Position numbers and translations under genes: made by a program | The notes under the pieces: generated by a model | Told to the model about the DNA's origin: nothing | What the model saw: the letters and a program-made list of their open reading frames with translations, nothing else | Database searches by the model: none | In this document: one piece after another, positions 1 through 64,000 of the stretch | How the letters are laid out: every line of letters starts with the position of its first letter | Position numbering within the stretch: position 1 is the stretch's first letter | Assembly: GCF_001267535.1 (NCBI RefSeq) | Contig: NZ_JRXE01000010.1 | Coordinates: 51,123-115,122 of the forward strand | DNA length: 64,000 bases | Reading direction: 5' to 3' | Source: Winslowiella iniecta | Lineage (GTDB): Bacteria; Pseudomonadota; Gammaproteobacteria; Enterobacterales; Enterobacteriaceae

Positions 1-183
1 CAGCACATACAGCCGGTTTCGTTTTTCATCCAGAGTGAGCCAGGAAGGATTCTCCTGAACAGAGGTTACACGTTGGACGTGATGCCAGTTACCTGACTCA
101 TCAATGCGGAAGACTTCAATTCCCTTTCCACGTGCTCCACGCCACTCAGACGTACGGCAACCCACATAGGCAAACTTATTCAT
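1..183 (-). CDS. Lactonase family protein (YbhE-like beta-propeller), 5' part
   Basis: Only the N-terminal 61 codons are inside the window; the gene runs off the left edge. It starts at ATG 183. The beginning (MNKFAYVGCRTS) followed by a Gly-rich turn, IEVFRID and an NPSWLTLDEKRNRLYVL segment is typical of the first blades of the seven-bladed lactonase family that includes YbhE (6-phosphogluconolactonase). Such enzymes are cytoplasmic and open sugar-acid lactones. The substrate cannot be told from the fragment. A 28-bp inverted repeat at 205-232, shared with two other promoters nearby, lies just upstream and suggests common control with the phaB-like/CitMHS unit and the GntR gene. The family call is fairly safe; the exact reaction is not. 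Confidence 0.7.
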   Translation of the reverse strand, partial: MNKFAYVGCRTSEWRGARGKGIEVFRIDESGNWHHVQRVTSVQENPSWLTLDEKRNRLYVL

Positions 184-204
184 TTACAACCCCTGATAAA
201 TCTA

Positions 205-232
205 TATGCATTTATTTAATCATAAGTGCATA
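205..232. promoter_or_regulatory. Putative GntR operator, copy 1
   Basis: Inverted repeat TATGCATTT-N10-AAGTGCATA, 22 bp upstream of the lactonase start codon. Core arms TGCATTT and AAGTGCA keep the same 10-bp spacing as the copies at 357-384 and 3641-3668. Its position, close to the start codon of the leftward gene, would suit repression. The assignment to the GntR protein encoded at 2703-3590 is inferred from co-occurrence. Confidence 0.6.
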
Positions 233-356
233 AACTGACTTGTGATTGATGTCACGATTTTGTGGTTTTTAAACGTTGATTATAACTATGGCGGGGGTTT
301 TATGGCTGACAATACGTGATCTCAGGCTGTTTAAAATTGCACTGCCAATATGAATC

Positions 357-384
357 ATTGCATTTGAATGATTTTAAATGCAGA
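357..384. promoter_or_regulatory. Putative GntR operator, copy 2
   Basis: Inverted repeat ATTGCATTT-N10-AAATGCAGA, 116 bp upstream of the phaB-like start at 501. The left arm is identical to that of the copy in front of the GntR gene, and spacer length is the same. The 317-bp region 184-500 otherwise holds only the divergent promoters of the lactonase and phaB-like genes and a leader of about 115 bp in which I see no other gene. Confidence 0.65.
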
Positions 385-500
385 AAATTGACGATCGTGG
401 TCACAATTTCAACGGCTCGCGATTGCTAAAAAAAACCGCAGATAGCTTACTGTTAACAAGTCGTGAAAACTGTTACATAAATGCATCTGGGAGAAGGGTT

Positions 501-1244
501 ATGACCCAACGTATTGCGTATGTTACATCCGGGATGGGAAGCCTCGGAACCGCTATTTGCCGTCGACTGGCAAAGGATGGTTTTAAAGTGATTGCAGGAT
601 GCGGCCCCAATTCTCAACGTAAAACCGCCTGGCTTGATGACAATAAAAAGATGGGATTTGATTTTATCGCATCAGAAGGAAACGTGGCTGATTGGGAATC
701 AACGGTTAAAGCGTTTGCCAAAATAAAAGCTGAAATCGGTGAGATAGACGTGCTGGTTAATAATGCGGGTACGGCACGGAATGTATTATTTCGTGATATG
801 CAGCCACAGGAGTGGCAGGCCGTTATTAACACCAATATGAACTCATTATTCAACGTCACTAAACAAGTTGTTGATGGCATGATGTCGCGTGGATGGGGAC
901 GTATTATCAATATTTCTTCAGTCAACGCGCAAATTGGTCAAACAGGTCAGGTTAACTACTCTACGGCAAAATCTGCCGTGCGGGGTTTTACTCGCGCCCT
1001 GGCACGCGAAGTTTCGGCACGCGGAGTAACAGTAAACACGGTATCGCCGGGCTATCTGGCTACGTCAAAACTGAAAACAGTCACGCCGGTGCAGGTTATT
1101 GATAAGATTGTTCAGGAAATTCCAGTGCGTCGCCTGGGCTCTCCGCAGGAAATAGCCTCTATATGCTCATGGCTGGCATCTGACGAATCAGGATTTGCCA
1201 CGGGTGCTGATTTCTCTGTTAACGGCGGCCTGCATATGGGCTAA
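501..1244 (+). CDS. phaB: Acetoacetyl-CoA reductase-like SDR (PhaB type)
   Basis: A 247-residue short-chain dehydrogenase very close in sequence layout to PhaB of polyhydroxybutyrate producers, which reduces acetoacetyl-CoA to (R)-3-hydroxybutyryl-CoA with NADPH. Landmarks are MTQRIAYVT at the start, the Gly-rich cofactor loop SGMGSLG (residues 10-16), NNAG at 87-90, the catalytic Ser near 139-140, Tyr153 and Lys157 (YSTAK), and the PhaB-like ending NGGLHMG. An in-frame extension back to 378 exists, but ATG 501 has an AGAAGG-type RBS and matches the family length. No phaA or phaC lies nearby; instead a citrate-type carrier follows after 82 bp. The true substrate may therefore be another 3-oxo acid or its CoA ester. 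Confidence 0.8.
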   Translation: MTQRIAYVTSGMGSLGTAICRRLAKDGFKVIAGCGPNSQRKTAWLDDNKKMGFDFIASEGNVADWESTVKAFAKIKAEIGEIDVLVNNAGTARNVLFRDMQPQEWQAVINTNMNSLFNVTKQVVDGMMSRGWGRIINISSVNAQIGQTGQVNYSTAKSAVRGFTRALAREVSARGVTVNTVSPGYLATSKLKTVTPVQVIDKIVQEIPVRRLGSPQEIASICSWLASDESGFATGADFSVNGGLHMG

Positions 1245-1326
1245 TAAATTAACAGAACGTCCTGCTCAAAATTTCCGTCAAATTAATTATCGCGCATATT
1301 AGCAATAATATGCGTTGGAGGCTCTT

Positions 1327-2664
1327 ATGCTCTCGCTTCTGGGATATGGCATGATTGTGGTCTTTATGATCCTAATCATGACCAAAAAACTTTCTGCACT
1401 CGTCGCACTGATCATTATTCCAATAATATTTGCTCTGATTGCCGGATTCGGCGGAGAGATGGGCGAGATGATGATTGAGGGGCTTAAAAAAGTCGCTCCA
1501 ACTGCCATCATGGTTATTTTTGCCATTCTCTACTTCAGTACCATGTTTGATACCGGTTTATTTGATCCGATTATTCGCTTTTTTTTACGGATTATTAATG
1601 GTGATCCGGTTAAAGCGGTTATGTGCAGCGCGATTCTGGCGGCGATGGTGTCACTTGATGGTGACGGTTCAACGACCTATATGATCTGCGTAACGGCGAT
1701 GCTGCCGTTGTTCAAACGTATTCGTCTGGACCCGCTGGCGCTGACCTGCGTGGTCTTCCTGTCCGGGAGTATTACCAACTTGCTGCCATGGGGCGGTCCA
1801 CTGGCTCGCGTTGCGGCATCCCTGAAAGTCGAATCCAGCGATCTGTTTATTCCGTTGATTCCAACTATGGTTTGTGGTTTTGTCGGAGTACTGGTGCTGT
1901 CATGGTATATCGGTATTCGTGAACGCCGTCGTTTAGGCAAGCTGAGTATTAATACCAATGGCTACGGGTTCGTCACTGAAGATGATGCAGAAAGCTATCT
2001 TCCGGCCATCAATGAAGTTAATGAAGAGCTGCGTCGTCCAAAACTGTTCTGGCTTAACGCGGGTCTGACATTGCTGCTCATGGGATCGCTGGTGATGGAG
2101 TTGCTGCCACTGTCGGTGCTGTTCATGGTGGCATTTGCACTGGCGTTGCTGATCAACTATCCGCATATTGATGCCCAGCGTCAGCGTATCGCAGCACATG
2201 CCCCTGCCGCGCTGAACCAGACATCAATCTTCCTGGCTGCGGGTATTTTTGCCGGTATCCTCTCGGGTACTGGAATGGTCACCGCAATGTCGGCATCTCT
2301 GCTGGATGTGTTACCCGATTCATGGGGCCCTTATCTGGCACCAATTACGGCACTGATCAGCTTGCCCGGCACCTTCTTTATGTCGAATGATGCCTTCTAT
2401 TACGGTGTATTGCCGGTACTGGCAGAAGCAGCGAAAGTGTATGGCATTGACCCGGCCGAAATTGGCCGTGCATCGTTGGTTGGGCAGCCAATCCACTTAC
2501 TGAGTCCGTTAGTAGCTTCAACCTATCTGTTGGTGGGATTGGCCGGAGTGGAATTCAGTGACCATCAGAAATACACTTTCAAATGGGCTTTCCTGCTCTG
2601 CATGATTTTCCTGGCATCGGGTTTGCTATTAGGTCTTTATCCACTTTACTCGCCTGGCGGTTAA
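1327..2664 (+). CDS. CitMHS family divalent metal-citrate:H+ symporter
   Basis: A 445-residue polytopic inner-membrane protein matching Bacillus CitM/CitH (CitMHS family), which import citrate complexed with Mg2+ or Ca2+ in symport with protons. Diagnostic stretches are the N-terminal MIVVFMILIMTKKLS, APTAIMVIFAILYFS, the loop LDGDGSTTYM (about residues 110-119) and PWGGP. A TTG at 1315 is in frame, but ATG 1327 is preceded by GGAGG at 1317-1321 with 5-nt spacing, so I use it. It follows the phaB-like gene on the same strand and probably shares its promoter and operator. A strong terminator comes directly after. A hydroxy or keto di/tricarboxylate other than citrate is possible as substrate. 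Confidence 0.85.
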   Translation: MLSLLGYGMIVVFMILIMTKKLSALVALIIIPIIFALIAGFGGEMGEMMIEGLKKVAPTAIMVIFAILYFSTMFDTGLFDPIIRFFLRIINGDPVKAVMCSAILAAMVSLDGDGSTTYMICVTAMLPLFKRIRLDPLALTCVVFLSGSITNLLPWGGPLARVAASLKVESSDLFIPLIPTMVCGFVGVLVLSWYIGIRERRRLGKLSINTNGYGFVTEDDAESYLPAINEVNEELRRPKLFWLNAGLTLLLMGSLVMELLPLSVLFMVAFALALLINYPHIDAQRQRIAAHAPAALNQTSIFLAAGIFAGILSGTGMVTAMSASLLDVLPDSWGPYLAPITALISLPGTFFMSNDAFYYGVLPVLAEAAKVYGIDPAEIGRASLVGQPIHLLSPLVASTYLLVGLAGVEFSDHQKYTFKWAFLLCMIFLASGLLLGLYPLYSPGG

Positions 2665-2674
2665 AGGCGCAGAT

Positions 2675-2706
2675 GAAAAAATGGCCCATTTGGGCCATTT
2701 TTTTAT
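2675..2706. terminator. Bidirectional rho-independent terminator
   Basis: An A-run, then the stem ATGGCCCA/TGGGCCAT, then a T-run (2698-2704). It sits between the convergent CitMHS and GntR genes and can work in both directions. It overlaps the last codon of the GntR gene. Confidence 0.85.
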
Positions 2707-3590
2707 ACTCCGATACTACGTTGTTTTTTGTTATCTAGCGCGACAGCGAGATGCTGCTTCATCATATAAGACGCTTCGATCAGTTGCCCGGCCTCAATTA
2801 AGGACAGCAAGTGCATATGATCTTTAACTTCAGCGTAGTAGCGGCTGCGGTCATCCATAATGCGGTAATCCATTAAACGACGCATGCGGTTGACGTTGCG
2901 CAGGGATATCTCAAAAAACGGGTTGTTTGAAAAACTGATGACAGTCTCATGAAAGCGGTAACCGGCTAACTGGAGCTGAGTTGGCGATAAACGCTGAATG
3001 CCACTCTCTAAAAGCATCTCCAGCTCGCGCTTAATCTCATCGATTTTGCTCTGCGGGGCTTTGAAGGTGGATTCCAAAATTGCCATTGGTTCAATAACCA
3101 TGCGGAAGCTGAAGATATGCTCAAGCGCGGCTTTGGTCTTGGCAACCGGCAGAAATCGCCAGCCATAACCCTGCTTGCGTTCAACCCATCCCTCACTGAT
3201 ACCGCGTGCGAGAATGGTCGTGAGCTGTGTTTTAGAAAGGTTGTAACGCTTAAGCAGATAAAGTTCGTTTACTTCAGATTCGATTTTATCCTGTAGCCAG
3301 TCTTCCGCTAATTGATAGTATTCAGGAATATCGTTATCCACTTCGCTTTTATTGGTACTCGGTAGTTGAGGAGCGTAATCCTGCTTAATAAAAAAACCAC
3401 GGTTATGCTGCTGCTCAAGGATGCCTTTGTGTTCAAGGTAAACCAGGGCCTCACGCACGGGTGAACGCGAAACGTCAAAGGTTTCTGCAAGTTTCGGGAC
3501 GCTGAGATGCGCGCCAGGCACAAGCACTCCACTGTCGATCATCGTGATTATTTTTTGAGAAAGCCTTTCCGTAAGAGCGCTTATTTTCAT
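2703..3590 (-). CDS. GntR family regulator with FCD-type effector domain
   Basis: A 295-residue DNA-binding regulator. Residues 1-70 form the GntR winged helix (LAETFDVSRSPVREALVYLEHKGILE). Residues about 95-145 look like a second helix-turn-helix/wing segment (KRYNLSKTQLTTILARGISEGWVER). Residues about 155-285 form an all-helical ligand domain of FCD type (FRMVIEPMAILE, FHETVIS, HMHLLSLIEAG, HLAVALD). This domain order is seen in some sugar-acid and carboxylate regulators. The gene converges on the CitMHS gene, and its promoter holds the most symmetrical copy of the operator (3641-3668), so autoregulation is likely. The effector is unknown; a carboxylate handled by the neighbouring genes is the natural guess. 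Confidence 0.85.
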   Translation of the reverse strand: MKISALTERLSQKIITMIDSGVLVPGAHLSVPKLAETFDVSRSPVREALVYLEHKGILEQQHNRGFFIKQDYAPQLPSTNKSEVDNDIPEYYQLAEDWLQDKIESEVNELYLLKRYNLSKTQLTTILARGISEGWVERKQGYGWRFLPVAKTKAALEHIFSFRMVIEPMAILESTFKAPQSKIDEIKRELEMLLESGIQRLSPTQLQLAGYRFHETVISFSNNPFFEISLRNVNRMRRLMDYRIMDDRSRYYAEVKDHMHLLSLIEAGQLIEASYMMKQHLAVALDNKKQRSIGV

Positions 3591-3640
3591 GAAGAAAGCC
3601 CCAAAATTTTGCAGGAAGAAGTAGAAAATTAAACAACATT

Positions 3641-3668
3641 ATTGCATTTAGATTGTATGAAATGCAAT
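3641..3668. promoter_or_regulatory. Putative GntR operator, copy 3 (perfect)
   Basis: Perfect inverted repeat ATTGCATTT-N10-AAATGCAAT, 50 bp upstream of the GntR start codon. It is the best-conserved of three copies. The rest of 3591-4140 is A+T-rich noncoding sequence in which I see no supported gene. Confidence 0.7.
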
Positions 3669-4140
3669 TATAAAAAACCGTTTTTTATTCGAGTAACTGA
3701 TTGTTTTTTTTGTTTTTTATCACCTTCTTCTTATTACGAAAAGCAATCTGATGATAACTGCATAATGGGGCCGCTTATAAAACAGAAAATATCCCTCGCT
3801 AAGACTGCTTTTTGAGCCGGCAGGGGGTAACAGGCAGCTTTAAGCGAAATATCGCCATTCATATTCTGAAAATTACTCTGTCAGGTGACTCAGGGCATGC
3901 AGACAAACTGATGACTATATTTCTTTCGAAGAATGCGGAATGCTGTCACCAACGGTGCAAAAGTGGGTCTTCCGCAACTTGGGTGGTAAAAATTAGATGA
4001 AACTTATGGGCTAACAGAGATCTAAGTTGTTTTGAGTTAAGGATAACTAACATGGCATCACTTCGGATAATTTTACCTTTTGCCGAATTACGGGCACCGT
4101 TTACCGGTTCGCGACAGCAGTCATCTCATTTTTTTGCAGG

Positions 4141-4531
4141 AACTTCAGCTGCAGTTGGGGTTAATCGCCGGAGGTGAAGCCGGGGCTCGGGCAGCAAAAC
4201 CTATGGCATAAAGACCCGAGCCGTCACGTTGTCGATACCCTCCGTCCTCTGGTACTGCTTTCCGGTCGCCAACAGCGCACGCTTATGGTCTGGTTCAGGC
4301 AGTATCCGAAGATACAGGTTGTGTCACGTGATGGCGGTGGCATCTATGCGACAGCGGCACACGAGGGGGCTCCCCAGGCAAAGCAGGTCGACGACCGCTG
4401 GCATCTTCTGAAGAATATTGGTGATGCGCTGGAACGCATGATGTTCAGGCAAATGCCGCTGATACGGCAGGTTGCGACTGAACTCTCGCCAAAAAATCAC
4501 GCCCAGGAAGTTCAACCCGACGGAGCGGCTA
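4141..4531 (+). pseudogene. ISL3 family transposase remnant
   Basis: Decayed internal part of an ISL3-type DDE transposase. One frame reads LQLQLGLIAGGEAGARAA and stops at 4208-4210. The continuation from about 4205 is in another frame: RHVVDTLRPLVLLSGRQQ, VVSRDGGGIYATAAHEGAPQ, VDDRWHLLKNIGDALERM. The SRDGGGIYA...APQ...DRWHLLKN block is the DDE core of ISL3 transposases. Both ends are missing, the frame is broken, and no terminal inverted repeats are visible. The 3' end runs directly into a frmA fragment, so this is a recombination scar and not an active element. Confidence 0.8.
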
Positions 4532-4711
4532 TTCCCGCTGGTCACTGGACGTCAGTGGAAAGGCGCAGCATTCGGTGGCATTAATGGCCGCAGTCAGCTG
4601 CCGGGAAGGGTTGAAGAGGCTATGAAGGGTGATATTGAGCTGAAGCCATGGGGAACTCACACAATGCCACTTGATGACATCAATGATGTATTTGACCTGA
4701 TGCACGAATAA
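4532..4711 (+). pseudogene. frmA: frmA 3' fragment (class III alcohol dehydrogenase)
   Basis: About 60 codons in the frame that contains [53 protein letters not shown]. This is the C-terminal part of S-(hydroxymethyl)glutathione dehydrogenase (FrmA/AdhC). The catalytic and NAD-binding domains are absent, and a stop codon removes the usual last residues after DLMHE. It cannot be functional. It is joined at its 5' end to the ISL3 remnant, so an element or a deletion removed the rest of the gene. The terminator that follows (4751-4776) may be the original one of the lost locus. Confidence 0.8.
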
Positions 4712-4750
4712 CTGAACTGGCGTTGACGCCATATGATTGCCTGGTGCCTT

Positions 4751-4776
4751 GCCGGTTTGCAGTAACCGGCTTTTTT
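4751..4776 (+). terminator. Rho-independent terminator after frmA remnant
   Basis: Stem GCCGGTT/AACCGGC (4751-4757 and 4764-4770), a 6-nt loop, then six T. It faces rightward, behind the frmA fragment and just before the convergent gene end at 4788. Confidence 0.8.
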
Positions 4777-4787
4777 ATGCCTGAAAG

Positions 4788-5225
4788 TCATGCGGAATGG
4801 ATAGCCGTAATTCCGAGGTGGTGCGTTATCTCCCGGATAAACACGAATCCTGCAAGAACCTCTAGCGCCTCATCCGACAAGGAGAGTGGATGACAGGAAA
4901 TATTATCTGCCAGTTTATTGAAAGCCTCTTCAATGTGCTCAGGCGTGGCTAACGATGCACCTGCAAGGTAGTTATCCACTACGCTCTTCAACAAGGGATC
5001 TCGGCTCATTGCCTCACCGTGGATCGGTCTGATTGTCGAATCGGCTTCAATAATCTCCTCGGTGCGATAAATCATCATTTCCAGATGCCACGCGGTTAGG
5101 GATGTCTCCGCGTTTATTCCTGACAGAATGTAATCCAGTCCTTTCGCTATATCGATTCTCTTTCCCGACTCTGTCCAGACAAATTGTGTGCTTTCACGCA
5201 ATAGGGAAAATTCAATGTTTATCAT
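4788..5225 (-). CDS. Hypothetical protein, 145 residues
   Basis: Unrecognised cytoplasmic protein with no signal peptide or membrane segment. I start it at ATG 5225 (MINIEFSLLRESTQFVW). An in-frame extension to 5288 is possible, but the extra N-terminus is basic and low quality. Internal landmarks are DIAKGLDYILSGINAE, TAWHLEMMIYRTEEIIE and IEEAFNKLADNIS, suggesting a mainly helical fold. It is divergent from the LysR gene at 5342 with a 116-bp intergenic region. That arrangement makes it a possible target of that regulator. No function is proposed. Confidence 0.6.
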   Translation of the reverse strand: MINIEFSLLRESTQFVWTESGKRIDIAKGLDYILSGINAETSLTAWHLEMMIYRTEEIIEADSTIRPIHGEAMSRDPLLKSVVDNYLAGASLATPEHIEEAFNKLADNISCHPLSLSDEALEVLAGFVFIREITHHLGITAIHSA

Positions 5226-5341
5226 TTTTACACTCTCATTTTTTAAAGGAGACATTAAGCGTCTGCTTGACGTTGTACGCGTTACCAATAGATGACATCA
5301 TAAATATCACTAATTGGCTCATCTACAACAGGATGTTTATA

Positions 5342-6235
5342 ATGGATCGTCTTACCAGTATGACGGTTTTCACGCGCTCCGTGGAGCTGGGCTCATTTAC
5401 CGCCGCCGCTGAAGCTCTGGATATGTCTCCACAGCTGGTTGGAAAAAACGTTTCCTTTCTCGAACAACATCTGGGCGTTCGCCTGATAAACCGTACCACT
5501 CGTCAACATAGCGTGACTGAAGCCGGCCGAGACTTCTATGAGCGGGCAAAAATTATTCTTGCAGAGCTCGAAGCAGCTGAATCCTTTGCTGCTGAGACGC
5601 GGGCGACACCACGTGGCCGCATCCGTATTAATGCCCCGGTTACATTCGGCGTACATGCGCTGGCACCGTTATTGCCGGTTTACCTGAAGCAGAACCCTGA
5701 CGTTACCGTTGAACTGATGCTGGCAAACAGGATGGTTGATCTGATTGATGAAGGATTTGACATCGTTTTTCGGGTTGGACATTTACCTGACAGTGGTTTG
5801 GTCGCCCGGGCGTTACACCCTTATCAGCTGGTTGCTTGTGCTTCACAAGCTTACCTGAATGAGGCGCCGCCATTGGTTCATCCCAGCAATCTCAGCCAGC
5901 ACGAGTGCCTGATTTTCAGCCATACCTCATTGAGAACACACTGGGAGTTTGAAAGCACCGAGGGGAGGTTACGAGTCGCCGTTGAGGGCCGTTTAATGCT
6001 GGACAGCGGAGAAGCACTCATTAATGCAGCGCGCGCCGGACAGGGCGTCGCGCTACAACCTGCTGAACTGGTCATGCCATTGATTGAGGAAGGCAGTTTG
6101 GTTCAGGTATTGGGCGATTTTAAAATTCCTACGCGTCCCTTGCATATTCTCCATGCACCCGATCGTCGCCTGACGCCTAAAGTACGCAGCTTCCTTGATT
6201 TTGCATCTGACCACTTTGGTTCCGGGCGACTCTGA
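5342..6235 (+). CDS. LysR family transcriptional regulator
   Basis: A 297-residue LTTR. The winged helix-turn-helix is at residues about 1-60 (MTVFTRSVELGSFTAAAEALDMSPQ). The linker helix follows, then the substrate-binding domain with FDIVFRVGHLPDSGLVAR and LALQP-like elements, of the kind found in the CrgA/DmlR-type subgroup. The reading frame extends upstream to 5102, but ATG 5342 (AGGA just upstream) gives the normal family start. The divergent gene of unknown function (4788-5225) is the most likely direct target. The gene ends facing grxB. Confidence 0.85.
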   Translation: MDRLTSMTVFTRSVELGSFTAAAEALDMSPQLVGKNVSFLEQHLGVRLINRTTRQHSVTEAGRDFYERAKIILAELEAAESFAAETRATPRGRIRINAPVTFGVHALAPLLPVYLKQNPDVTVELMLANRMVDLIDEGFDIVFRVGHLPDSGLVARALHPYQLVACASQAYLNEAPPLVHPSNLSQHECLIFSHTSLRTHWEFESTEGRLRVAVEGRLMLDSGEALINAARAGQGVALQPAELVMPLIEEGSLVQVLGDFKIPTRPLHILHAPDRRLTPKVRSFLDFASDHFGSGRL

Positions 6236-6260
6236 ATATCCGCCGCCCGTATGCGCTGAC

Positions 6261-6908
6261 TCAGATAGCGATGTCATCATTGAGATTAACCTGGGATCTT
6301 ACGGCCATCTCTCTTCGCCATGCATTGACTCGTGACGGCCAATGAACCCCTTTAACGATGGATAACGAGCGCAGCAGTGGGAAAAGTCGGATATCCGTTA
6401 GCGAGAAATGCCCGGTATCTCGCTCTTGCTGCGAGAACAACAACTCAAGAACCGCGAGTTTTTCATTTATCTCAGTAACCATGATTTCGGTGTGTTCCAG
6501 CAAGCACGAAAATGAGCCAAAAACGGCTTCTTTCTTGTTAACGAAATATTGTCTCGCCACATCCTGACGGAACTCTTCAAAGTCCGAGCTTGCCCAGCGT
6601 GGGATCGCCAGCGGATAAATCAGTTTTATCGCTTCTTCCATCCAGGCTTCGATGGCTGAATTGTCAGGCACTGTGAGGACAGACGCACCGTAGGCCTCAT
6701 CAATGTATATGACGATATCCATACTCTCACCAATCGCTTCATTGCTTTCAGTGACCAGGACAGGAAGCATTTTTTTGCCGATTAGGCGCGTTGGCGTTTC
6801 TTCATCATTATTTGGCAGAGTAATGATTTCACACGCAACATCTTTCAAACCAAAGATCATGCGTGAACGTACGCAGAACGGGCAGTGATCGTAAACATAA
6901 AGTTTCAT
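6261..6908 (-). CDS. grxB: Glutaredoxin 2
   Basis: A 215-residue GrxB: N-terminal thioredoxin-fold domain starting MKLYVYDHCPFC with the redox motif Cys9-Pro-Phe-Cys12 (CPYC in the E. coli protein), LPVLV cis-Pro loop and ESMDIVIYID, followed by a GST-like helical C-terminal domain. GrxB reduces glutathione-mixed disulfides in the cytoplasm. The open frame continues to a TTG at 6944 that overlaps the stop of the upstream ABM gene, but the family start is ATG 6908. It is probably co-transcribed with the ABM-domain and tautomerase genes to its right, a group fitting electrophile or quinone stress. Confidence 0.9.
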   Translation of the reverse strand: MKLYVYDHCPFCVRSRMIFGLKDVACEIITLPNNDEETPTRLIGKKMLPVLVTESNEAIGESMDIVIYIDEAYGASVLTVPDNSAIEAWMEEAIKLIYPLAIPRWASSDFEEFRQDVARQYFVNKKEAVFGSFSCLLEHTEIMVTEINEKLAVLELLFSQQERDTGHFSLTDIRLFPLLRSLSIVKGVHWPSRVNAWRREMAVRSQVNLNDDIAI

Positions 6909-6940
6909 AATAGCGTCATTCGTAGTCTGTAAGCCAAAAA

Positions 6941-7294
6941 TCAACGTGTAAATCCATCAAAAGGTTTCATATACACGGCACCAAACGGATCTAATCGCTT
7001 GCGAATTTCATCATCAGGTTCGCCGTAAACCGTCAGGCCGGTGATGGTGACTAAAGAGAGAAACGTTTCGGCGAAAGGTGCGAATGTGTGATCAACATGG
7101 CTCACCAAATCTTCCTGACGATAACGCTCAACGATATGTGCCGTTTTCTGATCGTCGCTGACACTATAGATATAGCTCAGCGTGCCAGCTTCTTTACTCG
7201 TGGCTTCTACCACGCGTGCAACTAATTCTTTAAACGCAGGGAATTGTCCGTCACTGACGGCCAGGTTAAACACACAGGTGATTTCATTTTTCAT
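6941..7294 (-). CDS. Antibiotic biosynthesis monooxygenase (ABM) domain protein
   Basis: A 117-residue small protein with the ABM ferredoxin-like fold pattern: ITCVFNLAVSDGQFPAFKELVARVVEATSKEAGTL-type strand-helix opening, then YIYSVSDD, ERYRQEDLVSHVDH and FAPFAETFLSL. ABM proteins act as cofactor-less quinol monooxygenases or as small detoxifying enzymes; the domain alone does not fix the reaction. It lies between the tautomerase and grxB genes on the same strand, with 32 bp to the grxB start. Co-expression in a redox or aromatic-stress operon is likely. Confidence 0.75.
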   Translation of the reverse strand: MKNEITCVFNLAVSDGQFPAFKELVARVVEATSKEAGTLSYIYSVSDDQKTAHIVERYRQEDLVSHVDHTFAPFAETFLSLVTITGLTVYGEPDDEIRKRLDPFGAVYMKPFDGFTR

Positions 7295-7368
7295 CGTATT
7301 CTCCAGAAGTGTGGGAGCAGGCGAACGTGCAAAGAAGAGAGGGGGGAGATTTCCCGAAAGTGGAATAT

Positions 7369-7394
7369 GCCGTTATGCGTGGAGGCATAACGGC
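7369..7394. other. Intercistronic hairpin
   Basis: Perfect 10-bp stem GCCGTTATGC/GCATAACGGC with a 6-nt loop, between the tautomerase and ABM genes. There is no T-run on either side, so it looks more like an mRNA processing or stability element than a terminator. Confidence 0.5.
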
Positions 7395-7418
7395 GGGTAT
7401 GACTAAAGTCGCTGAATG

Positions 7419-7616
7419 TCAGCTCGACTTTTTCAGCGTCTCAGCAAAAATCTCACCTGAAATTGCCCAGTTGTCGGTGGTTACATCGTTGAAAATGACA
7501 TAGACATACTGTGGAGCAACGTTGGCATGAGTTGCGATAGCTTCAGTCACCGCTTTAGCGATAGCAGGTTTAGCATCATCACGACCGTCGAACATCTGGA
7601 TATTAACTACTGGCAC
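7419..7616 (-). CDS. 4-oxalocrotonate tautomerase family protein
   Basis: A 65-residue tautomerase. After Met removal the catalytic Pro is N-terminal (MPVVNIQMFDGR), followed by a long helix (KPAIAKAVTEAIATHANVAPQYVYVIFND). The length and beta-alpha-beta pattern match the small 4-OT subfamily, which tautomerise 2-hydroxymuconate-like enols as oligomers. Only Pro1 can be assigned with confidence. It is upstream of and co-directional with the ABM and grxB genes. Confidence 0.85.
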   Translation of the reverse strand: MPVVNIQMFDGRDDAKPAIAKAVTEAIATHANVAPQYVYVIFNDVTTDNWAISGEIFAETLKKSS

Positions 7617-7738
7617 GGTAGAACCCCTTCATAAGTTGATAAATTGTCAGGTAACCTGACGTTGAAGAAATCCTACGCGGGGAACTTAAGTAGATAAACA
7701 GGCTAAAAGAGGACAGAGTGTAGAACTGATGTCTACAA

Positions 7739-8659
7739 TCATTCGAATGCTTTTTGTGCGGCTAACTCAATCAACTCATCAATGATGAAACGTACGCCTG
7801 GCAGCAAATGACGAGCGCGGGGCCATATCACATTGAGCTCGGTGGGCGCAGGATTGCAGCCAGCAAGCAGCGGCACTAATTTGCCGCTCTGTATATGTGG
7901 CCGCAATAACGCTGCGGGAAACTGAATTAAACCGGCTCCGGCAATACAGGCATCGATCATCACATCACCATCACTGATTTGATGAAAAGGCGCGAGTTTA
8001 AGTCTGATGTCTTTCCCGTTCTCGTCACGGATAAGCCAGCTAAGCGGTGCTCCGCCGCGCCAGGCCATAAGACAATGGTGATGCGCAAGATCGGCCAACG
8101 TTTCAGGTGTGCCGTAAGCGGTAAGATAGTCGGGAGACGCGCAGATAATCAGATGCTGATCGTTCAGCTTGCGCGCGATGAGATCGGTTGTGTCTTTCAC
8201 CGGACCAAAGCGGATGGCGAGATCGAAACCAATATCCAGCGGGTCAATGATGCGGTCGTTAAAGGTGATGGTCAGCTTCAGATGCGGATAGCGTTTTGTC
8301 ATGTCCATCAGCACCGGCATCATCACCGAGCGGCCAAAAGCCGCTGGCAGGTCAATTCTCACGGTGCCAGTGGGTTCCGTAAGCTTTGAACGCAGCGCCA
8401 TCTCTGCCATTTGTAGCGTTTCCAGCGCACTCTGGCAGCTTGCCAGATACGCTTCGCCTTCGGTGGTCAGGCTGATTTTACGCGTGGTGCGATGAAAGAG
8501 TGGGATGCCGAGATTATGCTCAAGTCGCTGAATACTTTTGCCTATTGCCGATTTCGACACGCCCAGCAGTTCAGCGGCTTCGGTAAAGCTACTTGAATTT
8601 GCGGCCGTCACAAAATGGACGATGCTGCTGAAAGATTCGGTAGAAATCACGGTTGGCAT
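7739..8659 (-). CDS. LysR family transcriptional regulator
   Basis: A 306-residue LTTR. The HTH occupies residues about 8-65 (FVTAANSSSFTEAAELLGVSKSAIGKSIQRLE), followed by the linker and a PBP-fold sensor domain (GTVRIDLPAAFGRSVMMPVL, FDLAIRFGPVKDTTDLIARKL). It is upstream of and on the same strand as the tautomerase/ABM/grxB genes, separated from the tautomerase by 122 bp. It may control them or be read with them. The nearest gene in the opposite direction is the esterase at 9100. Confidence 0.85.
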   Translation of the reverse strand: MPTVISTESFSSIVHFVTAANSSSFTEAAELLGVSKSAIGKSIQRLEHNLGIPLFHRTTRKISLTTEGEAYLASCQSALETLQMAEMALRSKLTEPTGTVRIDLPAAFGRSVMMPVLMDMTKRYPHLKLTITFNDRIIDPLDIGFDLAIRFGPVKDTTDLIARKLNDQHLIICASPDYLTAYGTPETLADLAHHHCLMAWRGGAPLSWLIRDENGKDIRLKLAPFHQISDGDVMIDACIAGAGLIQFPAALLRPHIQSGKLVPLLAGCNPAPTELNVIWPRARHLLPGVRFIIDELIELAAQKAFE

Positions 8660-8816
8660 CGTGGGCGCCTGGATAAAAATCAGAGGGTTACTTTAGCGCA
8701 AAGTCGAAGTGCAAAACAACGCACACGCAGGATCAAATCAGACGGGAGGGAAACTGGCGTGATGCGAGGATGATAAAGGTTGAATGGCGAACAACTTGTT
8801 CACCCTTTCATGAAGC

Positions 8817-8960
8817 TTATTTTGTTACTGGCTTAGGTTTGAAGGCAAACTTACCGTCGCCTGTCAGTACCCTAACGATCAAACCAATCATCCAGAAAGC
8901 AGGGGATTTCCAGCCACTATTCGGATCCGTGAAAAGGAAGCCCTCAGGTTCAACAGTCAC
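8817..8960 (-). CDS. Possible small protein or gene fragment, 47 residues
   Basis: In the 440-bp space 8660-9099 the only protein-like reading frame is on the minus strand. It begins at GTG 8960 and reads TVEPEGFLFTDPNSGWKSP, then a short hydrophobic piece (AFWMIGLIVRVL) and KFAFKPKPVTK before TAA. No good RBS precedes the GTG. It may be the end of a lost gene or a small membrane-associated protein. A 66-residue plus-strand frame here looks like its antisense shadow. Confidence 0.25.
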   Translation of the reverse strand: MTVEPEGFLFTDPNSGWKSPAFWMIGLIVRVLTGDGKFAFKPKPVTK

Positions 8961-9099
8961 TTCCCATTAAAAACAAATCATATATAAAGCATGTTTGAAT
9001 TTGTCATTTATTTCGTTTTGTTCCGAATCTAAGGTGTCACTTATTAACGCGGCAATCCAGGATGATTGGGCTGTCTTCATGAATATTGAGGTTAATACT

Positions 9100-10668
9100 A
9101 TGGAAGAGAATAAGCGAACGGGCCTTAACCGCTGGTTGTCGGATTTTCTGACGCCGGTCAGTGCGCCGCAATGGCCAGAAGAAGTTCCACACGAAATCGA
9201 CTCACCTGGCGGAAAGCTTCGTGGCAGCCAGCACGAAGGCGTGTCTATTTATCGCGGCATTCCTTATGCGCAACCTCCTACAGGAGCGCGTCGTTTTGCT
9301 CCTCCGGCCAGAATGAAACCCTGGGAAGGCGTCAGGGATGCGACTCAGTTTGGGCCAATGAGCCATCAAGGCGGCGATGGTAACTTCTCCGAAGACTGCC
9401 TTTATCTGAATATCTGGAGTCCTGAAGCCCGCAGCACAGCGGCATTGCCAGTTTACGTCTTCATTCATGGTGGCGGCTATATGTCAGGAAGTGGCTCCCA
9501 GCCGCTTTACGAAGGAAAACACCTGGCGCAACAGGGGATTGTTGTTGTCACCCTGAACTATCGTCTGGGGACGTTGGGCTTTTTGCCCTCATCAGCTGCG
9601 TACCAGCAGCATGGCACCACGGGAAACTGGGGGCTTCTGGATATTATTGAGGCACTCAAATGGGTCCAGGAAAACATTCGGGCATTTGGTGGTGACCCTT
9701 CCCGCGTCACGGTCGGCGGAGAGTCCGCGGGCTCCTGTGCGGTGAGCACGCTGATCATGTCGCCCCTTGCGAAAGGCTTATTTGAACAGGCTATTATGCA
9801 AAGTGGTAGCCTGCCTAATGCCACCGCGGTCGCACCTGAAAATGTGCTTTCACTCGACCAGGCTAAAATCGCAGCATCGCGTTTTTTTGCTCAGCTGAAT
9901 CTGGAAGATAACGCGTCAGGACTGGCCGCATTGAGAGTGATGCCCGTTGACAGATTATTGGCCGTCACCTCTGAAGTCACGCTGCAGCCGCCGCAGATAG
10001 CGGGTTTCTGGCCAGTGCCAGATGGGCATGTTTATCATCCAGACCCTGTCGATACGCTTAAAAAAGGTGAGATTAACCCAGTCAGATTGCTGGCGGGATT
10101 TAATACGGATGAAGGCAGCCTTTTCGTCCCGTCAGATGCAACTGAACAGCACTACGTCTCATTAATTAAAAGTGCCTTCGGTTCTACTGCCGATGAGATT
10201 TTGCAGCGTTTTCCGGTTAACAAGGATTACAGCGCAGCCGAACGCATGAATCAGCTCATCACCCTGGGATTATTGCGCAGCGGTCTTTATCTGTATGCCA
10301 GGGCGTTAGCACGTCATCGCGATGTCTATATTTATCATTTTGACTATATCGACCCGGATATCGCCCCGACGGGACTGGGCGTGATTCATGGCTCTGAGCT
10401 GAAGTTTATTTTCAATAATCTTATCGATTCTGAAGCATGGAATGATGAAGCAAAAAAAGTTGCCAGCGAGATGCAGGCAGCGTGGATTAACTTCATTAAA
10501 TATGGCAATCCTAATCCAGAATATATACCGCCTGAACACCTGTTGTGGCAAAAATATGATCCCGCGTTGCCACAAGAGATGCATATCTCTGGAGAAAGTA
10601 AAATGCAGCCGGTTATTGACTGGGATGATGTGGTGTTTATTAATCAACGATTGCAACGTCAACAATAA
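9100..10668 (+). CDS. Type-B carboxylesterase / para-nitrobenzyl esterase family
   Basis: A 522-residue alpha/beta hydrolase of the carboxylesterase type B family. It has the family blocks YRGIPYAQPP, SEDCLYLNIW, the oxyanion segment FIHGGGYMSGS, and the nucleophile elbow GGESAGS with Ser209. The acid is likely the Glu in NTDEGSLF and the base the His in VIHGSELKF. Upstream in-frame starts at 8995 and 9079 exist, but ATG 9100 has GAGG at 9088-9091 and gives the usual N-terminus. No signal peptide is seen, so it is probably cytoplasmic. Such enzymes hydrolyse carboxylic esters of broad range; the physiological substrate is unknown. It stands alone between a LysR gene and a convergent secreted-protein gene. 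Confidence 0.88.
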   Translation: MEENKRTGLNRWLSDFLTPVSAPQWPEEVPHEIDSPGGKLRGSQHEGVSIYRGIPYAQPPTGARRFAPPARMKPWEGVRDATQFGPMSHQGGDGNFSEDCLYLNIWSPEARSTAALPVYVFIHGGGYMSGSGSQPLYEGKHLAQQGIVVVTLNYRLGTLGFLPSSAAYQQHGTTGNWGLLDIIEALKWVQENIRAFGGDPSRVTVGGESAGSCAVSTLIMSPLAKGLFEQAIMQSGSLPNATAVAPENVLSLDQAKIAASRFFAQLNLEDNASGLAALRVMPVDRLLAVTSEVTLQPPQIAGFWPVPDGHVYHPDPVDTLKKGEINPVRLLAGFNTDEGSLFVPSDATEQHYVSLIKSAFGSTADEILQRFPVNKDYSAAERMNQLITLGLLRSGLYLYARALARHRDVYIYHFDYIDPDIAPTGLGVIHGSELKFIFNNLIDSEAWNDEAKKVASEMQAAWINFIKYGNPNPEYIPPEHLLWQKYDPALPQEMHISGESKMQPVIDWDDVVFINQRLQRQQ

Positions 10669-10714
10669 AATAATCAGCAGTTTAATTAATCGGCGCCCAT
10701 AATGAGTCGAGTTG

Positions 10715-11455
10715 TTACTGCTGGCTCTCTGTCGATACCTGCAAATCTCTGAACCATGCAATGGTTCCTGACTCAATCCAGATGCCCACGCCGCCCTGTG
10801 CTGTGCTGCCAAGTTTGAGATCGTTAACCATGAAGGCCGGCGTTGGGTTGTTATTCAAATACAGCGTTGCACGTTGATCAGCTACCACGATTTTAACGTG
10901 AGTCCATTCATCAAGCTTAACCTCAGCATAGGTTTCATAGCGCTCGGGAGCCTCTTTACGAAGTCTGTCGAAACGAAAGTCCGGATAAGAGAAATACTGA
11001 ACGCTATGATTACGCCGTACCTGGTCGTGTGACTGGCTGTTGGTTGGGCGAAGATAAATATTTTCAAAGCTACCCTCTGACTGAATGCGAAATGAGATGC
11101 CCGCAAAACCCCTTGCGTAGCCCGGCGCACCTGTCGCCAGCGTACTGGCGATATCGACCTCAATAATGCCGTTATGGAAGTTGACCGGTAACCAGGCCAT
11201 GTAATTACGATCAGTCAGCGTCTCCTTGTCAGGATCTTGCCATTGTCTGGCGGGCATCGATACCCTGAATCCTTTCCTTTCTTTAAAGTTCCCTTCCTCC
11301 AGTATGACGCCTGACAGTATAAAGCCCTTAGCGGGTATCAGCTGCGTTGAGATGGCATCCGAACTGAATGCAAGCATACAGCCAACCGTTAACATTCCAC
11401 TTTTTTTCAACACAGGTGACCGCCTTCGAATCTCAGTTGTTTTTAAGTTCAGCAA
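10715..11455 (-). CDS. Exported concanavalin A-like (LamG/DUF1080-type) protein
   Basis: A 246-residue protein with a basic N-terminus and hydrophobic stretch (residues about 17-37, LKKSGMLTVGCMLAFSSDAIS), consistent with a Sec signal. The mature part reads like a beta-jelly-roll LamG/concanavalin A fold: GFRVSMPARQW, NFHNGIIEVDI, GFAGISFRI, LDEWTHVKIVVADQRATLYLNN, GGVGIWIESGTIAWFRDL. These features match families that bind or cleave carbohydrate, but no catalytic residues can be named. A later Met at residue 21 is an alternative start. It converges on the esterase. Confidence 0.65.
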   Translation of the reverse strand: MLNLKTTEIRRRSPVLKKSGMLTVGCMLAFSSDAISTQLIPAKGFILSGVILEEGNFKERKGFRVSMPARQWQDPDKETLTDRNYMAWLPVNFHNGIIEVDIASTLATGAPGYARGFAGISFRIQSEGSFENIYLRPTNSQSHDQVRRNHSVQYFSYPDFRFDRLRKEAPERYETYAEVKLDEWTHVKIVVADQRATLYLNNNPTPAFMVNDLKLGSTAQGGVGIWIESGTIAWFRDLQVSTESQQ

Positions 11456-12246
11456 CGATAAAGGCGATTATGAAAAAAATAAATAAGGCGGGGGAATCAA
11501 CACAATAAATAGGCCGTTTAGAATGCTAAAAATCAGATACATAAATGCCAAAGTAGTGAGTAGGTGTGGATATGAGCGTCCGCTTCCGCAACAGGGCTGT
11601 AGTAGTCTCCCTGCCGAGTGCAGACTTCAATTGACTCAGATATTTCAGTCCTTAATGCCGCTGGTAACGAACGGCGCTTGCAAATCCCTTATGGAGCGGC
11701 AGGAGCGGTATCACGCGCAGATTGGTCGTATTCGTGTTTATCAACCGCGTAAAGAAACCTTTTCGCCGTTTGCCGACGCGTTTTTATCGCTGGGGACATC
11801 TGCGTAGGTGCACGCTTGATAATTGGGCTGGAGACTGTTCCGGTGGAAACGGTTTTTTCCCTACGACTCTCAAAAGTGATCATAGGCTCTCCTTGTTCAG
11901 GAGAGCAGATTACCCCTGAATCAGTTTTCAACCGTTAGGGTGGATCACTTTCGCACCGTCGGTGACAGAAAGCGCTGGAAGTTGTCCGGTTGATGTTCTC
12001 CGAAGGGATGGATCCAGCCGTTGTGAGGGGGCTAACATGGAGCAAAACCATGACCTGACGAACGTACTTTTCCCGCATCAGAATATTAAAAATTACCTGA
12101 AGATTAGGATCGACAGCTCGCCGGTTCATAACATCAGTTCAGCCGGAAAATTCGCGCCAGCTAAATCAGACGGCAAACTTAGCAACGTCCACTTTTAGCC
12201 CTATAAAGGGATAACTGACATCGTGGTGTGTTAATCAATGGGGAAG
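11456..12246. other. 791-bp stretch without a convincing gene
   Basis: Several short frames occur here, but none has an RBS, family-like composition or length. Around 11950-12100 pieces such as VRLMFSEGMDPAVV and ANMEQN, in different frames, weakly recall the N-terminal helix-turn-helix of an IS66-type OrfA. This would fit a decayed mobile element bordering the biosynthetic island, but I cannot support it. A 10-bp hairpin (ATCAATGGGG/CCCCATTGAT, 12234-12266) overlaps the end of the next gene. Confidence 0.4.
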
Positions 12247-12492
12247 CTACTCGTTGCCCCATTGATTCAGGAACGTCGCTATCTCATCAATACGCAGCTC
12301 GTCGATACCGGCTTCTCTGGCGATCTCTTTCTGCGCGTCCTCACTGATTTCTTCGTTATACATCAGTCGGGTGATCAGCAGCTGGAAATAGTGCGCCAGG
12401 GAGTCACGTTGTGACTCACTCACCGGTACTGCGGCTTCCGTCGAATACTCATCCACGATGTCATAATATTTAAGCGGTATTTCATTGTTCAT
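12247..12492 (-). CDS. Small acidic hypothetical protein, 81 residues
   Basis: Starts at ATG 12492 ([19 protein letters not shown]). It is acidic and predicted helical, with [29 protein letters not shown] helices and the ending [14 protein letters not shown]. It has no signal peptide or membrane segment. Small acidic proteins of this shape include immunity proteins of contact-dependent or colicin-like toxins, but no toxin gene is next to it and I do not recognise it. It lies between the gene-poor stretch and the left end of the phosphonate cluster, on the same strand as the leftward operon. Confidence 0.6.
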
Positions 12493-12652
12493 AAATAGTC
12501 CCGAGGGTTAAGGTCTGTAGTCAGTTGGCATTTTACCAGATCATCCGTGGGAAAATTACCGGAACCTTCTCAACACAACCGGAAAGGGTTAGATGAGTCA
12601 GATATCGGCTTTGTCCCTCCACAGGTGACCAGTCACCAAAACTCAGTCAGGG

Positions 12653-13783
12653 CTATGGACAGCCGTGTCTTTCAGCAGTCAACTCCAGAGAGTCTAACTT
12701 AAGGTCAGAATATACGACTTCCCGGAAGTATTCGAATGAATCAAAACTCATCAGTGACAATCTGATGCAGCGCACGAAGGGTGAAGATTGATCAAATGTT
12801 CTCACGTAGATATTATTTTGTTTTAATATCGTAACCAGTCTTTCCTTTTCCGATATTGATGGAAATTCGATCAGTAAAAAATTCCCTTTTCCATTATAAA
12901 TTTTGAGCTGGTGGTTATAGACAGTTGATAACAGATCCAGGGTTTTCTCTCGTATGCTATTAACTTCAGTGACGTAGTTAAGCATATACCCTACATCTTT
13001 TAAGGCTGCGATAGCGGATACTTGTGCGAACATCGAAACGCTTTTCGTGTTGCGGACGAGTGATAACGACTCATTTAAGTCCGGGTGGCATATGCTATAA
13101 CCGAATCGAATTGATGCCAGTCCAAATGCTTTAGAAAGTGTGCGGCAAACAATCAGGTTATCGTAGTGATTAACATGTTCTGAAATGGTAAGTTCTGGAC
13201 AGAATTCTACGTATGCCTCATCAACCACAAATAAAGTATCAGGACTTTCTGAAATGAGCTGCAGTAAGTGCTGAGATGGAATAAATTCCCCGGTTGGATT
13301 ATTTGGGTTGCATATATAAGCTAATTTAGAGTTGCTTAGCGATGGGGCTTTCCCACTAATTCCGAACATATCTTTAAAGTCGATTTTCTTGATTTTTGCC
13401 CCAGACACTTCACTGATAAGTCTGAAGTTGTCATAAGTTGGCCCAAAAATCGAGACGGTGTCGCCTTTCTCAACAAAAGCTCGAATAATACATTCATGCA
13501 AAGCATCCGAACCGGAAAAGTAGTTAAGTGTGTCTGGCGAACACTGAGTGTAATCTGCTAATAGTTGTATCAGTTCTTCATTGCGAACATTCGGATAGTA
13601 ACGTAAACGATCCGACTGAATAAATTCCATTAATGCTTTTTGAACCATTGGCGAAGGTTCTCGCGAAGATTCATTCCAGTCTAATTTTAAGCTTGCAACC
13701 TCATTGGGGGTAGACCATATTTCTTGGCTGGCAGGCAGATATGGTTTGATGCAGTTTAATTGTTGCAAGGTAAACTTGGACAT
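12653..13783 (-). CDS. HisC/CobD-like PLP aminotransferase of phosphonate cluster
   Basis: A 376-residue fold-type I PLP enzyme resembling histidinol-phosphate aminotransferase. It shows YYPNVRNEEL, FSGSDALHE, GPTYDNF, NPNNPTG (159-165), the PLP-pyridine Asp in VVDEAYVEF (Asp188) and the Schiff-base Lys218 in RTLSKAFGLASIRFGY. HisC and its relative CobD (L-threonine-O-phosphate decarboxylase) handle phosphate esters of amino alcohols, so a phosphono-amino acid is a plausible substrate. It could transaminate or decarboxylate; sequence alone does not decide. It is the last gene of the leftward operon, 3 bp after the MFS gene. A second histidine-pathway role is unlikely in this context. Confidence 0.8.
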   Translation of the reverse strand: MSKFTLQQLNCIKPYLPASQEIWSTPNEVASLKLDWNESSREPSPMVQKALMEFIQSDRLRYYPNVRNEELIQLLADYTQCSPDTLNYFSGSDALHECIIRAFVEKGDTVSIFGPTYDNFRLISEVSGAKIKKIDFKDMFGISGKAPSLSNSKLAYICNPNNPTGEFIPSQHLLQLISESPDTLFVVDEAYVEFCPELTISEHVNHYDNLIVCRTLSKAFGLASIRFGYSICHPDLNESLSLVRNTKSVSMFAQVSAIAALKDVGYMLNYVTEVNSIREKTLDLLSTVYNHQLKIYNGKGNFLLIEFPSISEKERLVTILKQNNIYVRTFDQSSPFVRCIRLSLMSFDSFEYFREVVYSDLKLDSLELTAERHGCP

Positions 13784-13786
13784 AAG

Positions 13787-15001
13787 TTAGTTCTCCAGAC
13801 TGCCTTTATTAGTCAACGAATTATTTAAAATAGATTGAACAGCAACGACCGAGATACACGCTAAAGATAAAATGAGAAAAAATTCCTTTCCGAAAGACTC
13901 TAATAGAATGCCGCCAACTAAGGGGCCGGTATATATTCCCAGGACGACCATAGAAGCGACACCCAGAAAAGTACCTCTGTTCTCCTTTGACGAGAGTTTA
14001 TCCAGCTGAATACTGACATTTGGCATCAAGATGGCTTCAGATATACTATACAAAATAGCAATCAACACCCAGCTTACTGTCGAATCTGAATTAACAGCGT
14101 ACATCATTGCGTAAGCCAGGCAAAATAACGATGCACCAAGGGATATTTTAAACGATGTCGAGAACCGTTCAAGATAGTGAACTGCGAAGGGTTGTACCGC
14201 AATCACGACAATCGCATTTGTTGAAAATAAAATAGTAATGAGCTTAATAGCGGTTTCTGAATTTGTCAGGTGTAAATATTGCGGTAGTGTCGTTTCAATT
14301 TGTGAAAATAACAAAAAGGCTAAAAATCCCGCAAGCAGGGAAATAAGAAATGGTGTGTTAGTTATCACTAATTTCAATCTTTGATTGATTCCGATGTTAA
14401 TTTTTCTACATAAACTAATATGAACCTCTGTTTTGAGGTGTTTCACTGCATATATCGCAAATGGGATATAGGATATCGCGGTGACGTAGAAGGTGAATTT
14501 TTGAGCATTTAATCCAGCCATTAAGCCAATCAGGGGTCCAGAAACGGCAGCAATATTGACAAAAAAGTACCTGGCCTGGAGGGAAAACTCCCGTAAATCT
14601 GTCCCTTCTAACAGATCGCTACCAATCGCTTTGCTGGGTGCATCAATAAATGAATAGGAAATACCAACAAGAACTAACCCTAGCGAAAAAGTTACAGGGT
14701 CAGAAGCAAAACCTAATGTTGCATAGGCAGAAACAGCAATCAAACAGCCGATCACAATAACTATTCGGCGCTCATAAATATCCGATAACACCCCGCCATA
14801 TACACCTACCATGAATGAGATGTAGGCGCTCGCAGTCATCATTAACCCAACTTCAACGGGTGACAGATTGTACTCGGATGAAAGAATTATAGCGATAAAT
14901 GGCCAAACCATAAAATACGTCATTCGTGTTAAGAGTATAAAAAATAAAATACCCTTAACGGCATTTGGCAGTGATCTAAACTTATCAATTATAATAAGCA
15001 T
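13787..15001 (-). CDS. MFS transporter, likely phosphonate product exporter
   Basis: A 404-residue inner-membrane protein with about 12 hydrophobic segments. It carries the MFS loop 2-3 motif in GVYGGVLSDIYERRIV (about residues 67-82), as found in drug and metabolite efflux carriers of the DHA1 group. It lies between the ATP-grasp ligase gene (2 bp away) and the HisC-like gene (3 bp away), so the three are surely one operon. Peptide antibiotic clusters commonly pair a ligase with such an exporter, so export and self-resistance for the product is the likely role. The substrate is inferred from context only. Confidence 0.8.
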   Translation of the reverse strand: MLIIIDKFRSLPNAVKGILFFILLTRMTYFMVWPFIAIILSSEYNLSPVEVGLMMTASAYISFMVGVYGGVLSDIYERRIVIVIGCLIAVSAYATLGFASDPVTFSLGLVLVGISYSFIDAPSKAIGSDLLEGTDLREFSLQARYFFVNIAAVSGPLIGLMAGLNAQKFTFYVTAISYIPFAIYAVKHLKTEVHISLCRKINIGINQRLKLVITNTPFLISLLAGFLAFLLFSQIETTLPQYLHLTNSETAIKLITILFSTNAIVVIAVQPFAVHYLERFSTSFKISLGASLFCLAYAMMYAVNSDSTVSWVLIAILYSISEAILMPNVSIQLDKLSSKENRGTFLGVASMVVLGIYTGPLVGGILLESFGKEFFLILSLACISVVAVQSILNNSLTNKGSLEN

Positions 15002-15003
15002 TA

Positions 15004-16179
15004 TTAAGCCGTTTGCTCATAATTCTTGTTATTAATAATGGATTTTATTTTGTCCATATCATCTTTAATATGGCCACTGGTTAAACTACGGCTTAACAAG
15101 CAGAAACCTGGACGATCGGTGGAACATTTGATTTCATGACTATATTCGGTATGCTCATAATGGAAACGAAGCACCCGAGCAAACTCTTCAAGCCGGGGTA
15201 TTAAAGCAGACGGGTCTGTTTCACTATACAGTGAGATATAGGCTAATGAGTGCTCAGGCTGATAATCTTCCAATCTCATCTCTTTGTCGAAGTAACTATG
15301 AATCGTTTTTTCGATTAAATTCACGCCCGTGGACTTGAAAACCATTTCCCATATGAAATCACCGCCGCCCCGGTTATTGACTTCAATTAACCTGACCTTA
15401 TCGCCATCCACCTTGAATTCGATATGCATTGGTCCATGGGTATGATCTAAAACATTGAGCAGCTGCACTGTGGCTTTGTCGACCCGTTCTTTTGTACGCT
15501 CGTCAACAGGAGCGGGAAAAATATGGGAATCTTCAATAACGGTGTTTGGTATAAGGAATTTTTCTGTAATGCCAAGAACATAGTGGCAGCCATTGAGAGA
15601 AAGTGTCTCTACACTGAATTCCTTACCTCCACAATAGACCTCTAAAAGTGCACGATCAAAGTGATCAAGCAGTTTCTGTGTCGCTGTTTTTAACTGCTCC
15701 CTATTGTTGCATACCGTCACATTAGCACTCCCGGCACCCATGGTCTCTTTTACAACTACCGGGTAGCCAAATCTGGTGGCAAATTCTTCTGCCTGAGCAA
15801 CAGAGTGACAATCTAAATATGGGACGTGAAAATCGGTTAACTCCAGGTGTTTTCTTAAATTCGGTTTGATACGACACAGCATTGAAATTCTTTTGTCCAT
15901 GCCCGGTATTTCAAGTTTTTCCGCAACTTCAACGGTGGGCAGGATAGTAAATTCTGCAAATCCAAACATGGCTGAGACAGGATGTTCCTGCATTGCCAGC
16001 AAGGTGGCGCGCTCAATTTCTTCGACGGTGAAATCCAAAACAGGAATCACCCGTGCGCATTTGTTAGTGACACTCGGTCCTATTTTGTGCTGTAACTGAA
16101 TTGAAACGACATTAAATCCTTCTAAATCTATATCCTCAAATATTTCATCCTGTCCACCAACAATAATTATGTTTTTCAT
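15004..16179 (-). CDS. ATP-grasp ligase (amino acid/peptide ligase type)
   Basis: A 391-residue ATP-grasp enzyme. The N-terminal Rossmann-like part begins IIIVGGQDEIFEDI. The central ATP-binding part includes GYPVVVKETMGAGSANV (about 155-171). The Mg-binding C-terminal part has MHIEFKVDGDKVRLIEVNNRGGGDFI-type residues, where the Glu and Asn pair binds metal. This layout matches L-amino acid ligases and carnosine-synthase-like enzymes, which make peptide bonds through acyl phosphates. It is first in the leftward operon and faces pepM across a 280-bp shared promoter region. It probably joins an amino acid to a phosphonate amine or phosphono-amino acid. The identity of either substrate is unknown. 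Confidence 0.85.
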   Translation of the reverse strand: MKNIIIVGGQDEIFEDIDLEGFNVVSIQLQHKIGPSVTNKCARVIPVLDFTVEEIERATLLAMQEHPVSAMFGFAEFTILPTVEVAEKLEIPGMDKRISMLCRIKPNLRKHLELTDFHVPYLDCHSVAQAEEFATRFGYPVVVKETMGAGSANVTVCNNREQLKTATQKLLDHFDRALLEVYCGGKEFSVETLSLNGCHYVLGITEKFLIPNTVIEDSHIFPAPVDERTKERVDKATVQLLNVLDHTHGPMHIEFKVDGDKVRLIEVNNRGGGDFIWEMVFKSTGVNLIEKTIHSYFDKEMRLEDYQPEHSLAYISLYSETDPSALIPRLEEFARVLRFHYEHTEYSHEIKCSTDRPGFCLLSRSLTSGHIKDDMDKIKSIINNKNYEQTA

Positions 16180-16459
16180 AATAAGGCTCTCAGGTTCTTC
16201 ATTATTTTCACCGTATAGTCATCTTTTACAACTGTCAACCGTGTAACAAACAGATAACATAAAACTTCAATGAAAACATAGGCAAAACCGCCAAACTGCG
16301 AGCAATGTTAAAAAAATAAAATAAATTGTTGCGATCATGTTACTTTTGTGTTTTATTTTTACCCTCTCGAATAATAACAATAAAACGGTCCTGGTATTTC
16401 TATTAATGCCACTGGATTTTGCTGTCTATCAGAAATCTCAGCATTCAAGGAGTAGTCAC
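16180..16459. promoter_or_regulatory. Divergent control region of the phosphonate cluster
   Basis: A+T-rich 280-bp region between the leftward ligase operon and pepM. For the leftward operon a TTGACA-like -35 lies at 16238-16233 (minus strand), with a TATACG-like -10 about 15 bp further at 16217-16212. The short spacing makes this tentative. No regulator gene is found within the cluster, so control is likely by a distant or global factor. An in-frame ATG at 16408 and the open frame from 16337 lack an RBS and are treated as leader. Confidence 0.45.
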
Positions 16460-17398
16460 TTGAAAGAATTAACTGAAGTGCATGGTAAAGAGTATCTGCA
16501 AGGACTGACATCGATTACAAACTGTGAAAGACGAAAAAGTTTGAAGCAAGTTTTACAATCAAAACAGTGTATTCGAATAATCGAATCACACAGCCCTATA
16601 TCGGCAATGATTGTTGAGAAAACACGCGTGGCCGTTGATGATGATTATCTGGAATTCGATGGATTCTGGTCAAGTTCGCTCACTGATTCTTTGCTTCAGG
16701 CAAAGCCCGATATCGAGAAGTTAGATGCAAACTTTAGGTTAAAGAACATCCATAATATTTTCGATGTGACAACCAAACCTATGATCTATGACGCCGATAC
16801 AGGCGGCAAGATTGAACATCTTATTTATGATGTTAAAGCGCTGGAGCGTGCCGGCGTGTCAATGATCGTTATTGAAGATAAAACTGGCCTTAAGAAGAAC
16901 TCATTACTGGGTAATGACGTTGAACAAACTCAGGATGATATCGAATCCTTCTGTCACAAAATTAAAATGGCCAAAAAAAGTCAAATCACCCAAGAGTTTA
17001 TGATCGCCGCCAGAATAGAAAGCCTCATATTAGACAAAGGCCTGGAAGATGCTCTGATGCGTGCCGATGCCTATGTAGAGGCTGGCGCGGACGCTGTGCT
17101 GATTCACAGTCGTAAGAGTAGCGGCAACGAAATAAGAGAGTTTGCTTTAAGGTTTCGAGCCATGCATGCGAATGTTCCTTTAGTCTGCGTTCCGACGAGC
17201 TATTCCCACCTTCACTACCAGGAACTGAAGGAAATGGGATTTAATATCATTATTTACGCCAATCACATGATGCGTTCAGCGATTAGCTCAATGGAAAATG
17301 TGGCTAAAACTATCTTAAGCGAAGGTTGTTCCAGCCCTATTGAACAAGACTGTATCTCGGTGAAAGAGGCCTTAGCCTTTATTCCTGGAACCATTTAA
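16460..17398 (+). CDS. pepM: Phosphoenolpyruvate phosphomutase
   Basis: A 312-residue PEP mutase, the committing step of phosphonate biosynthesis: PEP is rearranged to phosphonopyruvate, making the C-P bond. The mutase signature EDK-x5-NS is present at residues 139-148 (EDKTGLKKNS), which separates it from isocitrate lyase and oxaloacetase relatives. Other family blocks are LDG-like FDGFWSSSLTDS (66-77), the metal-binding YDADTGG (110-116), IAARIES and GADAVLIHS. I place the start at TTG 16460, because AAGGAG lies at 16447-16452 with 7-nt spacing and the family N-terminus follows; the ATG at 16408 has no RBS. It heads the rightward operon, 13 bp before the next gene. Confidence 0.93.
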   Translation: MKELTEVHGKEYLQGLTSITNCERRKSLKQVLQSKQCIRIIESHSPISAMIVEKTRVAVDDDYLEFDGFWSSSLTDSLLQAKPDIEKLDANFRLKNIHNIFDVTTKPMIYDADTGGKIEHLIYDVKALERAGVSMIVIEDKTGLKKNSLLGNDVEQTQDDIESFCHKIKMAKKSQITQEFMIAARIESLILDKGLEDALMRADAYVEAGADAVLIHSRKSSGNEIREFALRFRAMHANVPLVCVPTSYSHLHYQELKEMGFNIIIYANHMMRSAISSMENVAKTILSEGCSSPIEQDCISVKEALAFIPGTI

Positions 17399-17411
17399 GA
17401 GTGAAATAATA

Positions 17412-18608
17412 ATGTTAAACAAAAAAATTACAGATTTAGCAGAATATGCATCAAAGTCAATTTCAAAAAAAGCGAAGGAAATCGGTGATGTTTGCGCCAT
17501 GAGTTTTGGTGAACCCTATTTCGGACCGCCAGAATCTGCTAAGTCTGAAATCGAAAAAAACCTTAACTATGATTCATACATTGAAACCCTAAAGCGTTAT
17601 GAAGACCCTCGTGGATCACTGGAACTTCGTCAAGAAATTAGTCGTTGGTACTCGGATAATTACGGCATAACAGTTTGCCCTGACACTGAGGTTTTAGTGA
17701 CTCATGGCGGAGTTGAGGCCATAACCTTGAGTGTTTTATGTACGACTTCGGCAAATGATAAGGTTCTGGTGAGTGATCCATCATATATGCTGTATTCGCG
17801 CAACATCACCGTGTTGGAACGCGTTGTTCAGCCTTTAAGTCGTGTACCAGGTTCCCATGAATACCAGGGTGCTTTAAAAAATCATCCAGACCAATACTCT
17901 GATGTGAACTTAATGATTGTTAACTCCCCTGAGAACCCGAGTGGTTATGTACTGAGTGAGCAGGACTGGAAGGCGGTGGCTGAGTTTGCGGAAAAGAATC
18001 AAACGTGGGTACTTCATGACGAAGTCTATGATTCGATGGCATTCGAACGTAAGCACCTGCCTGCGATTGCAAACAGCAAGCTCAAAGATAAGACCATCTT
18101 AATCAATAGCTTCTCAAAGAAATTTGGTTTGCCGGGTCTGCGAATTGGCTGGATGGTTGCCCCGGCAGAGTTGATTGATCAGGCGGCTAAACTCCATGAT
18201 TACATGTATCTTGGTGTGGGTATCCTAAACGAAAAAACGGCTATCGCGGTGCTTAAATCTGACAGCCGCCAATGGTTACAAGACAACTGCCAGGAGATAA
18301 GTGACCGCGCTAATATTGCCCTGACGACATTAACAGAAGAATCAGGATTTGACTGGCGTCGTTCTCCATTAGGTGCAATGTTCTTATTCCCAGAAATATC
18401 AAAGCTTTACAAACGAATCCCGCAAAAATATAAAGAGCAGTTTGAATCAAAAGGCGAAGCTGTAGCAAATTACTTACTACTGGAGAAAGGGGTCGCAACC
18501 GTACCAGGAAATGTCTATGGTGAAGATTCGGCTAACTATATTCGACTGGTTCTATGCACACCAAGGGATGAATTTGACCTCGCAATGCAAAGGTTGGCGA
18601 CATGTTAA
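17412..18608 (+). CDS. Class I/II aminotransferase of phosphonate cluster
   Basis: A 398-residue aspartate-aminotransferase-like PLP enzyme. It has SFGEPYFGPP at the N-terminus, YEDPRGSLELRQEI, THGGVEAI, SDPSY, NSPENPSG (171-178), the Asp203 of LHDEVYD and the Lys236 of SFSKKFGLPGLRIGW. It follows pepM immediately and may convert phosphonopyruvate to phosphonoalanine, which would drain the unstable PEP mutase product irreversibly. Ppd further along would compete for the same intermediate, so another keto substrate is possible. It overlaps the next gene by 7 bp, which indicates translational coupling. Confidence 0.8.
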   Translation: MLNKKITDLAEYASKSISKKAKEIGDVCAMSFGEPYFGPPESAKSEIEKNLNYDSYIETLKRYEDPRGSLELRQEISRWYSDNYGITVCPDTEVLVTHGGVEAITLSVLCTTSANDKVLVSDPSYMLYSRNITVLERVVQPLSRVPGSHEYQGALKNHPDQYSDVNLMIVNSPENPSGYVLSEQDWKAVAEFAEKNQTWVLHDEVYDSMAFERKHLPAIANSKLKDKTILINSFSKKFGLPGLRIGWMVAPAELIDQAAKLHDYMYLGVGILNEKTAIAVLKSDSRQWLQDNCQEISDRANIALTTLTEESGFDWRRSPLGAMFLFPEISKLYKRIPQKYKEQFESKGEAVANYLLLEKGVATVPGNVYGEDSANYIRLVLCTPRDEFDLAMQRLATC

Positions 18609-19453
18609 CATCTGAATCCCAGGCAATCGCACATAAGAGCATTCAGGAACGCGGATTTTGTATCTTACCTCAGGCGATGAACCATAAAACCTGGCAAATA
18701 TTGTCAGATAGCTACGCATTGCTTATGAAAGAATCACTCGAGATTCTGTCTCGAGTATCTCAATCAGATCAATCTTTATCTGAATATTATAAAGCGGGTG
18801 GCGAAAAGTTAATTGTTGTGCCTGAAAACGGTGACAGCGACAAGATTTGTCGGTTTGAATACATTTCGAATCATTCCGAAGAGATAAGAGATTCCGTGAT
18901 CCCTTACTTTCAGGAGATCCTGTCAGAAATAACAGGTAGCAGATTTAAACTGTTTAAAGACAAGTGTAATGTTAAGAGACCGGGTGGAGGTGCATTTGGC
19001 TGCCATCAGGATTACCCAGCCTATAGCGACTTTATCCCTGACTATCACTTAACTATTGCAATTTTTTTGGACCAACCTTCAATAAGTAATGGTTGTCTGG
19101 AAATGGCAAAAAACTGGAAGTCAATCAGTGATAACCTGGGTGCATTAGACAGTGACTATCTGGGAAAATCGATTTTTAAGAGAAATCCCGATTCAGGTGA
19201 CGTCCTGCCCGAAATTGCTGATAAATTTGAATGGGAAAGAATACTTCCCGCTGTCAATGACATCGTTCTGTTTGATTCGTTTGTGCCGCACCGCTCGAGT
19301 GTGAATGCAAGTGATGGATCCCGCAGAGCCTATTTTTTCACTTTCGCACCAGAAAGTTCAGGAGATCACTACGCGCATTATTATCGTGTCAAAAGGAACG
19401 CCTTTGACAATCCAAAGTTCCACCTGTCAACACCAACGGATCGAGGTGTATAA
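18602..19453 (+). CDS. PhyH-family Fe(II)/2-oxoglutarate dioxygenase (PhnY*-like)
   Basis: A 283-residue phytanoyl-CoA dioxygenase family protein. The iron triad is visible: His135 and Asp137 in GCHQDYPAY, and His230 in FVPHRSSVN. An Arg of the SRRAYFFTF segment (about 241) would hold 2-oxoglutarate. The FKDKCNVKRPGGG block before the HxD resembles PhnY*, which hydroxylates 2-aminoethylphosphonate at C1, and other phosphonate-cluster PhyH enzymes. It likely hydroxylates or desaturates a phosphonate intermediate. It is translationally coupled to the upstream aminotransferase and sits 5 bp before the PhnW-like gene, fitting a 2-AEP-related substrate. Confidence 0.82.
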   Translation: MLTSESQAIAHKSIQERGFCILPQAMNHKTWQILSDSYALLMKESLEILSRVSQSDQSLSEYYKAGGEKLIVVPENGDSDKICRFEYISNHSEEIRDSVIPYFQEILSEITGSRFKLFKDKCNVKRPGGGAFGCHQDYPAYSDFIPDYHLTIAIFLDQPSISNGCLEMAKNWKSISDNLGALDSDYLGKSIFKRNPDSGDVLPEIADKFEWERILPAVNDIVLFDSFVPHRSSVNASDGSRRAYFFTFAPESSGDHYAHYYRVKRNAFDNPKFHLSTPTDRGV

Positions 19454-19458
19454 GAAAG

Positions 19459-20550
19459 ATGCCACTTGAAACTGTTGATAATCAATTGTTGTTCACACCT
19501 GGCCCATTAAATACCAGTGCCACAGTGAAAGCGGCAGCAATGAGAGATATAGGCTCAAGAACGTTCGCTATGCGTGAAGTCACGAATGAGATCATTGACT
19601 TATTACATTCTATTTCGGAACTTTCCTCAGACTATTCCACGGTGTTAATGCAGGGAAGTGGAACATTTTCTGTCGAGGCCATGCTTTCGTCTTTAATTAG
19701 TGAAAATGATCATGTTTTAATCCTTATCTCCGGTGATTATTCTACACGGATGGCAGATATATGTAGCATTTATGGCATTCCACACCATCTGGAAGAGTTT
19801 GATGAGAGCGAAGGCATTTGCCCGGAGAAACTAAAAGAATTTCTTGGTAACACGTCCGAACCGTTTTCTCACTTACTCTTTGTTCATTATGAAACCGCAT
19901 TAGGTGTGGTTAATCCTTATGATGCGATCATGGAAGTTGCCTTTGAATTCAATCTCAAGGTACTGGTCGATTGCGTCAGCTCTTTTGGGCTACTGCCGGT
20001 GTGTACCACCTTTCCCAATTTAGTGGCAATTGCTTCCTCTGCCAATAAGTGCATTCAAGGCTTAACAGGCGTTTCTTTTGTGTTAGTAAAACATAATGAG
20101 CTTATGATTGAACGCAAAAAGAGAACGCTTTCGTTCGACCTTAAAGCTCAGTCAAAAGCTTTTATGGCAAATGGTGAATGGAGGTTTTCACCACCTGTAC
20201 AAATTCTTTTAGGCCTGAGACAAGCCTTGCAAGAATATGTTCAGGAGGGAGGGCGTGAATATCGCTATCAGAGATACCAGAATTTACGTGAGTACCTGGA
20301 GCTGAAGTTAAAGAAGCATGATATTTTTCCTGTAATAAAAGCCAGGCTCAGGGCTCCGATAATAAATACTTATTCACTGCCGCCGGGTGTAGACTATATT
20401 AGTCTTTCAACCGCCTTAGCAAAACGCAATATTGTGGTATACGCGTCTAAGCAGAAAGGCTGTTTTCGCATTGGTACGGCAGGTGATATCAATCAATCAG
20501 ATGTCGATACATTATTGCATGAAATTGAATGTGTGATTAAGGGATGTTGA
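19459..20550 (+). CDS. phnW: 2-aminoethylphosphonate:pyruvate transaminase-like (PhnW)
   Basis: A 363-residue class V aminotransferase with close PhnW landmarks: LLFTPGPLNTSATVK (10-24), MRDIGSR, VLMQGSGTFSVEA (62-74), HYETALGVVNP (143-153), Asp171 in VDCVSSFG, and the Schiff-base Lys197 in SSANKCIQG. PhnW interconverts phosphonoacetaldehyde plus alanine and 2-AEP plus pyruvate. In a cluster with PepM and Ppd it would run in the biosynthetic direction, making 2-AEP. Its stop overlaps the start of a second class V aminotransferase. Confidence 0.85.
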   Translation: MPLETVDNQLLFTPGPLNTSATVKAAAMRDIGSRTFAMREVTNEIIDLLHSISELSSDYSTVLMQGSGTFSVEAMLSSLISENDHVLILISGDYSTRMADICSIYGIPHHLEEFDESEGICPEKLKEFLGNTSEPFSHLLFVHYETALGVVNPYDAIMEVAFEFNLKVLVDCVSSFGLLPVCTTFPNLVAIASSANKCIQGLTGVSFVLVKHNELMIERKKRTLSFDLKAQSKAFMANGEWRFSPPVQILLGLRQALQEYVQEGGREYRYQRYQNLREYLELKLKKHDIFPVIKARLRAPIINTYSLPPGVDYISLSTALAKRNIVVYASKQKGCFRIGTAGDINQSDVDTLLHEIECVIKGC

Positions 20551-21650
20551 TGTTTCATTCTGACATGATTAACAGCCGTATTACAGGTCCCACGCCACTG
20601 CCTCCATCATCATTGGAGTACATCCATCAGCAAATGATGAGCCACAGAAGCGAAAGTTTTAAAAAAACATTTGCCAATGTTCAGTGTGGACTGCAAGAGC
20701 TTCTGGAAACAAACTCACTGCCTTTGTTGTTCACCAGTTCTGGTACTGCGGCAATGGAGTCAGCAGTTAATAATTTGCTTGCGCCAAATGACCGGGCGCT
20801 AACATTGTCCTGCGGTTTTTATGGCGACCTCTTTCATCAAATGGTTGAGAGAAAGCTGAATAAGAACGCAGTGCTGCTCAGATCGCCTGATGGCTGTGGA
20901 ATCGATATCCAATATCTGGTCGATATACTAAAGCAGCATACGTTCAAAGCGATTTTTTTAACCCATAGTGAGAGTTCAACAGGCGTTGTAAATCCTTTAT
21001 CTGAGATTATTTCTGCCATAAAATCTTACAGTGATGCCTACATTGTTGTTGATAGTATCAGCAGTATGGGCTGCGTTAATCTGCCTTTTGATAGCCTTGG
21101 AATGGATATACTGATCGGTGTCACTCAAAAAGGGTTGATGTCACCTCCTGGGATGTCGATTATTCTTGCCAGTGAGAGAGCCATTGAAGAATCGAAAGTA
21201 ATGAGTAACTATGGCAGCGTGGCATTTAATTACGCAAAAGCACAATCCTTAGCTGGCGATTTTCAAACACTAACCACGCCTTCTTTACATGCATTTTGGG
21301 GACTGGAAAATGCATTGGGATTAATGAGGCAACAGGGTTTTGAGAATGTCTTTTATCATCATAACAACATTGCTAATCACTCACGTCTGCTCGCTGAGTT
21401 AAATGGTTTTAAGCTGTTTGCGAAAGAAGGCTATCGATCCAATACTATTACTGCGATAGAACTCAACAATAAGTTTCGGGCGACAGAGTTAGCACAGCAG
21501 TTGCTGAACAACTTCTCAATCACGGTAGGTATCGGAAACGGTAATCTGACTGAATCGATTATCCGTATTGCCCATATGGGGTATGTTAATCAGAATGAAA
21601 TTACAGATGTGTATACAGCTTTAGCGAAGTGTAAATCCCTTTATGTCTGA
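20550..21650 (+). CDS. Second class V aminotransferase (AGXT/PhnW-like)
   Basis: A 366-residue class V PLP enzyme related to alanine/serine-glyoxylate aminotransferases and PhnW. Landmarks are ITGPTPLPP (11-19), FTSSGTAAMES, THSESSTGVVNP (138-149), Asp168 in VVDSISSMG and Lys194 in GVTQKGLMSPPG. ATG 20544 and ATG 20550 are both in frame; the GGG at 20541-20543 is correctly spaced only for 20550, which overlaps the previous stop as TGATG. It is clearly distinct from the preceding PhnW-like protein, so it probably acts on another phosphonate aldehyde or ketone, for example a hydroxylated or chain-extended one. It is followed by a 163-bp gap with a hairpin. Confidence 0.8.
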   Translation: MFHSDMINSRITGPTPLPPSSLEYIHQQMMSHRSESFKKTFANVQCGLQELLETNSLPLLFTSSGTAAMESAVNNLLAPNDRALTLSCGFYGDLFHQMVERKLNKNAVLLRSPDGCGIDIQYLVDILKQHTFKAIFLTHSESSTGVVNPLSEIISAIKSYSDAYIVVDSISSMGCVNLPFDSLGMDILIGVTQKGLMSPPGMSIILASERAIEESKVMSNYGSVAFNYAKAQSLAGDFQTLTTPSLHAFWGLENALGLMRQQGFENVFYHHNNIANHSRLLAELNGFKLFAKEGYRSNTITAIELNNKFRATELAQQLLNNFSITVGIGNGNLTESIIRIAHMGYVNQNEITDVYTALAKCKSLYV

Positions 21651-21715
21651 GCGATTGAAATTTCGAGTCCGAGTTAACTCTCAGGAACGACCTGATTGTG
21701 AAAACCCGGCGGGTC

Positions 21716-21738
21716 ATCTGGTTTGTCACAAACCAGAT
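21716..21738. other. Strong hairpin / inverted repeat inside the cluster
   Basis: Perfect 10-bp inverted repeat ATCTGGTTTG-tca-CAAACCAGAT in the 163-bp gap between the second class V aminotransferase and the LpxO-like gene. No T-run follows, so it is not a standard terminator. It may be an operator for an internal promoter or an mRNA processing site separating two blocks of the operon. Confidence 0.5.
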
Positions 21739-21813
21739 TGAGAATTCCCTATTTTGTTCAAGCATGATGCGTTGAAAAATCCTTCTTCATTTTAAATCAA
21801 GGACAACTAATTA

Positions 21814-22500
21814 ATGTCAAATAATTCAGAAAACATTGAAATGAATCTTTTTCGGGATACCTTGAATAAAAAATTTATCGCGTTTTCTGGAGGAGAAGAA
21901 CGCGCGCCATTTATGAATCCCCTCGATGTTCTGCCGTTCAGTGAAACACTGGACAGAAATTTCGCATTGATTCAGTCTGAAATTATCGAACTTTTACAAC
22001 GTAGGAAATTGACTCGTTATGAAGATATCGATAAAAAAAGAGCGGCTGAGGTGTCAAAAGACTGGAAGTTATTCTATGTTAAGTTGCTTAATGAATACAA
22101 TGAACTTGGCAAGAGTCTGTGTCCCAATATCTATAACTTGACTAAAGATCAAGACAACATTCTTTCCATTTCAATTGCGGTATTAGAACCTGGTGTATGC
22201 CTGGCAGCACATGAAGGCCCCTATGCCGGAATATTAAGATACCATTTAGGAATTGAAGTTCCTGAGGTTAACCCACCTTATATTCGCGTAAAAGACCAAT
22301 ACCATACCTGGCAAACCGGTAAGAGCATTGTCCTGGATGACGTTTTTGACCACGAAGTCTACAATAATGCCTCCGAACGCAGAGTGATCTTAATTGTTGA
22401 CTTTAAACGACCAATGCCAAAGTTCTACAACTTCCTTAACAACATGTACCTGAAGCATATGCAAAAACGCTCTAAAAGCTTGATTAATAACTCCAATTGA
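21814..22500 (+). CDS. Aspartyl/asparaginyl beta-hydroxylase family oxygenase (LpxO-like)
   Basis: A 228-residue protein of the Asp/Asn beta-hydroxylase family of Fe(II)/2-oxoglutarate oxygenases, which includes LpxO, a hydroxylase of lipid A acyl chains. Visible are the first metal His133 in LAAHEGPYAGILRYHLG, the second His180 in DDVFDHEVYNN and Arg190 in SERRVILIVDF, which would bind 2-oxoglutarate. No membrane anchor is obvious. It has an AAGGAC RBS and opens the second block of the rightward operon, directly before the nucleotidyltransferase and the membrane transferase. That position suggests hydroxylation of a lipid-linked or nucleotide-linked phosphonate, or of an amino acid unit. Confidence 0.82.
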   Translation: MSNNSENIEMNLFRDTLNKKFIAFSGGEERAPFMNPLDVLPFSETLDRNFALIQSEIIELLQRRKLTRYEDIDKKRAAEVSKDWKLFYVKLLNEYNELGKSLCPNIYNLTKDQDNILSISIAVLEPGVCLAAHEGPYAGILRYHLGIEVPEVNPPYIRVKDQYHTWQTGKSIVLDDVFDHEVYNNASERRVILIVDFKRPMPKFYNFLNNMYLKHMQKRSKSLINNSN

Positions 22501-22518
22501 ATGACTGAGGAAAGAACT

Positions 22519-23277
22519 TTGAAAACATTATTGCTCGCCGCAGGCGTTGGCAGCCGGTTAGGAACCTTGACGAATAACGTACACAAGTCATTACTGAAAA
22601 TTAATGATGAGCATACAATACTGGACTATCAGTTACGCACCCTGGAGCGCGCAGGGCTAAATGATATTAATATTGTTGTCGGGCATTGTGCTGAGTCAGT
22701 AGCAGATAAATGTCAACAATACGCTGACTCGCATAATATCCGGTTAATCCACAATGACTCCTATCGGTCTAAAAACATCGACTGGAGCGTTTACCTTGGC
22801 CTGAACGCTATTGAAGATGATATCATCTATATCGAAGGCGATATGGTCTTACATTCTGAAATACTCTCGAAGCTGAAAACCTCAACGGCAGATATCTGCT
22901 TGATTATCGATAAAAGGCCCAAGAGTCAATGTGTTGATACTGTTGTCCGCATTGACCCGGAAACAAAAGCATTATCAATCGATGTTAAGGAACATGGCTT
23001 TCATACTGATTCCTCAATTGAAAATTCAATTGGTGAATTTGTCTGTGCGATAAAAATAAGCAATACGGCGCGTAAGTTACTTTTAAAGAGACTGCAAGAT
23101 TTCAGCTTTGATGGAATTATTAAGTTTTATAACGCGATAAATGATATTTTACCTGAAGTGACTTTCAGTTATCACGAAACCTTTGATTTTGAGTGGGTAG
23201 AGGTGGATAATTTACAGGACCTTGAAAGAGCTAAGCACCTGTCCACGCAGACTAACTTTGGTTTAAGCAAAGGCTGA
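22519..23277 (+). CDS. Sugar-1-P-type nucleotidyltransferase (putative phosphonate cytidylyltransferase)
   Basis: A 252-residue nucleotidyltransferase with the N-terminal NTP-binding motif LAAGVGSRLG (residues 5-14), the Lys of HKSLL, IEGDMVLH at the metal site and FEWVEVDN near the end. The family includes CTP:phosphocholine and CTP:2-AEP cytidylyltransferases (PntC, in phosphonate tailoring). I choose TTG 22519: GAGGAAA at 22507-22513 lies 5 nt before it and MKTLLLAAG is the normal family start. The ATG 22501 has no RBS. Adjacent to a CDP-alcohol phosphatidyltransferase, it most likely makes CMP-2-aminoethylphosphonate or a related CMP-phosphonate. CTP specificity is inferred. Confidence 0.8.
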   Translation: MKTLLLAAGVGSRLGTLTNNVHKSLLKINDEHTILDYQLRTLERAGLNDINIVVGHCAESVADKCQQYADSHNIRLIHNDSYRSKNIDWSVYLGLNAIEDDIIYIEGDMVLHSEILSKLKTSTADICLIIDKRPKSQCVDTVVRIDPETKALSIDVKEHGFHTDSSIENSIGEFVCAIKISNTARKLLLKRLQDFSFDGIIKFYNAINDILPEVTFSYHETFDFEWVEVDNLQDLERAKHLSTQTNFGLSKG

Positions 23278-23282
23278 AATGA

Positions 23283-24026
23283 ATGAGCGTTGAATATAAT
23301 CAGGTCAAAGCGCCCCTGTTGACTCCGAACCAAATTACTTTGTTACGTTTCGTACTAACGATAATACTCTTCGTGATTTGGCAAAGTTTTTCATTATCTT
23401 TCCTCCAGAAAACAATAATATGTGTCATCTTTGCCGCGATCTTTATACTGGATAACATTGATGGCATTGTTGCCAGAAAGTATTCTTTGATGTCTCTGTC
23501 AGGGCACTACTTTGATGCGGCCGTCGATGTAATAACTTATTTTCTCCTTGCTTTTATTTTACAAAGTGAAGGGATTCTCCCTGGCTTTTTTATCGCCTTA
23601 ATGTTGATTAGGGAAGTTTTCGTTGTATATATTAAAGCTTACCTGGCAGAGACTGGAATGCATGTGTCGACATCATCCATTGCTGTTGTAAAGTGTGAAT
23701 TGATAGGCATTCCTATGGCATTTCTTTACATCATATTTACGGGTGAAAGTGCAAGTCAGTATTTATTTATCTCTCTGATATTTATATACTTTTTGACATT
23801 AAAGCTGTGGTATGAAATAACGAATAAACAGCATATGATTTTGATTCTGACAGCATTGTTACCCGTGCTGATCTACCCAGCAGTAGATGAGTCTGTTTCT
23901 GTTGGCAACTGGTATCTTTACAGCTATATGCTAATAGCTATAGTGTTTTCTTATTTTTCAGCATTTGGCTATTTTAGACTGTTCCTCTTAAAAAATAACA
24001 CTCATCAGGATAATTATGAACAATAA
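23283..24026 (+). CDS. CDP-alcohol phosphatidyltransferase (putative phosphonolipid synthase)
   Basis: A 247-residue integral membrane protein with about six or seven hydrophobic segments. The complete CDP-alcohol phosphotransferase motif is present: Asp57-x2-Asp60-Gly61-x2-Ala64-Arg65-x8-Gly74-x3-Asp78-x3-Asp82. These enzymes displace CMP from a CDP-alcohol, or here perhaps a CMP-phosphonate, onto an alcohol acceptor such as diacylglycerol. With the preceding nucleotidyltransferase it matches the PntC-PntP logic proposed for phosphonolipids. It starts 5 bp after the nucleotidyltransferase and overlaps the SDR gene by 11 bp. The lipid acceptor is unknown. Confidence 0.85.
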   Translation: MSVEYNQVKAPLLTPNQITLLRFVLTIILFVIWQSFSLSFLQKTIICVIFAAIFILDNIDGIVARKYSLMSLSGHYFDAAVDVITYFLLAFILQSEGILPGFFIALMLIREVFVVYIKAYLAETGMHVSTSSIAVVKCELIGIPMAFLYIIFTGESASQYLFISLIFIYFLTLKLWYEITNKQHMILILTALLPVLIYPAVDESVSVGNWYLYSYMLIAIVFSYFSAFGYFRLFLLKNNTHQDNYEQ

Positions 24027-24765
24027 AGTATTATTAGTGACAGGCTCTGGTCGGGGTATTGGAGCGGCTACTGCGTTACTGGCGGCAAAGCAAGGTTATT
24101 CGGTATGTATAAATTATTTAAACGATGAGAAATCTGCATTTAGCGTCCGTGATGAGATTTTGAAACAGGGTGGAAAATGTATCGCCTTGCAGGCGGATGT
24201 ATCAAATGAGCAACAGGTTAAACAGGTCTTTGATGATATCGATACCCAGCTGGGCGTCATTACCCACCTGGTCAATAATGTTGGGATCTTAAAGCAGAAA
24301 ATGCCCATGATTGAGATGGATGGAGAACGATTCCAACAGGTACTGTTGACGAATGTCATGAGCCATTTTTATTGCTCACGTGAAGCGATAAAACGTATGT
24401 CGCTTTCCAGAGGAGGCGCTGGCGGTTCAATTGTTAATGTTTCATCCGGCGCATCGAGAAGCGGCTCTCCTTTTGAATATATTGATTATGCAGCCTCGAA
24501 AGGCGCTGTTGACACCTTTACCACAGGACTGTCTAAAGAGGTCGCTGCTGACGGTATCCGGGTCAACTGCGTCCGTCCGGGAGGCATTTACACCGATATC
24601 CATGCTGATGGAGGCGAAGCTTTAAGAGTTGACCGCATTGCAAAGAACTTCCCGATGAAAAGAGGGGGGAGACCTGAAGAGGTTGCAAATGCAATTCTTT
24701 GGCTACTCAGTGACGAAGCGTCATTCGTTACTGGAAGTTTTACAGACTTGTGCGGTGGTGTGTAA
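24016..24765 (+). CDS. SDR family oxidoreductase of phosphonate cluster
   Basis: A 249-residue classical short-chain dehydrogenase: cofactor motif TGSGRGIG (9-16), DVSNEQQV, NNVG, catalytic Ser in VSSGASRSG and Tyr-x3-Lys in DYAASKGAVD, and the C-terminal VTGSFTDLCGG. The Gly-Arg-Gly loop and sequence resemble YgfF-type SDRs. It could reduce phosphonoacetaldehyde or oxidise a hydroxyphosphonate made by one of the oxygenases. It has an AGGA RBS inside the end of the transferase gene and is followed after 1 bp by the IMPase-like gene. The substrate is not visible from sequence. Confidence 0.85.
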   Translation: MNNKVLLVTGSGRGIGAATALLAAKQGYSVCINYLNDEKSAFSVRDEILKQGGKCIALQADVSNEQQVKQVFDDIDTQLGVITHLVNNVGILKQKMPMIEMDGERFQQVLLTNVMSHFYCSREAIKRMSLSRGGAGGSIVNVSSGASRSGSPFEYIDYAASKGAVDTFTTGLSKEVAADGIRVNCVRPGGIYTDIHADGGEALRVDRIAKNFPMKRGGRPEEVANAILWLLSDEASFVTGSFTDLCGGV

Positions 24766-24766
24766 A

Positions 24767-25564
24767 TTGGAAACTCACCTGGCGACCATCCTGGATGAAA
24801 TATCCAGAAGATATCGTTTTTGCCTGGATGTGATTGAACAATTGGCTGGCTATCAAAAGCAGCAAGCGGTTTATCCGATGGAAATAGTCTTAAAAGCGGA
24901 TTCAAGCCCGGTATCGATAATCGATATTAATACTGAACGCCAATTTCGCACGCTATTGCAGCGCGATTTTGCGACCGATAGCGTTCAAGGCGAAGAGTTA
25001 GGTGCTACTGAATTATCGGATTTTAACTGGGTTATCGATCCCATTGATGGCACCAGGAAATTTATCAGGGGCATTCCCACCTGGGGAATTTCAATTGCTT
25101 TAGAGTACCAGTCTAAAGTCGTCGTTGCTGCAATAGCCGTCCCATCCACCGGTGATGTCTGGTCCGCTATCTATCAGGGAGGGGCATTTAAAAATGGAGA
25201 AAGGATAAAAGTAAGCACAATATCAGACATCAAAGAGTCTTATATTACTACGTCAGCCAGAAAATATTTTCTGGAGATAGACCAACAGATGTGTTACGAC
25301 AATATCCATGCTCATTCATTACATGATCCTGGATTTTTGGATGTTTATAGTTTCGCTATGTTATGTGATGGAAGAATTGATGGGATCGTCTCCTGTCAGG
25401 ATAATTGGTGGGATATCGCTGCCGCAACACTTATCCTGACGGAGGCGGGGGGCAGCTATAGCTTTTCTTCACATCATGATCGACCAAATGACGGCGTTAA
25501 CTATTTTACTAATGGCAAGATACATCGAAAAGTCGCTTCAATTATTAAGGATATCACAAAATGA
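24767..25564 (+). CDS. Inositol monophosphatase-fold phosphatase
   Basis: A 265-residue Mg-dependent phosphatase of the FIG/IMPase superfamily (IMPase, HisN, CysQ). The metal motifs are the Glu pair in QGEELGA, WVIDPIDGTRKF and DNWWDIAAATL. The frame is open further upstream inside the SDR gene. I choose TTG 24767, which is preceded by GGTGG at 24754-24758; GTG 24758 or 24755 are alternatives. It overlaps the formyltransferase-like gene by 4 bp. A role could be removal of a protecting phosphate, or release of a nucleotide or phosphate from a CMP-phosphonate intermediate, analogous in logic to the CMP-release step of FR-900098 synthesis. This is inference. Confidence 0.75.
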   Translation: METHLATILDEISRRYRFCLDVIEQLAGYQKQQAVYPMEIVLKADSSPVSIIDINTERQFRTLLQRDFATDSVQGEELGATELSDFNWVIDPIDGTRKFIRGIPTWGISIALEYQSKVVVAAIAVPSTGDVWSAIYQGGAFKNGERIKVSTISDIKESYITTSARKYFLEIDQQMCYDNIHAHSLHDPGFLDVYSFAMLCDGRIDGIVSCQDNWWDIAAATLILTEAGGSYSFSSHHDRPNDGVNYFTNGKIHRKVASIIKDITK

Positions 25565-26136
25565 AAACTTGCGTTTTGATAACCACAGCCAGAGAAGAGC
25601 AGGCCAATGCTATTTATTCAATTACCAACGACTTCTTTGATGTGAAATTATTTTCAACACATGGTTGGGATAATAAAGAGGTTACGCAAGAGTTAGAAGA
25701 TACCCTTTTATCAGGAGAAGTTGATTATTTATTCAGTTTTTGTTGTCCACTTATTGTTCCTCAATATCTTCTCGACAGTGTTCGTTATCTGTGTGTGAAC
25801 TTCCATCCTTCCCCACCAGAATATCCTGGTGTTAAAGGTGCTTACCGGGCATGCTGGGATAAAAAAAATGAGTTTGGCGTGACTGCACATGTAATGGAAG
25901 AAAAAGTGGATACCGGTAAAATCCTAAAAGTTAACCGTTTCCCGATCTTAAATAATAATCTTCCTGACGCGCTAACTCTCGATTCTTTTAAATATAGTAT
26001 TGATTTATATCAAGAAGTTATTCGTGATATCGCGCAAAACAAATCATTTAACAGCAATGAACAGTGGTCAAATTTTACCATGACGCGAAAAAAATTCGAG
26101 GCATTGCATCAAGAACGTAAAAGCAATGAAGTATAA
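25561..26136 (+). CDS. Formyltransferase-fold enzyme
   Basis: A 191-residue protein with the 10-formyltetrahydrofolate-dependent formyltransferase fold. The catalytic triad of this family is visible as Asn80 and His82 in VNFHPSPPEYPG and Asp117 in KVDTGKIL. It lacks the C-terminal OB domain of methionyl-tRNA formyltransferase and the length of PurN, so it is a stand-alone small-molecule N-formyltransferase type. It would add formyl to an amine, perhaps the amine of an aminophosphonate or of an amino acid unit. N-formyl groups occur in the phosphonate fosmidomycin, but the hydroxylamine-forming oxygenase of that pathway is not evident here. It overlaps the previous gene by ATGA. Confidence 0.75.
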   Translation: MKTCVLITTAREEQANAIYSITNDFFDVKLFSTHGWDNKEVTQELEDTLLSGEVDYLFSFCCPLIVPQYLLDSVRYLCVNFHPSPPEYPGVKGAYRACWDKKNEFGVTAHVMEEKVDTGKILKVNRFPILNNNLPDALTLDSFKYSIDLYQEVIRDIAQNKSFNSNEQWSNFTMTRKKFEALHQERKSNEV

Positions 26137-26151
26137 CCAAACGAGTGAATC

Positions 26152-27282
26152 ATGATATCCCCAATCGAATTTTTAAAAGAACTCAAAGAAAATAATATTG
26201 ATACCTATTATGGTGTTCCCGATTCATTGTTAAAAAGCTTAGGGGATGCAATAAATGATTCAGTTCTGGTCAGTAACCACAGTATTACTCCTAATGAAGG
26301 TATTGCCGTCTCCAGGGCAATTGGTTATTTTTCTGCCACAAGGCAACTTCCGGTTGTCTACATGCAAAATTCGGGTCTGGGGAACGCGGTAAACCCTCTG
26401 CTTTCTTTAGCAGACCCTCAGGTCTATGGCGTGCCAATGCTAATTATTGTCGGGTGGCGAGGAGAAATTGTTGGTCAGGACCAAATTGCTGATGAGCCAC
26501 AACATCGAAAACAGGGTCGTGTCACCATCGATCTTATTCATTCTATGGGATATAACTATTTCGTTGTGGATAAAGATAGTTGTTATAAAACAATTGTTTG
26601 TGAAAGTGTTGCTCTCGCCAGGCAGAAGCAGGAGCCTGTTTTTTTAGTAGTGCGCAAAGATACATTTTCTGCTCACAACTCAAGTTCGCCTAAAAATCGA
26701 TTCAAAATGAATCGGGAAGAAGCTATAAAAAATGTATTAACCTTGTTACCTGATGACTGCATTTCTGTGGCAACCACAGGGAAAACAGGGAGAGAAATAT
26801 TTGAATTGAGACAATCCCTGAATATGCCTCATCACACTGATTTTTTATGTGTCGGCGGTATGGGCCACGCGTCGAGCATTGCAGCTGAAATTGCTCGTTA
26901 CAAACCTGAAAGATCTGTTGTGTGTTTTGACGGCGATGGCGCAGCGCTGATGCATTTAGCTTCAATGCAGCATGCCGCTTCCCAGAAAAATTTTTTACAT
27001 ATTATCTTAAATAATTGTGCTCACGAGTCTGTTGGCGGGCAAAGTACCTCATTCGATGAACTCGATGCCGCTTCGCTGGCCAGAAGTTTTGGTTATGCTA
27101 AGTTTGCCTATATCACTGAAAAAGACGAATTATGCAGAGAGACAACAAATTTCTTCCACACTCAACAGTCTACATTGTTCATAATCGGCTGCAAAATTGG
27201 CAGCAGGGATGATCTGGGCAGACCGACCACACCTGCCAGAGAGCAATATGCAGCGTTCACCAATTTTGTTAATAGTAAATAG
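26152..27282 (+). CDS. ppd: Phosphonopyruvate decarboxylase
   Basis: A 376-residue thiamine-diphosphate enzyme that decarboxylates phosphonopyruvate to phosphonoacetaldehyde and so drives the unfavourable PEP mutase reaction. Family features are the opening ISPIEFLKELKENNIDTYYGVPDS, NEGIAVSRAIGY with the Glu that activates ThDP, MQNSGLGNAVNPL, VGWRGE, QGRVTIDLIHSMG, and the ThDP/Mg motif GDGAALMH (about 261-268) ending at NN. It is placed eleven genes after pepM, separated from the formyltransferase gene by 15 bp. Together with PepM and the PhnW-like protein it completes a standard route to 2-AEP. Confidence 0.92.
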   Translation: MISPIEFLKELKENNIDTYYGVPDSLLKSLGDAINDSVLVSNHSITPNEGIAVSRAIGYFSATRQLPVVYMQNSGLGNAVNPLLSLADPQVYGVPMLIIVGWRGEIVGQDQIADEPQHRKQGRVTIDLIHSMGYNYFVVDKDSCYKTIVCESVALARQKQEPVFLVVRKDTFSAHNSSSPKNRFKMNREEAIKNVLTLLPDDCISVATTGKTGREIFELRQSLNMPHHTDFLCVGGMGHASSIAAEIARYKPERSVVCFDGDGAALMHLASMQHAASQKNFLHIILNNCAHESVGGQSTSFDELDAASLARSFGYAKFAYITEKDELCRETTNFFHTQQSTLFIIGCKIGSRDDLGRPTTPAREQYAAFTNFVNSK

Positions 27283-27380
27283 CACTCGGGATTAATCTTT
27301 CTCGTGAGTTTTTCATTGGTGCTGACTTCGATGTCGCTGAATGGATAAGAATGTAACTTAGGGTTTGCCCGGAGGTAAAA

Positions 27381-29312
27381 TTGAAAGATGTAATAATCGT
27401 GGTATCCAGAAATGACTATACCTCTTTACTCAAAGATGGGGAGTTGATTGGCTCCCTGAAAGGGAAAAATATCATTTATATTTTTTCTGTAAAATGCTCT
27501 GTTATACCCCATAACACACATTTCGAAGAACTCCACCTTATCGATATTGTAAATTCAGAGGACTACCTCACGGCGTTATTAAAATCTATTAGTTGCCGTT
27601 ACAATATTACAGACATTGTTTCTACTGGCGAAGAAGATTTGTCACCGGCGGCCTATGCCAGGCAAGCTCTTCACCTCAATGGGTTGCAGGTTGAACAGTC
27701 AAAGTTATATCGAAATAAAATTTTAATGAAACAACGATTAACTTCTACGACAATAAGGCTACCGCAATACTCGCCCGCATCAGAGATAAACACGTTAACT
27801 GATATGCTGGCGACCTTTGGAAAAATCATTATTAAGCCGAAGGATGGTTACTCTTCCAAAGGTATCACCATCGTATCAACCGCTCCCGAGCTGAATCAAT
27901 TTCTGTCAGAACAGAGTGATTTTCTTGGTCAATTTATCGCGGAAGAGTTTATTGACTCAGAGATGTATCACCTGGATGCAGTGGTATCCGGCGGAGAAAT
28001 TCTGTTTTCTACTCTTGGCAGATATCATCAACCCTTAGTGAACTTCAGCAGTAGTCAGTGGTTAGTCTCATCTGTCACCAATCAAGCTTCGGCATTACAT
28101 GAGAAAGCTAAACAAGTATTACGTGAAGTTTTAAATCATTTTGAGACTGACAAAGGTGTTTTCCACTTTGAATTTTTTTCAGATGGTGACAATGTCATAT
28201 TTTGTGAAATTGCAATGCGGCCAGCAGGAGGAGGTATTTCTGAGGCGATATATGAAACTTGGGGGATTCATCTTCATGAGATTAATGTCCAGCTTCAATT
28301 AAATATTCCGGTTACTCTTCCAGTCGTGGAGGACAGACACTCCTCTATTATCTTAATGATGAGTCAGCAGCAAGGTGTTATAACTAACTTACTGAATGAG
28401 GACTTTCTTGAAGAGAACGCATATAAAGTCTTAAAGCGAAAATCCATAGGTGATAAAGTCTCACCTGCTCAGTTCAGTTCGGACAGTATTCTCAATGTGG
28501 TTGCTGTCAGTGATAATGCTCAGGATCTGGAAGATTCTGTCAGGAAAATCACCTCTAAGACTTATTACCAAATAGAAGCAGCAATCAAAGACGTTAATAT
28601 TGATAATGTGCCACAGAAAGAGTCGTTTACGATTGTTCGTGTGATACCACATGATAAATCCTCATTCACGCAGGGGTTAATTATCGATGGTGAACACATT
28701 ATTGAGTCCACCGGGTTATATAAAAAATCCAGAATCAACATTCTCGAAGCATCAAGTGGCAAGTTGGTAAGGTCTAAGGATTTGCCTGAAGATCTGTGGG
28801 GTGAAGGATTAACCAAGGTTGATGGAAAGTACTATGCGCTCACTTTTAAAGAACAAAAAGTGATGGTACTGGATCCCACCAATCTGAATACTCTGAATAC
28901 ATTCAGCTATGAGGGAGAGGGGTGGGGTTTAACGACCGATGGTAAAAACCTTGTAATGAGTGATGGTAGTGACGAAATCACCTTTCGCGATCCGGTTGAT
29001 TTTTCGGTTATAAAAACTATCCATGTCACTTTCAATGGCAAAAAAATAGCCAAGATTAATGAGCTTCAATGGATAAAGGGTTTGATATACGCCAATGTCT
29101 GGTATACGGATATTATCTTAGTGATCAACCCTGAAGACGGTAAGGTCGTTAAATGGATTGATATGGCGGGTATTCAGTTCAACCTCGATCATTTTGACAA
29201 GAATACCAATACGCTTAATGGTATCGCTTATGATGATGTTAACGATAAGCTTTATGTCACAGGCAAAAACTGGTCTAACATCTTTGAAGTAAAATTCACT
29301 ACAGATACCTGA
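27381..29312 (+). CDS. ATP-grasp ligase fused to glutaminyl cyclase
   Basis: A 643-residue two-domain protein. Residues 1 to about 405 form an ATP-grasp ligase, with KIIIKPKDGYSSKGI near 150 and the Mg-binding FFSDGDNVIFCEIAMRPAGGG near 265-285. Residues about 413-640 form a beta-propeller glutaminyl-peptide cyclotransferase of the plant/bacterial type: FTQGLI, ESTGLY, WGEGLT, GWGLTTDGK, MSDGS, INELQW, YANVWYTD, LNGIAYD and VTGKNW are all present. Such cyclases are normally exported single-domain proteins; here no signal peptide exists, so it should act in the cytoplasm. The start is TTG 27381 with GGAGG at 27371-27375. The obvious reading is addition of glutamine to a phosphonate amine followed by cyclisation to a pyroglutamyl cap. 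A terminator follows. Confidence 0.88.
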   Translation: MKDVIIVVSRNDYTSLLKDGELIGSLKGKNIIYIFSVKCSVIPHNTHFEELHLIDIVNSEDYLTALLKSISCRYNITDIVSTGEEDLSPAAYARQALHLNGLQVEQSKLYRNKILMKQRLTSTTIRLPQYSPASEINTLTDMLATFGKIIIKPKDGYSSKGITIVSTAPELNQFLSEQSDFLGQFIAEEFIDSEMYHLDAVVSGGEILFSTLGRYHQPLVNFSSSQWLVSSVTNQASALHEKAKQVLREVLNHFETDKGVFHFEFFSDGDNVIFCEIAMRPAGGGISEAIYETWGIHLHEINVQLQLNIPVTLPVVEDRHSSIILMMSQQQGVITNLLNEDFLEENAYKVLKRKSIGDKVSPAQFSSDSILNVVAVSDNAQDLEDSVRKITSKTYYQIEAAIKDVNIDNVPQKESFTIVRVIPHDKSSFTQGLIIDGEHIIESTGLYKKSRINILEASSGKLVRSKDLPEDLWGEGLTKVDGKYYALTFKEQKVMVLDPTNLNTLNTFSYEGEGWGLTTDGKNLVMSDGSDEITFRDPVDFSVIKTIHVTFNGKKIAKINELQWIKGLIYANVWYTDIILVINPEDGKVVKWIDMAGIQFNLDHFDKNTNTLNGIAYDDVNDKLYVTGKNWSNIFEVKFTTDT

Positions 29313-29332
29313 CTGACGACGTCAGGCTGATT

Positions 29333-29388
29333 CCGCTGAGGGAAAATTATCCACTGATACTTAAATATCAGGTGTCAGCGGTTTTAGT
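29333..29388 (+). terminator. Terminator at the right end of the phosphonate operon
   Basis: Outer arms CCGCTGA/TCAGCGG (29333-29339, 29375-29381) enclose a second hairpin with CTGATA/TATCAG, followed by TTTTAGTCTT. It lies just behind the fusion gene. In the remaining space to 29614 I see no supported gene, only short frames without RBS. Confidence 0.65.
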
Positions 29389-29614
29389 CTTGTGATGCAG
29401 ACAGCCGGGCGTGCTATCAGGTAAAGCACTGAGTAGATTATTTGCTCAGGTCGATGGAACCTTATCTTGCAGGCAGAAACAGGCTGCTAAGCAGTTGGCC
29501 GGATTGCTCTGGTAAAATGCCGCCGAAAAACGAACGGCATCCTGAATATTTAATAAGCATACTCAGGCATGGCAGCGCAAAACTATCAGATCCGCTGCCG
29601 TCTTCTGTTCGTCC

Positions 29615-30724
29615 TCAAGCCGGTTTTACCTCGTCCGGCAAACGGAAGCGATAAACCGACCAGGGGGCATGCGTGTTGTCTTCGCCCTGATTGTGCGGAC
29701 TGAGGTATTCAATCTGCGGAGCAGGGATATATATCCATCCCTGCGATATCACTAACGCATCCGGCGTCACCAGCCGCTCGTCCTGAATCAGTGTTTCCCT
29801 CGAACCATCGGGTTTAAGACGATCAATTGAGCGTTTCTCGACATTCGACAAGTAAATATTGCCCTCTGCGTCAATCGCCGAACCGCCGATTGACGGGATA
29901 TCTGCCACTTTCTCAATCCGCTTTTCCAGCGCATTGTCATCCATTGACTGGTCGCACAAATACCTGGTACGAATACGGTAAAGTGGACCGGCTGGCGTTG
30001 CGTAATACAACCAGACGCCATCGGCAGTGACTTCAATTACGTCACTGTGCACGGCCGGTTTTTTTCCCTCAGCATCCATCAATACCCGTCCCTTAAACCC
30101 TTTTTGCACCAAATTATCGGGTTTACGCAATAACAGGGATGACGCCACTCTTCGGATAGTCTTACCGGTTTTCAAATCATAAATGATGATGCCACCAAGG
30201 CCGGAGTCGGTGATGTAGATCAGATCGCCATGAATCCGCAGATCATTGGGTGCGCCACCTTCCGGAAGCGATTTTTCATCAAAGCGGATCAACTTTTTCA
30301 CCTCACCCGACCGGATGTCGAACGCCACCAGTTTAGCTGCCCCCGCTCCCGGTTTATCCCCCTGAGGGGCACCCTGATCGACGACCCACAGCAAATTGTT
30401 GTCGAAAATGTGGCAGGCGTTGACGTTCACCAGGGTATTTATACCGTCATCACCCGCTTGCCAGTTATTCCAGTGATTGCCGGGAAACGCCACCAGACCT
30501 TGCTCCGTTAAGCGGGCTAGCGCTGGTGAATCGAAGTGTCCAGTAAAGCGTGGCAGGTTAACAAAGTACGAACCCTGGGCGGAGACGGCAACACCGTTAA
30601 CCAGCCACGGCGAGGTGATAACAGATTGCAGAGTGGGTTGCATAGTCGATTGCGCAAATGAAAACACCGGATGTGTGAGGCATAAAGCGGCCAGACTGCC
30701 GCTGATAAATTCTCTTCGCTGCAT
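29615..30724 (-). CDS. Exported MRJP/yellow-family beta-propeller protein
   Basis: A 369-residue protein whose N-terminus (MQRREFISGSLAALCL...FSFAQS) is a signal peptide with a twin-Arg pair, so export by Tat is possible. The mature part matches bacterial members of the major royal jelly protein/yellow family, a six-bladed propeller: PWLVNGVAVS, FPGNHWNNW, LLWVVDQG, PNDLRIHGDLIYITDSG, HSDVIEVTADGVWLYYATPAGPLYRI, DALVISQGWIYIP. The biochemical role of bacterial members is poorly defined. It stands alone, facing the end of the phosphonate operon, and its composition is like the chromosomal backbone, so it is probably outside the island. Confidence 0.8.
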   Translation of the reverse strand: MQRREFISGSLAALCLTHPVFSFAQSTMQPTLQSVITSPWLVNGVAVSAQGSYFVNLPRFTGHFDSPALARLTEQGLVAFPGNHWNNWQAGDDGINTLVNVNACHIFDNNLLWVVDQGAPQGDKPGAGAAKLVAFDIRSGEVKKLIRFDEKSLPEGGAPNDLRIHGDLIYITDSGLGGIIIYDLKTGKTIRRVASSLLLRKPDNLVQKGFKGRVLMDAEGKKPAVHSDVIEVTADGVWLYYATPAGPLYRIRTRYLCDQSMDDNALEKRIEKVADIPSIGGSAIDAEGNIYLSNVEKRSIDRLKPDGSRETLIQDERLVTPDALVISQGWIYIPAPQIEYLSPHNQGEDNTHAPWSVYRFRLPDEVKPA

Positions 30725-30925
30725 GGTTCACTCCATTGCGGATGGGGATGTCGGCGTCAGGGCCATTTCTCCGCCAGACTTATTTATTACTCTGATTTCA
30801 TTAACATAGAGTAAGCATGGCAGAAATGAGATATTTGTCACACTGGAGGTTGAGGGTGGGTACTGCTCGCTAACGGGGTATGGCGTGCCGGATATTCTGG
30901 TCATTCTGTTCAGTAAGCCTGATAG

Positions 30926-31084
30926 TGTGAAAGCCTCTCAGGCGATATCACGAAAATCGCTGCGTTAAGCATCCTGACGCCGCAGGGCGATACCTTATTA
31001 TCGGGCGGGCAGAAGCAACGGCTGGCATTTGCGCGCGCGTTGCATCTGGATCTGACTGTCTGCACCCGGCCAAAACCGCTGTAA
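30926..31084 (+). pseudogene. ABC transporter ATPase fragment
   Basis: An isolated reading frame of about 50 codons contains TPQGDTLLSGGQKQRLAFARAL, cut here as TPQGDTLL and the signature LSGGQKQRLAFARAL. The signature motif and the preceding PQG segment are those of multidrug or siderophore exporter ABC proteins. Walker A and Walker B parts are missing, and a stop (TAG) sits just upstream in frame, so this is a scrap of a deleted gene. The rest of 30725-31192 has no other supported feature. It borders the siderophore receptor gene. Confidence 0.7.
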
Positions 31085-31192
31085 AAACTCTGCCCGTTGG
31101 TATTGAGGTCAATCCAGACGGGCAAATGTTTTCATCGCCGCAGTTATCAGTAAGCACCTGCGCTAATGAGCGGGTGCAACCTGTTCTGCGAT

Positions 31193-33307
31193 TCAGAAAT
31201 TGAGTTGCATCGACACCTGCGCCATACGCGGTTCGCCCAGCTGCGCGCTGGCATAACCCACGCCGCTATAGCCATTCAGGCCGCCGGGCACGATATTGGT
31301 CCAGTAGTGGCGATTGGTCAGATTGGTGATATCCAGGCGGAAGGTGGTTGTGGTGTTAAACAACCGGGTTTTATAGGCCGCACCGGCATCCAGCGTTGTG
31401 TAACTGCCGACCCAGGCGTCGTTTTGATTATCCGTCGTGCGTCGTCCCACATAGTGAATACCGCCGTGAATATCGCTACCACTCAGCATTGGTAGATCCC
31501 AGGCGGCAAACAGGCTGGCGGTGAAGCGCGGCAGGCCGACAATCTGCTTATCTTCCGTCTGTTGGCTGGCGCTATTCAGCAGGCGTGGATCGAGCCATGT
31601 CATGCCGCCATACACGTGCAAGCGTTCGGTCGCATCGCCATCGGCCATCAATTCCAGACCACGGTTGCGCTGCTCGCCGTCTTGCGCGTAATCGCCATTG
31701 GCATGGGTATAGGCAAAAGGACGTTTAATCTGAAACAGCGCGGCGGTGAGCAGCAGCTTGTTGACGGCTAATTTGCTGCCCACTTCCACCTGACGGCTGC
31801 GATACGGCGCCAGAATATTGCCCGCATTATTGGCGGTGGCGGGCGCGGTATCCCCCTGCTGCAAACTGTCGGCGTATGACACGTATAACGTCAGCGGATC
31901 GACGGGTTTGTACATCAGACTGGCTGAACTGCTCAGGCCGCTGTCAGAAGAGTGGCTGCTCTGGCCACCGCTTTTATTGTAGCTGGCAGAGCTAAGCAGG
32001 TTTTCACTGCCTGCCAATAACAGGCTCCACTCTGGCGAGAATTGCAGATTATCGCTGAGCAGAAATGCATGCTGCGTCGCGGTGGCTGAATGATAACGCC
32101 GGGTAAAATCCGGATAATCAGGTTCAGCAAAGGCCTGGGGATTATCCAGCGAGGCGCTGCCCAATGTGAAAGTACCGCCGTTGCGTGGATTGTAATTTTT
32201 CCAGACAAAACCCCGTAACCCAGTGGCGATTTGATGGTGAATTCCACCGCTAGCCACTTCGCCATTGAGATTGGCCATATAGCTATTGATGGTGAAACGG
32301 CTGGCGGTGGCCGATGAGGTGGTGGTGGTGTAGCTGCCTTTATTATCCGTAAAGGTATGGGTCACCGCTGTGGATTCACGATCGGCAATTTGCCGCAGGA
32401 CGCCGACTTCACCCTGCCAGTTGCCGTCAAAGTCATGCCTGAAATGCACGCCCGCCGTCAGCGTATGGTTATCATTGCCCGCATAGGACTGGCCCAGATG
32501 CGCCGTTTCAGGATTCGGCGCAGACGGGAATGACAGACCGTTAGCCAGCGCGAATTTACCCGGCAAGCCTTTTTCGTAATAGTGGTAATAACTGAAATTG
32601 GTTTCCAGCACTGTCCGGTCTGTCAGGTTGGCGTCAAGCGCCAGGCTGAACAACTGACGACGCCGGGTGCTACCGGAGACATAGCCATTACCTTCATCAT
32701 CCAGCATATTCAGGCGATAGCGCAGCCGGTCATTGCTATCCAGCGGTCCGCTGACATCCCCCGCCAGCTGGTGGCTGGGGCCGGTGCCGGCGGCAAAGGT
32801 AAGACTGTGCTGTGGGATATCGCTGGCACGCTTACTGACGAAATTGAATAATCCGGCAGGATTGGCCGGACCATACAGCGATCCCGCAAGGCCATTAACT
32901 ACTTCTATACCCTCAAATTGTTCGGCAGCGTAATCGGTCGTTGAGACCACATTCAGGCCATCAATCATACTGTTCTGCACCACGCTGCCCTGCATGCCGC
33001 GCGTTTGCGGTCGCGCGCCGTCGCCCTGTACTGATGGCATATAGCGATAAAGATCGCTCACGCTTTTTAACTGCTGACGTTTGATCAGCTGCGGCGACAC
33101 GGTTTGTACTGACCAGGGTGTGTTACGAATCTCTTGCGCGCCGAGGCTGCCGAGCGTGGCTTTTTTATCAATCGAAGAGGGGGTCTGGTTGGCGGCGGCG
33201 GTCACGGTGAGTGACGGTTGTTCTGTGGCTGCATACAGCGGAAAAGCTGATAACAACATCGCGCTGGTGAGACTGCATTTCACCAGGCTAATCGACTTGA
33301 TTGGCAT
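31193..33307 (-). CDS. TonB-dependent siderophore receptor
   Basis: A 704-residue outer-membrane receptor. A Sec signal is present (LTSAMLLSAFPLYAA, cleavage near residue 26). The plug domain follows: QTPSSIDKKATLGS, IRNTPWSVQTVSPQLI, LYRYMPSVQGDGARPQTRGMQG, FEGIEVVNGLAGSLYGPANPAGLFNFVSKR. The 22-strand barrel ends with the terminal Phe of VSMQLNF. The NPAGLFNFVSKR block is typical of hydroxamate/catecholate siderophore receptors of the FhuE/FoxA-like group. The ligand is unknown. No TonB-linked ABC importer lies beside it, only an ABC exporter fragment. Confidence 0.88.
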   Translation of the reverse strand: MPIKSISLVKCSLTSAMLLSAFPLYAATEQPSLTVTAAANQTPSSIDKKATLGSLGAQEIRNTPWSVQTVSPQLIKRQQLKSVSDLYRYMPSVQGDGARPQTRGMQGSVVQNSMIDGLNVVSTTDYAAEQFEGIEVVNGLAGSLYGPANPAGLFNFVSKRASDIPQHSLTFAAGTGPSHQLAGDVSGPLDSNDRLRYRLNMLDDEGNGYVSGSTRRRQLFSLALDANLTDRTVLETNFSYYHYYEKGLPGKFALANGLSFPSAPNPETAHLGQSYAGNDNHTLTAGVHFRHDFDGNWQGEVGVLRQIADRESTAVTHTFTDNKGSYTTTTSSATASRFTINSYMANLNGEVASGGIHHQIATGLRGFVWKNYNPRNGGTFTLGSASLDNPQAFAEPDYPDFTRRYHSATATQHAFLLSDNLQFSPEWSLLLAGSENLLSSASYNKSGGQSSHSSDSGLSSSASLMYKPVDPLTLYVSYADSLQQGDTAPATANNAGNILAPYRSRQVEVGSKLAVNKLLLTAALFQIKRPFAYTHANGDYAQDGEQRNRGLELMADGDATERLHVYGGMTWLDPRLLNSASQQTEDKQIVGLPRFTASLFAAWDLPMLSGSDIHGGIHYVGRRTTDNQNDAWVGSYTTLDAGAAYKTRLFNTTTTFRLDITNLTNRHYWTNIVPGGLNGYSGVGYASAQLGEPRMAQVSMQLNF

Positions 33308-33366
33308 TGTGTTTCCGGAATGACGAATAAAGGAGAATGAGCGCCCGTAGCGCTATATGTTTTAGT

Positions 33367-33600
33367 TTATAACGATAATTTCAGATAAACCAGATAGTGA
33401 ACATTTGGGGTTGTGAAAACTAAACGAGGTGTGTCCATCCCCGGAATGAAGACCGCGTTCGGCAAACGCAGGTCGAATGTCCGGCGGTGATAATGATCCT
33501 CATCATTCACATTCAGAAAGTTTATCGAACCGGTAAAACGGGTTACGCTTTGTCCGTTATGGGTGACGATGCTTTTGATTTGGAATATAATGAATATAAC
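33367..33600 (-). other. Open frame without start, possible gene remnant
   Basis: The 324-bp space upstream of the receptor gene holds a minus-strand frame of 77 codons without an ATG. It reads protein-like: SIVTHNGQSVTRFTGSINF, VNDEDHYHRRTFDLRLP, NAVFIPGMDTPRLVF, HYLVYLKLSL then TAA. It may be the 3' end of a lost gene. A sequence resembling a Fur box (33489-33507) falls inside it. I do not recognise the family. Confidence 0.3.
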
Positions 33601-33631
33601 CTATATATCCGCTAATGCGACGAGGTGAATA

Positions 33632-34336
33632 ATGGCTGCTAAAACAAGCGCCGCACTGCGTGAGCCGATTTCTTACGATGTGAAGACCCTCAGTGGTGAT
33701 GAGCTGCACAACTTAGACACGCGTCCTGACTCTGACTATCTGGTGATTGATCTGGGTAGCGTGCAGAAAAATCGCGACGTTTTTAACAAGACAATGCAGG
33801 TTGCGATGAGTGCTGCTGTTAATGCCGTGCTGGCGTCTCTTAACTTGCCGGAGTCAAAGCCGACTAAAATCAGTCGCGCAGCCGAGGGTATTAGCGGAAA
33901 AACCGAAAAATTAGCGGAAAAAGCGGCGCGATCAGAGCGTCACTCTCAACGTCGTGAACAGCTTAATGCCCGCATCCTCTCTGAATCGGTATGGCTTACG
34001 GCGCGTGAGTTGTCAGAAAAAGCGAGTTTTAAAAATACCAATCCCAGCGCGGGTCCCAACCGCTGGAAATCTGCCCGCAGCATTTTCGCGCTACAGCTAA
34101 ATGGTAAAGATAAGTACCCGGAATATGCCCTGGATGAAGGCTATCGGCCGATCCCGGTAGTCAAACAGGTTATTGCCCTGTTCGGCGATAAAAAAACGCC
34201 GTGGGGGCTGGCTATCTGGTTTGGTTCACAGAACAGCTGGTTAGGCGGGAGAAAGCCTAAAGATGTGCTGACGACGATGCCAGACCAGGTGATGTTGGCC
34301 GCACAAGCAGAAATGGACGGTGGTAAACATGGCTGA
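33632..34336 (+). CDS. Xre/MbcA/ParS-type antitoxin
   Basis: A 234-residue protein with the C-terminal toxin-binding domain of RES-associated antitoxins (DUF2384-like): RPIPVVKQVIALFGDKKTPWGLAIWFGSQNSWLGG-type residues, with the GLAIWF...LGGRKPKD block (about residues 190-215) as the hallmark. The middle part is basic and helical (residues 85-145) and includes SVWLTARELSEKASFKN, a possible DNA-binding helix-turn-helix. Such antitoxins bind the RES toxin and repress the operon. It overlaps the RES gene by 8 bp. It is longer than the usual about 150-residue Xre antitoxins, because of its N-terminal extension. Confidence 0.75.
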   Translation: MAAKTSAALREPISYDVKTLSGDELHNLDTRPDSDYLVIDLGSVQKNRDVFNKTMQVAMSAAVNAVLASLNLPESKPTKISRAAEGISGKTEKLAEKAARSERHSQRREQLNARILSESVWLTARELSEKASFKNTNPSAGPNRWKSARSIFALQLNGKDKYPEYALDEGYRPIPVVKQVIALFGDKKTPWGLAIWFGSQNSWLGGRKPKDVLTTMPDQVMLAAQAEMDGGKHG

Positions 34337-35054
34337 TCCGGATGACAAGGATGTCGTTTTTCGCCAGGTACCGATACCCAAGGCGGAACTGGAGGTGAAC
34401 TTCGCAACATGGAGTGTGGGTAAGCCGATCTATCGGATACATTCAGTCCATTATAAGGCGATACAGTTTAATCCCGGCAAAGGTGATGCACGTTTTAGTC
34501 CCATGAGTAACGGTGTACCTACTCTTTACGGCGGCGCAAATACCGGGGTGGCGGTGATGGAAACGCTTTTTCATGACCTGCCTGCGGATTCTGCCGGTGA
34601 GCCTTTTGATTTGAGCAAGCTGGAAGGGATGGTGCATTCTGTGATGAAACCTGCCATCAATCTCAATCTTGCCGATCTGAATCCCAGGACATTACGCAAA
34701 ATGGGCGTGAAAAGGCATCAACTGCTCGATTCCCCGGCCGATCAGTATGTTTTTACGCGGGAATATTCTGTGGCGATCTATCAGGCTTACCCGGATGCAC
34801 ACGGTCTGCAATGGTCTTCTAAACAGCATGGTGATACGGCGTTAATGCTTTTTGGCGACCGGGTGAGACCAGAACATCTTGAAGTTGAGATTGAATCAGA
34901 AATATTGCTGGAATCGGAAACCGTTATCGAGGTGATTGAAAGTGAAGCTGATCAGCTTGGGATTGTGCTTATTGAGCCACATGGCGGCAAAGAACCGGAT
35001 GACGAACGCCTGTTCAGTCAAACGTTAACGTATTCGGGACTCAGCAAAGGATAG
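34329..35054 (+). CDS. RES-domain toxin (NAD+-degrading type)
   Basis: A 241-residue RES-domain protein. Family blocks are IYRIHSVHY with the conserved Arg, GDARFSPM, TLYGGANTGVAVMETLFHD containing the Tyr and Glu of the ADP-ribosyltransferase-like active site, and GLQWSSKQHGDTALMLFGDR. Known RES toxins deplete NAD+ and are neutralised by the upstream antitoxin. A GTG at 34320 is also in frame, but ATG 34329 has a GGTGG RBS. The pair forms a compact type II toxin-antitoxin module inserted between the siderophore receptor and the NemR-like gene. Confidence 0.8.
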   Translation: MADPDDKDVVFRQVPIPKAELEVNFATWSVGKPIYRIHSVHYKAIQFNPGKGDARFSPMSNGVPTLYGGANTGVAVMETLFHDLPADSAGEPFDLSKLEGMVHSVMKPAINLNLADLNPRTLRKMGVKRHQLLDSPADQYVFTREYSVAIYQAYPDAHGLQWSSKQHGDTALMLFGDRVRPEHLEVEIESEILLESETVIEVIESEADQLGIVLIEPHGGKEPDDERLFSQTLTYSGLSKG

Positions 35055-35139
35055 CTAAACCGTCAGATGCTGAATATGGGCTCTTTATTGGTGCGCTGCC
35101 CGTTTTCAAAAACAATTTCATATGTACGCAAAAAAAAAG

Positions 35140-35154
35140 TAGACGACTGGTCTA
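35140..35154. promoter_or_regulatory. Putative NemR-type operator, copy 1
   Basis: Inverted repeat TAGAC-GACTG-GTCTA, 21 bp before the TetR-family start codon. Fourteen bases (AGACGACTGGTCTA) recur exactly at 35839-35852 before the DJ-1-like gene. Confidence 0.7.
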
Positions 35155-35175
35155 ATTGGCTGTAGGGTATCCGAC

Positions 35176-35781
35176 ATGAACAAGAAACTGTCACCTAAGA
35201 ACGCTGACACGCGGCAAAGAATCCTGGATGTGGGCCATCTTATTATGGCCGCGAAAGGTTTTTCCGCCGTCGGGCTGAATGAGATTCTTAAAGAAGCCTC
35301 AGTGCCAAAAGGTTCTTTTTATAATTATTTCAGCTCAAAAGATGCTTTTGGCGCAGCGCTCCTCGATAACTATTTTGAGGATTATCTGGCTGAAATGGAT
35401 GCGCTGTTTTCAAACACCGCACTGTCGCCGCAACAGCGCCTGATGGAGTATTTTCAGCGGTGGCAGGAAAATCAGTCTTTTGACGATTGTCAGGGAAAAT
35501 GTCTGGCAGTAAAACTGGGCGCTGAAGTTGCCGACTTGTCTGAAGTTATGCGAGCTGCGCTGAAGCGCGGAACTACTGGTATCACGGACAGGCTCTCGCA
35601 GGTTATCAATGAGGGCATGCGTGACGGATCGCTAAAAGTAACGGCCAACGCGATTGAGCTGGCTCAAAGCTTATACCCACTATGGCTGGGTGCCAGCATC
35701 ATGGTCAAGATTATGCGTAATCAGCAACCTTTTGCGATGGCGATGCAGACGACTAAATTTTTGTTGAATCAGCCTGACTGA
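35176..35781 (+). CDS. TetR family regulator, NemR-like
   Basis: A 201-residue TetR regulator. The N-terminal HTH is at residues about 12-58 (TRQRILDVGHLIMAAKGFSAVGLNEILKEASVPKG, then FYNYFSSKDAFG). It aligns over its full length with E. coli NemR, the sensor of reactive electrophiles and hypochlorite. The stretch around Cys109 (GKCLAVKLGAEVADLSEVMR) matches the region of the redox-sensing Cys106 of NemR; a second Cys at 105 is also present. It is followed by a terminator and a DJ-1-like gene with the same operator, so it likely derepresses a carbonyl-detoxifying enzyme and itself. Confidence 0.82.
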   Translation: MNKKLSPKNADTRQRILDVGHLIMAAKGFSAVGLNEILKEASVPKGSFYNYFSSKDAFGAALLDNYFEDYLAEMDALFSNTALSPQQRLMEYFQRWQENQSFDDCQGKCLAVKLGAEVADLSEVMRAALKRGTTGITDRLSQVINEGMRDGSLKVTANAIELAQSLYPLWLGASIMVKIMRNQQPFAMAMQTTKFLLNQPD

Positions 35782-35801
35782 GCAGAAGAAAGCAGCGAGA
35801 T

Positions 35802-35824
35802 AACACCTCCCGGAGGTGTTTTTT
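35802..35824 (+). terminator. Rho-independent terminator after the TetR gene
   Basis: Stem AACACCTCC/GGAGGTGTT followed by TTTTTT. It lies between the TetR gene and the second operator, so the DJ-1-like gene needs its own promoter. Confidence 0.85.
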
Positions 35825-35837
35825 CAGACTTTATTAT

Positions 35838-35852
35838 AAGACGACTGGTCTA
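35838..35852. promoter_or_regulatory. Putative NemR-type operator, copy 2
   Basis: AAGAC-GACTG-GTCTA, identical over 14 bases to the site in front of the TetR-family gene. It lies 31 bp before the DJ-1-like start codon. Confidence 0.7.
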
Positions 35853-35883
35853 CTATTTTTAACTAACCCGACGGAGAATTAAC

Positions 35884-36561
35884 ATGAAAGTATTAATCGT
35901 TTTGACCTCACACGACAAACTGGGCGATACCGGCCGTAAAACTGGTTTCTGGCTGGAAGAACTGGCCGCACCTTATTATGCCTTTAAAGAAGCAGGGGCT
36001 GAGATTGTGCTGGCCTCACCGGCTGGTGGTCAGCCACCGCTGGATCCGAAAAGTAACGAGCCGATGTTTCAGACTGAGCAGACCCGCCGTTTTGAGGCAG
36101 ATAAAGACGCGACAGCGCAACTGGCTGCCACATATCGTCTGGACAGTATTAACCCGGACGATTTCGATACCGTCTTTTATCCTGGTGGTCATGGCCCGTT
36201 ATGGGATCTGGCTGAAGACAATCACTCCGTCAGTCTGATTGAAGCGTTTATTGGTGCAGATAAGCCGGTGGCACTGGTGTGCCATGCGCCGGGTGTATTG
36301 CGTCACGTTAAAACGCCAGAGGGTGCACCGCTGGTCGAAGGGAAAACAGTCACCGGCTTTGCTAACACTGAGGAAGAGGGCGTCCAGCTGACGAATATTG
36401 TGCCTTTCCTGGTGGAAGATGAGCTGAAACGCCTGGGAGGCAATTATACCCGGGGAGAAGACTGGGGTTCATTTGTGGTTCAGGACGGTCTGCTGATTAC
36501 CGGACAAAATCCGGCGTCTTCTGCAGCAACCGCGAAGTTATTAATAACAACGCTTTCCTGA
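35884..36561 (+). CDS. DJ-1/PfpI family (class I GATase-like) protein
   Basis: A 225-residue DJ-1/PfpI superfamily protein close to the YDR533C/HchA-like branch. It has the Glu of TGFWLEELAAPY (about residue 25), FYPGGHGPLWDL and the nucleophile elbow VALVCHAPGVL with Cys133-His134. Members of this branch act as glutathione-independent glyoxalases (methylglyoxal to lactate) or chaperones. Its promoter carries the operator of the NemR-like regulator, which supports a role in reactive carbonyl or electrophile defence. A good GGAG RBS precedes ATG 35884. Confidence 0.85.
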   Translation: MKVLIVLTSHDKLGDTGRKTGFWLEELAAPYYAFKEAGAEIVLASPAGGQPPLDPKSNEPMFQTEQTRRFEADKDATAQLAATYRLDSINPDDFDTVFYPGGHGPLWDLAEDNHSVSLIEAFIGADKPVALVCHAPGVLRHVKTPEGAPLVEGKTVTGFANTEEEGVQLTNIVPFLVEDELKRLGGNYTRGEDWGSFVVQDGLLITGQNPASSAATAKLLITTLS

Positions 36562-36641
36562 GTTCGAAAACGGGTCTGCGTCAGCATGGGGGCATTTTCA
36601 GTTATGGGAATGCCCCAGAAATCTGAGACGGGAAAGCGAAG

Positions 36642-37046
36642 TTACAGGGATTCCTGCCTTGCAAACAGCGCAGAAAACCAGTCTGTAAACACCCTGACTT
36701 TAGGCACAAGATTGCGCCGGTCAGGATACAGCACCGAGACCGGTTTGGTTACCGCCGTGTATTCGGCCAGCACCTCTGTCAGTCTTCCTGATTGCAGATG
36801 CGGTTCCAGTGCGAAGCGCAAAGCATGAAGCATACCCAGACCCGCCAGGCCACAGGAGATCAATGCGTCCGAGTTATTGACCAGCATGCTGCTGCCGGGG
36901 CGGCGAGACACAATTTCTCCGTTGATAACGAAATGCCACTCCATTACTTCACGACTGTGTTCACTGAAAAAATTCACCGCTTTATGATGGATAAGATCGT
37001 CAGGCGTCAGTGGCACACCCTGGCGCACAAGATAGGACGGCGCTGC
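36642..37046 (-). pseudogene. LysR regulator, 3' part only
   Basis: The frame encodes the C-terminal half of an LTTR substrate-binding domain: APSYLVRQGVPLTPDDLIHH, WHFVINGEIVSRRPGSSMLVNN, GLAGLGMLHALRFALEPHLQSGRLTEVL, FTDWFSALF. The HTH, linker and first half of the sensor domain are missing. The 5' end is joined near 37040-37056 to a truncated cupin gene in another frame, so it cannot work as a regulator. The LysR may once have served the cupin gene or the DJ-1 gene. Confidence 0.8.
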
Positions 37047-37357
37047 GCCGGCTGACCCTCCTGTTGAGTCACACCGACTCCCGACGTCACAATCAGCCGC
37101 TGACCCGCCGGATGTGTATGCCACGCGGAGCGAGCGCCGGGTTCAAACGTGCCATATGCCGCGGAAACCTTGATTTCTTGATCGGCCTGGAATAACGGAT
37201 CAACCCGGACGCGCCCGGTAAAATTCTCCGCCGCGCCGTAAACCGGGTTCTGGCTGCCGGCAGCAGCAATCTGCACGGCAGCATTTTGCTGCTGCGCAAA
37301 GGAGGAAAAGGTGATAAGTGGCAGTAACAGCCCGAGATAACTTATTTTTCCGGTCAT
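37047..37357 (-). pseudogene. Exported cupin protein, 5' part only
   Basis: Starts MTGKISYLGLLLPLITFSSFAQQ, a Sec signal peptide. It continues with a cupin domain as in (R)-mandelonitrile-lyase-like and carboxymuconolactone-associated cupins: FTGRVRVDPLF, YGTFEPGARSAWHTHPAGQRLIVTSGVG, with the metal-binding HTHPAGQ. After TQQEGQPAQ the family sequence ends abruptly, where the LysR fragment begins. The second cupin motif is lost, so the gene is probably dead. It is the last gene behind the two-component system and its kinase, separated by 68 bp, and belongs with the reductase/hydrolase genes there. Confidence 0.75.
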
Positions 37358-37425
37358 GCAATGCGTCCTGTTGGTCGATAAAGTGGATGCTGCTTTGCAA
37401 TGATTCTGGCGGAAGACGCCTGTCG

Positions 37426-38901
37426 TCAGGCTGACGACCGTCTGACAATTTTGTCAGTTGCGGCGGATAACGTTATCCCGGCATTTGCCGCCGCAAGTGA
37501 ATCCTTGTAGCGGGATAATTGCGTATCAGGCGACAGCGCGAACGTCAGTCCAAAAGTATTGATACCGCTTTCGCTGCGCGCAAAGACTTCTCCCCGATGC
37601 ATAATCGCTACAGCACGCACGATCGACAGCCCAAGACCGTGATGGGTATCGCTTTTAGCGCGTGAAGAGTCCACCCGATAAAACCGCTCAAACAGGCGCG
37701 GTAACTGCGCAGCCGTGATAGCATCGCCAGAATTAGAAACCGCAACACAGGCGTGACTTTCACTTTCGCTTAACCGCACGGTAACGGTGCTATGAGGCGG
37801 CGCGTGCCTTGCGCTGTTTTCCAGCAGGTTGGCCAGCGAGCGGTGAAATAAGCGCCGATCAATCCCGGCAACCACATCGCCTTCAACATCCAGACAAAGC
37901 TGCTTTTCAGCGAATGATGGCTCAACATATTCCGCTGTTTTCAGGGTTTCTTCGCGCAGTGAGACGCGTGTCAGCTGGGAAGCATGTTCACCGGCGTGAG
38001 CATGTGACAGGAACAGCATATCGTTAACGATTGAGGTCATCCGCTCCAGTTCCTCCAGATTTGAACCCAGTAACTCTTCAAGCTCCGCGTGTGATCGTCG
38101 GCGTGACAGACCCAGTTGTGTCTGGCCTGTCAGGTTGGTCAGCGGAGTGCGTAGTTCATGGGCCACATCGGCGTTAAAGCTTTCAAGCTGTCGCCATGCA
38201 ACTTCCTGGCGCTCCAGCACGCCGTTAAAAGATAAGGCCAGTTGCTGAAGCTCTTCAGGCATTGCGTCGGTATCGAGGCGCTGACGATGATCTCCCGGAA
38301 CCAGTTGCCGCGCCTGATTGCTGAGTGCGCCAACCGGACGTAAGCCGATTCTTGAGACGGCATACCCCAGTAGAGCAACAATAAGCACGCCTGACGCGGT
38401 AATGATCAGTAATGTACGAGTGAACGCTTCCAGCGTGCCCATATACGGCGTTGAGTCGATGGCCACGACATAGCGCAGCGCCGGTCTTGTGCCATTGGCC
38501 GGAATGGTTTTCACCAGCAGGAAAAGTGAGCAGGTACCTTCTGACGCACCGGGCATCTTATTAAAGCCTTCTTTCAGCGCAGACCAGTGAATCCCCACCG
38601 GCGGCGTACCGCCTACGCTAAAACGGGGGTTGTCGCTGACTATCCAGTAGCGAACGCGTTCACCCTCTGAGCTGGCAAGAACGGTAAATTTATTCGCCAG
38701 CGTTGGCCACTCCTCAGCCGAGTTTCGCGCTGTAATCCACGGACTCATCAGTGACTCGCGAAACAGCAGCTCGTTATGCATCTGCTTTTGCAATGAATCA
38801 TGCAGCGAACTGCGCAGCAGAATGCCGATTGCTGAAACAATCAGTAGGGCGGATAAAGCAAACATCAGCGCCAGATGTAACGAGAGGGAGCGTCTGAACA
38901 T
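37426..38901 (-). CDS. Sensor histidine kinase (CusS/heavy-metal type)
   Basis: A 491-residue membrane kinase. The first membrane segment is at residues about 8-30 (LALMFALSALLIVSAIGILL). A periplasmic sensor region runs to about 160, then the second membrane segment (LLIITASGVLIVALLGYAVS) and HAMP. The HisKA helix has the phospho-His in DVAHELRTPLTN. The HATPase part has NLLENSARHAP and HGLGLSIVRAV. ATG 38916 touches the regulator stop, but ATG 38901 has a GGAG RBS and gives the normal family N-terminus. It pairs with the adjacent response regulator. The signal is unknown; neighbours suggest redox or aromatic stress more than copper. Confidence 0.85.
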   Translation of the reverse strand: MFRRSLSLHLALMFALSALLIVSAIGILLRSSLHDSLQKQMHNELLFRESLMSPWITARNSAEEWPTLANKFTVLASSEGERVRYWIVSDNPRFSVGGTPPVGIHWSALKEGFNKMPGASEGTCSLFLLVKTIPANGTRPALRYVVAIDSTPYMGTLEAFTRTLLIITASGVLIVALLGYAVSRIGLRPVGALSNQARQLVPGDHRQRLDTDAMPEELQQLALSFNGVLERQEVAWRQLESFNADVAHELRTPLTNLTGQTQLGLSRRRSHAELEELLGSNLEELERMTSIVNDMLFLSHAHAGEHASQLTRVSLREETLKTAEYVEPSFAEKQLCLDVEGDVVAGIDRRLFHRSLANLLENSARHAPPHSTVTVRLSESESHACVAVSNSGDAITAAQLPRLFERFYRVDSSRAKSDTHHGLGLSIVRAVAIMHRGEVFARSESGINTFGLTFALSPDTQLSRYKDSLAAANAGITLSAATDKIVRRSSA

Positions 38902-38916
38902 GCCTTTCTCCGCCAT

Positions 38917-39606
38917 TTAATGCTGCGCCCCGGGTCTGACTTCAAGGACATAACCCATACCGCGCACGGTATGCAGCAATCTGACCGCGAACGGTGCATC
39001 CACCTTGGCGCGCAGACGTTTAATCGCGACTTCAACCACATTGGCGTCACTGTCGAAATTCATATCCCAGACCTGTTCGGCAATCATCATCTTTGACAGG
39101 ATTTCACCCTGGTGACGAGCCAGCAGACTCAGTAAAGCAAACTCTTTCGCCGTGAGTTCCAGCCGGGTTCCGGCGCGAAACACCCGGCGTGCCAGCAGGT
39201 CCAGCTGCAAATCGTAAATTTGCAGTTGGGTGATATCTGCGCCATCGGTTGCGCGGCGACGCACCAGCGCCTGAATGCGCGCCACCAGCTCAATCAGTGA
39301 AAAGGGTTTGGGGAGATAATCATCCGCGCCAAGCCGCAGGCCTTTAACGCGCTCATCCACCGAACCCCTGGCAGCAAGCATCAGCACCGGCGTTTGCTTA
39401 CTGGCGCGAATACCTTCCAGTACCCGATAACCGTCCATTCCCGGAAGCATGACATCGAGGATGATCGCGTCGTAGTCGAATTCCAGCGCATAATGCAGGC
39501 CCTCCGTCCCCTCAGCGGAGACATCAACCGTAAAGCCAGATTCTCCCAGCGCACGGCTAAGATAGGTTGATGTTTTTTCTTCGTCTTCAACTAACAGCAG
39601 GCGCAT
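38917..39606 (-). CDS. OmpR/PhoB family response regulator
   Basis: A 229-residue regulator: receiver domain with Asp51 phospho-acceptor ([13 protein letters not shown]), Lys in [17 protein letters not shown], and C-terminal winged helix ([34 protein letters not shown], split here). Its type is CusR/CopR-like. It lies 12 bp after the aldo/keto reductase gene, so the reductase, regulator, kinase and former cupin gene form one leftward operon. It likely binds the repeat-rich divergent promoter at 40870-41000. Confidence 0.88.
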
Positions 39607-39618
39607 AACCCTACTTCC

Positions 39619-40824
39619 TTATTCACTCTTTAAGGGGGCTTCGACATCTGAATAGACCTGCACAGCATCCGGTAACCTCTGCCCCATGATGGTAATGGCA
39701 TCCAGCGACGTGCTGAGTTCGGTCATCTCGGATGAGGTCAGATGAAGACCTGCCGCCGACGTGTTCTGTAGCATATGATCCCTGTTCGTGGTGCCGGGGA
39801 TGGGAACAATCCACGCTTTACGAGCCAGCAGCCATGCCAACGCAATCTGACCCGGAGCGGCATTTTTCCTTTTGGCCCAACGGGTCAGCAATTCAACAAG
39901 CTGTAAGTTATGCGCCAGATTTTCAGGTGCGAAACGGGATTCGGTGGCGCGAATATCGCCAGAGGCAAATCGGGTATTCGCGTCAATCCAGCCGGTCAGA
40001 AACTGCACGCCCAGCGGACTCCATGGTACGAAGCCGATGCCGAGTGCTTCGCATGTCGGCAGCACATTCTTTTCCGGTCCCCGCCATAGCATTGAGTATT
40101 CGCTTTGCACGGCGGTAACCGGAAGCGCTGCATGGGCCCGTTTCAGGGTATTGATCCCCATTTCTGATAGCCCCCAGTGCAGGACTTTGCCCTGATCCAT
40201 CAGGTCTTTTATCACACCTGCTACATCTTCAATGGGAACCTGAGGATCGACACGGTGTTGATACAGCAAATCGATGCGATCGGTACGCAGCCGTTTAAGC
40301 ATGCCTTCAACGACTTGCCTGATATGCTCAGGGCGACTATTCAGCCCCGGAAGACGCTTACCGGTTTGCTGATCGATGTTCCAGCCAAATTTTGTGGCAA
40401 TAACAATCTTGTCGCGAAAAGGTGCCACGCCTTCACCGAGGATTTTTTCCACTTCAAGCGGGCCATAGGCTTCTGCGGCATCAAAAAAGGTCACACCTTG
40501 ATCGTAAGCTCTGCGGATGATGTTCACCATTTCCGGACGCCAGGGGACACTGGTGTCGTATTTACGGCTCATATTCTGGACACCCAGTCCGATGGCCGAC
40601 ACCTCAAGTCCACCCAGCCTGCGTTTGCCCGGTGCAGCAGAATGTTGGCTGTCCAGATTTTCTGCTCCTCCGTGAGAGGGCAGATTCGTTGTGGTCTTTT
40701 CGTCGGCAGAAGCCTGTGACAGGAATGATGCTGCTGCGACACCTGCGCCTGCAATCAGTAACTTACGTCGTTGCGGCATCACGGGGTTATTTTCATAAGA
40801 TATGCGTTCATTTTTACGTGTCAT
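39619..40824 (-). CDS. Aldo/keto reductase with Tat-like signal
   Basis: A 401-residue AKR. The N-terminus contains MPQRRKLLIAGAGVAAASFLSQASA, a twin-arginine-type leader in two parts (QRRKLLI then the hydrophobic core), so export to the periplasm is possible, as in some bacterial periplasmic AKRs. The AKR barrel follows: LGGLEVSAIGLG, FFDAAEAYGP with the catalytic Asp and Tyr, VIATKFGWN with Lys, YQHRVDPQVPIED with His, and IPGTTNRDHMLQN for NADP. ATG 40824 has a GAGG RBS. It heads the operon with the two-component system and is divergent from the frameshifted hydrolase. Confidence 0.85.
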   Translation of the reverse strand: MTRKNERISYENNPVMPQRRKLLIAGAGVAAASFLSQASADEKTTTNLPSHGGAENLDSQHSAAPGKRRLGGLEVSAIGLGVQNMSRKYDTSVPWRPEMVNIIRRAYDQGVTFFDAAEAYGPLEVEKILGEGVAPFRDKIVIATKFGWNIDQQTGKRLPGLNSRPEHIRQVVEGMLKRLRTDRIDLLYQHRVDPQVPIEDVAGVIKDLMDQGKVLHWGLSEMGINTLKRAHAALPVTAVQSEYSMLWRGPEKNVLPTCEALGIGFVPWSPLGVQFLTGWIDANTRFASGDIRATESRFAPENLAHNLQLVELLTRWAKRKNAAPGQIALAWLLARKAWIVPIPGTTNRDHMLQNTSAAGLHLTSSEMTELSTSLDAITIMGQRLPDAVQVYSDVEAPLKSE

Positions 40825-40923
40825 TAAAGATTCCTCATTCAGCAGATTGAACATCAAGCAGATTGACCTGAGCACATCTTAGTCCTTGCTTGCCAACATC
40901 AAGCTGACAGTAACCTGACAGCA

Positions 40924-40966
40924 TTGTCAGAAAACCCAGTGCTCGTCGGCCGGCGTTTTCTGACAA
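40924..40966. promoter_or_regulatory. Inverted repeat in the divergent promoter, likely regulator site
   Basis: Perfect 12-bp arms TTGTCAGAAAAC and GTTTTCTGACAA separated by 19 bp. Further CTGACAG/CTGTCA half-sites lie at about 40902-40922 and 40978-41000. Repeats of this kind between an AKR gene and a divergent hydrolase gene fit binding by the OmpR-type regulator of the same operon. Confidence 0.6.
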
Positions 40967-41075
40967 ACATGTTATTCAGCTGTCATGATGCTGACAGTCT
41001 CATTTCCCTAATCTGACCCTGAATATTCGCTGTCGCGAGCCTGTTAATCAGTCCGTCACTCAATCGGGAGATACC

Positions 41076-42126
41076 ATGAAATTCACTCTCTTAAATGCCA
41101 TGTTGCTTACGGCAATGGCCGGTATTACTTCAGTGCATGCTGCTGACTACAAACAAAATCCCTTTTACTCTGGTCTATGACGGTGCCCTCACCGAGAACG
41201 TTAACGGCAAGGTTAATATTCATCCGGTGAAATATGATCTCCACGGCATCCAGATTGCCGCGAATGTCTACACGCCTGCCAATTACGACGCTGCCAAAAA
41301 ATATCCTGCGGTGGTGGTGGCTCATCCTAACGGCGGCGTAAAAGAGCAGGTCGCCGGATTGTATGCTCAGCGTCTGGCAGAACATGGCTACATCACCATC
41401 ACCGCCGATGCGGCTTATCAGGGAGCCAGTGGCGGTATGCCGCGCAGTGTTGATAAACCGGCAAACCGCATTGAAGATATTCACGGGATGGCGGATTACC
41501 TCAGTCAGTACCCCGGCGTTGATGCCGCACGTATTGGCCTGCTGGGTATCTGCGGCGGCGGCGGTTATTCGCTGAAAGCGGCTCAGACCGATAAGCGATT
41601 TAAAGCGCTGGCGACACTCAGCATGTTCGACTCCGGCCTGGTGCGCCGTAACGGTTACCTGGATTCCCAGCTCTCCACCATCGAGGCGCGCCTGAAACAG
41701 GCAACCGATGCGCGTATAAAAGAAGTCACCACCGGTGAGGTAAGCTATTCCGGGGACGCCAACCTGACGGATGAACAAATCGCCAAACTGCCGTTTGACC
41801 TGTATCGCCAGGGTTACGAGTACTACTGGAAAACCCATGCGCATCCGAACTCGACGTTCCGCTATACCACCAGTAGCCTGCTTGATTTGATGCGCTTTGA
41901 CGCGCAAAGCAATATGGATCTGATTAATCAGCCGCTGCTGATGATGGCCGGTACCCAAGCCGACTCGCGCTATATGACCGAGAGTGCTTTTAAAAAGGCC
42001 AGCGGTACCCGCAATAAAGAGCTGGTCCTGATCGATGGCGCGACGCATATCGACACTTACTGGGTGCCTCGCTATGTTGATCAGGCGGTGAGCAAACTGG
42101 ATACCTTCTTTGATAAAAATCTCTAA
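41076..42126 (+). pseudogene. Exported alpha/beta hydrolase (DLH/YcjY-like), frameshifted
   Basis: ATG 41076 opens a clear signal peptide (MKFTLLNAMLLTAMAG...VHAADYKQNPF), but the frame stops at 41178-41180. The mature hydrolase continues in the +1 frame from FTLVYDGALTENVNG. Removing one T from the TTTT at 41163-41166 would join them perfectly. The hydrolase has the dienelactone-hydrolase-type nucleophile Cys in GLLGICGGGGYS, the acid in GTQADSRYM and the base His in DGATHIDTYW. If the shift is real the protein is not exported or not made; a sequencing error in the T-run is the other explanation. Its stop overlaps that of the convergent MFS gene. Confidence 0.8.
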
Positions 42127-43334
42127 CTCAGCGTTTTGGTGACACGTGTGGTCAGTGCCATTACGGCACTGGCTGCGGTAAACAGCGCGATGATCCAGCC
42201 CATTGTCCAGGGGGTGCCATCGCTGAGCAGTGCCAGTAGCAAGGAAGAGATAATGCCGCTGCCGTATTGCAGTGACCCCATCAGTGCCGCAGCAGAACCG
42301 GCAACCTTCGGTACCGCATCCAGCGCGGCGGCTGTCGATGTTGCGGCAATAATTCCATTCATTGAAAAGAAGACAAACACCGCCACCACGATCAGGCTAA
42401 TTCCGCCGATGCCCATACCGGTAGCAACCGCAAGCACAACTGCCGCGAGCGTGGCGACGACTACCGCGAACTTCAGCAATACTTCAAGGGGATAGCGATG
42501 TACCAGACGCCGGTTCACCATGCTGACGGCCACCAGACCGACGATATTCAGCGCAAACAGCCAACCGAAATGTTGTGGATCGATGCCAAAGTAAGTGATG
42601 TAGACAAAAGGGGAGCCGGTAATAAACGCATAGGCCGCGACATAGTAGAACATCAGGCATAACGTGAAGCGCATATAGCTCGTGTTAGTCAGTAACGCGA
42701 AATAGTTGCGAAAGGCGCTGGATAAGGAGGCTTTAACCCGCTTTTCTTCGGCTAATGTTTCGGGTAGCCAGGCTGATGCTGCCAGCATTAGGGCGCCGAT
42801 TATCGCCAGTAACCAGAAGATCGCATGCCATGAGGTGATTTTAATTATTTGTCCGCCGAGCAGCGGCCCGGCAATGGGTGCAATAGCCATAATGATCATC
42901 AGCGTTGACAGCATTTGCGCGGCACGTGTGCGGCTAAACAGATCGCGGATCATGGCTCGCGCCAGCATCGGCCCGGTGCAGGCTCCCAGAGCCTGAAACA
43001 CCCGCCAGAAAACGATTTGCGCCATATCGGTTGAGAGGGCGCAACCGACGGAACCGATAATGAACAATGCCATTCCAATAAACAGCGGTAAGCGGCGACC
43101 AAAGTGATCGCTAATCGGTCCCCAGATTAATTGAGCAATGCAAAAACCGATTAAAAATCCGGTCACCGTCAGTTCCGCATCACCCTGCAAATCTCTCGCC
43201 ATTAAGGGCATGGCCGGCAAGTAAATATCGGTTGATAAGGAAGTCACAGCCATTAATGCACTAAGAATGATGACGAATGTGAAGCCAGTCAATTTTCCGG
43301 CCACTGTCCGGGATCGCGTCTGCGTGTCAGTCAT
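42123..43334 (-). CDS. Bcr/CflA family multidrug efflux MFS transporter
   Basis: A 403-residue, 12-segment inner-membrane protein of the DHA1 Bcr/CflA subfamily. Landmarks are STDIYLPAMPLMARDL (30-45), the motif A region GPISDHFGRRLPL, FQALGACTGPMLARAMIRDLF and APIAGPLLGGQI with motif C. Related proteins export bicyclomycin, chloramphenicol and sulfonamides or small metabolites by proton antiport. The end overlaps the stop codon of the convergent hydrolase gene. Actual substrate unknown. Confidence 0.87.
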   Translation of the reverse strand: MTDTQTRSRTVAGKLTGFTFVIILSALMAVTSLSTDIYLPAMPLMARDLQGDAELTVTGFLIGFCIAQLIWGPISDHFGRRLPLFIGMALFIIGSVGCALSTDMAQIVFWRVFQALGACTGPMLARAMIRDLFSRTRAAQMLSTLMIIMAIAPIAGPLLGGQIIKITSWHAIFWLLAIIGALMLAASAWLPETLAEEKRVKASLSSAFRNYFALLTNTSYMRFTLCLMFYYVAAYAFITGSPFVYITYFGIDPQHFGWLFALNIVGLVAVSMVNRRLVHRYPLEVLLKFAVVVATLAAVVLAVATGMGIGGISLIVVAVFVFFSMNGIIAATSTAAALDAVPKVAGSAAALMGSLQYGSGIISSLLLALLSDGTPWTMGWIIALFTAASAVMALTTRVTKTLS

Positions 43335-43577
43335 GTTTATCCATCTGGATATCGGGAGATAGACGTATGTTAGCGATATTGGGCAAAACGATAATCATTG
43401 ATAATCGGATAAGCACTATGAATAGCATTCATAAGTCATACGAGGGGGGGAGAAAGTGAAATGGTGGAGTGGGGTTAATAACGATTAAAAACAGTGCGTT
43501 GGATTCAGTGGCAATTTAATGCCACCGAATTTATCGGTGGCGTTAGGGCATTGAATCTTAACCTGTCGATTACATTT

Positions 43578-44396
43578 TTATCGGCATCCCATCTCATCTT
43601 TCGCCAGGGTGCCGGGCTGTGATTTTATCCTGCGGGATATTTCTGTCGGTAAGGCTGGCCAGATCCTCAAAAAATAATTGGTTTTTCTTTCAATGCTGTC
43701 AACGGTCACCTGATAATCGCAGAAGTTAGCCGATCGGGGTAAGTTTTGGTCCATGATAAAAGCTGAGTATTTCCCGGAATCAGGCCCCGCACCAATGAAA
43801 ATTACTTTCCAGTAGCCGCTGGGAAGTCTGGCATTTGGCATCGCAGGAAGCCCCCCCAAATCCCTCTCAAATAGCGGCCCGGTGACGGTATAAACTGCCG
43901 AAATATCTTCACGATTCGCAAGCTGTCTCTCTTTATCCTCTAACCGTGCCCATGCTCCCTGATTCAGGGCAGACTTTTGTGGCGTAATATTAGAAAGATA
44001 ATTCAGTGACTCCCAGTCCACTGTCCCGCCCAATGCGACCAGCGGTGCCTGATGCCCCCGATCGATCGCTAATGCTGCATTGGCTCCGGTCCAGGCCGCA
44101 GGCGCCAGAGTATCGGTTGCAGGCAGAGCCGGATCCTGCTTCCAATTTCTGGGACGATTACTGGCCTGGCTGGTTTTAGTTATTTTATAGGCGACCCAGT
44201 TTGCAAAGTAGGTATTGCCATTATTATTTAAGCTATAAGCCTCGCGGGTAAGGGTCTGATTGCTTCCGCCAAGCGGACATCCCACCAGGCAGTTGTCAAT
44301 AATGACACGTGTTGACGGTGGTTGTTTTGGCGTACAGGCTGCCAGAAAAAGCATTGAAAACAGAACCAGAATACTGGAACAGCGAAATCTGAACAT
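43578..44396 (-). CDS. DNA/RNA non-specific endonuclease, lipoprotein
   Basis: A 272-residue NUC1-family nuclease. The signal peptide ends in the lipobox LFLAAC with Cys21, so the protein is membrane-anchored, probably facing the periplasm. The catalytic motif DRGH is at 112-115 (AIDRGHQAPLVALGG), followed by SNITPQKSALNQGAWARLE, which supplies the metal-binding Asn. Family enzymes cut double- and single-stranded DNA and RNA with a Mg ion. The remaining neighbourhood gives no immunity gene. It may serve nucleic-acid scavenging or defence. The 243 bp downstream to 43335 contain a GCCACCGA/TCGGTGGC hairpin (43521-43541) without a T-run and no gene. Confidence 0.85.
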   Translation of the reverse strand: MFRFRCSSILVLFSMLFLAACTPKQPPSTRVIIDNCLVGCPLGGSNQTLTREAYSLNNNGNTYFANWVAYKITKTSQASNRPRNWKQDPALPATDTLAPAAWTGANAALAIDRGHQAPLVALGGTVDWESLNYLSNITPQKSALNQGAWARLEDKERQLANREDISAVYTVTGPLFERDLGGLPAMPNARLPSGYWKVIFIGAGPDSGKYSAFIMDQNLPRSANFCDYQVTVDSIERKTNYFLRIWPALPTEISRRIKSQPGTLAKDEMGCR

Positions 44397-44478
44397 ATTC
44401 CCTCCTTGTTGGCATTCTTTCCATGTTTACTGTCACCATTGATATATTAGTGGCTAAGCGTTGAAAGCATCACGGATA

Positions 44479-45375
44479 TCAGCGCTGGAGATTATGGCTG
44501 CGCGTAAACAGAACATCCCGGATACGCCGACCGTATAAACCGACCGCCAGGCCCGTTACGATAAGTAACACGGCAAGGATTTTAACCGGTGACAGGCTTT
44601 CACCGAAAATGGCCACTGAGCCGAGAATACCAAATACCGGCACCAGTAACGATAGCGGGGCAACGGTGGATACCGGGTATTGTTTCAGCAACGAATTCCA
44701 TACCCAGTAACCGAAAAGCGTATTCGGGTAAACCTGGAACAGGATTGACAGCAACGCGCGCGAATCCACTTGAGTGAATAATGAGGTATATCCACTGGTG
44801 CCATTGACCAGGTAGTCGAGCAGAAATAGCGGAACAGGAGCGAAAGCACTCGACCAGACCAGAAAGGCAAAGATCTGCCGGGTTGCGCTTTTTTTATTGA
44901 TGATATTGGCAATACTCCAGGCTATCGCGCCGACTAATACCAGCGCCATACCGGAAAGGGTGACAGACCCGTCGGTGATAAAGACAATGCTCAGGAGTCC
45001 TGCTGAGGCAATAACGATACCGGCTATCTGATATTGAGTCAGCTTTTCCCTGAAGATGCGGCTGCCTGATAAAATGGTGAAAAAGGCGCTGAATTGTAGC
45101 AGCAATGACGCGATACCGGCAGAAAGCCCGGTTTTAATCCCGAGGTTAACCAGTCCCCATAAACCGATACCAAAAACCAGTCCGTAACTGATGATATAAC
45201 GCCAGCTGACATCGGGTTTGGGAATAAAAAAGAGGGCGGGTAATGCGCATAAAGTGAAACGTATTCCGGCCAAAATAAACGGATCAATCGTGGTCAGCCC
45301 CAGTTTGATCACGGAAAAATTGATGCCCCATATTGCGGTAATAAGAATGGCGAGTAGCAGATGATGTATTTTCAT
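44479..45375 (-). CDS. EamA/DMT family transporter
   Basis: A 298-residue membrane protein with ten hydrophobic segments in two EamA halves (MKIHHLLLAILITAIWGINFSVIKLGL-type start, then LAGIRFTLCALPALFF). The second half contains MALVLVGAIAWSIANIINKK and TVAPLSLLVPVFGILGS. DMT carriers of this kind export amino acids or metabolites. The open frame extends to 45846, but ATG 45375 overlaps the MFS stop as TAATG and gives the normal start. It is co-transcribed with the MFS gene, divergent from the HxlR regulator. Confidence 0.85.
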   Translation of the reverse strand: MKIHHLLLAILITAIWGINFSVIKLGLTTIDPFILAGIRFTLCALPALFFIPKPDVSWRYIISYGLVFGIGLWGLVNLGIKTGLSAGIASLLLQFSAFFTILSGSRIFREKLTQYQIAGIVIASAGLLSIVFITDGSVTLSGMALVLVGAIAWSIANIINKKSATRQIFAFLVWSSAFAPVPLFLLDYLVNGTSGYTSLFTQVDSRALLSILFQVYPNTLFGYWVWNSLLKQYPVSTVAPLSLLVPVFGILGSVAIFGESLSPVKILAVLLIVTGLAVGLYGRRIRDVLFTRSHNLQR

Positions 45376-46619
45376 TATTTTTGTGACCCTGACCAAAAAA
45401 TAAATGCCGCCGCGCTGACTGCTGCACCTGACAGGCATACTGCCTGCCAGCCCCAAACAGCATAGAGCTGGGTGGCCGCAATGGCTCCCAGTGCGCTCCC
45501 GACCGAATAAAAAAACATATAAGCCCCGGCGAGACGACTTTGTGCATCCGACCTGGCGGCAAAGATAAGGCTCTGATTGGTTACATGTACCGCCTGCACG
45601 GCGAAGTCCAGAGTGATAACCCCGACGATCAGCAATAGCAGAGAGGTTTCGGCGCAGGCGATGGGGAGCCAGGACAGGGTCAGTAATGCCAGTGAAAACC
45701 CTGTTGTGCGTTGACCCCAACCGCGATCGGCCCACCGTCCGGCTTTTGCCGCCGCCAGTGCGCCAGCAATACCGGCCAGGCCAAACAATCCTGTCTGGGT
45801 ATGCGAGAGCGACTGCGCGCTGAGCGGCAATACCATGGCTGTCCACAACATGCTAAAGTCAGCAAAAATCAGCAGGGCAAGGACTCCTCTTTTCCTTAGC
45901 ATCGGTTCCGTGAGAAAAAGCCCGAATACGGACCTGATCAGTGTCCGGTAAGACGCTTTCAGCGGTGGCTGCTGCGTGGACGGGATCGCTTTCCACAGCA
46001 CGCCAGCCATCATCAGCATCAGACAGGCAGAGCTGAGATAGACCGCGCGCCACCCCGCAACATCGGCTATCACACCGGATAAAAAACGCCCCAGAAGGAT
46101 CCCGATTACCACGCCACTGGTTATGGTGCCAATCGTTTTACCACGCTGCTGAGGTGCTGCCAGCGTCGCGGCATAAGCCACCACCACCTGAACAACTACC
46201 GCCATCAGTCCGACCAACACCATTGTGCTGAGCAGGGTGCCCCAGTGCTGTGAGCAACCCGCTACGATTAAAGCTGCTGCCGAGAGCAATATCTGAGTAA
46301 TAATCAGATGTTTTCGATTGCACAGATCGCCCAGTGGAACCAGAAAAAGCAGTCCTGCCGCATAGCCAATTTGCGTCGCCGTCACGACCATTCCGGTAAC
46401 ACCAGGCTGGACATGCAGGCTGCTGGCCATCGATTTGAGCAGCGGCTGAGCCAGATAGACATTGGCAACGCTGAGGGCACAGGTCACAGACAACAACAGT
46501 ATCAGGCGGGGGGATAATCGCGGGTCAGTCGATGCAGGCTCATGCACTGTTTCGCCGGTTTCTGTTATGCCGCCGGTTGCCGCAGATTTTTCCTTCAAAC
46601 TCAGTTTTGGATGCATCAT
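45375..46619 (-). CDS. MFS transporter
   Basis: A 414-residue, 12-segment MFS protein: NVYLAQPLLKSMASSLHV, GLLFLVPLGDLCNRKHLI (motif A variant), GTITSGVVIGILLGRFLSGVIAD. It resembles the YgaY/YnfM-like efflux group. A hydrophilic N-terminal tail of about 35 residues precedes the first segment. ATG 46619 is followed at once by a second ATG; an AGGA RBS fits either. The gene is divergent from hxlR, with inverted repeats between them, so the regulator probably controls this two-transporter operon. Confidence 0.82.
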   Translation of the reverse strand: MMHPKLSLKEKSAATGGITETGETVHEPASTDPRLSPRLILLLSVTCALSVANVYLAQPLLKSMASSLHVQPGVTGMVVTATQIGYAAGLLFLVPLGDLCNRKHLIITQILLSAAALIVAGCSQHWGTLLSTMVLVGLMAVVVQVVVAYAATLAAPQQRGKTIGTITSGVVIGILLGRFLSGVIADVAGWRAVYLSSACLMLMMAGVLWKAIPSTQQPPLKASYRTLIRSVFGLFLTEPMLRKRGVLALLIFADFSMLWTAMVLPLSAQSLSHTQTGLFGLAGIAGALAAAKAGRWADRGWGQRTTGFSLALLTLSWLPIACAETSLLLLIVGVITLDFAVQAVHVTNQSLIFAARSDAQSRLAGAYMFFYSVGSALGAIAATQLYAVWGWQAVCLSGAAVSAAAFIFWSGSQK

Positions 46620-46637
46620 TTTTCCTGGTTTTGATTC

Positions 46638-46676
46638 GGTTTCTTTTTGAAACCACTTTGCTTATTTATCAGTGGT
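46638..46676. promoter_or_regulatory. Inverted repeats between MFS and HxlR genes
   Basis: GGTTTC-N5-GAAACC (46638-46654) overlaps a second repeat ACCACT-N13-AGTGGT (46652-46676). Either could be the HxlR operator controlling both divergent promoters. Confidence 0.5.
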
Positions 46677-46751
46677 GGTTTTTTTTTGCAACTGCTTTTG
46701 ATTTTCATTATGCTGATAAGCAGTGAACGCGCAGACAGAAAGAGGATTCAG

Positions 46752-47204
46752 ATGGCTAAGCAGGAATCACTGAGAAACAGCGAATGTCCGGTCGCCAGGA
46801 CTGTAGAGACGATTGGCGAGCGCTGGTGCCTGATGATTATTCGCGAGGCGTTTGACGATGTTCGCCGCTTCAGTGAGTTTCAAAAAAATCTGGGCCTTGC
46901 CAAAAATATTCTGGCGTCACGTCTGAAACTGCTGGTCGATATTGGCGTGTTTGAGGTCAGTCCGGTTGCTGACGGCAGCGCTTATCACGAGTATGTTCTT
47001 ACGGAAATGGGGCGTTCTGTGTTTCCCATTGTGATAGCCATGCGGCAGTGGGGAGAGCGCTATATGTTCGAAAAAGGAGAGGTGCATTCGGTACTTGTGG
47101 ATAACCAGTCTGAACAGTCAATCCTGCCACTGGAAGTCCGTTCAGTTCAGGGGCAGAAACTGGCGCCGGCAGACTGTCACCGCCAGCGAGTGATCAAAGA
47201 TTGA
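46752..47204 (+). CDS. HxlR family transcriptional regulator
   Basis: A 150-residue winged-helix regulator of the HxlR family: CPVARTVETIGERWCLMIIREAF with the conserved Cys at the N-terminus, RRFSEFQKNLGLAKNILASRLKLLVDIGVF as recognition helix region, YHEYVLTEMGRSVFPIV as wing and dimer helix. The frame is open from 46647, but that extension is hydrophobic and lacks family match; ATG 46752 with AGAGG is preferred. HxlR proteins often sense electrophiles or aldehydes through the N-terminal Cys. Likely target: the divergent MFS/EamA operon. Confidence 0.87.
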   Translation: MAKQESLRNSECPVARTVETIGERWCLMIIREAFDDVRRFSEFQKNLGLAKNILASRLKLLVDIGVFEVSPVADGSAYHEYVLTEMGRSVFPIVIAMRQWGERYMFEKGEVHSVLVDNQSEQSILPLEVRSVQGQKLAPADCHRQRVIKD

Positions 47205-47216
47205 AGTGATGAAATA

Positions 47217-47260
47217 AGCGGATATTTCGGATGATGTAATATCGCCCGCCGCTTTTTTTT
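47217..47260 (+). terminator. Possible terminator after hxlR
   Basis: Imperfect GCGG.../...CCGC stem followed by eight T (47253-47260), between the convergent HxlR and LysR genes. The stem contains mismatches, so confidence is limited. Confidence 0.4.
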
Positions 47261-48131
47261 ATTTCAGTGAGCGTTTTAACGCCTCAATAAACAGACTTAC
47301 CCGCAGCGGCAGATGGCGGGTAGTGGGCAGCAAAGCCCAGACCGACAGATTCTGTTGCGTCACATCCTGCAACTCAATGGCAACCAGTGAGCCTTCATTA
47401 AGCTCCTTTTTGACATCCCACAGGGTCAGCTGCGCAATGCCCAGCCCCTGAACGCAAAGCTCCCTGACGCCTTCCACATTACTGGAGCTGAAACGCCCCT
47501 CCACGCTAATGCTGGTACTTTGCCCTTCAGCCTCGAAGGTCCATTGCAGCACATTGGTCAGCCGCAGGCAGTGGTGGGTAGTTAAATCATTTAAGTTTTT
47601 CGGAATGCCATATTGATGCAGATAGGCCGGTGATGCGCAGACGACCCGCGGGTTATCGATAATTTTTCGCGCAATAAGGCTGGAATCTTTCAGGGGAGCA
47701 ATACGGACGGCGACATCAATACCCCGGCCAACAATATCCACAATATCTTCAGTCAACTGAACATCAATACGCAATTCCGGGTTTGCGGAAAGCAGGCCCG
47801 GAACCAGCGGCAGAATATTCCGCCGTCCAAACCCCGAAGGTGCTGTCACCCGTAATAAGCCGACAGCGCCTTTCGTTTCCGCAGAGAACAGCGCTTTGGC
47901 TCCGGCCTCTGCTTCGATCAACGCACGGGCATAGGGTAAAAATTCGCTGCCTTCCTGGGTCAGGGAAACCGATCGCGTTGTACGTTGCAGCAATCGTGCG
48001 CCCAGCATCTTTTCCAGCGCCGCCAGCCGTCGCGAAACCGCCATGGGGGAAATGTCCAGTCGTCGTGCCGCCTGTGTCAGGCTGCTGGTTTCGGTAATCG
48101 TCAGAAAAAGGCGAACGTCATGAAGATTCAT
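47259..48131 (-). CDS. LysR family transcriptional regulator
   Basis: A 290-residue LTTR: HTH at residues 1-60 (MNLHDVRLFLTITETSSLTQAARRLDISPMAVSRRLAALE, in parts), then RLLQRTTRSVSLTQEG and the sensor domain (GVDVAVRIAPLKDSSLIARKI-type, FVQGLGIAQL-type). Full length. It is divergent from the old yellow enzyme gene, a common pairing in which the LTTR controls the flavoprotein. A 6-bp inverted repeat with N7 spacing lies between them. Confidence 0.87.
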   Translation of the reverse strand: MNLHDVRLFLTITETSSLTQAARRLDISPMAVSRRLAALEKMLGARLLQRTTRSVSLTQEGSEFLPYARALIEAEAGAKALFSAETKGAVGLLRVTAPSGFGRRNILPLVPGLLSANPELRIDVQLTEDIVDIVGRGIDVAVRIAPLKDSSLIARKIIDNPRVVCASPAYLHQYGIPKNLNDLTTHHCLRLTNVLQWTFEAEGQSTSISVEGRFSSSNVEGVRELCVQGLGIAQLTLWDVKKELNEGSLVAIELQDVTQQNLSVWALLPTTRHLPLRVSLFIEALKRSLK

Positions 48132-48207
48132 AGTCAGGTTTTTTGCTCAGTAAACTGAAGTCAGGCGGGCAGTATTGCGACCAATAACACCTGAGACTGC
48201 GTGTCAT

Positions 48208-48226
48208 TATAACGATTTTTGTTATA
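48208..48226. promoter_or_regulatory. Candidate LysR binding site
   Basis: TATAAC-N7-GTTATA in the 181-bp region between the LysR and old-yellow-enzyme genes. Symmetry and location fit an LTTR site for divergent control. Confidence 0.5.
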
Positions 48227-48312
48227 CCAGCTTATCATTTTGCCCTGTTTAAGCCAGCCGCCACAGAGATTATATTGCCTGCGGTTTTTAATCCTCAATA
48301 AGGTGGCGTTAA

Positions 48313-49410
48313 ATGAGTTCATCATCCCTGTTCAGTTCAGGCCGAGTGGGTAATCTGCTGCTCAGTAACCGTCTGGCTGTCGCACCCATGACCCGGGTAT
48401 CCGCCTCTGAAAAGGGTATTCCCGGTGAGCGCATGCAAGCGTATTACGCAGATTTTGCACGTGGCGGTTTTGCCCTGGTGGTCACTGAAGGCATTTATAT
48501 CGATAGTGCGTGGTCGCAAAGCTATGCGTTTCAGGCCGGAATGATCAATACCGAACAGACTTCAGCCTGGCGTAAGATTACGGATGCCGTTCATGCGCAG
48601 GGCGGCCATATCTTCGCGCAAATCCAGCACTCTGGTGCGCTGTCGCAGGGGAATAACTATCTTGAGGGCACCGTTGCGCCCTCGGCTGTTCGTCCGAAAG
48701 GCCAGCAAATGACGTTTTACCGTGGTGAAGGACAGTATCCGTTACCTCGAGAGCTTAATAATCATGAAATCGAAAATATTATCGACAGCTTTGCTGATGC
48801 TGCGTCCCGTGCGGTAATCGAAGCCGGATTTGATGGCGTGGAGATCCATGGTGCCAATGGTTATCTTCTGGACCAGTTCTTCACTGATTACACCAATCTG
48901 CGCAGCGATAAATGGGGTGGCGATATTGCCGGTCGCCTGACATTAAGTCTGGCGGTAATTAAGGCAGTCCGCGCGCGCGTCGGGGCTGAAGTGCCGGTCG
49001 GTATCCGTATTTCTCAGGGTAAAGTTAATGATTTCTTCCACAAATGGGCAAATGGCGAACAGGATGCGCGTGTGGTCTTTACGCTGCTGGCGGAATCAGG
49101 CATTGATTATTTGCACCTGACTGAGTTTGAAGCCTGGCAGCCAGCATTTTCCGGCAACAGCCTTTCACTGGTTGCGCTGGCGCGTAAATATGCACCTGAT
49201 CTGCCCATTATGGCTAACGGCAGTCTGCATGAACCCCAGCGGGCGCAGGACATGATCGCTCTCGGGGCTGATTTTATTGCGCTGGGACGTGGTGCGCTGG
49301 CGAATCATAACTGGCCAAAACGCGTAAAGGACGGGCAACCCCTGAATCCATTCGACAGCAGCCTGCTTGGCCCGATAGCGGATATTAAAGATAGCGAACT
49401 ACCTGAATAA
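48313..49410 (+). CDS. Old yellow enzyme family FMN oxidoreductase
   Basis: A 365-residue TIM-barrel flavoprotein. Landmarks are LSNRLAVAPMTRVSAS at the FMN site, FAQIQHSGALSQ with the Gln and His of the substrate pocket, GFDGVEIHGANGYLLDQFF, SDKWGGDIAGRL, PVGIRIS, ANGSLHEP and ADFIALGRGALANHNWP for phosphate binding. Family members reduce activated alkenes such as enones and nitroesters using NAD(P)H. The order and length resemble bacterial YqjM/NADH:flavin oxidoreductase types. It is divergent from a LysR gene that probably regulates it. Single-gene transcription unit. Confidence 0.88.
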   Translation: MSSSSLFSSGRVGNLLLSNRLAVAPMTRVSASEKGIPGERMQAYYADFARGGFALVVTEGIYIDSAWSQSYAFQAGMINTEQTSAWRKITDAVHAQGGHIFAQIQHSGALSQGNNYLEGTVAPSAVRPKGQQMTFYRGEGQYPLPRELNNHEIENIIDSFADAASRAVIEAGFDGVEIHGANGYLLDQFFTDYTNLRSDKWGGDIAGRLTLSLAVIKAVRARVGAEVPVGIRISQGKVNDFFHKWANGEQDARVVFTLLAESGIDYLHLTEFEAWQPAFSGNSLSLVALARKYAPDLPIMANGSLHEPQRAQDMIALGADFIALGRGALANHNWPKRVKDGQPLNPFDSSLLGPIADIKDSELPE

Positions 49411-49537
49411 ATAAATCAGGGTTTCTCGGTGCGCGGAGAGGCCCATTTCGCACAGGAATCGCTGTCGCGCAGCCGTCGGGCAAGGCAGATAAACTGACGT
49501 AAGGGAACTATCAGGGGCATCCCAGCCCCAGGAGATT

Positions 49538-50173
49538 TTATTCGAAGCAGACGTCCGGATTATCGGACAGGGTGACAAACTGTTTGGTGCTTTTATCCAG
49601 AGCACGGATTACGCCGCTTTCAATATCGTATACCCAGCCATGCAGACGCAGGGCGTTGTTACGCAGTCCGACGGCGACAGACGGATGGGTTTTGATATTG
49701 TTTAACTGTGCAATGACATTCTCCTGCACCATCGCGTTAACTTTTTCGTCCTCAGTGGCGTAACTTTTCTTCTCCACTACAGCCTTAGCGGCATCGGAAT
49801 AGCGCAGCCAGTGGGCCACCGCTGGCATGGGATCAAGGCACTGGCAGGAAGCGATCGCTTTCATCGCGCCACAGTTAGAGTGACCGCAAATAACGATATC
49901 AGTTACGCCTAAGGCAACCACAGCATATTCGATAGTCGCAGATACACCGCCTGGTTCCGGGCCGAAAGAGGGCACGATATTGCCTGCATTTCGAATCACA
50001 AACAGCTGCCCCGGATCCTGCTGGGTAACCAGTTCCGGCACCAGACGGCTGTCTGAGCAGGAGATAAATAAAGCCTTGGGATTTTGGCTGGAAGCCAGGC
50101 TGCGAAACAGCTCTTTTTGGTCGGGGAAAATCTCTTTCTGGAAGTTTAAAAATCCTTCAACAATATGTTTCAT
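49538..50173 (-). CDS. cynT: Beta-class carbonic anhydrase (CynT-like)
   Basis: A 211-residue beta carbonic anhydrase that interconverts CO2 and bicarbonate in the cytoplasm. Zinc ligands and partners are visible: Cys39 and Asp41-Arg43 in [11 protein letters not shown], His98 and Cys101 in [10 protein letters not shown]. The flanking sequence ([38 protein letters not shown]) matches E. coli CynT along its length. No cyanase gene (cynS) is nearby, so a role in general bicarbonate supply is as likely as cyanate metabolism. Confidence 0.88.
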
Positions 50174-50403
50174 AGCAGCAGCTTCTCCTCGCTTCAGAGC
50201 ATTATTTAAATTGTATTATGGCATCGTCATGGCGGCAGGTTCAACTGAGATAAAGACCAGAGAAGTTTGTCATCACTGGCGCAGGACTTCGCCGCCCAGG
50301 GTATTCCATTAAACCGGTGTGCTATGGGCGCGACAGGTAATGCCGTGCCCGTGCCACAGCGGTTATAAAATCAACCCGACGTGAATCTCTTCGCTACTGG
50401 AGA

Positions 50404-51474
50404 TTAGACGTTAGCGAAGTCATCAGGATGAAAGTCACGGAACAGTGCTTGCCATATCTTAAATATCTGGTTTCTGTTTTCGAGTTCATGGAGAAAGGAA
50501 TTGTCTTTCGCTCGGACTGGAATGACCTCGTGATAAAATATAAATTCTCTTTGAGCTCCCAGCAAATACCTGGGTTTGGCAGGATTAAACTGACTCAGGC
50601 TAAGCCGTGAGGGAGGAGTCAACGTAGATTTACCGCGCCAGATATCTCTGAGTGCTTCAATATGAGATTCCTGAATGCGCGGCTCTCTAAGTGCCTCGGT
50701 GAGTTTGATCTCTTGCCCAGCCGCCATTGGCACCGTAAGGCTTTCCAGGTCTTTCAAATATTTCTCTACATTAGTCAGCATGGTGGTGGATGTCGCGCGT
50801 AATCTATCTACGTCAAGCCCGCTGAGGTGGCGCAAGATTCTGGGCATAATTACCGGGTTACCCGATACTTTTTCAATGTCGGAAAGAGGTTGCGCAGCGT
50901 TTAGCTCAGGGAGAGAGGCATGTTCTGCTTCCGTCAGAACTTCATAGTCACCCGCCACCGCAGTCTTATTTAACAGTCGGTAGCCGCCCGCTGCCAGACC
51001 TGTACCGAATGACAGTATTCCTGCCGCAAATGAGATCCATCCGAGCAGCGAAGCCGCTTTCGGATTGCTATGATCCATGGCATTGCTGACCAGCCCGGTA
51101 ACATCCGCCACCAGGCCCGCTGCACCGGTAGCCAGTGTTATCGCCGATGACGCGCCCAGTGCGGCACTGAGGCTTCCCGCGACGGCGAGCGAGGCCCCGG
51201 CGGTAAAGGCCGCCGTCAGCAGACCCAGCATCCCCAGCCCGATCCCCAGCCCGGCCTGCCAGCTAAAATGGCCGGATGGGTCAGACTGGTTGATCGGGTC
51301 GGCATGACAGTATGCATAAGGATTAATCCCACCGCGGCCAAACGGACTCCAGCTGTCCGGGCAGGAAAAACGCATTAACTCCGGGTTATACACCCGATAG
51401 CCCTTACCCAGGTGGTAATGGTTACCAACGGGGTCGAGGCGCTCACTATTAAATTTCAATAAACAACGACTCAT
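50404..51474 (-). CDS. Short RHS-core protein A
   Basis: A 356-residue protein with only the RHS-associated core at its N-terminus: GKGYRVYNPELMRFSCPDSWSPFGRGGINPYAYCHADPINQSDPSGH (residues about 22-68, given here in parts by its YNP..RF..PD..SPFGRGG..PYAYC..DP...DPSGH pattern). A hydrophobic Gly/Ala-rich region follows (about 72-165, probable membrane or pore segments), then a polar C-terminal part ending NRNQIFKIWQALFRDFHPDDFANV. The long RHS repeat shell is absent. I start at ATG 51474 because AAGGAG is then spaced as in the paralogue. It is the downstream member of a tandem pair, 168 bp after protein B. Toxin-like, function unknown. Confidence 0.75.
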   Translation of the reverse strand: MSRCLLKFNSERLDPVGNHYHLGKGYRVYNPELMRFSCPDSWSPFGRGGINPYAYCHADPINQSDPSGHFSWQAGLGIGLGMLGLLTAAFTAGASLAVAGSLSAALGASSAITLATGAAGLVADVTGLVSNAMDHSNPKAASLLGWISFAAGILSFGTGLAAGGYRLLNKTAVAGDYEVLTEAEHASLPELNAAQPLSDIEKVSGNPVIMPRILRHLSGLDVDRLRATSTTMLTNVEKYLKDLESLTVPMAAGQEIKLTEALREPRIQESHIEALRDIWRGKSTLTPPSRLSLSQFNPAKPRYLLGAQREFIFYHEVIPVRAKDNSFLHELENRNQIFKIWQALFRDFHPDDFANV

Positions 51475-51642
51475 CATTAACTCCTTGTAAAAATCATGAG
51501 GTTTGATCTACTGAGTGAGTAAATCATAAAAATAGCCCTGGTATTGGCAATGCTAATATCCTCAGAGTGCTGATGCATTTTGCGGATAACTGCTGGCAGT
51601 GATTGATAATTAAAAGTTGGGAGGGTTTCTTCCCCCCACAGG

Positions 51643-52713
51643 TTATATTTGCGAAAATTCATCAGGGTGAAACGTATGAAACAGTGTTTGCCACGCCTTA
51701 AATATCTGGTTTCTGTTGTTTATCTCCTTGATAAAGGCATTATCAATCTCCTCGGCTTTAATAAAATCCTGAAATGACAGGCGATATTTTCCTGCGTCGT
51801 GCAGCATATATCTAATGCTGGCAGGATTTATCCGATGCAGGCTGAGCTGTGAGGGAGGAGTAAACGTGAAATTTCCCCGCCAGATATCTCTGAGGGTGGT
51901 GATATCAGAATCGACAATATTAGGCTCTTCGAGAGCCTCGGTGAGGTTAACTTCTTGCCCCGCCCCCATGGGCACCGTAAATCTTTCCAGTTTTTTCAGA
52001 TGTTGCTCTAGATTAGTGCGCAGGGTGGTGGATGTCGCCCGTAACTTGTCGACTTCAAGCCCGTTAAGATGGCGCATTATATTGGGCATAATTATCGGGT
52101 TATTCGATACCTTTTCAAGGTCGGAAAGAGGCTGCGCAACGGGAAGTTCAGGGCGGGGAGCGGGGTCTGCCACCAGAACTTCATAGCCACTTTCTAACGC
52201 GGTTTTATTTAATAGTCGGTAGCCGCCTGCTGCCAGCCCCAAACCAAATGACACTAATCCTGCTGCAAAGGATACCCACCCGAATCGTGCAGCCGCTTTC
52301 GGGTCGCATTGCTGAATCGCCGTGCTGACTAATCCGGTAACATCCGCCAGCAGGCCTGCTGCGCCGGTAGCCAGTGTTATCGCCGATGACGCGCCCAGTG
52401 CGGCACTGAGGCTTCCCGCGACGACGAGCGAGGCCCCGGCGGTAAAGGCCGCTGTCAGCAGGCCCAGCAGCCCGATCCCGATCCCCAGCCCGGCCTGCCA
52501 GCTAAAATGCCCGGATGGGTCAGACAGGTTGATCGGGTCGTTATGACAGTACGCATAAGGATTGATCCCGCCCCGGCCAAACGGACTCCAGCTGTCCGGG
52601 CAGGAAAAACGCATTAACTCCGGGTTATACACCCGATAGCCCTTACCCAGGTGGTAAGTTTCACTGACGGGGTCGAAGCGCTCACCGTTAAACCTCAATA
52701 AATAACTGCTCAT
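51643..52713 (-). CDS. Short RHS-core protein B (tandem paralogue)
   Basis: A 356-residue paralogue of the neighbouring protein, nearly identical in the RHS core and hydrophobic region (residues 1-160) and clearly similar but more divergent after that. Shared C-terminal blocks are LDVDRLRATST/LEVDKLRATST, LTEAL.EP, DIWRG and NRNQIFK.WQ.LF..FHPD. A GAGGAG RBS precedes ATG 52713. The leaders of both genes share a GATCTACTGAGTGAG segment, so promoter and gene were duplicated together. No immunity gene is evident between them. It is divergent from the 1637-residue protein. Confidence 0.75.
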   Translation of the reverse strand: MSSYLLRFNGERFDPVSETYHLGKGYRVYNPELMRFSCPDSWSPFGRGGINPYAYCHNDPINLSDPSGHFSWQAGLGIGIGLLGLLTAAFTAGASLVVAGSLSAALGASSAITLATGAAGLLADVTGLVSTAIQQCDPKAAARFGWVSFAAGLVSFGLGLAAGGYRLLNKTALESGYEVLVADPAPRPELPVAQPLSDLEKVSNNPIIMPNIMRHLNGLEVDKLRATSTTLRTNLEQHLKKLERFTVPMGAGQEVNLTEALEEPNIVDSDITTLRDIWRGNFTFTPPSQLSLHRINPASIRYMLHDAGKYRLSFQDFIKAEEIDNAFIKEINNRNQIFKAWQTLFHTFHPDEFSQI

Positions 52714-53011
52714 CGTTAACTCCTCGTGAAAATCCTGGAGTGTGAATTAAGCGCAGAGATCTACTGAGTGAGAAAATCACAATAACAACTCTGGGAGTGT
52801 GGGCACATAAGGTTCTGAGAACGGATGAATCTTGCAGATGACAGCATGATTTCATCGGCATGAGAAGCGGCTAGCGGTTAATGCCGGTCATTGACGGGAC
52901 GAAAAAACGATTTGTCAAAAACTGACAGTATTGTTCTAAATACGAAAGAACGGATGAGGTTAATCGGTATTAACTGAGGGTAATTATTCGATTATTTTAA
53001 GGTCAAATATT

Positions 53012-56000
53012 ATGGTGCAGTCAATTCTTTCGGGACGTTTAGGTCCGTTGAATTTATTACCCGCCACCCAGCCAGCCCCTGAAAAAATCACTCCCGATAC
53101 CTTACCGCAGCTACTTGAAAAAATGACTGAAGCCGGAATTAACTGGTCGCAAAATCAAGAAATTGGTCAAAATATTCTGACGTTATTAACTGAGCTACCG
53201 GGATTTAAAGAAGAGCTGGTCGCCGGCAGCGGATTGCGCCTCAAACAGCCGCTGCCAGAAAGTACTGACAATCTCACGCTTAACGATTTTTTTGAGGGCG
53301 AATATCCGCCGACGGAAACGCAGTACGAACTCACCTGGAGTAATATCTTCAATTTCGGTGTGAAGGCCGCTGAAGCGGTTGCGCCGTCAACCCTCTCTTC
53401 TTTTACGGACGCCATCACGTCCGCGCCCGATCCTCTGTCGGTGAAAAAGGTGATGTCAGACTGGGGACGTAAAATGGCCGTCGATATCCTGCTGGAAACG
53501 ACCAGTAAATTGACCGGGCTGGATAAGCTGGTGGATGTTGTTCCGCTAATCGATCTGATTAAAGGTGTGAAGAAGGCGCTCTCTGGTGAAGATAAAAGTC
53601 TTGGCGAGAAGTTGAAGGCTTTGACCTATGAATTTAATAACGCGCGCGCCAGCCTGAAAAAAAGATCCGATTCCATGCAGTTCCACGTAGTGGATAGGCT
53701 GTGTCTGGTGCTGGATATCCTGCAGAAAAGTGTCTCACTGAAGAATAATGAGAAAAGTAATCTTTCAGAGCTGAGAAAGCCTGTGGAGGAAATACACAAT
53801 AGCATTGGGCTGGGTGCTGTCGGCAAGGCGGTGACATTTTTTCTGAATGTGCATGATTCCTGGCAGCAATGGGAAAAAAGCAATATCACGGTTAATGAAT
53901 TCTTTATCAATCTGACGGAAAAGGTCGCGCCAGAACAGATGGCGCTGCCGATAAGAATCACGGAAAAAATAGCCCAAAGTATTCAGGACGGTAAATTGCA
54001 GCTGGAAGGACTTCCTGATCACCCGGAAGTGAAGGTCAGCGGTAGCGAAGCACTACAGGCGAAAGGGGCAGCCGACGTCGTCGCTCATATTCAGTGGTTA
54101 AAAGCGGTGTTAATCCATCCGGAGATGATGAAAACCCTCGAAAAGGCAGATGATGCCCTGCTGCATGAGACTTTCGGTCTTGACCCGGCTGAACGCGCAT
54201 TTTTGCGAAATCATCTGCTGCGGTACGCTCAGGCGCTTACCTCCTTTAAGAATAATGGCTCCGATGCTGAAAATATTATGGCGATGATGAGCCAGCTGGA
54301 GATCGCCGGGGCGAATATTGCGCTGAAGCCCCAACTGGGAGCGGTCGGCGAATTATTGACAGATAATGCCCGTTTATCCGATATCGGTGAGCTTTACACC
54401 AGTAAGGGCACGCTCGCCAAAATGGGCAAAGCGTTCTCGATGATTGATGTGCAGAAAACGTTGCAGAAAGCGGCTTCGGCGGCTTTCCGCACGGTTTTCG
54501 GCGTGCTGGGCGACGCGGTAAAACCATTAGCACTGGTGATGCAGAAAACGATTCAGTTTTCCAACAGTGCTTATGCGGTTGGCGTGACACAGCCTGGCAT
54601 GTTGTACAGTGCATTCAGTGATTTCCTGAAGCAGGATTTTATTGATAACCGGAAGGATTACGCCAACCTGTCGCTGGACAAAATCCAGGCGCTGGCGGTT
54701 TTTTGCTTTACCAGCAGACACGTTCAGGTTCCTGTCACGGCCACCGGGGGAGAGTGGCTAAAAGCCTATGCCGAAGCAGATCCAGAGAAACTTACGGTGA
54801 AGGATAAGTTTATTCAGCACGCGGTACTGGAGCCCATGGTGGTCGGCGAAATCATCGCGGCAATCCGTGATGATGACCCGATTCGGGCAAGGAGAAACCT
54901 CGAGCCGCTAAGCGAAACGCTAAAAATCTGGGCTGGCGAATCACCCGGCCTGCGACTGGCTGCGGAAACCGTGCCATACCTGCCAGCGTTGAAACGTGCG
55001 TGGGAGGAACTGACCGCGCTGAACCATCAGGAGCTGGTTGGCATACGCGACGCGCTGAAAGCGCAGAGGTCATTGCAGGAGGCGATTAACCGCAACAGCC
55101 TGAGCAAACCTTCTGCGGAAACGCAGGAAGGCAGGCTTAAAGCGCTGGGCGAATTGCAGACAAAGCTGGTCGAACTGCAAAGAAAGCTCGGGGATGAACC
55201 CAGCTGGAAAAAGGGGATGCAGGCCGAGTTAGACGCGCTACGTAATGTACTAACCCGATCGCTGAAAGGTGAGGCGCTTGACCGGCTTCAGGATGAACTG
55301 GATTCGGTGCAGAATCACCTGAAAACTGTTTTGCAGCAGCCGCAAGCGGATGCCATATCGCTTCGTGCCATCCATGAGAAGCTGCAACTGACGTTACGAA
55401 ATACCCTGGTAGCGGAAGGTGTTCCGTCCTCAGCGATCATACTGGAACAGCTTGGGGCGCTGGAAAAGACCCTGAGCACGCTGCCGATGGAGCCAAAGCT
55501 GACGGATATCCGCTCACTGCAAATTTTCCTTGGGCAGGCCATCGCCCGGCTGGCGACCAGCGATAAGCCTGAACTGCAAAGCGCAGCAGCCGAGCTGAAT
55601 ACCCTGATGAGGAAATTTGCATCGGAAAATCTGGTTAACTTCATTGACTGGGCTAAAGATGCTTTTGTTAATCTTTTCACCAAAGAAATCGAGCTGACAC
55701 CGGAAGAAAAGGCGCAGGGCTACTTTGTTGTCGAATCTGCTCCTGGGAGGGGGCAACTGGCCGCCGGTGCTGCAGCGGGAGCCGCCGTGGGTGGGCTGGT
55801 GTCAATGCTCTGGCTGGCGGGTGACAGTCTGCTGAGTAAGGGTGATGCTGCCCGCCCGATGGTGATTAACCGCAGGGTGCCGGAGGCATTAAAAACCGAA
55901 GGCGATCATGAACCGATGATCGTGACCATCAACGCGCCGGACGCCGGTGTCTACGCCCCGACGACGGAATCGATTGTCGGTGACAGCATGCAATGGAAAA

Positions 56001-57925
56001 AGCTGTTTTGCGTGCTGTTAGCCACGGGTGCCGGAGCGGTATCAGGTCTGACCATCGCGACATTATTAAACCGACCGGTCAGAGAGAAACGCAGTGAACC
56101 GGTGCCGGTCACATCAGCGAATGAGACCACCAGTCATAGTGAAGCCAAAATCAGAAATCGACGTGATCTCGACAGCGTGAAAAGTGAGACTACCCGATTA
56201 ACGCGAAGCGATCTCTCTATGTTTTTCCCCGGCCAGTTAGAGGAGAGCGCGGGGCATCGCGGGAGAATACGCCATTCAGCTAAAGATGAAGAAATCATTA
56301 AACAGATACTTCAGTCTGATAATACAACCAGAAATATTTCAGTAGAGGACAGCCATAATATCAAAGGCACGACATCCAGCCTCACAGCAGGCAATGTTTC
56401 AAACGGCTGGTTTTATCAGGATTTTCGTGAATACAGAGATGAAAGAATGCAATTGGACCTGCTTCTGGCCAGGAAGCGTGGAGTGTCAGTCGAGAATAAA
56501 GGCACGGCCAAGGTCAATTTCAGTAAGCAACAAGTGGTTGAGGCAGGAAATGTTTTAAGTGGCCAGGTAAAAAATGGCCTGGTAAACAGATTTTGTAGTG
56601 AGTTAAGCTTCAAAACCTATATTTACCAATACATCCAGGACATTATTGATAAATATCCGCAAAGTCGGGGTTATATAACATCACCTAATGATGAAGTTTC
56701 GATTAGGCCAACAGGAAGAAGCGTGCATCCGGAAAGACGAGTGCCCATCATGGACATCGCGACCGGTAAGATCAATATGAACGATTATGACATCGTCTGG
56801 GAGGGGCACGAACAGCACAAGCCGCTGGCGGCGAGAGGAAGTGGGGTGCCAAAATTAGCGTTCCGCGATGCACTTTTCCCGAATGGAAATAATCAACAGT
56901 ATAGTAATACTCAAAACAAAGCGAGAGCGGCGGGAACCCATGGCCCGGCGCTTCCCGATATCATTGCAAAAAAACACACGGACGATTTGGCGAAGTTAAA
57001 AAATAATGCTGAATTCAAAGATTCAGTGAAAAAGTACCAGAACGTTGCGCATGTTGCGGTGGCAGAAGATATCTATACCAAACTGTCAAAATATAGTGTG
57101 AAACTTACAGCAGAGGAGAAGAAAGATTTTAAACTGTTACTCAATCTCTTCTGTGAAGGGGCGATGGACGCGTTTGGCTTAACATTTAATGGCGAACCCT
57201 TAGCCAATACTGTCTGCTTCCGGTATAAAAATAAAATCCTGGCCTGGGATGACTTTGGTTCGTCAGTCATGATCGATGACTCTGAAGCGGGAAGAACCAA
57301 CGCAGAGATGCAGAAATTTATCACAAGCCACCTGAAAGCCTATACACAGGCCGAGATGGAAAATTCAGATGTAAAAAATACCAGATTCAAAGGTTCGGCG
57401 TTTCATGCCGGCAGTATTATCCGTTCGCCTTTTGATACGGTAACCCGCGATGAGCATTTTTCATTTAATGTCAGTGCCGCACAAGCGGAAAATGACCGGG
57501 ATACGATGTTAAGAACCAAGGATGAAAGAATGAAAGCTTTAATCATCGATGTGACGGGGTCATTGGTGCAAGCCGCTATTACCTTTTTTCCAATCCCTCC
57601 TGGTGCGTCAACATTGGCGAAAAAAGCACTGATGCGTTTTACTGCCAGCGTGATGACTGGCCTGGCCAAGGTGAACAATGCCGACTGGCCGAAGGATGAA
57701 CACGACCTGATGGAAAAGGCGTGGCGAGGTGCGTTGAAGAATTTGATTATCGACGGTGTATCGATTGGTAGTGCGCTGGCAGCTAAACATTACCCTGATA
57801 TTATCAGCCCGCTGACGACTCAAACGGTGCAACATATGATCAACACGGGTGTCCCCAGTGGTACACCAAGGGTGCCAGCCTTGATTAAGTTCTATCTGGA
57901 TAAAGCCGCTACCGCAAAGATGTAA
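53012..57925 (+). CDS. Very large unrecognised protein, possible toxin or effector
   Basis: A 1637-residue protein with no Sec signal. Residues 1 to about 890 are largely helical, with long stretches rich in Leu, Lys and Glu. Two hydrophobic segments follow, about 913-936 (AAGAAAGAAVGGLVSMLWLAG) and 996-1020 (CVLLATGAGAVSGLTIATLL), separated by some 60 residues. The last 600 residues are polar, with a third moderately hydrophobic piece near 1510 (LIIDVTGSLVQAAITFFPIPPG). Size, membrane pair in the second half and its place beside RHS-core genes suggest a membrane-inserting toxin or secreted effector. No known catalytic motif was recognised. A possible promoter (TTGTCA-N17-TCTAAA, 52912-52940) precedes it; the rest of 52714-53011 shows no gene. 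Confidence 0.7.
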   Translation: MVQSILSGRLGPLNLLPATQPAPEKITPDTLPQLLEKMTEAGINWSQNQEIGQNILTLLTELPGFKEELVAGSGLRLKQPLPESTDNLTLNDFFEGEYPPTETQYELTWSNIFNFGVKAAEAVAPSTLSSFTDAITSAPDPLSVKKVMSDWGRKMAVDILLETTSKLTGLDKLVDVVPLIDLIKGVKKALSGEDKSLGEKLKALTYEFNNARASLKKRSDSMQFHVVDRLCLVLDILQKSVSLKNNEKSNLSELRKPVEEIHNSIGLGAVGKAVTFFLNVHDSWQQWEKSNITVNEFFINLTEKVAPEQMALPIRITEKIAQSIQDGKLQLEGLPDHPEVKVSGSEALQAKGAADVVAHIQWLKAVLIHPEMMKTLEKADDALLHETFGLDPAERAFLRNHLLRYAQALTSFKNNGSDAENIMAMMSQLEIAGANIALKPQLGAVGELLTDNARLSDIGELYTSKGTLAKMGKAFSMIDVQKTLQKAASAAFRTVFGVLGDAVKPLALVMQKTIQFSNSAYAVGVTQPGMLYSAFSDFLKQDFIDNRKDYANLSLDKIQALAVFCFTSRHVQVPVTATGGEWLKAYAEADPEKLTVKDKFIQHAVLEPMVVGEIIAAIRDDDPIRARRNLEPLSETLKIWAGESPGLRLAAETVPYLPALKRAWEELTALNHQELVGIRDALKAQRSLQEAINRNSLSKPSAETQEGRLKALGELQTKLVELQRKLGDEPSWKKGMQAELDALRNVLTRSLKGEALDRLQDELDSVQNHLKTVLQQPQADAISLRAIHEKLQLTLRNTLVAEGVPSSAIILEQLGALEKTLSTLPMEPKLTDIRSLQIFLGQAIARLATSDKPELQSAAAELNTLMRKFASENLVNFIDWAKDAFVNLFTKEIELTPEEKAQGYFVVESAPGRGQLAAGAAAGAAVGGLVSMLWLAGDSLLSKGDAARPMVINRRVPEALKTEGDHEPMIVTINAPDAGVYAPTTESIVGDSMQWKKLFCVLLATGAGAVSGLTIATLLNRPVREKRSEPVPVTSANETTSHSEAKIRNRRDLDSVKSETTRLTRSDLSMFFPGQLEESAGHRGRIRHSAKDEEIIKQILQSDNTTRNISVEDSHNIKGTTSSLTAGNVSNGWFYQDFREYRDERMQLDLLLARKRGVSVENKGTAKVNFSKQQVVEAGNVLSGQVKNGLVNRFCSELSFKTYIYQYIQDIIDKYPQSRGYITSPNDEVSIRPTGRSVHPERRVPIMDIATGKINMNDYDIVWEGHEQHKPLAARGSGVPKLAFRDALFPNGNNQQYSNTQNKARAAGTHGPALPDIIAKKHTDDLAKLKNNAEFKDSVKKYQNVAHVAVAEDIYTKLSKYSVKLTAEEKKDFKLLLNLFCEGAMDAFGLTFNGEPLANTVCFRYKNKILAWDDFGSSVMIDDSEAGRTNAEMQKFITSHLKAYTQAEMENSDVKNTRFKGSAFHAGSIIRSPFDTVTRDEHFSFNVSAAQAENDRDTMLRTKDERMKALIIDVTGSLVQAAITFFPIPPGASTLAKKALMRFTASVMTGLAKVNNADWPKDEHDLMEKAWRGALKNLIIDGVSIGSALAAKHYPDIISPLTTQTVQHMINTGVPSGTPRVPALIKFYLDKAATAKM

Positions 57926-57957
57926 TTTTGCTGGCAGGGGACTCACAACAGGACGTT

Positions 57958-57980
57958 ACAGCGGCATTTATGCCGCTTTT
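57958..57980 (+). terminator. Possible terminator after the large gene
   Basis: AGCGGCA-TTTA-TGCCGCT hairpin followed by a short T-run. It lies between the large gene and the acyltransferase gene and may reduce read-through. Confidence 0.4.
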
Positions 57981-58065
57981 GACCACAAGGATTCCGGAGT
58001 CGTCCCTTCAGGCGAAACCTTCGGAGGTTATTCAGGTTTTAATGATCATTACTAAGGTTTTGGCT

Positions 58066-58986
58066 ATGGAGAATAATCAATCACGGCCCGTCGTTTATCT
58101 GTTTGCCGGTCAGGGTAACCCGCTTATCGGTATGGGCTCAGATCTCTGGGGTATAAATGATTCGACCCGTCAGATTTGGGATTGCGCCAGCGATATTTCG
58201 CAAACCGATATTCGACGCCTTTGCTTAAAAGGTCCAATGAATAAACTCATACAAACCACTTGTCAGCAGGTAGCGGTCACTGCGATTAACGTCACGCTTT
58301 ATACTTTGTGTCGTGAAAAACTGGCGGTTGAGAATGTGGTGGGTTTATGCGGCCATAGCGTCGGCGAATATGCGGCATTGTACGCGGCAAATGCCGTGAC
58401 CCTTGAAGATCTGTTTAGCATGATCCACTTTCGTTCTCAGCTGATGCATGAGTTGAGTCAGGCCAGTAAAGGTGCGATGCGTGCAGTGAAGGGTGTCGAT
58501 TATCAGACGATGACTGACCTGATTGCGCGTTCCGGCGCCGGGCTGGATATCAGCTGCGATAACAGCCACCGACAGCAGGTTATCGGTGGCACTGCCGATT
58601 CTCTCAATGAATTTTCCCGTATACTGACCTTGAGTGGATACGACAATGCAAAGCTCGCGGTGAGTGGTGCCTGGCATACCCGACTGATGCAGGAGGGAGT
58701 CCAACGGATGCGGGATTTTCTCGCGACGGTGGAGATCAAACGCCCTCAGCACGATGTGCTGATGAATGTTACTGGTGCGCCAGAGCTCATTCCTGCAACT
58801 ATTAAAGAAAATTTGTCACTGCATTTAACTCATACCGTTAAATGGAGGGATTCGATGGCGCATTTGTTAAGCCGCCCTTTAACGCCATTGCTGGTCGAGG
58901 TCAGCAATAAGGCTTACCTCGGGCAAATGCTGAAGGATTTCACTGGCTATTCGCCGACGTTGTCGTTGCATTGCAGAAAGATCTAA
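58066..58986 (+). CDS. Orphan FabD/PKS-type acyltransferase
   Basis: A 306-residue malonyl-CoA:ACP transacylase-like protein. It has the opening VVYLFAGQGNPLIGMGSDL, the Gln of TTCQQVAV, the nucleophile elbow GLCGHSVGEYAAL with Ser98, an Arg in HFRSQLM and the catalytic His (about 204) in SGAWHTRLM. Family enzymes move malonyl or other acyl groups from CoA to an acyl carrier protein. It differs from a housekeeping FabD in context: no fab genes, no ACP and no PKS module lie nearby. It follows the 1637-residue gene on the same strand. ATG 58066 with AAGG is preferred over ATG 58042. It could act with that protein, or be left from a lost pathway. Confidence 0.8.
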   Translation: MENNQSRPVVYLFAGQGNPLIGMGSDLWGINDSTRQIWDCASDISQTDIRRLCLKGPMNKLIQTTCQQVAVTAINVTLYTLCREKLAVENVVGLCGHSVGEYAALYAANAVTLEDLFSMIHFRSQLMHELSQASKGAMRAVKGVDYQTMTDLIARSGAGLDISCDNSHRQQVIGGTADSLNEFSRILTLSGYDNAKLAVSGAWHTRLMQEGVQRMRDFLATVEIKRPQHDVLMNVTGAPELIPATIKENLSLHLTHTVKWRDSMAHLLSRPLTPLLVEVSNKAYLGQMLKDFTGYSPTLSLHCRKI

Positions 58987-59170
58987 ACATTACCGCTGCT
59001 GTAAAAAGTGCACTTCTCATCCGACAGAGATCTTCATCTGCTGTCTTTCTCTTGCGATTGCTATGCTTAGAAAAGCAGTAGGGTGACGCAATGATGTCAT
59101 CCCCAGAGCTGAGGATCGGATTACGTCTGCTCAGCTGTGACTAAAGTTAATCTGAGAATATAAAGGCGTC

Positions 59171-59566
59171 ATGATGAAAATTACCCCAATAATCGCTCTG
59201 TTAACGGTTTTCAGTTTCAGTACCCATGCTGAGGAGGGAGGATTTAAAGCGGGAGAAACGGCGCCACCTCCGCACCAACAGGACGCCGGATACAAAGGAA
59301 CGGAAGATACCAGAGAAAACACCATTAATAAGGTTCGCGACCTTAACCAGGATGCCTGGGTCACGCTGGAAGGGAATATCATCCAACATAAGCAGGGTGA
59401 AAGTTATCTGTTTCGTGATAAAACCGACACCATTGAGATCAAGGTTCCGCAGAAAGTGTGGAAAGGAAAAGAGTTTGAAGCCGATGAGTTAGTCCGGATT
59501 AGCGGACGGGTGCAGGGAAAAGGGGAGAGTACCGTGATTAATGTTGAGCGGTTGGGTGAGCCATAA
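59171..59566 (+). CDS. YgiW/YdeI family OB-fold stress protein
   Basis: A 131-residue periplasmic protein: Sec signal (MMKITPIIALLTVFSFSTHA, cleavage after THA), then a bacterial OB-fold: INKVRDLNQDAWVTLEGNI, YLFRDKTDTIEIKVPQKVW, VRISGRVQGKGESTVINVERL. The family includes YgiW and YdeI, linked to stress and antimicrobial peptide tolerance. Its stop codon overlaps the start of the LacI-like gene as TAATG. RBS AAGG before ATG 59171. Confidence 0.88.
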   Translation: MMKITPIIALLTVFSFSTHAEEGGFKAGETAPPPHQQDAGYKGTEDTRENTINKVRDLNQDAWVTLEGNIIQHKQGESYLFRDKTDTIEIKVPQKVWKGKEFEADELVRISGRVQGKGESTVINVERLGEP

Positions 59567-60456
59567 TGATTGGGGAAAAGATGCCACTAAAGCAAGGTAA
59601 CAGCCAAATTATCGGCGTGGTTAGCGATCACTTCACGAATCCTTATACCGTGAAGATGCTAAATGAGTTAACCCGGCAACTTAATGCGCGCGGTTGTAAT
59701 ACGCTGCTGCTGAATGTTGACTCGCGGGAAAGTTTTACGTCACTCCTGCAAAAGGCGGGAAGGTTACAGGTTGACGGGCTGGTCTTTCTCGCCACGCTGT
59801 TCAGTGAAGAGCTGAATATCGCCGCCGAACTGTTACCCTCGGTTCCGACCCTTTATCTTTGTAGCACTGACAATGCCGATGCGCAGGTGGTCTGTGCTAA
59901 TGACTACGCGGCGGGTGTGGAAATCGGTCATCTACTGCTGGCGCAGGGATTTCAGCGCTTTGGCTATATGAAAGGGCAGGATATCACTGCACCAGACCGG
60001 CAGCGGATGGCGGGGTATACCGCCAGTTTAGCGGCGGCGAATAAATCCCTGGATAAGCTGCTGGTGGCGGGCAGTGATCATCGCGAGCAGGCTTATCAGG
60101 CGATGATGGCCTACCTGAAACAGGCGCGGGCATCAGAACGCATCAACGCGCTATTTTGCGAAAATGATCAGCTGGCCTTTGGTGCGCTACAGGCAGTCCG
60201 TGATTTTGGCCAGGGCGCGCATATCGCAGTGGTGGGTTTTGATGACGTCGATGAAGCGCGTTCATCAACCTGGCACCTGACCAGCTGGACGCAGCGCTGT
60301 GATGTGCAAATTACCGAGGCGCTAAACCGCCTGCTTAACTGCGGCACGGATCATAGCGGTGCATGGCAGCAGGGCGAACTCCAAATCAGGCACTCGCATC
60401 TGGGAAAGGAAGTGCAGGGCGAAATGTCCAAATGTGGCTGCGCCAGTCGCCACTGA
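59566..60456 (+). CDS. LacI-type sensor domain protein lacking the HTH
   Basis: A 296-residue protein matching the periplasmic-binding-protein-like sensor domain of LacI/GalR regulators: SQIIGVVSDHFTNPYTVKMLNEL, VDGLVFLATL, ANDYAAGVEIGHLLLAQG, FCENDQLAFGALQAVRDFG, VVGFDDVDEARSS. The DNA-binding HTH and hinge (about 60 residues) are absent; the frame begins at the ATG overlapping the YgiW-like stop. The C-terminus ends with an unusual Cys-rich GCASRH tail. Either a 5' deletion has inactivated a regulator, or this is a cytoplasmic sugar-binding protein without DNA binding. The preceding gene boundary is exact, which argues for an old rearrangement. Confidence 0.75.
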   Translation: MIGEKMPLKQGNSQIIGVVSDHFTNPYTVKMLNELTRQLNARGCNTLLLNVDSRESFTSLLQKAGRLQVDGLVFLATLFSEELNIAAELLPSVPTLYLCSTDNADAQVVCANDYAAGVEIGHLLLAQGFQRFGYMKGQDITAPDRQRMAGYTASLAAANKSLDKLLVAGSDHREQAYQAMMAYLKQARASERINALFCENDQLAFGALQAVRDFGQGAHIAVVGFDDVDEARSSTWHLTSWTQRCDVQITEALNRLLNCGTDHSGAWQQGELQIRHSHLGKEVQGEMSKCGCASRH

Positions 60457-60592
60457 TAGCGAATGTTCACGGCAGAAATCCGTCACTGCAGTGAGAGGGA
60501 TTTCTGGCCGGATATTCACCGCGCTGGCAAAGCGCTCGGGTCCGCATGAGGGGGGGATGATGGCGATTGCCGACAAACCGCCGCACCAGACG

Positions 60593-61807
60593 TTATTTGA
60601 TCTCGGTGACTAAAGGCTGCTGATCCTGACGGGTATGACTGGCCCGTTTGCGGAACATCAGGAAAGCCACCACCAGTGCCATTAATGCCGGTATCGCACC
60701 GACATAGCCTACCGAAGCCATGGATATGTCAGTGCTGACTTTATTCCCCAGCAGTGCGCCTGCGCCAATACCGATATTGAAGATGCCTGAAAACATCGCC
60801 ATCGCCACATCAGTGGCATCGGGTGCCAGCGTCAGGACTTTCATCTGCATGCTCATACCAATGATCATAAAGGCAACTCCCCACAATAAGCAGAGCGCAA
60901 TCATCCACAGCTCACTGACCGCAGCGCCAGACAGCAGCATCAGACAGGTTAATAACAGCGCGATTGAACCACTCAGCATCAGGTTCAGGTTGGCTTCGCC
61001 AAATTTGCTGAAAATAAAGCTCCCCACGATGCCCGCAGCACCCAGAACTAATAACAGCAGGGTGGCAAAATGCTGGCTGAATCCCGCGACCTTTTCGACA
61101 AAAGGCTCAATGTAAGTGAACGCGGTGAAGTGGGCGGTCACCACGGTGGCCGCCAGAATATACAGCCCGAGCAGCGCGGGGCGGCGGAACAGCTCGTTAA
61201 GACTTCTTACTGAGCCAGCGTCTTCTGAAGACAGTTTCGGCATCACTTTGACTATCAGCCACAACAGCAAAAACGCGATGGCGGCGATCACCAAAAACGT
61301 CACGCGCCAGCCAAATCCCTGACCGATCATTCTGCCCAGCGGTAAGCCCAGCACTGATGCCAGCGCGGTTGCGGATGCAATCAGACCCAGAGCCTGAGCG
61401 CGTTTACCTGCTGGCGCCAGCCGTACCGCTAGCGAGGCGGTAATCGACCAGAATAACGCGTGCGCGAGGGCGACACCGGCGCGACTGATGAGCAGGATAT
61501 CGAAACTCCAGGCGAAAAATGAGAGCAAATGACTGCACACAAATAAACCGAACACCGTAATCAGCAGCGTGCGGCGATTGATATTGCTGGTCATCAACAT
61601 CAGCGGCAGCGACATCAGCGCCACAATCCACGCATAGACGGTCAGCATAATGCCCGTTTGTGCTGACGCCATCCCAAAGCTGCCGCCAATGTCCGAGAGC
61701 AGCCCAACCGGGATGTATTCGGTGGTATTGAAAATAAACGCGGCCACGGCGAGAGTCAGTACGCGTGTCCAGGCGGTTTTACGTGAAACGGCGTTGATAT
61801 CAGACAT
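60593..61807 (-). CDS. sotB: Sugar efflux transporter
   Basis: A 404-residue, 12-segment MFS protein matching E. coli SotB (YdeA) along its length: [20 protein letters not shown] (in parts), [83 protein letters not shown]. SotB exports sugars such as arabinose and IPTG. ATG 61807 is used in preference to the upstream TTG. It converges on the LacI-like gene. Confidence 0.88.
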
Positions 61808-62012
61808 AGACAATCAGCTCAGGTGGTGAAAAAGAAAGCGGGAAATTCTAGTTCCGCTTAAACAAAATTCAACCTAAATGTGATCTATGTCGCATTTATC
61901 GCTAATGAGGTTGCCAGCGATAAGCGATTTTTATCGCCGGGTTAATGCGGAGGGCTGCGACAGTCAAGGAGGTGGCAAGCGAGGGAACAACGGAAACGGG
62001 ATGGAGCGACCT

Positions 62013-62462
62013 TCAGCCATATTTCGTCTGATGGTTTTTTTTGCGTGCCAGATAATCCTTATCTTCACGGATTTTATCCCACTCGGCCTTAAAAATGGCT
62101 GCCGCGTCGGCTTTTTCCTGATTAAGCTGATAAGGCAGTATCTGACCTTCAGTATCATATTTTCTCCCGCCCTGATGGTTGGCGTAACGCCGGGCGCGGG
62201 TATAGCCCATCTGAATAAATTTGCGCGCCATATCCATGCCAACAAAATCATCGGCTGCCCGGTAATTCTCGTACAGTGCGAGGATTTTTTTGGCGGAGAT
62301 TTCAGCGATCGCCGGGGTTTTAAACCGCCAGTGTGGCAGAATTTCACTTTTATACGGTTCAACCATCAACACCCCTTGCTCGCCACGGCCAACCTGATAG
62401 CGTTCAGGATGCTGACGAAAATTGATGTTTTTAAAATCCTGCTGATAATCAAATTCTTTCAT
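62013..62462 (-). CDS. DUF4385 family protein
   Basis: A 149-residue protein of a conserved family of unknown function (DUF4385): EFDYQQDFKNINFRQHPERY, GEQGVLMVEPYKSEILPHWRF, DDFVGMDMARKFIQMGYTRARRYANHQGGRKYD (in parts). It is polar, without signal or membrane segments. An in-frame extension to 62543 is possible, but ATG 62462 begins the conserved part. The 368 bp between it and the next gene (62463-62830) hold no supported gene; a 66-residue frame there overlaps the following start and lacks an RBS. Confidence 0.75.
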   Translation of the reverse strand: MKEFDYQQDFKNINFRQHPERYQVGRGEQGVLMVEPYKSEILPHWRFKTPAIAEISAKKILALYENYRAADDFVGMDMARKFIQMGYTRARRYANHQGGRKYDTEGQILPYQLNQEKADAAAIFKAEWDKIREDKDYLARKKNHQTKYG

Positions 62463-62830
62463 CGATTGTTCCCTGGGAAGAATAAAATAGCCGATCCCGC
62501 GCGTTAACTGCTTTTGCCACAGAATCTGCTGGCAGCAGGGCAAATAGCAGTAATGAATTCCTCATAACCACTCCTCCGGTTAACTATTTTAAAGGTAGAT
62601 GAGAAAGCCCAAAAAAGCTTATCTGACGCAATAAACGCGCCGGCGTGGAACTATGCCAATGGATGAAACATTCATTAAAGGATTATTTACAGTAGAAAAG
62701 AAAACCCAAGAAAAGTTAATAAATAGACTGGATATCAATATGTTGCCGGGTCTGTTTCAGGTAATTCTGCTTACGCTTTTTTTATACAGCACTATGCTGA
62801 ATACAGGCTGTTTTCCTTCCCGTAACCACA

Positions 62831-63577
62831 ATGGTGAATCATTTGCTGATTAAAAAGAAGAAAGCAAGGTCACATACTGAAGACCGTTCGCTGGCGTTGG
62901 TACTGGCGACCACGGCGGGCGTGCTTAATGCGATGGCCTTTGGTGCGTTTGGTTTTTTTCCGTCCCATATGACGGGGAATACCTCACAAATCTCGACGGA
63001 AGTCTCCGGCTCAGACTTTCATGATCTGCTTTTTCTGGCCGTATTGATCGGCGCATTTATCGTGGGAGCAACCACTGCACGGTTTATCGTCATTGGCGGT
63101 CTGAAGAAAAATCTCCGGACTATTTACTGCCTTGTTCTGCTGGCAGAAGGGCTGGCATTAACGGCAACCTCAATTTTTGAGGCCATCTTTTACTCGCAAA
63201 AAAACAACGGTGAAATTCTGGTGTTGCTCGGGTTTCTGATGGGAGTACATAACTCAACCTCGACCCAGCTTTCAAACGGACGCGTGAGATCAACGCATGT
63301 TACCGGGACGCTGACCGATGCAGGTATTGCGTTAGGTTCATTTATTTCCGCCATTGTGACTCATGCGGCCTATGCTGACAGGCGCTTCCACCAGAAACAG
63401 CTTTATACCCATCTGACCACCATTTTCTCATTTCTATCGGGCTGTATTGCCGGATTCCTGCTGTTCAGAGGGTTTGGCTTCCTGGCAATGATTGCGTTGG
63501 GCATTGTGCTTATTCTGGTGGCGGTATCCGCCATTGCCGTGACGCTGCACCGGGCAAGCGTGCGTAAAGTTGCCTGA
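62831..63577 (+). CDS. YoaK/DUF1275 family membrane protein
   Basis: A 248-residue inner-membrane protein of the YoaK (DUF1275) family, with about six hydrophobic segments. Landmarks are LATTAGVLNAMAFGAFGFFPSHMTGNTSQI, LVLLGFLMGVHNSTSTQLS and VRSTHVTGTLTDAGIALGSF. The paired SHMTGNT and THVTGTLTD repeats are typical. The function of the family is not established. The first 20 residues are basic. Single gene. Confidence 0.85.
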   Translation: MVNHLLIKKKKARSHTEDRSLALVLATTAGVLNAMAFGAFGFFPSHMTGNTSQISTEVSGSDFHDLLFLAVLIGAFIVGATTARFIVIGGLKKNLRTIYCLVLLAEGLALTATSIFEAIFYSQKNNGEILVLLGFLMGVHNSTSTQLSNGRVRSTHVTGTLTDAGIALGSFISAIVTHAAYADRRFHQKQLYTHLTTIFSFLSGCIAGFLLFRGFGFLAMIALGIVLILVAVSAIAVTLHRASVRKVA

Positions 63578-63728
63578 TTATCTGTGCTGCTGCTCGCTTG
63601 CTGTGCAATCCACCGCAGCCGGGCAGCAGAATTCTCCGAGATTACCGTCTTGCACATTCATCTCAATTGCGATCTCGGCTATATTGTTGCGCAAGATCAC
63701 AAAAAGCCTCTCAGGAAGTCAAAGCACG

Positions 63729-64000
63729 ATGATTAACCGTTATACCCTCGCCGCAATGGTGGCGGCTGTAGCACTTAGCGGATGCGCTAAACACTCCGTT
63801 GATGAAACGGTGGCGGATTTTAGCAGCGGTTCGACGCAGCTCAGCGTGACGCATCTTCCGGCGCGTACGGCCGATGGCGCGACGGTTTTCGTCACCGTCG
63901 ACGGTAGCGAGGCGGGTGCTCTGCCGGTGGGTGAAAGCATGTCGCTGCGTGTTCCGGCGGGGGCACATCAGGTCGGCGGTTATGCCCGTTCGCTAATCGG
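63729..64000 (+). CDS. Putative outer-membrane or periplasmic lipoprotein, 5' part
   Basis: ATG 63729 (AGGA about 11 nt upstream) opens MINRYTLAAMVAAVALSGCAK, whose LSGC lipobox gives a lipidated Cys19. The visible mature part is a beta-rich, PEGA-like segment: TVFVTVDGSEAGALPVGESMSLRVPAGAHQVGG. It continues past the right edge. A long minus-strand frame over the same DNA is a shadow. Confidence 0.75.
   Translation, partial: MINRYTLAAMVAAVALSGCAKHSVDETVADFSSGSTQLSVTHLPARTADGATVFVTVDGSEAGALPVGESMSLRVPAGAHQVGGYARSLI

Follow-up and report, generated by a model that had tools for sequence, protein, structure and literature searches.

We found a cluster of 16 genes in Winslowiella iniecta which, as predicted from its sequence, produces a small C–P-bonded molecule and exports it, and the product is likely to be an undescribed compound. 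The genes are 16 open ORFs arranged in two divergent operons within the stretch of 64,000 nucleotides which was analysed (the window), with a G+C content of 40.7% vs 48.2% in the window to the left of the cluster and 51.5% to the right. The 16 proteins were assigned to families using Pfam and NCBIfam profiles, and NCBIfam calls were judged against the curated cut-off of each model (Table 1). All of the enzyme types listed in the first-pass annotation were recovered in this way, including a PhnW-like protein with three further PLP enzymes (HisC-like, class I/II and class V) and two iron oxygenases (PhyH and Asp_Arg_Hydrox folds), and its description of two divergent, A+T-richer operons was borne out. 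Its assignment of the cluster to phosphonate biosynthesis was also upheld: PepM and Ppd, the enzyme which pulls phosphonopyruvate forward, both scored above their curated cut-offs.

Table 1 Predicted products of the cluster genes, at 12653-29312 of the window; V. ouci, protein identity to the Vibrio ouci counterpart.
Predicted product	Position	Strand	Evidence
HisC-like class I/II aminotransferase (PLP)	12653..13783	-	PF00155 137.5 bits; TIGR01141 hisC 247.8, below cut-off 276.6; V. ouci 71%
MFS transporter, likely exporter	13787..15001	-	PF07690 140.8 bits; V. ouci 70.5%
ATP-grasp ligase 1, L-amino acid ligase-like	15004..16179	-	PF13535; PDB 3vot; V. ouci 61%
PepM, phosphoenolpyruvate mutase	16337..17398, true start uncertain	+	TIGR02320 392.6 bits, cut-off 319.6; V. 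ouci 82% over 312 residues
Class I/II PLP enzyme (AAT)	17412..18608	+	Highest V. ouci identity of the 15 pairs
PhyH-type Fe(II)/2OG oxygenase	18602..19453	+	PF05721 46 bits
PhnW-like 2-aminoethylphosphonate aminotransferase	19459..20550	+	TIGR03301 320 bits, cut-off 360.8; SxNK lysine
Second class V aminotransferase (BhcA/PhnW-related)	20544..21650	+	NF045640 181.5 bits, below cut-off
Asp/Asn beta-hydroxylase-fold oxygenase (OlsC/LpxO-like)	21814..22500	+	PF05118 (Asp_Arg_Hydrox) 122 bits; NF052565 OlsC 120 bits, below cut-off
Nucleotidyltransferase, predicted PntC-like cytidylyltransferase	22501..23277	+	PDB matches LicC 1jyk, PntC 6pd1
CDP-alcohol phosphotransferase-family protein	23283..24026	+	PF01066 57.5 bits
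SDR oxidoreductase	24016..24765	+	PF13561 186 bits; NF004777 369.9 bits, cut-off 383
IMPase-family phosphatase, HisN-like, predicted TTG start	24767..25564	+	PF00459 126.5 bits; TIGR02067 HisN 166, below cut-off 275; DPIDGT motif
Formyltransferase-fold enzyme	25561..26136	+	PF00551 61 bits; N-x-HPS and H-x6-D kept
Ppd, phosphonopyruvate decarboxylase	26152..27282	+	TIGR03297 371.7 bits, cut-off 312.5; V. ouci 70%
ATP-grasp ligase 2 fused to Glu_cyclase_2 domain	27381..29312	+	PF02222; PF05096 276.5 bits

The start of PepM is uncertain because the V. ouci frame opens 41 residues further in, and the start of the IMPase gene is probably 24767 rather than the mechanical 24683. A terminator-like stem was observed at 29354-29378, just 3' of the final gene. 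Scanning for promoters and terminators gave 56 promoter-like sites vs 43.7 (sd 6.2) in shuffles and 17 terminator-like sites vs 13.4 (sd 3.9). The cluster was likely acquired by horizontal transfer. The TonB receptor adjoining it had 75-80% matches in 10 of the 36 other genus genomes searched. In the 20-kb stretches around these 10 matches the remaining flank genes of the window were absent beside the receptor, apart from a generic SDR match in seven, so an empty insertion site could not be defined. No PhnJ match was found in the host genome.

Fifteen of the genes were found in Vibrio ouci in the same order and orientation, with protein identities of 59-83%. Silent differences between the 15 pairs were near saturation (pS 0.77-0.93) vs a pN of 0.10-0.27, internal stops were absent, and all of the pairs are under strong purifying selection. 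This collinearity, together with the near-saturated silent sites, indicates that the genes form a selected unit. In Pseudomonas sp. R4-39-08 the comparison covered three of the 16 genes and gave an orthologue of each: the ATP-grasp/cyclase fusion (70% over residues 1-400; C4J88_3540), AAT (84%) and the CDP-alcohol transferase (72%; C4J88_3544), each listed with a longest contig of 5,882,212 bases. This occurrence of the cluster in Vibrio and, partly at least, in Pseudomonas had been missed in the first-pass annotation.

Among the matches listed, AAT was found only in the host's own genome when 369 class genomes were searched at E 1e-80 (up to 5 candidates scored per genome) and only in V. ouci when 227 genomes of the V. 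ouci genus were searched at E 1e-90 (up to 8 per genome), while PepM at E 1e-40 matched only the already known G132 among 61 genomes of genus g30. Viral contigs scanned with the AAT alignment gave 23 pattern matches, none of which was confirmed. PepM matched 102 plasmid records, all at < 60% identity, and neither a near DNA match to the cluster nor a CDP-alcohol transferase match was found in plasmids. We examined 20 other PepM loci, including five of these records and an Azospirillum record reached via AAT: the 14 genomic loci shared at most three cluster genes, and two of the six plasmid loci shared a distant five-gene core. One uncharacterised Azospirillum thermophilum plasmid locus (L017) holds pepM (33%), ppd (37%), AAT (51%), PhyH (38%) and PhnW (41%) together. 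It differs in carrying another copy of AAT (43%), a GNAT gene and a gene of 279 residues with no Pfam family, and the CMP, ligase and cyclase genes of the cluster were unmatched there.

PepM carries the motif EDKTGLKKNS at residue 180 (EDKxxxxxNS) and Ppd shows GDG-x23-NN. The PepM model matched the host's own genome in one place, above its cut-off; six of 14 control genomes matched below the cut-off only. On the strength of their above-cut-off family matches, PepM and Ppd would convert PEP to phosphonopyruvate and then to phosphonoacetaldehyde; every step beyond this we infer, and each substrate may differ because the PhnW-like, AAT, HisC-like, IMPase, PhyH and nucleotidyltransferase proteins fall below their nearest NCBIfam cut-offs. 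The reading which we prefer, and which we give an even chance, is that the exported product would be an aminoethylphosphonate with a peptide cap, which is converted to a CMP ester for activation and then transferred to an alcohol.

In the preferred pathway the PhnW-like enzyme, which also misses NF010006 (284 vs a cut-off of 296), likely yields 2-aminoethylphosphonate (AEP), and the AAT-PhyH pair likely modifies an amino- or hydroxyphosphonate. The second class V aminotransferase is only 19% identical to its PhnW-like neighbour. The sole NCBIfam match of the PhyH protein was methylphosphonate hydroxylase (84 bits, below the cut-off of 500); its predicted structure is of low confidence (mean pLDDT 50.6), and it keeps H135-x-D137 and H230. 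We take these residues, and the patterns kept in the CDP-alcohol and formyltransferase proteins, to be the catalytic residues of those enzymes. AAT carries NPSG, belongs to a family of 203 members at E 1e-60 and has aspartate/prephenate aminotransferases as its nearest folds; 8fft was absent among the 50 fold matches listed. An AAT-PhyH fusion protein also exists (P0080, 693 aa). On a Piscirickettsia plasmid a relative of AAT (38%) adjoins a gene annotated as a 2OG-Fe oxygenase, for which no Pfam family was found. The other 15 cluster proteins were unmatched at E 1e-3 in that 22-kb stretch, so the AAT family need not use a phosphonate. We also considered membership of AAT in the GntC/VioD arginine cyclase family and rejected it, as AAT scored 222 bits vs a GntC cut-off of 415 and its nearest folds are aminotransferases.

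The nucleotidyltransferase, which would convert the phosphonate to its CMP ester, has LicC 1jyk (2.9e-14) and PntC 6pd1 (1.4e-4) as its best PDB matches and keeps the W-x-E-x-DN motif. Its Glu112 aligns with Glu104 of Tde-PntC (Asp105 of LicC) at the amine-facing position, but Glu196 of Tde-PntC, which also lies near the AEP amine (residue roles from PMC6697681), is replaced by Tyr210. In the PntC pathway there are LicD or glycosyltransferase genes, whereas here a free-standing nucleotidyltransferase gene adjoins that of the CDP-alcohol transferase, which would move the phosphonate onto an alcohol. The CDP-alcohol motif D57..D60G61..A64R65(x8)G74...D78...D82 is invariant in seven sequences. 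The bifunctional IPCT/DIPPS model NF041135 (cut-off 580) matched the nucleotidyltransferase and the CDP-alcohol protein weakly, at 46.6 and 19.5 bits respectively. The IMPase gene lies two genes beyond the CDP-alcohol transferase gene. Activation, transfer and phosphate removal follow one another in this order in the synthesis of di-myo-inositol phosphate, and here the IMPase would remove a phosphate. Amino and hydroxyl groups would be tailored by the formyltransferase and the SDR, by the Asp-hydroxylase-fold protein and by the remaining aminotransferases.

Amino acids would be added by the two ATP-grasp ligases and the product exported by the MFS protein. The only PDB match of ligase 1 at E 1e-8 was 3vot, the L-amino acid ligase BL00235 (E 9.5e-19). 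This match and that of the nucleotidyltransferase to LicC/PntC make it reasonable to combine ligation of a peptide with CMP activation, as was proposed earlier, although the product class is only inferred. The fusion protein noted in the first-pass annotation is present, but its glutaminyl-cyclase domain had been overlooked. This domain is near-complete (positions 12-249 of 249 in PF05096) and matches the solved glutaminyl cyclase 3nol at 1.1e-49; it would convert an N-terminal Gln to pyroglutamate. The Pseudomonas orthologue is a fused protein of 643 residues. In V. ouci ATP-grasp 2 is unfused (401 aa, after Ppd on the same contig) and no cyclase-domain match was found, so the pyroglutamate step, predicted for the host and Pseudomonas, lies outside the conserved core. 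A more detailed version, tentative and less likely than not, is that lipid-headgroup logic serves a secreted molecule: AEP or hydroxy-AEP, as its CMP ester, would be transferred by the CDP-alcohol phosphotransferase to a soluble alcohol phosphate, whose phosphate the IMPase would take off. After N-formylation or hydroxylation the molecule would receive a glutamine cap from an ATP-grasp ligase, and the cyclase domain of that ligase would convert the cap to pyroglutamate.

For the CDP-alcohol and LpxO/OlsC-like proteins a role in making a membrane lipid is just as possible. AEP would then be placed on a lipid or glycan of the cell surface, as in pgb and phosphonoglycan loci, with the CDP-alcohol transferase using a lipid alcohol and the Asp-hydroxylase-fold protein presumably hydroxylating an acyl chain as LpxO/OlsC do. 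We consider this unlikely, although cell surfaces are the destination of most bacterial phosphonate capacity according to PMC6697681. No glycosyltransferase or LicD-like Pfam match was present among the 16 proteins, and the MFS protein, together with the pair of ATP-grasp ligases of which the first is L-amino acid ligase-like, points to a soluble product. A Mycetohabitans plasmid locus combines, by annotation, PepM, Ppd, an AEP aminotransferase, a cytidylyltransferase, a CDP-alcohol transferase and a 2OG-Fe oxygenase with a gene for a lysylphosphatidylglycerol-synthase domain, which favours a surface role, but no tblastn match was found between its CDP-alcohol gene and that of the cluster at E 1e-3.

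Among described clusters, pgb of Pantoea ananatis comes nearest to ours in its gene types, and these also favour a surface role. By annotation, the gene list in PMC9933511 shares pepM, aepY (ppd), phnW, a FabG-type SDR, a SpsI-type nucleotidyltransferase, a CDP-alcohol phosphatidyltransferase, an AspC-type aminotransferase and an MFS gene with our cluster; pgb has been likened to the Glycomyces phosphonoglycan locus. That list has asnB, asd, glyA, a cpdA-like gene, a UDP-diacylglucosamine diphosphatase and a second nucleotidyltransferase in addition, and names no PhyH, Asp-hydroxylase fold, HisC-like, IMPase, formyltransferase, ATP-grasp or cyclase gene. The asnB, glyA and asd families were absent among the 16 proteins by Pfam and NCBIfam, so the full pgb set does not occur here. 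The earlier description of the architecture as unrecognised was nevertheless overstated, as pgb and the Mycetohabitans plasmid combine many of the same gene types.

It is quite unlikely that the product is a phosphonoalanine peptide, in which AAT would transaminate phosphonopyruvate to phosphonoalanine, amino acids would be attached by the ATP-grasp ligases in the manner of the phosphonoalamides, and the CMP and AEP genes would form a second branch. The nearest folds of AAT would suit this, and the pnaABCD system, as outlined in PMC11867202, has PepM, the AAT-superfamily phosphonopyruvate transaminase PnaA, two ATP-grasp ligases which complete the phosphonoalamides, and a transporter gene, pnaT. 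The two ATP-grasp proteins which this type requires are present, and AAT, by its fold, is a candidate for the role of PnaA as the partner of PepM (PnaA being compared by description only). However, Ppd is also present and would compete for phosphonopyruvate, whereas transamination pulls PepM in the phosphonoalamides (PMC11867202). That outline describes no cytidylyl or CDP-alcohol step, and as pnaABCD suffice for phosphonoalamides this reading would leave the majority of the 16 genes without an explanation.

The pantaphos, flavophos and phosphonoalamide clusters differ from the one described here. As had been noted, pantaphos-type synthase and dehydratase genes are lacking: Pfam matches to the phosphonomethylmalate synthase, dehydratase, flavin monooxygenase and methyltransferase families were absent among the 16 proteins. 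A plasmid locus typed by annotation as pantaphos (HiVir; L070) shares PepM (49%) and an ATP-grasp-type match (28%), its generic SDR and aminotransferase matches fall outside the pantaphos-type operon, and its genes for phosphonomethylmalate synthase and dehydratase were matched by none of the 16 proteins. An MFS gene is common to the pantaphos cluster and ours. It is very improbable that the cluster is of a type already known by another name, such as Halophos, a PepM cluster of Pantoea species: when 392 family genomes (P. allii possibly not included) were searched at E 1e-60, PepM had 11 other matches, which were at most 55% identical and whose loci shared at most three genes. No description of this gene set was found in the open-access literature, a search which subscription papers and MIBiG lay outside. 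Orphan phosphonate clusters are common.

Some antibiotics and plant toxins are molecules with a C–P bond, potent inhibition of enzymes is frequent among phosphonates, and few phosphonate structures are known from Gram-negative bacteria. The cluster unites AEP synthesis, CMP-ester transfer and ATP-grasp peptide ligation, which the accounts drawn on here describe in separate clusters, and its ATP-grasp/glutaminyl-cyclase fusion and AAT-PhyH pair are directly testable enzymes. Were the lipid-headgroup version of the pathway true, both the phosphonate-ester peptide scaffold and the ligase-cyclase enzyme would be new. That the cluster has long been in use is shown by its presence in this host, in Vibrio and at least partly in Pseudomonas, together with its nearly saturated silent sites.

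The first-pass annotation had described a phosphonate gene set in two divergent operons that are more A+T-rich than their surroundings. This observation was correct: all 16 genes are open and the G+C content of the cluster is 40.7%, compared with 48.2 and 51.5% for the remaining window. PepM and Ppd both passed curated family cut-offs, confirming that phosphonate biosynthesis is encoded, while the PhnW-like protein fell just under its own (320 bits vs 360.8). We scanned the 14 proteins other than MFS and the fusion, from the window and from Vibrio ouci, which carries nearly the same cluster, for catalytic patterns; these were complete in both copies for 12 proteins, and the motifs of the remaining two, AAT and Ppd, are visible in the sequences.

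Features of the Winslowiella iniecta window and of two plasmid loci
Feature	Location	Content
Phosphonate cluster	window 12653-29312	two divergent operons, 16 genes
Leftward operon		HisC-like aminotransferase, MFS, ATP-grasp 1
Rightward operon, first half		PepM, AAT, PhyH oxygenase, PhnW-like, second class V aminotransferase, Asp-hydroxylase-fold oxygenase
Rightward operon, second half		nucleotidyltransferase, CDP-alcohol phosphotransferase, SDR, IMPase, formyltransferase, Ppd, ATP-grasp/glutaminyl-cyclase fusion
AAT	window 17412-18608 (+)	class I/II PLP enzyme
Fusion	window 27381-29312 (+)	ATP-grasp 2 + Glu_cyclase_2
Receptor	window 31193-33307	TonB-dependent siderophore receptor
Antitoxin-like gene	window 33632-34336	Xre/MbcA-type, 20.9 bits (under cut-off 24.5)
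RES-domain gene	window 34320-35054	PF08808, 65.5 bits
Three ORFs	window 50404-57925	357 and 356 residues (N-termini alike by eye), 1637 residues; no Pfam match for the first small ORF or the 1637-residue protein
Mycetohabitans endofungorum megaplasmid	L073:8570-15897	CDP-alcohol transferase, 2OG-Fe oxygenase, lysylphosphatidylglycerol-synthase-domain protein, cytidylyltransferase, pepM, ppd, AEP aminotransferase
Piscirickettsia salmonis plasmid	L018:3983-8315	annotated 2OG-Fe(II) oxygenase (no Pfam family), AAT relative (38%), overlapping 287-residue unknown, peptide-MFS gene

When the species-genome collection was scanned with PepM, using patterns that can reach no further than close relatives, two loci came up. 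In V. ouci (PepM 82% identical across 312 residues) the stretch that begins with the HisC-like gene and ends with Ppd has its 15 genes in identical order and orientation; all 15 gene pairs are open, with pS of 0.77-0.93 and pN of 0.10-0.27, and the cluster is a selected unit. ATP-grasp 2 follows Ppd there as a free protein (61% to fusion residues 2-400), and no cyclase-domain match was found in the V. ouci genome (E 1e-3). In V. fluvialis and V. vulnificus the ATP-grasp 2 relatives are likewise unfused (401 residues, 61-62% identity). The fused form occurs in Pseudomonas sp. R4-39-08 (643 residues, 70% over residues 1-400), where the contigs carrying orthologues of AAT (84%) and the CDP-alcohol transferase (72%) match that of the fusion in length, three of the 16 genes having been searched. 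The second locus, from a Bacteroidales genome, has a PepM of 53% identity and no match to the other 15 proteins.

The cluster is rare and patchy. PepM scored past E 1e-60 in five genomes out of 394 from the order and in 12 out of 392 from the family; both counts include its own genome, and the other matches have 46-55% identity. We compared the neighbourhoods of another 14 PepM loci, of which 11 come from the family, two from other parts of the order and one from Bacteroidales (three stretches, L003, L060 and L067, are under 20 kb): none shared more than 3 of the 16 genes (E 1e-5), with Ppd matched in 11, a distant SDR in two and a distant ATP-grasp in two. Among 59 relatives there was no orthologue-level CDP-alcohol transferase match, weak ones occurring in 34 (best E 1.3e-7). 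The cluster may have been acquired horizontally, which would fit this distribution. Nearby, the receptor recurs in 10 of the 36 further genus genomes searched (75-80% identity) with different neighbours, so no insertion site could be defined, and the adjoining RES and antitoxin-like genes are likely a toxin-antitoxin pair.

Six plasmid loci were also compared, L069-L073 at E 1e-3. Azospirillum L017 has five common genes (PepM, AAT, PhyH, PhnW, Ppd), as does Rhizobium rhizogenes L071 (PepM, PhnW, NTP transferase, Ppd and a partial PhyH of 64 residues at the stretch edge). Mycetohabitans L073 matched PepM, PhnW and Ppd, an NTP-transferase match within its long pepM gene and 47 residues of the Asp-hydroxylase (E 6.7e-4). 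L070 matched PepM, ATP-grasp and generic genes, L072 PepM and AAT (23%), and L069 PepM only. The 22-kb Piscirickettsia stretch had no PepM match. Among the 120 AAT matches listed, six (P0041, P0052, P0061, P0067, P0131 and P0134) are named phosphonopyruvate decarboxylase at source, their Pfam domain being an aminotransferase.

By annotated gene types the closest described cluster is pgb of P. ananatis, whose gene list in PMC9933511 includes asnB, glyA and asd but lacks an ATP-grasp ligase. Pantaphos and flavophos are described as made via phosphonomethylmalate, whereas none of the 16 genes is a phosphonomethylmalate gene, as the first-pass annotation had held for the pantaphos-type synthase. 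A plasmid locus of pantaphos type by annotation shares PepM (49%) and a 28% ATP-grasp match, and a B. stagnalis locus with a lumazine-synthase gene shares PepM (51%). For phosphonoalamides, pnaABCD are reported to suffice (PMC11867202). The Mycetohabitans locus, by appearance a phosphonolipid locus, has pepM amid genes for a cytidylyltransferase, a CDP-alcohol transferase and a 2OG-Fe oxygenase. Genes of the CMP and CDP-alcohol types thus recur next to pepM, and the novelty here is therefore the gene combination.

Since PepM and Ppd are present, PEP would be converted to phosphonopyruvate and then to phosphonoacetaldehyde, and the PhnW-like enzyme likely makes AEP. The product, substrates and step order beyond phosphonoacetaldehyde are predicted from sequence, and on these terms the proposed joining of small-peptide and CMP-phosphonate chemistry is reasonable. 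The nucleotidyltransferase can be aligned to LicC and Tde-PntC, with Glu112 at the position of PntC Glu104 (LicC Asp105) but Tyr210 at that of PntC Glu196 (residues as given in PMC6697681). The CDP-alcohol transferase motif is complete; this enzyme and the nucleotidyltransferase, taken with the IMPase, recall di-myo-inositol phosphate synthesis, and the nucleotidyltransferase and CDP-alcohol transferase both match one bifunctional model far under its cut-off. ATP-grasp 1 is similar to an L-amino acid ligase. The fusion's cyclase domain covers nearly the full Glu_cyclase_2 model and matched four solved cyclases, so pyroglutamate capping would be a natural guess for the fused form. No PhnJ match was found in the whole W. 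iniecta genome (E 1e-3; E. coli control positive), and the assembly thus shows no C-P lyase for degrading its own product.

Orphan phosphonate clusters are common, as nearly 7% of bacteria are predicted in PMC11867202 to be phosphonate makers; despite this, the conserved hybrid cluster and its ligase-cyclase fusion merit a bench test.
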